In this document: piece after piece, positions 1 through 19,327 of the stretch
Layout: every line of letters starts with the position of its first letter
How positions within the stretch are numbered: position 1 is the first letter of the stretch
NCBI GenBank assembly: GCA_937873255.1
Contig: CALMVM010000592.1
Coordinates: 1 to 19,327 of the forward strand
Reading direction: 5' to 3'
From: an uncultured Verrucomicrobiota bacterium
Lineage (GTDB): Bacteria > Verrucomicrobiota > Verrucomicrobiia > Chthoniobacterales > SZAS-18
Length of the DNA: 19,327 bases
Notes under the pieces: generated by a model
Database searches by the model: none
Seen by the model: the letters and a program-made list of their open reading frames with translations, nothing else
What the model was told of the DNA's origin: nothing
Made by a program: the position numbers and the translations under genes

Positions 1-250
1 TGATGACCCCGTATTACATCGAGACCAACCGTGCCGCCCCATGCGCGCGCAGATGGACCGCTACGGCGGGATCGCGCGCGCGCTGGCGCAACGGCACGAC
101 GCCCTTTTCGTGGACTCCCAGGCGGCTTTCGACGCCGCGCTGGCGCATCTTCACCCGATGACGCTCGCCTAGGATCGCATCCATCCCGTCGCCGCCGGAC
201 ACATGATCCTCGCGCAGGCGTTTTTACGCGGAATCGGATTCGCTTGGACC
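1..250 (+). pseudogene. C-terminal part of an SGNH/GDSL-family hydrolase, frameshifted and with an in-frame stop
   Basis: The fragment enters from the left edge. Codons from position 3 read MTPYYIETNRAAP, then the frame changes within the C run at 37-40. From 41 the next frame reads MRAQMDRYGGIARALAQRHD, followed by FVDSQAAFDAALAHL. After LHPMTLA there is a TAG at 170-172, and the same frame goes on as DRIHPVAAGHMILAQAFLR. The block D-R-I-H-P with GH shortly after is the C-terminal catalytic Asp-x-x-His block of SGNH/GDSL esterases, where family members usually read L-A-W-D-x-x-H-P. The TAG therefore sits where TGG (Trp) is expected. Such enzymes typically deacetylate or de-esterify carbohydrates. 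Two lesions within 140 bp make the gene broken as written, either by real decay or by sequence error. Recognisable similarity ends near 247 (GIGFAW); after that the reading frame carries no family features. Confidence 0.72.
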
Positions 251-290
251 CACGACGGTGGCCTTGGGCAAAATTTTTCGCATTGCCGGG

Positions 291-318
291 TTGAACTCCG
301 GCGACGATTGCCTACAAT
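291..318 (+). promoter_or_regulatory. Candidate sigma70-type promoter for the OmpP1/FadL-like gene
   Basis: TTGAAC at 291-296 and TACAAT at 313-318 are separated by 16 bp. They match the -35 and -10 consensus at 4/6 and 5/6 positions. Transcription would start near 325 and leave a leader of about 110 nt before the ATG at 435. The stretch between the hydrolase remnant (about 247) and 435 holds no other feature I can support. No clear Shine-Dalgarno precedes 435. This is a pattern match only. Confidence 0.4.
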
Positions 319-434
319 CGGGACCTTCAGCGGACAATTCGCCCCCCTTTGTCCGTGCCGGCCGCGCAAGCGTTTCCGGGACGGCCAATCCTGCGAATCA
401 CCTTAACCACCCGCTGCAAAACCATCCCCTGACC

Positions 435-1952
435 ATGCCCTCCTCCCTCCTCCCACGTCTCCACCTGCGTGCCTGCGGAGCCACGCTCGCGGCCGGCGCG
501 CTCCTCGCCTCCGGCGGCGTTCGTTCGGCCCGCGCTGGTTCGTTCTCCCTGAGCGACCAGAGCCCCAGCGCCGTCGGTCTTTCCTTCGCGGGTTCCGCCG
601 CGATGGCCGAAGACCCCAGCGGCATTTTCTTCAACCCCGCCTCGATGGGCTTCCTGCCCGGCTTCCAGACGGAGAGCAGCTACACCTACGTCTCCCCACG
701 GGCCGACTTCCGCAACGAAGGGTCGCGCTACAGCTTCGCCGGGGCGAACAGCCCGGCCATCACCGGCAACAACGGCGGCGGCGGGGCGCGGGGCGCGAGC
801 TTCGGGGACACGTTCCTCTCGGCCACCGTGCTCAACAGCGAAAAGTACGGCAAGTTCAACCTGGGCATCGCCATCACCGTGCCTTTCGGCGAGGTCGTGG
901 ACTACGATCCGGGCTGGGTCGGTCGCTATAACTCGCTGCGCTCGCAGTTGCGCACCATCGACTACGGGGCGTCGGCCTCGTACCGCTGGAAGTTCATCAG
1001 CATCGGCGGCGGCTTCGACGCCATGTACTCCAGCGCCGTGCTCTCCAACGCCATCGACTTCGGTCTGGCCGGCTTCGCGCGGCGCATCCCCGGTTTCGCG
1101 CCCGGCTCGGCGGACGGCACCGTACGCCTGGAAGGCTCCGATGTCAGCTACGGCTTCAACGCCGGCGCGATCATCGAGTACCTCCAGCCCGGCCAGATCC
1201 CCGGCCTCGGCGTGGGCCGTTTCGGCTTCTCCTACCGCTCGGGCATCACGCTGGATTACACCGGCAACCTGAACTTCCGCAACGTGCCCGCCGTCTTCCA
1301 GAGCGCGGCGTTCGGCGGTGCGTTCCAAGCCCAGACGGCCAGCGCCAAGCTCAAGCTGCCCGAGACGTACCACTTCTCCTTCATCCAGAACATCGCCGGC
1401 AAGGTCAACCTGCTCGGCGACCTGACGTACACGAAGTGGGACCGGCTCGACCAGATCCCGATCACGCCGTCGAATCCCGTCAGCCAGACCGCGCTGATCA
1501 GCGACCCGAGCCTGAAAAACCCCGGCATCGCCACGCGCTACCATGACGCCGTGCGCATCACCGGCGGCATCGAATACATGCCCATCAAGGACCTGACGCT
1601 GCGCGTGGGCGGTGGCTGGGACGAGTCGCCCGTGCCCAACCAGTACGTGCGTTCCTCGCGCATTCCCGACGGCGACCGCTGGCTGGTGTCCGCGGGCATC
1701 AAGTACCATGTGTTCGGCTTCCGCAACCCGATCTTCAAGAGCATCTACGTGGATACCGACGTGGAAGCGTCCTATCTGCACCTGTTCCTGAACGATCCGC
1801 GCATCACCAGCACGGACACCTCCGGACATTTCCTCAGCGGCCGGTACGACGCGCAGGTCAATGTCGCCAGCGCGGCGTTGATCTTCCGTTACGGTTCGGC
1901 GGACGCCCCCCGCCGGGAACCGAAGGACAGCAAGGACACGTACCACAAATAA
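435..1952 (+). CDS. OmpP1/FadL/TodX-family outer-membrane transport protein
   Basis: 505-residue outer-membrane beta-barrel of the FadL/OmpP1 family, which moves hydrophobic compounds (fatty acids, aromatics) across the outer membrane. The start at 435 gives a signal peptide (basic start, then ATLAAGALLASGGV, cleavage probably after ARA). The open frame extends back to 258, but that extension has no signal character. The mature N-terminus SFSLSDQSPSAVGLSFAGSA, followed by AEDPSGIFFNPASM, is the FadL hatch/N-terminal signature (alternate residues, Gly-rich, D-x-S-x-x-x-x-N-P-A). The rest is alternating polar/apolar beta-strand sequence with aromatic girdles, including FGFSYRSG, and the last strand ends ASAALIFRYG before a short charged tail. 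It is slightly longer than E. coli FadL (about 446 residues). It appears monocistronic, with a promoter candidate upstream and a strong terminator downstream. The transported substrate cannot be read from the sequence. Confidence 0.9.
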   Translation: MPSSLLPRLHLRACGATLAAGALLASGGVRSARAGSFSLSDQSPSAVGLSFAGSAAMAEDPSGIFFNPASMGFLPGFQTESSYTYVSPRADFRNEGSRYSFAGANSPAITGNNGGGGARGASFGDTFLSATVLNSEKYGKFNLGIAITVPFGEVVDYDPGWVGRYNSLRSQLRTIDYGASASYRWKFISIGGGFDAMYSSAVLSNAIDFGLAGFARRIPGFAPGSADGTVRLEGSDVSYGFNAGAIIEYLQPGQIPGLGVGRFGFSYRSGITLDYTGNLNFRNVPAVFQSAAFGGAFQAQTASAKLKLPETYHFSFIQNIAGKVNLLGDLTYTKWDRLDQIPITPSNPVSQTALISDPSLKNPGIATRYHDAVRITGGIEYMPIKDLTLRVGGGWDESPVPNQYVRSSRIPDGDRWLVSAGIKYHVFGFRNPIFKSIYVDTDVEASYLHLFLNDPRITSTDTSGHFLSGRYDAQVNVASAALIFRYGSADAPRREPKDSKDTYHK

Positions 1953-1977
1953 GGGTTCTACAACGCTGTTTCACTTT

Positions 1978-2024
1978 ACCGGACGCCGGAACGCCAATGA
2001 TGGCCCGGCGTCCGGTTTTGTTTT
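1978..2024 (+). terminator. Strong intrinsic terminator after the FadL-like gene
   Basis: A perfect 12-bp stem (ACCGGACGCCGG at 1978-1989 with CCGGCGTCCGGT at 2005-2016) encloses a 15-nt loop and is followed by a T-rich tract to 2024. It starts 26 bp after the TAA of the porin gene. The T tract runs straight into the palindromic repeat at 2025. Confidence 0.85.
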
Positions 2025-2145
2025 CCGAGGTGGATGGCGCTCTCCGAGCGGCATTGGTCAGCGTTTGTGGCGCAGCCGCCAAATCTTCGAGACGCCTGCG
2101 GCGTGGGATAAACCAATGCCGCTCGGAGAGCGCCATCCACCTCGG
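2025..2145. repeat. Palindromic intergenic repeat, copy 1 (34-bp perfect inverted arms)
   Basis: The left arm 2025-2058 and right arm 2112-2145 are perfect reverse complements over 34 bp. The 53-bp centre carries two small hairpins: TGGCG/CGCCA with a 4-nt loop near 2067-2080, and ACGCC/GGCGT with a 3-nt loop near 2092-2104. The predicted fold is a long stem topped by a branched, cloverleaf-like head. The same element recurs at 8336-8452 with the same internal hairpins. It is non-coding; short open frames through it are by-products of the palindrome. It resembles REP/BIME or MITE-type elements in design. No target-site duplication is evident. Confidence 0.9.
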
Positions 2146-2190
2146 ACAAAGCATCCGCCGCCGTCTTGTGCTCTAATATCGAAACGACCC

Positions 2191-2952
2191 ATGAGCCAAT
2201 CCACCGAACCCCTGACGGTGTTGCTCGCGCTCTCGCACGAACTCGGCGCGGAGGCTCGCGCACTGGCGATCCTCGGCGAGGGGAACACTTCCGTCTGGCT
2301 GGACGACGAGACGTTCCTCGTCAAGGCGAGCGGCAGCAGCCTCGGCACGCTCGCGCCCACCGACGTGGTCGAATGCCGCGCGGCCCCGTTACGCGCGATG
2401 CTGGACGGCGGCGGCCTCGACGACGCGCGGATCGAGGAAATCTTATTTGGCTGCCGCGTGGACCCGGCAGCCAGGAAACCCTCGGTGGAAGCGGTGTTCC
2501 ACGCCGACCTGCTCTCGCTGCCGGGCGTGCGGTTCGTCGGGCACGCGCACCCGGTCAGCGTCAACGCCGTGTTGTGTTCGCCGCGCGCGCGGGAGTTCGC
2601 GCAGGGGCGGTTGTTTCCCGACGAGATCGTGTGTTGCGGGCAGAGTTCGGTGCTCGTGCCGTACGTCGATCCGGGGTTGCGGCTGGCGCGGGCGATCCGC
2701 GACGGCGTGGCGGAGTTCCGCGAAAGCGTGGGCACGCTGCCGCGCGTGATCCTGCTGGCGAACCACGGCGTCATCACGCTGAGAACGTCGCCGCAGGCGG
2801 TGCTGGCGGCGATGCTGATGGTGGACAAGGCGGCGCGGATTTTTGCCGGAGCGGCGGCCTTGGGCGGGCCGACGTTCCTCACCGACGCCGATGTCCACCG
2901 CATCGCCAACCGTCTCGACGAACACCACCGCCAGCGCGCGTTGAATCTCTGA
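2191..2952 (+). CDS. Class II aldolase/adducin-family protein
   Basis: 253-residue cytoplasmic zinc-dependent aldolase of the FucA/RhaD/adducin fold. These enzymes cleave sugar 1-phosphates such as fuculose- or rhamnulose-1-phosphate to dihydroxyacetone phosphate and an aldehyde. Visible signatures are the phosphate-loop region GEGNTSVW (residues 30-36) and KASGSSLG (45-52), the catalytic-type Glu100 in PSVE, the metal pair His118-x-His120 in GHAHP, and the third metal His192 in ANHGV. The length suits the family (210-270). The ATG at 2191 is preferred because upstream in-frame codons run through the palindromic repeat. No strong ribosome site is visible. A neighbouring regulator gene follows after 34 bp, so co-transcription is likely. 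All metal ligands are present, so it should be active, but the true substrate is not determined. Confidence 0.88.
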   Translation: MSQSTEPLTVLLALSHELGAEARALAILGEGNTSVWLDDETFLVKASGSSLGTLAPTDVVECRAAPLRAMLDGGGLDDARIEEILFGCRVDPAARKPSVEAVFHADLLSLPGVRFVGHAHPVSVNAVLCSPRAREFAQGRLFPDEIVCCGQSSVLVPYVDPGLRLARAIRDGVAEFRESVGTLPRVILLANHGVITLRTSPQAVLAAMLMVDKAARIFAGAAALGGPTFLTDADVHRIANRLDEHHRQRALNL

Positions 2953-2953
2953 T

Positions 2954-2981
2954 TCCGAGTTCCGCGTTCCGACCTCCGCGT
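2954..2981. repeat. Degenerate 7-bp tandem repeat (TCCGNNN x4) between aldolase and ModE-type genes
   Basis: Four consecutive heptamers TCCGAGT, TCCGCGT, TCCGACC and TCCGCGT fill the gap between the TGA of the aldolase and the ATG at 2987. The period is exact and the unit is degenerate in its last three bases. A different heptamer repeat lies at the other end of the next gene (3328-3416). Confidence 0.65.
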
Positions 2982-2986
2982 TTCCT

Positions 2987-3346
2987 ATGACTCCCACCGT
3001 GCAGATGCGTATTCGCGTTTACCTCGGCGACGAACCGGCGCTCGGTCCGGGCCGGGCCGAACTGCTGGCGCGCATCGGCGAGACGGCGTCCATCGCGCAG
3101 GCATCCCGGGACATGGGCATGTCTTACATGAAGGCATGGAAGCTCATCCAGAGCCTCAACGGTTGTTTCAAGACCCCCGTCGTGGAGGTAAGGCGCGGCG
3201 GCCGGGCGGGTGGCGAGGCGCGTTTGACGCCACTTGGCGCGCAGGCGCTCGCGCTCTATCAACGCATGGAAGCCGCCAGCCGCGCGGCGGTGAAGGCGGC
3301 GGAAAAGGAGATGGCGGGGCTTTTCCGAATGACGAATGACGAATGA
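2987..3346 (+). CDS. ModE-type winged helix-turn-helix protein, N-terminal domain only
   Basis: 119-residue DNA-binding protein. The sequence GPGRAELLARIGETASIAQA, followed by SRDMGMSYMKAWKLIQSLNG, matches the LysR-like winged helix of the molybdate regulator ModE. The wing (VVEVRRGGRAGGEARLTPLG) and the dimer helix (ALYQRMEAASRAAV) follow. ModE proper has about 260 residues with two TOBE molybdate-binding domains. These are absent, as in many short ModE-like or LysR-substrate-free proteins, so molybdate sensing here is doubtful. The final residues (R-M-T-N-D-E) and the stop are encoded by the AATGACG heptamer repeat, so the natural C-terminus has been replaced or extended by repeat DNA. The start could also be ATG 3005. 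It may regulate the adjacent aldolase gene; this is inferred from position only. Confidence 0.85.
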   Translation: MTPTVQMRIRVYLGDEPALGPGRAELLARIGETASIAQASRDMGMSYMKAWKLIQSLNGCFKTPVVEVRRGGRAGGEARLTPLGAQALALYQRMEAASRAAVKAAEKEMAGLFRMTNDE

Positions 3347-3416
3347 CGAACGGCAGACGAAGAAGGTGATCAAAGCACCTCCGATTTCGCCTTCTGGTCA
3401 TTCGTCATTCGTCATT
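3328..3416. repeat. Inverted pair of AATGACG heptamer repeats
   Basis: Almost three copies of the 7-bp unit AATGACG (3328-3347) are matched by a perfect 20-bp inverted copy at 3397-3416. A further inner pairing is AGAAGG (3361-3366) with CCTTCT (3390-3395). Transcribed, this gives a long hairpin between the ModE-type gene and the royal-jelly-family gene and could act as a terminator or RNA-stability element. The left arm overlaps the coding sequence of the upstream gene and supplies its TGA. Confidence 0.85.
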
Positions 3417-3458
3417 TCCGTAGAACCTCCCGCATCGCTGCAATCGAACAAGGAGATA

Positions 3459-4568
3459 ATGAAACCCAAATCCCTCCCCCTTCTGCCGCTGCTCGTCGGC
3501 GCGGCGTTCGTCCCGCTCCGCGCGCAGGACGCCACTCCCAAAGGCAAGCCGATCACCGAGGTCGCGCACTTCGACAAATTCCAGATCACGGGCGTCGCCG
3601 TTTCCAAGACCGGGCGCATCTTCGCCAATTTCCCCCACATGGGGGGTGACTACCAGTACGCCGTCGTCGAGGTCATGCCCGATGGCACCACCAAGCCCTA
3701 TCCCGACGAATCGTGGAATTCCTACAAGGACACGGACAAGGACAAGGGCACCAAGGACCGGTGGGTCTGCGTGCAGAGTGTCATCGTTGATGACCGCGAC
3801 CACTTGTGGGTGCTCGATCCGGGCAACATCGACATGAAGGGCGTTATCTCCGGCGCGCCCAAGCTCGTGCAGATCGACCTCGCCACGAACATGGTCTTGC
3901 AAAACATCCCCTTCCCCTCCGACGTGGCCCCGAGCAAGAGCTATTACAACGACGTGCGCATCGACGAGAAGCGCGACTTCGCCTACATCACCGAGAGCGG
4001 CGTCGGCGGCATCGTGGTCGTCAACCTCAAGACCGGCAACACCCGCCGACTGCTCGTCGAGGACGAATCCACCCTCGCCAACAAGAAGGTGGACCTGACC
4101 ATCAACGGCAAGGAAGTGCTCGACGAGAAAGGCAAGAAGCCCAACTTCAACGCCGACGGCATCGCGCTCTCGCCCGACGGTGAAACCCTCTACTACCAGT
4201 CGGTCCTCAGCGACACGCTCTACCAGGTCCCGACCGCCAAGCTGCGCGACGAGAGCCTGAGCAAGAACGACCTGCACAACGCGGTCGCATCGGCCGGGCA
4301 AACGTTCCCGGTGGACGGCCTGCGGATGGACAAGTCAGGCAACCTGTACCTGAGCGACCTGCGTGGCGGCACGATCAAAAAGCGCACGCCGGACGGCAAG
4401 ATCGAGTTGGTGTGCAGCGACCCGCGCATCCAGTGGCCGGATTCGTTTGCGATAGGGCCGGACGGGGCGCTGTATTTCACCTGCTCGCACGTCCATCAGC
4501 AGCCGAAGTACAACGGCGGCAAGAACGCGCGCACCGAGCCCTACGCGATCTTCAAGGTGATGCCTTGA
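3459..4568 (+). CDS. Secreted major royal jelly/Yellow-family beta-propeller protein
   Basis: 369-residue protein with a signal peptide (MKPKSLPLLPLLVGAAFVPL, cleaved around RAQ-DA), so exported. The body resembles the MRJP/Yellow family (PF03022), a six-bladed beta-propeller. Recognisable blocks are GVAVSKTGRIFANFPHMG, the VQSVIVDDRDHLWVLDPGN blade, YNDVRIDEKRDFAYITESG, the NADGIALSPDGETLYYQS blade, and VDGLRMDKSGNLYLSDLRGG near the end. The length is typical. In bacteria the reaction is unproven for most members; insect relatives include dopachrome-conversion enzymes and ligand-binding proteins. The start is fixed by AGGAG at 3451-3455 just upstream of ATG 3459 and by the signal peptide. 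The frame is clean throughout. It is the last intact gene before the decayed region. Confidence 0.88.
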   Translation: MKPKSLPLLPLLVGAAFVPLRAQDATPKGKPITEVAHFDKFQITGVAVSKTGRIFANFPHMGGDYQYAVVEVMPDGTTKPYPDESWNSYKDTDKDKGTKDRWVCVQSVIVDDRDHLWVLDPGNIDMKGVISGAPKLVQIDLATNMVLQNIPFPSDVAPSKSYYNDVRIDEKRDFAYITESGVGGIVVVNLKTGNTRRLLVEDESTLANKKVDLTINGKEVLDEKGKKPNFNADGIALSPDGETLYYQSVLSDTLYQVPTAKLRDESLSKNDLHNAVASAGQTFPVDGLRMDKSGNLYLSDLRGGTIKKRTPDGKIELVCSDPRIQWPDSFAIGPDGALYFTCSHVHQQPKYNGGKNARTEPYAIFKVMP

Positions 4569-4605
4569 GAATTCCGAACGTCCTCCGTTTGCGCGTCAGA
4601 TTTCC

Positions 4606-4657
4606 GCAGCCCCGGCAGGGGCGTAAGAGGATAGCCCACGGCGTGAGCCGTGGGTTA
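4606..4657. repeat. REP-like double-hairpin element
   Basis: Two adjacent hairpins: GCCCC/GGGGC at 4609-4622 with a 4-nt loop, and CCCACGGC/GCCGTGGG at 4635-4654 with loop GTGA. They are joined by an A/G-rich linker. This two-hairpin layout is typical of REP-type elements moved by RAYT transposases; no RAYT gene is in the window. It lies 38 bp after the royal-jelly-family gene and may also stop its transcription, though there is no T tract. Confidence 0.6.
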
Positions 4658-4681
4658 CAGCTGATCTTTCCCCGATAAAGT

Positions 4682-4803
4682 GGTTCTCCCGCACTTTGTG
4701 TGGAAGTGGGCCAACCTCCCGTCAATACGGAACAATCCCAGAGGGACAAACCTGTGCGGCAAGGCTGCCGTGCCGATCCATCCACACAAAGTGCGGGAGA
4801 ACC
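4682..4803. repeat. 23-bp perfect inverted repeat with 76-bp centre (MITE-like)
   Basis: The left arm 4682-4704 and right arm 4781-4803 are exact reverse complements (begins GGTTCTCCCGCACTTTG). The centre contains no open frame of note and one smaller hairpin, CGGCA/TGCCG, near 4757-4771. Together with the REP-like element this makes 4569-4868 a non-coding, repeat-built spacer. Nothing else is recognisable in 4804-4868. The element ends about 65 bp before the first codons of a truncated surface-protein gene, so its arrival or recombination may have removed that gene's 5' part. Confidence 0.7.
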
Positions 4804-4868
4804 GCAAAACCGGGGCAAGATCACTACCGTCTAATCTTCACAGTTGCTGTTAGGCGACGGGAACAGAC

Positions 4869-5650
4869 GTGCCATGGAATGCTCAAAACGGGATGTCGTC
4901 TGGATCGCCGGTAAAGTCGGACCAAGCGCACCGTGGACGTGGCCAACGGCTCCGCCGTCGTGGACGCCCGCCTGAGCGGCGTCATCAGCAACATCACGCT
5001 CAACGGCAACAACGCGAACAACCCGATCCTCAACACGATGGGCGGGCTGAATAAGAACGGCCTCGGCACGCTGGAACTGACCGCCAACAACACGTACAAC
5101 GGTCCGACCAGCGTCAACGCCGGCACGCTCCTGATCAACAACGCGCAGGTGGCAGGCGTCGGCTCGGGCACCGGCACCTCGACGTTGGCAGTCAACAACG
5201 GCGGCACGCTCGGCGGCATCGGGTTCATCGCCGGGGCCACAACCGTCGCTGCGGGCGGGACGATCACCGGGGCGAACGTGGGCAGCGTCGGCGCGTTGAC
5301 GCTGGCGAATACCCTGACCATCAACGGCACCTACCTGGCGGATGTCCTCAGCGGCACGGGCAGCGATCTGCTCAAGCTGACGGGCACCGGCGCGGCTGGC
5401 GTCCTGACGCTCGGCGCGGGCAGCACCCTGACCGTTACAGGCACGGTCGATGGCACGAGCCCATACGTGTTGGCCACCTATGCCTCCGAAACCGGGACTT
5501 TCACCAACACGACGCTGCCGAGCGGCTACACCCTCCAATACAACACGTTCGAACTCGACCTCGTGCCCACGGCGGTCCCCGAACCGGCGACCTGCCTCGG
5601 CGGCGGCCTGGAGCCAGCGCAAGCGCTTCGGCGCGCGGCGGTCGGCTTGA
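4869..5650 (+). pseudogene. PEP-CTERM autotransporter-type beta-strand repeat protein, truncated at both ends
   Basis: The frame from 4933 reads VANGSAVVDARLSGVISNIT, then NKNGLGTLELTANNTYNGPT and SVNAGTLLINNAQVAGVGSG. The G-L-G-T-L-x-L-x-x-N-N-T-Y-N-G motif is the autotransporter-associated beta-strand repeat (PATR, PF12951). The C-terminus holds VPEPATC (5575-5595), the exosortase recognition motif. Normally VPEPAT is followed by a membrane helix of about 20 residues and an Arg cluster. Here only LGGG intervenes before a frame change near 5605-5612, after which the other frame gives WSQRKRFGARRSA and a TGA at 5648-5650. The anchor helix is thus deleted. The start is also lost: frame 1 is closed by a TAA at 4912, and residues 4869-4930 continue upstream in another frame. 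There is no signal peptide. The intact ancestor would be a secreted, exosortase-sorted surface protein. Confidence 0.75.
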
Positions 5651-5673
5651 TCCCGCCTGGTCGTTGCCTTGAA

Positions 5674-5704
5674 AACGCCGGAGCCCATTGCTCCGGCGTT
5701 TTTG
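5674..5704 (+). terminator. Intrinsic terminator after the PEP-CTERM remnant
   Basis: A perfect 11-bp stem, AACGCCGGAGC (5674-5684) with GCTCCGGCGTT (5690-5700), has a 5-nt loop. It is preceded by an A run and followed by TTT at 5701-5703. It begins 23 bp after the TGA at 5650 and fits a real gene end there, supporting the choice of the frame-2 C-terminus for the surface protein. Confidence 0.85.
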
Positions 5705-5758
5705 CATTTGGCGACGCCGGATGACAATTTTCCGGATTCCGGCCAAGCTGCCCGCTCC

Positions 5759-7545
5759 ATGCGTCCTCCGATCTCGCTCGAAGTCCCCGGCACCTTCGGT
5801 CTCGATTGCAATTATTGGGCGTCGCACGCCGGGACGATGATGTGGTCGGATTGGCAGCCCGAAGTCATCGAAGGCGATTTTCGGAAACTCGCCGCGCAGG
5901 GCATCGAATGGCTGCGGGTGTTTCCCCTGTGGCCCAATTTTCAGCCTATCACTTTGCTGCGCGCGCAACACGGCGCGCCGGTCGAAATGCGCCTCGGCGA
6001 GGCGCCCCCGCCGCCGGACGAGGCCGGGCGGGCGGGTGTCTCGTCGGAGATGCTCGGCCGCTTCGAGGTTCTGTGCGCCTTGGCTGAAAAACACGGCCTG
6101 AAACTCATCGTCGGCCTCGTCACCGGCTGGATGAGCGGCCGGCTGTTCACCCCGCCCGCGCTCGCCGCGCTCGATCCCCTCACCGATCCCACCAGCATCG
6201 CGTGGCAGATCAGGATGGTGCGCACGTTGGTCACCCGGCTCCGCACGCAGCGCGCCATCGCCGCCTGGGACCTGGGCAACGAATGCAATTGCATGGGCAA
6301 CGCCGGAGCCGGGACGGCGCCTATCTCTGGACCGCCGCCATCACCAATGCCATCCGCGCGGCGGACCCGTCGCGGCCGGTGGTCTCGGGGATGCACTCGC
6401 TTTGCACCCCGCATCGCAGCGCCGGTCCCTTCCCGGAATGGACCATCGACGATCAGGGCGAACTGACCGACCTACTCACGACCCACCCGTATCCGTATTG
6501 GACCCGCCACACCCGCAGCGACGCCGTCAACACGCTGCGCACGACGCTGCACGCCACCGCCGAAACCCGCTTCTACGCCGACATCGGTGGATTTCGCGCG
6601 CGCGAATTTGTACTCCCTGTAGGCCAACGATTGCCGGGCGTTCCTGTGGTGGTGCGCGCACGATCAGACCGAACTCGTCTCCGCGCCCTACGATTGGAAC
6701 GGGGTGGAACCGAGTTGGGCCTGTTGCGCAACGACGGCAGCGCCAAGCCCGTGCTGCGCGAGATGGCGGCTTCCCGCGCGTTCCTCGACGGCCTGCCTCT
6801 CCGGGCGCTGCCGCCCCGGCGCACGGACGGCGTGTGTCTGCTCACGCGTGACCAGGACGACTGGGCGGCGGCGTTCGGCGCGTTCGTCTTGGGCAAGCAG
6901 GCCGGGCTCGAAATGGAGTTCCGCCACATCATGCAGCCGATCCCCGACGCCGGGCTTTACCTGTTGCCGAGCATCGCGGGGCCGAGTTGCGTCCCGCGTC
7001 GGCGGTGGCTGGAGTTGCTGACCCGGGTGCGGGCTGGTGCGACGCTTTACGTTTCGCTGGGCGACGGCATCGTGCCGCACTTCAACGAGGTCGCCGGGGT
7101 GGAACTCGTCAGCCGCGCCAAGCCGCCGCAGCCCTTGGCAACGGTGCTCGACGGTGTGGATGATTCGCCTCTGCCCATGGACGGCGCGGACGACCTGCGG
7201 TTCGTGCCGCGTGGAGCGGAGGTGCTCGGCGTCCGACCCGACACCAGGTCGCCGGTGTTCTGGCGGCATCGGCTCGGCGCGGGCTGGGTCGTCGTGTTCG
7301 CGTCACCATTGGAAGTGGGCGTGACGTTGCGGCCCGGTGCGTTCGACGCCGCGCCGCCGTACTGGCGCGTTTACGACGAGGTCCGCAAGACGGGCTCGGT
7401 CCCACGCGCGCTCATCTTGGATTGTCCAGCGGTCGCTATGACCGAGCACCGAACGGCGGACGGGCGCACGGTGGTAGTCATAATCAATCACACCGCCGTC
7501 GAGCAAAAGCTGGTCCCGAAGTTGGGAAGGGGTTTCGCGCTCGGC
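5759..7545 (+). pseudogene. Clan GH-A glycoside hydrolase (GH5-like) with beta-galactosidase-type C-terminal domains, broken
   Basis: The start at 5759 reads M-R-P-P-I-S then FGLDCNYWASHAGTMMWSDW, with EWLRVFPLWPNFQP and KLIVGLVTGWMSG further on. This is a (beta/alpha)8 barrel beginning. AAWDLGNECNC carries the Asn-Glu pair of clan GH-A, where the Glu is the acid/base. A 1-nt shift near 6303-6312 moves to SRDGAYLWTAAITNAIRAAD. FYADIGG then joins abruptly to DFARANLYSL in another frame (about 6585-6605). The block that normally carries the second catalytic Glu (the nucleophile) is not found, so it appears deleted. TAG at 6620-6622 replaces an expected Trp before ANDCRAFLWWCAHDQTEL. Another 1-nt loss near 6705 restores ELGLLRNDGSAKPVLREM. 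The rest resembles the amidotransferase-like trimerisation domain of family GH42/GH35-like enzymes and a small C-terminal beta domain. No signal peptide is visible. As written it cannot be active. Confidence 0.72.
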
Positions 7546-7800
7546 GAAACTGGATGCGGTGCGACGATTTCGCCACGCGTTCCACGGTGCTTTTCGATTG
7601 CGTTGCGGTGTACCTCGCGTACGCGGAGGATCTTGTGGAGACGGAAACCGTGCGTTTCGATATCACCGACGACGGCTTCACCGTGCGCGACGATGCGGCA
7701 GGCGAGTTCCGCGCGCGTGGCGATCCGCTGGAAAAACCTCGCCGCCTTCCACGATCATCTGACCGACCGGCTGCTCACGCCGTTACCACGAAAAGCCTGA
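7546..7800 (+). pseudogene. Unrecognised C-terminal coding fragment, frameshifted
   Basis: After GRGFALGETG the hydrolase frame ends in low-quality sequence. The next frame gives plausible protein, CDDFATRSTVLFDCVAVYLA, with VRFDITDDGFTVRDDAAGEF further on. A second shift at the A5 run 7731-7735 then leads to NLAAFHDHLTDRLLTPLPRK and a TGA at 7798-7800. Removing one A gives a smooth reading (P-L-E-N-L-A-A-F). I do not recognise the family. It may be the true tail of the preceding hydrolase or the end of a different gene joined by deletion. The next start codon is only 26 bp downstream, which favours a natural gene end here. Confidence 0.4.
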
Positions 7801-7826
7801 CCCTCCGACGTATCGTTGCCATCCGT

Positions 7827-8291
7827 ATGACTTCGCCCCTGCGCATCGGCATCGCCGGACTCAACGGCTACGGCTCGACTTATTTCAAGACTCTCGCCGC
7901 GCAAACCGACGCCGTCATCACGGCCGTTTGCGACACGAATCCGCAGGCGCTCGATGAGGCCGCCGGCCGCCACGGGGTTGCGCACCGCTTCGGGGATTGG
8001 GACGCGTTGCTCGCCGCCGGGGGGACGGACGCCGTGTGCGTCGTCACTTCGCATTTTTTGCATCACCCGATGGTGCTCACGGCGTTGCGCGCGGGGCAGC
8101 ACGTTTTTTGTGAAAAACCGCTGGCGATCACGGCGGCCCACGCCGATGGACTCGCCGCCATCGCCGACGGGGTCGCGCCGGTGATCTGCCTGAACCCGTC
8201 GCACGGTGCAAAGCCGCCGGGTTGGGAGCCATGGGAAATCGCTTGCCGTGACCTGGCTTTCCTGCGGCGTGAGATCAGGGAGATTCGCTGA
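7827..8291 (+). pseudogene. Gfo/Idh/MocA-family oxidoreductase, NAD-binding half only
   Basis: 154 residues beginning RIGIAGLNGYGSTYFKTLAA, a Rossmann G-x-x-G-x-x-G dinucleotide-binding turn. AVITAVCDTNPQALDEAA follows at strand 2, and the diagnostic GQHVFCEKPLAITAAHADGL carries the catalytic Lys of the E-K-P motif. Family members have 330-400 residues, with a C-terminal alpha/beta substrate domain. Here the similarity stops at about ADGVAPVICL (near 8190). The remaining 33 residues are not family-like, and the ORF ends 45 bp before the second palindromic repeat. Enzymes of this family oxidise or reduce sugars and inositols using NAD(P). The truncated product lacks the substrate domain and is expected to be non-functional. 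The ATG follows the preceding gene by 26 bp, so they were probably one transcription unit. Confidence 0.78.
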
Positions 8292-8335
8292 AAGAGGTTG
8301 GCTGCGTGCCTCCAATGCAGCCGGAGCGCATTTTT

Positions 8336-8452
8336 GGAGGTGGATGGCGCTCTCCGAGCGGCATTGGTCAGCGTTCGCGGCGCAGCCGCCTTTTATTTCG
8401 AGACGCCTGCGGCGTGTGGGAAACGAATGCCACTCGGAGAGCGCCATCCACC
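8336..8452. repeat. Palindromic intergenic repeat, copy 2
   Basis: Arms 8339-8368 and 8423-8452 pair over 30 bp with two mismatches. The left arm is identical to copy 1 (2029-2058), while the right arm differs at two positions. The centre retains GGCG/CGCC and the ACGCC/GGCGT hairpin of copy 1, but the linkers differ. It sits between the convergent oxidoreductase remnant (+) and Rieske gene (-), where it could serve as a two-way transcript end. The spacer 8292-8470 holds nothing else I can identify. Confidence 0.9.
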
Positions 8453-8470
8453 ACAGAAGTGCGCCCCCCT

Positions 8471-8905
8471 CTAAACTAACACCCACACCAACCCATCATT
8501 TATCTCCACCTCGAACGACTCCAGATCATCCTGCGCGGCGGTGGCCGGCGACACCTCCACCGGGTACGCGCGCAGCCTGGTTTTTGCGTCCACGAGATGC
8601 TCGCCGTTGAGCAAATCGAACTCCCACCCATGCCAGGGACAGCGCAGGATTTCACCTTCGCGGGCGAGCACGTATTCGCCGACGGGCGACGCGGCCGTCG
8701 TCCCACTGATCCGCCCTTCGCAAATCGGCGCGCCGGCGTGCGGACAAATATTACGGTACGCCACGAAGCGACCGCCGACGTTGAACACGCCGATCTGCAT
8801 CCCCTTGCCGGAATTCGGGATCGTCACGATCTTGCGCGCGCCCGGCGGAAGCTCGGCGAGCGTGGCGACCTCGTGCCGCGTTTTGGCCTTCCCGGGCTCG
8901 CTCAC
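8471..8905 (-). CDS. Rieske [2Fe-2S] ferredoxin-like protein
   Basis: 144 residues, a free-standing Rieske domain. The cluster ligands are all present: Cys54-Pro-His56 in ICPHAGAPIC and Cys89-Pro-Trp-His92 in RCPWHGWEFDL, the latter continuing to the usual L-x-N-G turn. The spacing between the two ligand pairs is 32 residues, longer than the usual 15-17 and typical of NirD/dioxygenase-ferredoxin variants with an insert. No signal peptide or catalytic oxygenase domain is seen, so it is probably a soluble electron carrier. The start is GTG at 8905. Its G-T-G-A overlaps the TGA of the upstream amidohydrolase-type ORF by 4 nt, implying translational coupling and a shared function. Rieske proteins next to amidohydrolases of this type occur in many environmental bacteria, possibly for aromatic or decarboxylation chemistry; this is inference. 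Confidence 0.88.
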   Translation of the reverse strand: MSEPGKAKTRHEVATLAELPPGARKIVTIPNSGKGMQIGVFNVGGRFVAYRNICPHAGAPICEGRISGTTAASPVGEYVLAREGEILRCPWHGWEFDLLNGEHLVDAKTRLRAYPVEVSPATAAQDDLESFEVEINDGLVWVLV

Positions 8906-9564
8906 TGCGCGCTCCCTCCGAAGCGGTAGAGTGCGGCGGCGTTACGCCAGAGGATGCGCTCCTTGAGTTCCCCGCGCAACGGCGGCAGAGCCATCTTCGG
9001 GTTATCGAAATCCCAGTGCGGATAGTCGCTGGAAAACGTCACCGTGTTCTTCGCGTCCATCATCTGGAAGATTTGCAGGATGTGCTCGGGGTTCTCCGGC
9101 TCCTCGATGAGCTGCGTGGTCAGGCGCACGTACTCGCGGATGTATTCGCTCGACAGCTTCTTGAGCCACGGGGTCGGGGAGCGCAAGGCTTTGTAATTCT
9201 TGTCCATGCGCCACATCAAATGCGGCAGCCACGCGATGCCGCCCTCGATGGCGACATCGCCTTTGTGCGCGGCGGCCGAGGTCCTGACGTCCACCTCGAT
9301 GTCGTAATTATTCTTGCCGCGCGCGACCGCCACGACGCGGAACGCCCGTCCGTCGCCCGGGAGCGGCGTGAAGGTGGATGGCGTTCCGCCCTTGGCCTTG
9401 TCGGTAAAGGTGATCTGCGCGTCGTGGTCCGGCAGCAGCGCCACCGGTTGCAGCGCCGTCAATTCCTTGGAGATCGGCGCGAGCACCGGTGGGTCGGCGG
9501 CGAAAATGTAAGGCGCGCCGCCGAGCATCAGGCCGGCGAGGAGGGGGAGTGATCGTTTCGTCAT
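8902..9564 (-). CDS. Chimeric ORF: secreted beta-sandwich N-terminus joined to the C-terminal half of an amidohydrolase
   Basis: From ATG 9564 the ORF encodes 220 residues. Residues 1-20 are a signal peptide (SLPLLAGLMLGGAPYIFAAD). Residues 21-102 look like part of a carbohydrate-binding beta-sandwich (AFRVVAVARGKNNYDIEVDV). From about residue 103 the sequence is clearly the C-terminal half of an amidohydrolase-2 family protein (PF04909): IEGGIAWLPHLMWRMDKNYK, SEYIREYVRLTTQ, then the metal-site motif SSDYPHWDFDNP. The barrel start with its H-x-H metal pair is missing. An export signal in front of half a cytoplasmic enzyme makes no sense, so this is most likely a deletion join near 9252-9262 that happens to stay in frame. 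The frame is open up to 9753; ATG 9627 would add 21 residues with no signal character. No Shine-Dalgarno decides between them. It couples by GTGA to the Rieske gene. Confidence 0.65.
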   Translation of the reverse strand: MTKRSLPLLAGLMLGGAPYIFAADPPVLAPISKELTALQPVALLPDHDAQITFTDKAKGGTPSTFTPLPGDGRAFRVVAVARGKNNYDIEVDVRTSAAAHKGDVAIEGGIAWLPHLMWRMDKNYKALRSPTPWLKKLSSEYIREYVRLTTQLIEEPENPEHILQIFQMMDAKNTVTFSSDYPHWDFDNPKMALPPLRGELKERILWRNAAALYRFGGSAQ

Positions 9565-9706
9565 GGGATTAATTTTTGCCAGTACGAAGTCGCCGGGGCC
9601 GAGAACGGCGATCTTGATGTGTTGCATGGGGGACTTTTGACTGTGCTCAAAATGCAATCGTTTACCAGCGCGGGAAAAAATTGGCGACGCGCGTGGCTTC
9701 GCGTGC

Positions 9707-9892
9707 TTAAAACCCACGAAGAGCGAACGGTCCGATGTCCGGCCGGGCGGCATCTCGCGCCACGCCGAAGAAGTCGCGGCCCGCTTCCGGCAGCGGCACT
9801 CCCGCGCCCCGCAGCGGACTATCCGGCAAAACCTTGAACTCGCGTTTGCCGTCGTTCCAACCGGATAGAAGCAACACGGATTTTTGTCGGGC
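9707..9892 (-). pseudogene. C-terminal remnant of a right-handed beta-helix protein (61 codons)
   Basis: Between TGA (9893-9895) and TAA (9707-9709) the minus strand reads KSVLLLSGWNDGKREFKVLP, then DSPLRGAGVPLPEAGRDFFG and ARPDIGPFALRGF. The pattern S-P-x-x-G-A-G-x-P-L, then D-F-F-G, then P-D-I-G-P-F is the standard end of secreted beta-helix/polysaccharide-lyase-like proteins. The TGA at its start again falls where Trp would fit. The remainder of that gene is absent: the GH92 stop lies only 30 bp further upstream on this strand. Between this remnant and the ATG at 9564 (9565-9706) nothing else is supported. Confidence 0.65.
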
Positions 9893-9922
9893 TCAGCCAG
9901 CGAGCAGGAAGAAACCGGGAGA

Positions 9923-11357
9923 TTAATGCGGCGTGCCTGCGTCCGGGAGGGGGAACGATTTCGGCGGCGGCGTGGACCGCCCCCAATCCGTCGGCGTCTG
10001 GCTCATCACGAACGACAGCTTGGCCGTCCCCTTGAGTTCGGCATGACGCAGCCAGGACCGCGTGAGCGGCTGGCCGTTGAGGGTGGCCGAGGCGATGTAG
10101 TTCCCCGCGCCGGAGCGGACGATCTCCAGGAGGCCGTCCTCGGGTCTTTGCACGGCGGCGTGCGCCACGAGCGGTCCGTTGAGATAATAAAGGTCCTGCC
10201 CCGCGTTCGGGAACAGGCCCAGTTGCACCCAGATGCAATACGACGACATCGCGCCGCTGTCGTCGTCGCCCGGATAGCCCTTGAGCGTGTACCGGGTGCC
10301 CGTGATCTTGCGCGCCCAGTCGGCGCTCAGATCGGGCCGGCCGGCGTAATGGAAAAGCTGCGCGGCCAGGAAGGCGGGCTCGTTGCCGAAGTCGATCAGG
10401 CCCTTGTTCATGCCATATTCCAGGCGTCGCACGAACGTCTCGCGCCCACCCATCAACTCAACGAGGCGGTCGATCTGGTGGGGAGCGAAAAATGAATACC
10501 CCCACGAACTCGCCTCGTAGAAATCGCCCTTCCACGAACCGCCGTACGCCTTGGGGTCCAGCGGCGTCCACTCGCGCGCCTGCGTCCTGGGCATGACGAA
10601 TCCCTTGAAGCCCTCGCTCTCCTGGTTGGCGTTCCAAAGGACTTCCCACTTCTGCGAACGCGCCAGATACGTTTCCGCGTCCCTGGTCAGACCGAGGCCG
10701 GCGGCCACCTGCGCGGCGCAAAAATCGTTGTACGCGTATTCGAGCGTGTAGGAGGCCGACATCGTGATCGCGGGAACCCATCCCTGGGTACGGTAGCTGT
10801 TCTCCACCGGATTGTTCGCGCTGTGGCCGCCCAGGCAGGAACGGCGCTGATCGGCGTTGAACTTCATGACCGCGTACGCCGCTGGCCAATCCACCCCGCC
10901 CAGCTTCTTGACGTAAGCGTCGGCGACGATGTTGTCGATGTCGTTGCCGCCTTGTTCGCGCAGGTTGTTGTGGCCGGCGATGAACGTGTCCGGCACGATT
11001 TTGTCCATGCGCTGGCGTTCGATGAAGGACTGGATCGTGCCGCGCACCATCGCCGGGCGGAGGAATTCCATCAGCGGGAACAACGTCCGCCAGGTGTCCC
11101 AGATCGCGTAATGATCGTCCCACATGGGAGCCGTCGGCGCGTACTGCGCGTACTCGCCGGTGCGGTCGCGGGGCATCGTGAACGCATGGTAGAGTGCGGT
11201 GTGTCGGACCGATGGCGCAGCTTCCATCGCCGAGAACGCCGATGCGCGGATCGCCGTAGCGTGTCAGATCGTTCGCGGGAGCGGATGATTGCGCGTGGAC
11301 GCCGCCGAGGAGAGCGACGCTGGCGAGCGAGGCCAACGCGAGGGGAAATCGTTTCAT
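9923..11357 (-). pseudogene. GH92 alpha-mannosidase A, N-terminal domain largely deleted
   Basis: ATG 11357 starts a signal peptide (MKRFPLALASLASVALLGGV) followed by LTRYGDPRIGVLGDGS, the first strand block of GH92 proteins. Near 11205-11225 the frame changes and the sequence jumps to SVRHTALYHAFTMPRDRTGE, which lies some 250-280 residues later in intact family members. From there the catalytic (alpha/alpha)6 domain is complete to TAA 9923: WDDHYAIWDTWRTLFPLMEF, FYEASSWGYSFFAPHQ (general-acid Glu region), GYPGDDDSGAMSSYCIWVQL (catalytic Asp region), LFPNAGQDLYYLNGP. GH92 enzymes are calcium-dependent exo-alpha-mannosidases needing the N-terminal beta-sandwich to complete the active site, so the product as read is inactive. 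The start ATG overlaps the stop of GH92 B by 4 nt (ATGA, 11354-11357), showing an operon. Confidence 0.85.
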
Positions 11358-13013
11358 GGGGTGCGGGGTGCGGTGGACAGGGAAGGCGGCGGGTTTTGCG
11401 AGCCCCAGCGGGTGGGCTCGGGGCCAAGATCGAAAACGATCTCCGCGCCGTCGATGAGGTCGGCGTGCCGCAGCCACGATTGGTTCCAGGGCTTGCCGTT
11501 GAGGCTGGCGGAGGAAACATATTTGTTCGCGTCGTTGCTGGCGGGAGCCTTGATGATGATTTTCTGGCCGTTGCCCAGCCTGATCGTGGCTTTCGTGAAG
11601 ACCGGGCTGCCGAGGTAATAGTATTCCTGCCCCGCGTTTGGGTAAATGCCGAGCATGTCCCAAACGAGCCAGCCGGAGGTCGTGCCGCTGTCGTCGTTGC
11701 CGGGCAAACCCCTGGCGGTGGCATTGAAATTTTCCAGCGTTTTGCGGGCGAAATACTCAGTCCGGTCGGCACGGCCCGCGTGGATGAAAAGATAGGTTTC
11801 CAACATGCAGGGTTCGTTGAGCGCCTGATAATATTTGTCGCAGGCCACCGTCAGCTTATCGACGAACGCCGCGTTGCCGCCCAGCAGGTCGATCAACCCC
11901 TGCGGATCGTGCGGGACGTACCAGCTCCACGTCCACGCGTGGCCCTCGTAATACTGCGGGCCGGTCTCGCTGTGCAGCGGGTCGAAGGGAACGTGCCACG
12001 AGCCGTCCGCCCGTCTGCCGCGCATGAAGCCGCCGTCCTTGTCCCACAAACCGGCGTACCAACGCAGGCGGCTCTCCAGGTCGGCCACGTCCGCCGCCGA
12101 GCCAAATTTCCGGGCCAGGGTCAGCACGCAGAAGTCGTCGTAGACGTATTCGAGCGTGCGCGAGACGGCCTGGATATCCTGACGCATGACGACGTTGTCA
12201 GGCACGACGATGTCCGTCGGCACGAAGTGGAACTTGCGGTAATCGTCCAATCGGAAACGTCCCTTCGAGGGTCGCGAGTTCGTCCTGGGATCGTTGTCCA
12301 CGAAGGCGTTTTGCGGATGGCCTGATAAGCTTTCCTCCAATCGACGCCGGACAGGTTCTTGACGTAGGCATCGGCGATGATGACATCGGCGTTGGAGCCG
12401 TTTTGCACGTGCTCGTACTGGTGCGCACTGTGCGCATCGCCCATCCAGCCGTCCACCTCGTGAAAGTTGGGGAGGCTATCGACGATGCCGGTCTGCACTT
12501 GGAGCTCGATCAGCGTGAAGAGTGGGTTCACCGTGCGGAAGGTGTCCCACAGGCAAAGCAGGCTTTCGTAGTACGTCCGGCCGCCGTAGCGTTCGGGCGA
12601 TTCGCCGGTCCAGTCGTTAGGCGTGATGTGCGTGTGGTAGAGCGCGGTGTAGAACATCCGGCGCTGTTCGGCGGTGCCACCCTCTACCCGGATTTTGTCG
12701 AGCACGGTTTCCCATGCCCGCCGGGCATTGACCCGCACGGCGGCGAAATCCCAGCCGGGCAGTTCGGCGTCGAGGTGGGCGCGCGCCTGTTCGACGCCGC
12801 GCCAGGAAACGGCGATTTTGCACTGGACGACCTGTCCTCTCGTCGTGCGGAAGTTCAGGTATGCGCCGATCTGGCTGCCGGTGTTTTGCGCCGTGTTGTC
12901 GGCAACGCGCCGCCGTCGGTCCACGTGCCGTAGGAGTCGAACCCGGTGTCGAACCGGGCAGCGAAATAAACGATCCAGGGCTCGTGCGTGGACCGCCCTC
13001 CCTTGTAGACCAT
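11354..13013 (-). pseudogene. GH92 alpha-mannosidase B, missing its N-terminus and frameshifted
   Basis: The remnant begins around 13013 with MVYKGGRSTHEPWIVYFAAR and FDSYGTWTDGGAL, the second half of the N-terminal beta-sandwich. A shift near 12899-12906 leads to DNTAQNTGSQIGAYLNFRTT, then the linker MFYTALYHTHITPNDWTGE and LLCLWDTFRTVNPLFTLIEL. At the A4 run 12309-12312 one base is missing between AIRK and NAFVDNDPRTN. The rest is clean: YYEGHAWTWSWYVPHDPQGL with the probable general-acid Glu, GLPGNDDSGTTSGWLVWDML with the catalytic Asp pair, and GIYPNAGQEYYYLGSP. About 550 residues remain out of 700-750; the signal peptide and first 150-200 residues are lost where the upstream beta-helix gene is joined to it. 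It releases alpha-linked mannose in intact relatives. It overlaps GH92 A by ATGA. Confidence 0.85.
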
Positions 13014-16000
13014 GAACCCGGACGGTGTAGGTCAACTCGGCACGGGCACGCAGGAAGGTCAGCGCGAGCCGACCTTGCGCGTCCCGGGCGGCGATGGGTT
13101 CGCCGTCGGGCGCGGCGGCGGTCGGGTTGGTGTCCAGCGCGTATTCGAGCAGGTTGCTCCGGCCGTCGTGGTCCGGGTCGGCGAGGATACGTACCGGTGG
13201 AGGATTGCAACGGGCTGGCGTTGGTCGTGGTCGGGATGATGTTCGACGAGCCGACCCAACCGGCGACCCAGCCGTCGCCCGCCCCGCCGGGATATTGCTG
13301 CGGGGAGGTCGAGCCCGCGCCGTCGGTGAAGCGCGCCCGCACGATCCCGCTTGGCGCGGCGGGTGCCGTGACCGGCAGGACGCGGGCGTCCGTCCAATAA
13401 TTCGTCCTGCCGGAGGAAACGTTCGGGAACGTGCCGCCCGCCGGAGCGTAGACGCCGTTGCCGCCGACGACCGTGCTCAGCGGCGGCGCGCTGATCGCCG
13501 TGTTCAACCCGCCCGCCGTCGCCTGGCAGGCCGCGCCGGAGGACACGGCGTACGACATCGTGTAGACGGCGCTTTCGTCGATGTTGACCGGCGTTGGCAG
13601 CACGGCTTCCACCCAACCCGCCGTGGTCCCGGCGCTCGCCGTCGCGGACGCCAGCAGGTTGCCGTCGGCGTCCCAGAGATTAAGCGTGTAACTCGACGGC
13701 CCGCCGACCGGGTGGTACACGCGCAGCGAGGTCACCTGACCGTAGCGGCTGCTCGTGAAACGCGTGCCGAGTTCGTAGCTCACGCCGGCCGCCATGACCT
13801 CGTACAACTCGAAGTCGTCGAAGGGGACCGCGCCCGTCGAGCCGGACGAGAACCACGCGCCGAACCGTCCCACGCCGGTCACGCCCGCGCCGGCGGGAAA
13901 AGCGAACGACCGCGACACCTGCTGCCACGCCGCAGCCGCGCCCGTGAAGGGCAACGTGGTTTCCGTGCCGTCGTCGAGCGCCAGGCTCCCCCAGGTGTTC
14001 GTCGTGGACAGGGTCTTCAAAGCCCAGGCGCTGTAGAGGTAAGACGACCCGCGCGTGAGCGTGACGTTCTGGAAGAACCCGGCGCTCTGCGCGGTGGGAC
14101 GACCGCTCAACAGGCCCATGTGGACCGTCTGGCCATCGACGGTCGTCTTGTTGGTGGTGGCGTCCCAGCCGGTCACGCCGTTTTCGAATCCGGGGTTGAC
14201 CAGCAAGTTGGACACGTTGGAAGGAATTGCGAACGTGCTTCCGCCGGTGGGCGCACCCTTCCCAAACAAGGGTTGGCCGGCGGCGACCGGCGCGCCGTTG
14301 ATCGTGTAGACGCCGGAGATCTCGGCGCTGTTGACGTAGCCGGTCGCCGTCGTGATGGCGCGCAGGGTGGCGGTCGTGTCGATGAGCACCGTGCCGCCGC
14401 TGGACACCGAGGCGCTGGTCGTGGTCGGCGCGGTGTTGTTGGTCGTGTAACGGATGACGGCCCCCGGCGTCGTGCTCGTCAGCGTGACCGTCTGCGCGCT
14501 GGAATACGTGCCGGCCGCCGGCGAGAACGTCGGCGCGACGGCGAGGGTGGAGGAGTGCACGGTGACGACCACGTCGTCGGTCACGGCGGGCCACATCGTG
14601 AACAGCGTGTCCTGCCCCGTCAGCCGCAGGGTGAACGTGCCAGGGGCGGAAAACGTCGCCGTGGTCGATAACGCCGACGCGCTGCCGAACGTCACCGTAC
14701 CCGGGCCGCTGACGAGGCTCCACATTGTCGTGAGCGTGCCGCTGCCCAACGTCGTCGCGCCGTACGTCGCCGTGCCGGTGAGCGTCGCCGCGCTGCCGTA
14801 GGCGACGGTCCGATCCGCGCCGGCGTTGACGACCGGCGCGTAGTCCGTCGTGGCGAAGATTGAATGGAGGTACGCCGGGTTGATCGCCGCCGGGTGGTGG
14901 TCGTGGACGGCCAGGTCGAGGAGAACGTCGAGATCGCCTCGCGCAACGTGCCGCCGGTGGACGTGTAGGCGATGCCCGCCGCCGCATTGTCCGATCAGAT
15001 CGCCAGCCAGTAGTACGTCCCGCTGGTGAGCGCCTGCGCGCTGGTCAGGGTGAAACTCTGCCAACCCGCCGTGGGGTTTGTGACGACGGCGGACCCTTTC
15101 AGGAACGCGCCGGGCACCGCGCCGCTGTCCGCGTAGATCGCGCAACGGTAGTTGCCGGAGGTGGCAGCGACCTTCGCCATGATGCGGGTGGCGGTCAGAT
15201 CGCCGCTGGCCAGGAAGCGCGAGAAGCGGATTTTGTTGCCGCCGAAAACGTCCGTGCCGGTCCCCATCGCCAGGCTGCCGACATCGCCACGGACCACGTA
15301 GCTGCCCGAGAGCACGCCGCTGGTCGCGCGGCCGGAGTTCGGCTTGAAAGCCACCGCCTGGAGGAGCGCGGACGTGGTCACCGTGACGGGTTTGTCAAAG
15401 GCCCAGGTGCCGTTCGTCGCGCTCGGCGTCGTGCCGTCGGTCGTGTAGCGGATGTAGGCCCCCGGGGTCCGGGTCAGGAGGTTGACCTTGACCGTATCGC
15501 TGTAGGTGCCGGGGGCGATGAGAAAGGTCGGCGTGGGCACGGCTGCGGGCGTCGCAGTGTTAAACGTATAATTGGCCGTCGAGACGTAGCTGGTGGTCAG
15601 TCCCGATTTCCAGGTGATCGCCTTGACGGTCGTCGCCGTGCCGACCGGGATCGCCGCCGTGTAGACCGTGCCGTTCGTGGCGTTGCTGCTCTGGATGAGC
15701 ATCTTGTACCCGGTGGTGCTGAGGTCCACGTCGATGCCGTCGCCGAGCGAGATGCCCGAGCCGGCGTAGAGTTCCCACCAGCAGTTGTAGCGGATGACGT
15801 TGTTCTCGACGGCCATGCGGTCCATCTGGCCGCCGCCGACGCCCACGCCGGCGTTGTATTTGACGACGTTGTCGGCGATGCGGATGTCGTGCGACTTGTA
15901 GGTGGAGTAGCGACAGTCCACGGAGATGCCGTTGCAATTGCTCCGTCCGTCCGCCAACCCGATGTAGGGTGCGTAGGCCGGGGCGAGGGTGCGGTCGCCG

Positions 16001-16514
16001 TTGGCGTCGAGACTGGAATAACCCCGGATCGTCAGGCCCCGGATCTCGATGTAGGAGGGGACATCCGCGCCCGTGTAGACAGCCCGCCCGTCCGCGTGCC
16101 GGCGGCGTTGTAGGATTCCATCCGCACCATCACGGGATGCGAGGTGGAGGCCGACAGAGAGAAACTCAGCGTCAACAGTCCGAGGTTCGTCGAGGCGTTG
16201 GTCGTCAACAAGCTGAGGATTCCGCTGTCCACGCCGGCCGTCCAGGCCCCGGTGGTGGCGCTGCTGTTGACAAGTAGCTGGATGCCGTTGGAGGTCACGG
16301 CGCTCTGGTAGGTGTCCGCCGTGCCGACGTTGGTCACCGTCGGCGTGGCCGTGACGCCCCCGCCCGCCGGCGAACCATAGCCGGCCATCGCCGTCCAGGT
16401 GTTGCCCGACTCGAAATTGTATTTGAGCAGCGTCGCGCTACGCGCCACGCCGCAAGTCAACAGGATGCCCGACAGAAAAAGCGCGAGGCGCAGGAGATGG
16501 CGGGTGGTTTTCAT
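13014..16514 (-). pseudogene. Large secreted beta-helix protein with chitobiase-C, PKD, carbohydrate-binding and DUF4082-like domains, multiply broken
   Basis: ATG 16514 starts a signal peptide (LLRLALFLSGILLTCGVARS) and a LamG-like N-terminal domain up to RMESYNAAGTRTGGLST. Near 16080-16095 the frame changes into a right-handed beta-helix (YIEIRGLTIRGYSSLDANGD, then VVKYNAGVGVGGGQMDRMAV). Two chitobiase-C/FN3-like domains follow (PGAYIRYTTDGTTPSATNG). Next is a domain ending ALTSGTYYWLAI, where TGA at 14995-14997 replaces an expected Trp before SDNAAAGIAYTSTGGTLR. After a join near 14940 come DHHPAAINPAYLHSIFATTD, a PKD-like domain (VVNAGADRTVAYGSAATLTG), a third chitobiase-C-like domain, a CBM4/9-like domain (LLVNPGFENGVTGWD) and a DUF4082-like domain (GTRFTSSRYGQVTSLRVYHP). 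A shift near 13200 gives ILADPDHDGRSNLLEYALDT and LALTFLRARAELTYTVRVHG, a usual C-terminus. Its end runs into GH92 B. It probably binds or cleaves polysaccharide outside the cell. It may be two genes joined at 14940. It starts 22 bp after the GH38 gene. Confidence 0.75.
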
Positions 16515-16536
16515 AAACGTGGGACAGGCTGCAGAC

Positions 16537-19205
16537 TCACGGCGCGGCAAATTTCAAACCGAAGGTTTCCATGCGTTGCGCGCCGACCGTTGTTTCGAAC
16601 GCGCCGCCGGTGAACGACAGCGTTTCGACGGGGGTCAGGCGTTGGGCACCCGCGAGAGGGGCGGCGGTGGTGAAATGCACCGGGCGCGCGGCGTCGGCCT
16701 GGTTCCAGACGCGCGCAACGAGCCCGTGCTCGGGGCCGTCGTCGTGGATTTTCAACGCCCACAGCAGCACGTCTGGGTCGCTGACGCCGAGCAGCGAGAA
16801 ACCCGTTTCCGGGTAGGGGCCGCCGCCCTTGCTGATGACGGGGGCGGCGACGAGCGGATTCTGGTGTTCCAGCGCAAATCGCATCGCGGCCGTCTGGTTG
16901 TACGCTCCGTGCGCTTGCAGGGCGAAACGCTGGAGAAAATGCCGCTGGCCGTTTTGCGCCGGGATGCCCAGCGACGAACCGTCTACCTGCCCGCCAGCGA
17001 GCATCTGGAGTTGCGGCGTGGCGGTGTCGAGCGCGCCGGGCGTGCTCGCGCCGAGTTTGCCGAAGGCCAGGTCGGGACTGGAAAGGGTCACGCCTTTCGC
17101 GCCTGACCCATCGGTGAGTTCGGCGAAATGGTTGACCGTCAGGTAGTCGCAACGCGCGTTGCGGTCGGCGTAGTCGCCGCTGGCGGCGTGCGGCTTGTCG
17201 AGAAGCACCGCGCCGACTTCTTCCGTGTGCGTTGCCGGTTGATCCATGGCAAAGCTGAACGCCCAGTGGCGCACGTCGGCGAAGTTCGCGTCGATCTCGT
17301 TGACGATGTCCACGCGGTCAGATCCCCGGTAGAGCGTGATCGCGGTGGTGTGGTCGAGCCCGGCGTCGCTGCGCGCGCGAATCGTCACGGAAACGGGGCC
17401 GCGATTTTCCACGCGGAGTGGTTCACCGTCGTCGGAACGGGCGGCGAGGTCGTTGAGCTTGAGGTCGCCAATCGTGGCGGCGAGTTCGGTGTTGCCGTGG
17501 CGCTTGTCGACCAACGAGCGGATCGCGCCGTCGCGCTCGACGACGACCCGCACGGCGTCGTTTTCGAGCACATTGTCACCATTCACCGTCGCCGCCGGAT
17601 CGGTCGGCGCGCTGCCCGGGCCGGGCAGGAGTTCAAAGACCTTGTAACCGGCTGACGGCACGTCGCCCGCGAGGATGCGCAACGATCTCACGCCGCCGGT
17701 CTTGACGATCTGATGCGGCACGTCCTGGCCCGTCGTCAGGTTGCGCACGTGGATGTCGCCGCCGCCGTTGTAATTCGTGAAATCGGCGGGACCCGTGCGC
17801 GTCCAGCCGAGCGGATTGAGCACGAAGAAACGGTTCGCCTTTTCCGGGCGCGGGATCATCCCGCCGAGCCGGACCGCGACCTCGCCGTGGATTGACTCGA
17901 CGTAGAACTCGATCTCCGCCGCGAGCCGTTCCTGCCACGCCGCGCGTTGGGCGCGCGAGATCGCGCCGTCGGCCGTCCAGTCGTGTTCCCAATACAACCC
18001 GAGGTCGGTGAAGGCCACGTCGCGCGCCGCCGCGTGGCGCGTCATGAAATCCGGGAAATGCCGGCTCACCAGCGCGGCGAGGAGTTCGGCCGCGCGGAGT
18101 TTTTCGACGGCGCGCTTGATCCGCGCGGACGTTTCGGCCATCGACGCGGAATACAGGTCCCACTCGTTGCCGTACGTCACGGCCTCGCCGCCCAGCGAGC
18201 GCCATGCGTCTTGTTAAAATCCGCGATGAAATCCTCCTCGTTCGGGACGATGACCTGCCTCTGCGCGTTGCTCTCCCGTTGCGCGACGACGTGGAAATGG
18301 TCGCAATACGGCGACGACACGACCTTCTGCAATCCAGGCACGGCGGGGATCGTCGGCGGCGGCGGCACGCCGGTCTTGCGCGCGAGATCGTCGCCGCCGA
18401 ACCCGAAGATGCCGACGACGCTGTACGGTTGTTTCGTCACCGGGTCCGCGTAACGCTTGAGGAAACCCTCGTCCGTGTCAGCGTAACGGATCGCTCCCGC
18501 CGGCGAGCCGGCCTCCCAATACCCGCCGAACGCGCCGGCCTGCGAATACCACTTCAAGAGGAGCCGCCGCCCGTCCTTGCCCGTCCACCAGTAAATCTCG
18601 TGGTCGCGCGCGCCGAGCGTGTGGTGGTCGAGCTTCGTCGCGCAGCCGCACACCCCGCGCCAACTGTACCGCGCGCCCGTCCCGGCGAATAACGAGGCCG
18701 GCCCGAGCGGCAGGGTCTGGTTTTCCATCGCGGCGACGAGCGGGAAGCGCACGTCGTAACGCCGCTCCAATCGGCCCGCGTAATACAGTCCGCGCAACAC
18801 CGCCTCGGCCGGTTGCGCGCCGTAGCAGGACACGAGCGTGTTGAGCGGCGCGCTGATCGTCCCGTCCTTGACCCGCCCCATCAGCCGCGCGAACTCCGCC
18901 GCCGATTTCCGGCGCTCGTACATCCACAGCCAGAAGCTGCCGTCGCAGTTGAAACGGTTGCGATAAGGGGCCGGGTTCGCCGCCGTCTCGTCCGCGAGCC
19001 GGAGGTGGAAATCGAGCAGGTCCACGAACACCCGCGCGTACGTTTCCTCGTCCGCCGCCCACAGGTAATCGGTGTGGTCGTCGTTGGCGAGGTAGATCCG
19101 CTTGCGGGGCGCGGGCTCCGGCGCGACGGCGGCTTGCTGCGCGCCGGCCGGGACCGCGTGAAGCAGCGACAGGCATCCGGCCAGGACCAGGAAACGCGCG
19201 GTCAT
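16537..19205 (-). pseudogene. GH38-type alpha-mannosidase, atypical, with one frameshift
   Basis: ATG 19205 begins a signal peptide (FLVLAGCLSLLHAVPAGAQQ), so exported. Residues 37-50 read IYLANDDHTDYLWA. His44-x-Asp46 followed by Trp corresponds to the zinc-binding H-x-D-x-x-W of GH38. Further barrel signatures are RNRFNCDGSFWLWMYERRKS and GARYSWRGVCGCATKLDHHT. Near 18196-18206 the frame changes from KTHGA to SLGGEAVTYGNEWDLYSASM, a single-base lesion. The second half contains the GH38 C-terminal domain: ENDAVRVVVERDGAIRSLVD, followed by KRHGNTELAATIGDLKLNDL, and beta-sandwich sequence to TGA 16537. Total about 889 residues. The usual Asp-x-Phe-Gly nucleophile motif is not obvious; MENQTLPLGPASLF lies in that region. 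It therefore belongs to a divergent GH38 group whose specificity is uncertain. Apart from the one shift the gene looks complete and could be functional if the shift is a sequencing error. Confidence 0.82.
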
Positions 19206-19255
19206 GTGCGGCGGGGGGGGATCAAATCTGCACCCGGCCTGACCGGGCAACGGCA

Positions 19256-19327
19256 CTATTGTTCAAAGGCCCTGCGGTCTCGGCCCTTGCCGGCCGGGCG
19301 GGGGACGCCGAGTACATCCTTGGGTTG
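19256..19327 (-). CDS. Partial: last 23 codons of a right-handed beta-helix-type protein
   Basis: The frame is open from the right edge: QPKDVLGVPRPAGKGRDRRA then F-E-Q and TAG (19256-19258). The pattern D-V-x-G-x-P-R-P-x-G-x-x-x-D-x-G-A-F-E (here R-A-F-E) is the common C-terminus of secreted beta-helix/DUF1565-type proteins. The stop lies 50 bp before the GH38 start, consistent with one operon. That gap contains a small CCCGG/CCGGG hairpin (about 19233-19247) without a T tract. Confidence 0.55.
   Translation of the reverse strand, partial: QPKDVLGVPRPAGKGRDRRAFEQ

Follow-up and report, generated by a model that had tools for sequence, protein, structure and literature searches.

In a metagenome-binned draft genome (G000; 5.02 Mb in 642 contigs), the right-hand 14.7 kb of contig C592 (its Rieske gene excepted) and the left-edge gene of the same contig are probably genuine, fairly young pseudogenes, and an accessory glycan-degradation locus is probably in decay. 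The window analyzed was the entire contig (19,327 nt), was read through and contained no N letters; two sister species (G001 and G002) were used for comparison. The locus would have comprised a GH5-like enzyme, a GH38 enzyme, two GH92 mannosidases and surface proteins. Lesions were present in the assembled sequence, clustered, and lay opposite intact relatives, and two of the enzymes carried an excess of changes at invariant residues. That the cell itself carries the lesions, and that disuse preceded them, is our inference.

All 20 lesion sites listed in the first-pass annotation were examined and were largely borne out at the sequence level, and the comparison with relatives that it had called for placed 10 of the 20 as interruptions relative to intact reading frames. 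These were five single-base frame breaks (near 6307, 6705, 12310, 12902, and 18200), one in-frame stop, one loss of approximately 22 codons, and three large truncations or joins (7550, 11215, and 13010). The remaining sites had other bases: a family profile (9255 and 14995), a coding-frame model trained on G000 and G001 contigs with the window left out (13200 and 16090), or reading by eye (37, 170, 4930, 5608, 7733, and 14940). The earlier statements that damage is concentrated in the glycan-degradation genes and that five genes are clean were both confirmed.

The left edge (1..250, + strand) carried a broken gene's 3′ end, which by eye resembled an SGNH hydrolase and had a frame change at approximately 37 and an in-frame TAG at approximately 170 (frames by eye; no Pfam match reached the cut-off for this piece). 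Four clean genes followed on the + strand: an outer-membrane transport protein of the FadL/TodX type (porin; 435..1952; PF03349, E = 6.9e-53), with relatives in both sister genomes; an aldolase-like gene (2190..2950), which had an open frame, the name given in the first-pass annotation, a relative in G002 and no Pfam or NCBIfam match; a ModE-type regulator (2987..3346; TIGR00637, E = 5.4e-24, below its cut-off), with relatives in both; and a royal-jelly-type (MRJP) protein (3459..4568; PF03022, E = 5.5e-29), with 65% identical open-frame copies in both. The fifth clean gene, encoding a Rieske protein (8474..8905, − strand; PF00355, E = 2.5e-12), had a 54% identical match in G002 and none in G001. 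No breaks were found in the clean genes with G001 queries (1.1 kb) or G002 queries (3.2 kb).

An autotransporter-repeat remnant with a PEP-CTERM-like tail by eye (4924..5655, +; PF12951, E = 1.1e-9; TIGR02601, E = 2.3e-10) had no N-terminus near 4930 and changed frame near 5608 (frames by eye). Next to it was the broken GH5-like glycoside hydrolase (5759..7572, +), with single-base breaks near 6307 and 6705, approximately 22 codons lost near 6590–6595, and an in-frame TAG at 6620; of the 60 relatives used, all that have a residue in this column (at least 50) have tryptophan. Near 7550, homology stopped 7–39 residues before the C-terminus of eight relatives. Among the best 120 of 977 matches there was no near-identical intact copy, the best being 60% identical besides the window's own frame; one listed relative was named Chthoniobacteraceae. 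A 505-aa frame (6283–7797) spanning the sites from 6307 to 7733 is on record for two contigs, possibly one assembly deposited twice. No second GH5 copy was found in G000, and none in either sister genome. The C-terminal remnant of another gene followed (7557..7800, +); by eye it changed frame near 7733, and no Pfam family reached its cut-off there. Beyond the earlier list, we also observed that a Gfo/Idh/MocA oxidoreductase (7828..8290, +) retained only its N-terminal domain, to approximately 8190 (PF01408, profile 1–110 of 120, E = 1.2e-20); Pfam showed no other family in this frame.

The − strand beyond the Rieske gene began with an in-frame fusion (8902..9561; join at approximately 9255) of an N-terminus resembling a secreted protein by eye to the C-terminal half of an amidohydrolase (PF04909, Amidohydro_2, profile 178–289 of 289, E = 5e-9). 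The first GH92 mannosidase (9926..11358, −; PF07971, profile 47–463, E = 2e-100; tblastn with P0125) showed approximately 50 N-terminal residues, after which approximately 270 residues were skipped with a frame change near 11215; the N-terminal piece was a weak match, found with one of six relatives. The second (11361..13022, −) aligned with contiguous query coordinates to P0121 (72% identical), among others. It lacked the N-terminal 199 residues of P0121, was joined near 13010 to the tail of another gene, and had single-base breaks near 12902–12905 and 12310–12312. The GH38-type α-mannosidase (16540..19205, −) was full length, a single-base break near 18196–18200 being its one interruption. 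Between these two genes lay beta-helix-like, chitobiase-C-terminal-like and DUF4082 remnants (13016..16516, −; PF13313, E = 6.7e-28; PF13290), with frame changes near 13195–13200 and 16080–16090 (coding-frame model) and near 14940 (by eye). An in-frame TGA stood at 14995–14997, and a choice-of-anchor R match just below cut-off ended at profile position 100 of 155. The best relatives of the GH92, GH38, and GH5-like enzymes were 60–74% identical.

Damage tracked gene identity rather than position, and breaks ended at the edges of the clean genes. All five clean genes had matches in one or both sister genomes. The broken genes searched by protein included those for GH5, GH38, and the second GH92; GH5 and GH38 had no match in either sister, and the second GH92 had only relatives of 40% identity or less. 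That damage spared sister-conserved genes, with GH5 and GH38 absent from the sisters, argues for decay. A further GH92 gene of the same genome, on contig C98, was interrupted by two stops (TAG and TAA) and a frame change, whereas two GH92 genes of G001 had unbroken frames (893 and 824 residues), which points the same way. A scan of GTDB returned only a distant Pararhizobium locus.

Breaks were denser in the window than elsewhere in the genome. The frame model counted seven switches in 17,486 coding bases of the window, against 25 in 71 other contigs (498,698 bases) when only switches more than 60 bases from any N-run are counted there (Poisson, P = 3.7e-5); the seven are approximate, since the switch at 5655 coincides with a gene boundary and the real break at 18196 was classed as a boundary. 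The contig sample was nonrandom (C1–C20, evenly numbered contigs, neighbors of C592, C460, C220, C340, and C250, plus C392 itself); 80 were fetched and nine dropped as all N, and 40 G001 stretches were taken, one being dropped for N. Boundary-classed switches were denser in G000 (2.33 per 10 kb) than in G001 (1.07 per 10 kb), and the count of breaks for the rest of G000 may therefore be too low. When stretches of G001 served as DNA queries, few orthologues turned up. No close DNA relative was found. G001 queries against the fetched G000 contigs covered 36 genes (38.2 kb) without a gap-free break, the sole break being a 10-N gap. Comparable searches gave no breaks for G000 queries in G001 (35.3 kb) or G002 queries in G001 (26.9 kb) and one for G001 queries in G002 (26.9 kb). 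Two apparent breaks each in G002 against G000 (6.0 kb) and G000 against G002 (6.2 kb) were not counted, as all of them trace to a single repeat-like gene pair whose pieces are not collinear. Both the clustering of breaks in the window and the unbroken conserved genes argue for decay.

Substitutions were examined against relatives picked by length and rank (GH5, 60 of 120 listed; GH92, 70 of 120; GH38, 90 of 120). Strictly invariant columns were changed at 7 of 148 positions in GH38 and 3 of 94 in GH5, in each case above all relatives (90 and 60, respectively). The second GH92 had none of 49 strictly invariant and none of 103 nearly invariant columns changed, which argues against decay and looks like a selected gene that was misread. 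Together, the three enzymes had 10 of 291 changed, with approximately two expected from similarly isolated relatives (P = 4e-5; n = 23, 8, and 41; among the 23 for GH5, one relative likewise shows three changes). The excess in GH5 and GH38 hinged on the strict threshold and faded at 90% conserved columns, where GH5 was average (5 of 194; 29 of 60 relatives lower) and GH38 merely high (18 of 383; 80 of 90 relatives lower). All 11 changes, the stop at 6620 included, were single-step, and eight were transitions (29% expected without bias, P = 0.003). Invariant-residue excess and transition bias favor decay and are not predicted by indel error. Residues unique to G000 were no more numerous than those of the two sisters in the porin (65 vs. 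66 and 58) and ModE (11 vs. 9 and 16), again favoring decay; the royal-jelly gene, with 63 vs. 28 and 25, counts against it. A family-wide GH92 test (106 of 120 listed relatives) was dropped for the first GH92 and the copies on C98 and C589, which belong to distant subfamilies (33–41% identical to the nearest set member); in it, the C589 copy, one open frame, had 7 of 38 columns changed and the broken ones 11 of 49 and 4 of 33. The count for the first GH92 (9 of 44 invariant columns changed) was set aside as evidence for the same reason.

The most serious alternative, improbable on balance yet carrying appreciable weight, is an assembly artefact, in which short-read pieces of a thinly covered contig were joined by short chance overlaps without N and read errors were kept, the genes being intact in the cell. 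The assembly was indeed gappy: 49 of 56 N-runs in the 71 contigs were exactly 10 N, a scaffolder's fixed gap (the SPAdes default), 17 of their 42 switches were within 60 bases of an N-run, and one 10-N gap, the sole break mentioned above, interrupted a gene recognizable by eye as ftsZ, at a point where a relative has approximately 81 bases. Over the 71 contigs, with N-gap breaks counted in, switch density climbed with GC (Spearman 0.31, P = 0.009). Loss of coverage would produce such a trend, so poor assembly is possible. Contig C460 had a comparable cluster of gap-free breaks, mostly within a repeat-rich gene. An orphan GH92 front, lying at one edge of contig C505, is also in keeping with misassembly. 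It did not overlap the ends of C589 or match any part of the window exactly; it is possibly the missing front of a window gene, but its sequence looks like that of another subfamily. The second GH92, free of amino-acid decay, and the great number of joins and truncations in the locus (approximately nine in 14 kb, part of them aligned to relatives) likewise weigh against decay. Against an artefact, none of the window's breaks had a fixed-length N gap (N-free joins would still fit), the clean genes of C592 and the 36 genes common to G001 had no gap-free break, the breaks halted at the edges of the clean genes, and an indel artefact would not resemble the substitution excess with its transition bias.

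The explanation suggested by the first-pass annotation, homopolymer indel error that is uniform to the sequencing platform and was left uncorrected, is very unlikely. Its premise that many lesions lie in homopolymers was only weakly borne out: one of the five aligned single-base breaks (12310) was in a run of four, as placed the other four were outside runs of at least four (a run of four G lay approximately 5 bases from the 6705 break), and the by-eye sites 37 and 7733 fell in runs of four and five. Breaks at the window's rate would be expected in conserved genes, and a uniform error rate was rejected on the 38.2 kb common to G001, unbroken save for one N gap. Stops, the 22-codon loss, and domain skips are other types of lesion, as are the changes at invariant residues, and short contigs with fixed 10-N gaps would be atypical of long-read data. 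Still more improbable is a contig foreign to the bin, from another, badly sequenced organism. The contamination estimate of the bin was 3.7%, but just 5′ of the truncated passenger gene the window carries an imperfect palindrome of 163 bp (4661..4823, +; fold z = −10.7), a genomic repeat with matches on 12 other G000 contigs (93–98% identity on ten of them) and none in G001 or G002 among the 40 candidates scored per genome. The MRJP gene, moreover, was nearest to the same genus (57 genomes compared). Contamination was rejected on the shared repeat.

Ordinary, fairly recent gene decay is therefore a stronger reading than uncorrected indel error, and assembly errors may additionally account for some of the large joins. 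Under such decay, the locus, whose GH5 and GH38 both sisters lack, would have lost its function in this lineage and would be eroding by ordinary mutation, through stops, single-base indels, and deletions that range from tens to hundreds of bases, with selection holding the neighboring conserved genes intact. A tentative extension is that this lineage is losing a whole capability for degrading mannan and N-glycans (GH5, GH38, and several GH92) at once, caught at approximately 1% substitution, as the mark of a diet or habitat that changed recently for a free-living bacterium.

The pattern would be ordinary gene decay of a kind already known. As in bacterial pseudogene clusters, frame breaks, stops, and deletions were mixed within one functional gene group beside intact conserved genes, and two enzymes had excess change at invariant sites; unlike them, the window is known from one metagenome bin, and the amino-acid sequence of one enzyme showed no decay. 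The case resembles short-read scaffolding artefacts of metagenome bins in that G000 has gene-breaking 10-N gaps, whereas the window's lesions were N-free and spared clean genes. GH92 and GH38 mannosidases and GH5-like enzymes of Verrucomicrobia-type bacteria belong to the same families, but the relatives used were full length and the window genes truncated or frame-broken. The titles and abstract openings returned by a literature search mentioned nothing on this lineage. The window offers an example of weighing decay against error in a bin without reads, by breaks in conserved genes, an N-gap test, and invariant-residue counts. If the lesions are artefacts, gene counts from this bin should be treated with caution; if they reflect real decay, the species should not be credited with a functioning mannosidase locus here.

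Unexplained switches of reading frame on the same strand were concentrated in the window. A codon-phase model, trained on long frames from other contigs, was used to decode the window, 71 of the 80 fetched contigs of the genome carrying it (G000; the other nine were entirely N), 39 of 40 stretches from the same-genus sister genome G001 and 20 contigs from a second sister, G002. The window had 4.0 such switches per 10 kb (7 in 17.5 kb), compared with 0.84 in the other G000 contigs (42 in 498.7 kb), 0.16 in G001 (8 in 503 kb) and 0.40 in G002 (6 in 152 kb). The count of seven includes a gene boundary, at 5655, and leaves out the true break at 18196, which had been placed in the boundary class. 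Outside the window, 17 of the 42 G000 switches lay within 60 bases of an N-run; the window excess over the remaining 25 was significant (P = 3.7e-5), and the contrast would be understated because several of these 25 resembled true gene boundaries by eye. The density of switches classed as boundaries was higher in G000 than in G001 (2.33 vs. 1.07 per 10 kb), and some breaks elsewhere in G000 may therefore be missed. A cluster of frame changes comparable to that of the window, most without N, was observed on contig C460 (stretch L049, 2000-6100 and 13009); it affected a gene that by eye consists of short tandem propeller-like repeats, together with neighboring genes, and one change fell in a conserved-looking gene. 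Fetched stretches L054 and L045 showed, respectively, an in-frame stop near 6793 in a GH38-like frame and a frame change near 6897 in a BioF-like aminotransferase (both named by eye).

The GH5-like gene (5759-7572), whose best full-length relative is 60% identical, was broken at several points. Comparison with eight full-length relatives placed single-base frame changes near 6307 and 6705; approximately 22 codons were absent near 6590 relative to its relatives, and homology stopped 7-39 residues short near 7550. An in-frame TAG at 6620 occupied a column in which every aligned relative that is not gapped at that position (at least 50 of 60) has tryptophan. The frame at 6283-7797, spanning sites 6307 to 7733, was found on two protein-collection contigs, possibly one assembly deposited twice. 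The second GH92 mannosidase aligned to its relative P0121 (72% identical) as three segments whose query coordinates ran on from one to the next (200-239, 239-437 and 437-750). Each of its two internal breaks is therefore single-base. Residues 1-199 were gone, and the frame continued into the tail of a DUF4082 protein. In the first GH92, approximately 50 residues remained at the N-terminus (matched weakly, and by only one of six relatives, P0125), followed by a jump to about residue 324. The GH38 enzyme spanned its full length, interrupted by one single-base break near 18198, and site 9255 was an in-frame fusion, the second half being the C-terminal part of an amidohydrolase. Lesions at 37, 170, 4930, 5608, 7733 and 14940 were read from the reading frames by eye, those at 13200 and 16090 from the codon-phase model and that at 14995 from a profile match just below its cut-off.

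The five genes that the first-pass annotation had considered clean were all found intact, and each had a match in at least one sister genome: the porin, ModE-type and MRJP genes in both, the aldolase in G002 and the Rieske gene in G002 (54% identical). The GH5 and GH38 enzymes had no match in G001 or G002, and the sister genomes' relatives of the second GH92 were only 33-40% identical to it; two of these, in G001, occupied unbroken frames of 893 and 824 residues. These protein searches (GH5, GH38, GH92 and Rieske) strengthen the division between core and accessory genes. The clean block (435-4568) was flanked by a broken left-edge gene and the broken region, inside which lay the clean Rieske gene.

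To the right of 4569, DNA comparison (40 candidates scored per genome) matched only repeats, passenger-gene sequence at 5160-5275 (G002) and tail motifs at approximately 13130-13180. A 163-bp imperfect palindrome with 43-base arms (4661-4823) had matches of 93-98% identity on ten other G000 contigs and short exact pieces on two more; none was among the matches listed in G001 or G002 (40 candidates scored per genome), and this palindrome is probably a small mobile element that has spread recently. Another palindromic repeat, of approximately 120 bases (2021-2149 and 8323-8467), one copy of which follows a truncated Gfo/Idh gene, occurred many times in G000 and in diverged form in G001. Short repeats at 4603-4654 and 3328-3416 comprised a 50-base repeat shared by G000, G001 and G002 and a palindrome built from GAATGAC-type units, the latter found at one other place among the matches listed in G000 (contig C133).

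Read-through enzymes were scored at columns invariant in all other relatives used, and each relative was scored likewise. GH38 was changed at 7 of 148 columns, more than each of 90 relatives, and GH5 at 3 of 94, more than each of 60; the second GH92 was changed at none of 49. Together, the three enzymes had 10 changes at 291 columns, with approximately 2.0 expected from similarly isolated relatives (8 for GH38, 23 for GH5 and 41 for the second GH92; P = 4e-5). When the stop at 6620 was included, all 11 events were single-base and eight were transitions (29% under unbiased change, P = 0.003). We read these changes as recent mutation without selection; indel error does not produce such a pattern. 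The excess was uneven: at 90% conserved columns GH5 was average (5 of 194) and GH38 was exceeded by some relatives. Among the clean genes, compared with G001 and G002 only, unique residues showed no excess in the porin (65 vs. 66 and 58) or ModE (11 vs. 9 and 16) but did in MRJP (63 vs. 28 and 25), an excess that may simply reflect greater similarity between G001 and G002 in this gene.

The first-pass annotation had attributed the lesions to uncorrected indel errors, and neither these residue changes nor the shared genes bear this out. Among 36 genes (38.2 kb) found in fetched G000 contigs by G001 queries, the sole break was an N-gap in a gene identified by eye as ftsZ; control comparisons between other genome pairs gave no break in two cases (35.3 and 26.9 kb) and one break in a third (26.9 kb) (counts that leave out one repeat-like gene pair, non-collinear between G000 and G002, with two events each way). 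A genome-wide indel error rate is thereby ruled out as the source of the window's lesions, whereas a single bad contig could suffice. GH92 genes were detected by PF07971 on three G000 contigs: the window, C589, where the copy is one open frame of 810 residues, and C98 (stretch L195, 400-2700), where it has two in-frame stops (TAG and TAA) and one frame change; broken mannosidases therefore extend beyond the window. The edge of contig C505 (stretch L093, 1-222) held a GH92 N-terminal front of approximately 35 well-matched residues, the remainder not being found attached. By eye it was of the C98 type and not that of the window's second GH92, and it neither proves nor rules out a false join at 13010.

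The best reading, and in our view a probable one, is that an accessory glycan-degradation locus is in genuine and recent decay. The main rival, a bad, thinly covered contig, is rather unlikely, and the state of the assembly speaks for it. G000 is a draft (5.02 Mb in 642 contigs, completeness 90%, contamination 3.7%), which we infer to lie near Chthoniobacteraceae because one relative of a window protein bears that name. It is gappy: 49 of 56 N-runs in 71 contigs were exactly 10 N, including the run in the ftsZ-like gene (stretch L101, near 16468), where G001 has approximately 81 bases (flanks 80-85% identical), so that such a gap is uninformative about the cell. Frame switches, including those at N-gaps, also increased with contig GC content (Spearman 0.31, P = 0.009). 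However, loss of coverage is not expected to follow gene identity, and the clean genes were spared. The window itself, which is the whole of contig C592 (19,327 bases), contained no N bases, and no tRNA genes were found in it by ARAGORN. Decay and artefact may also act together, in which case the small lesions would be real and some of the large joins false. Either reading, decay of the locus or a bad contig, amounts to ordinary biology or ordinary artefact.
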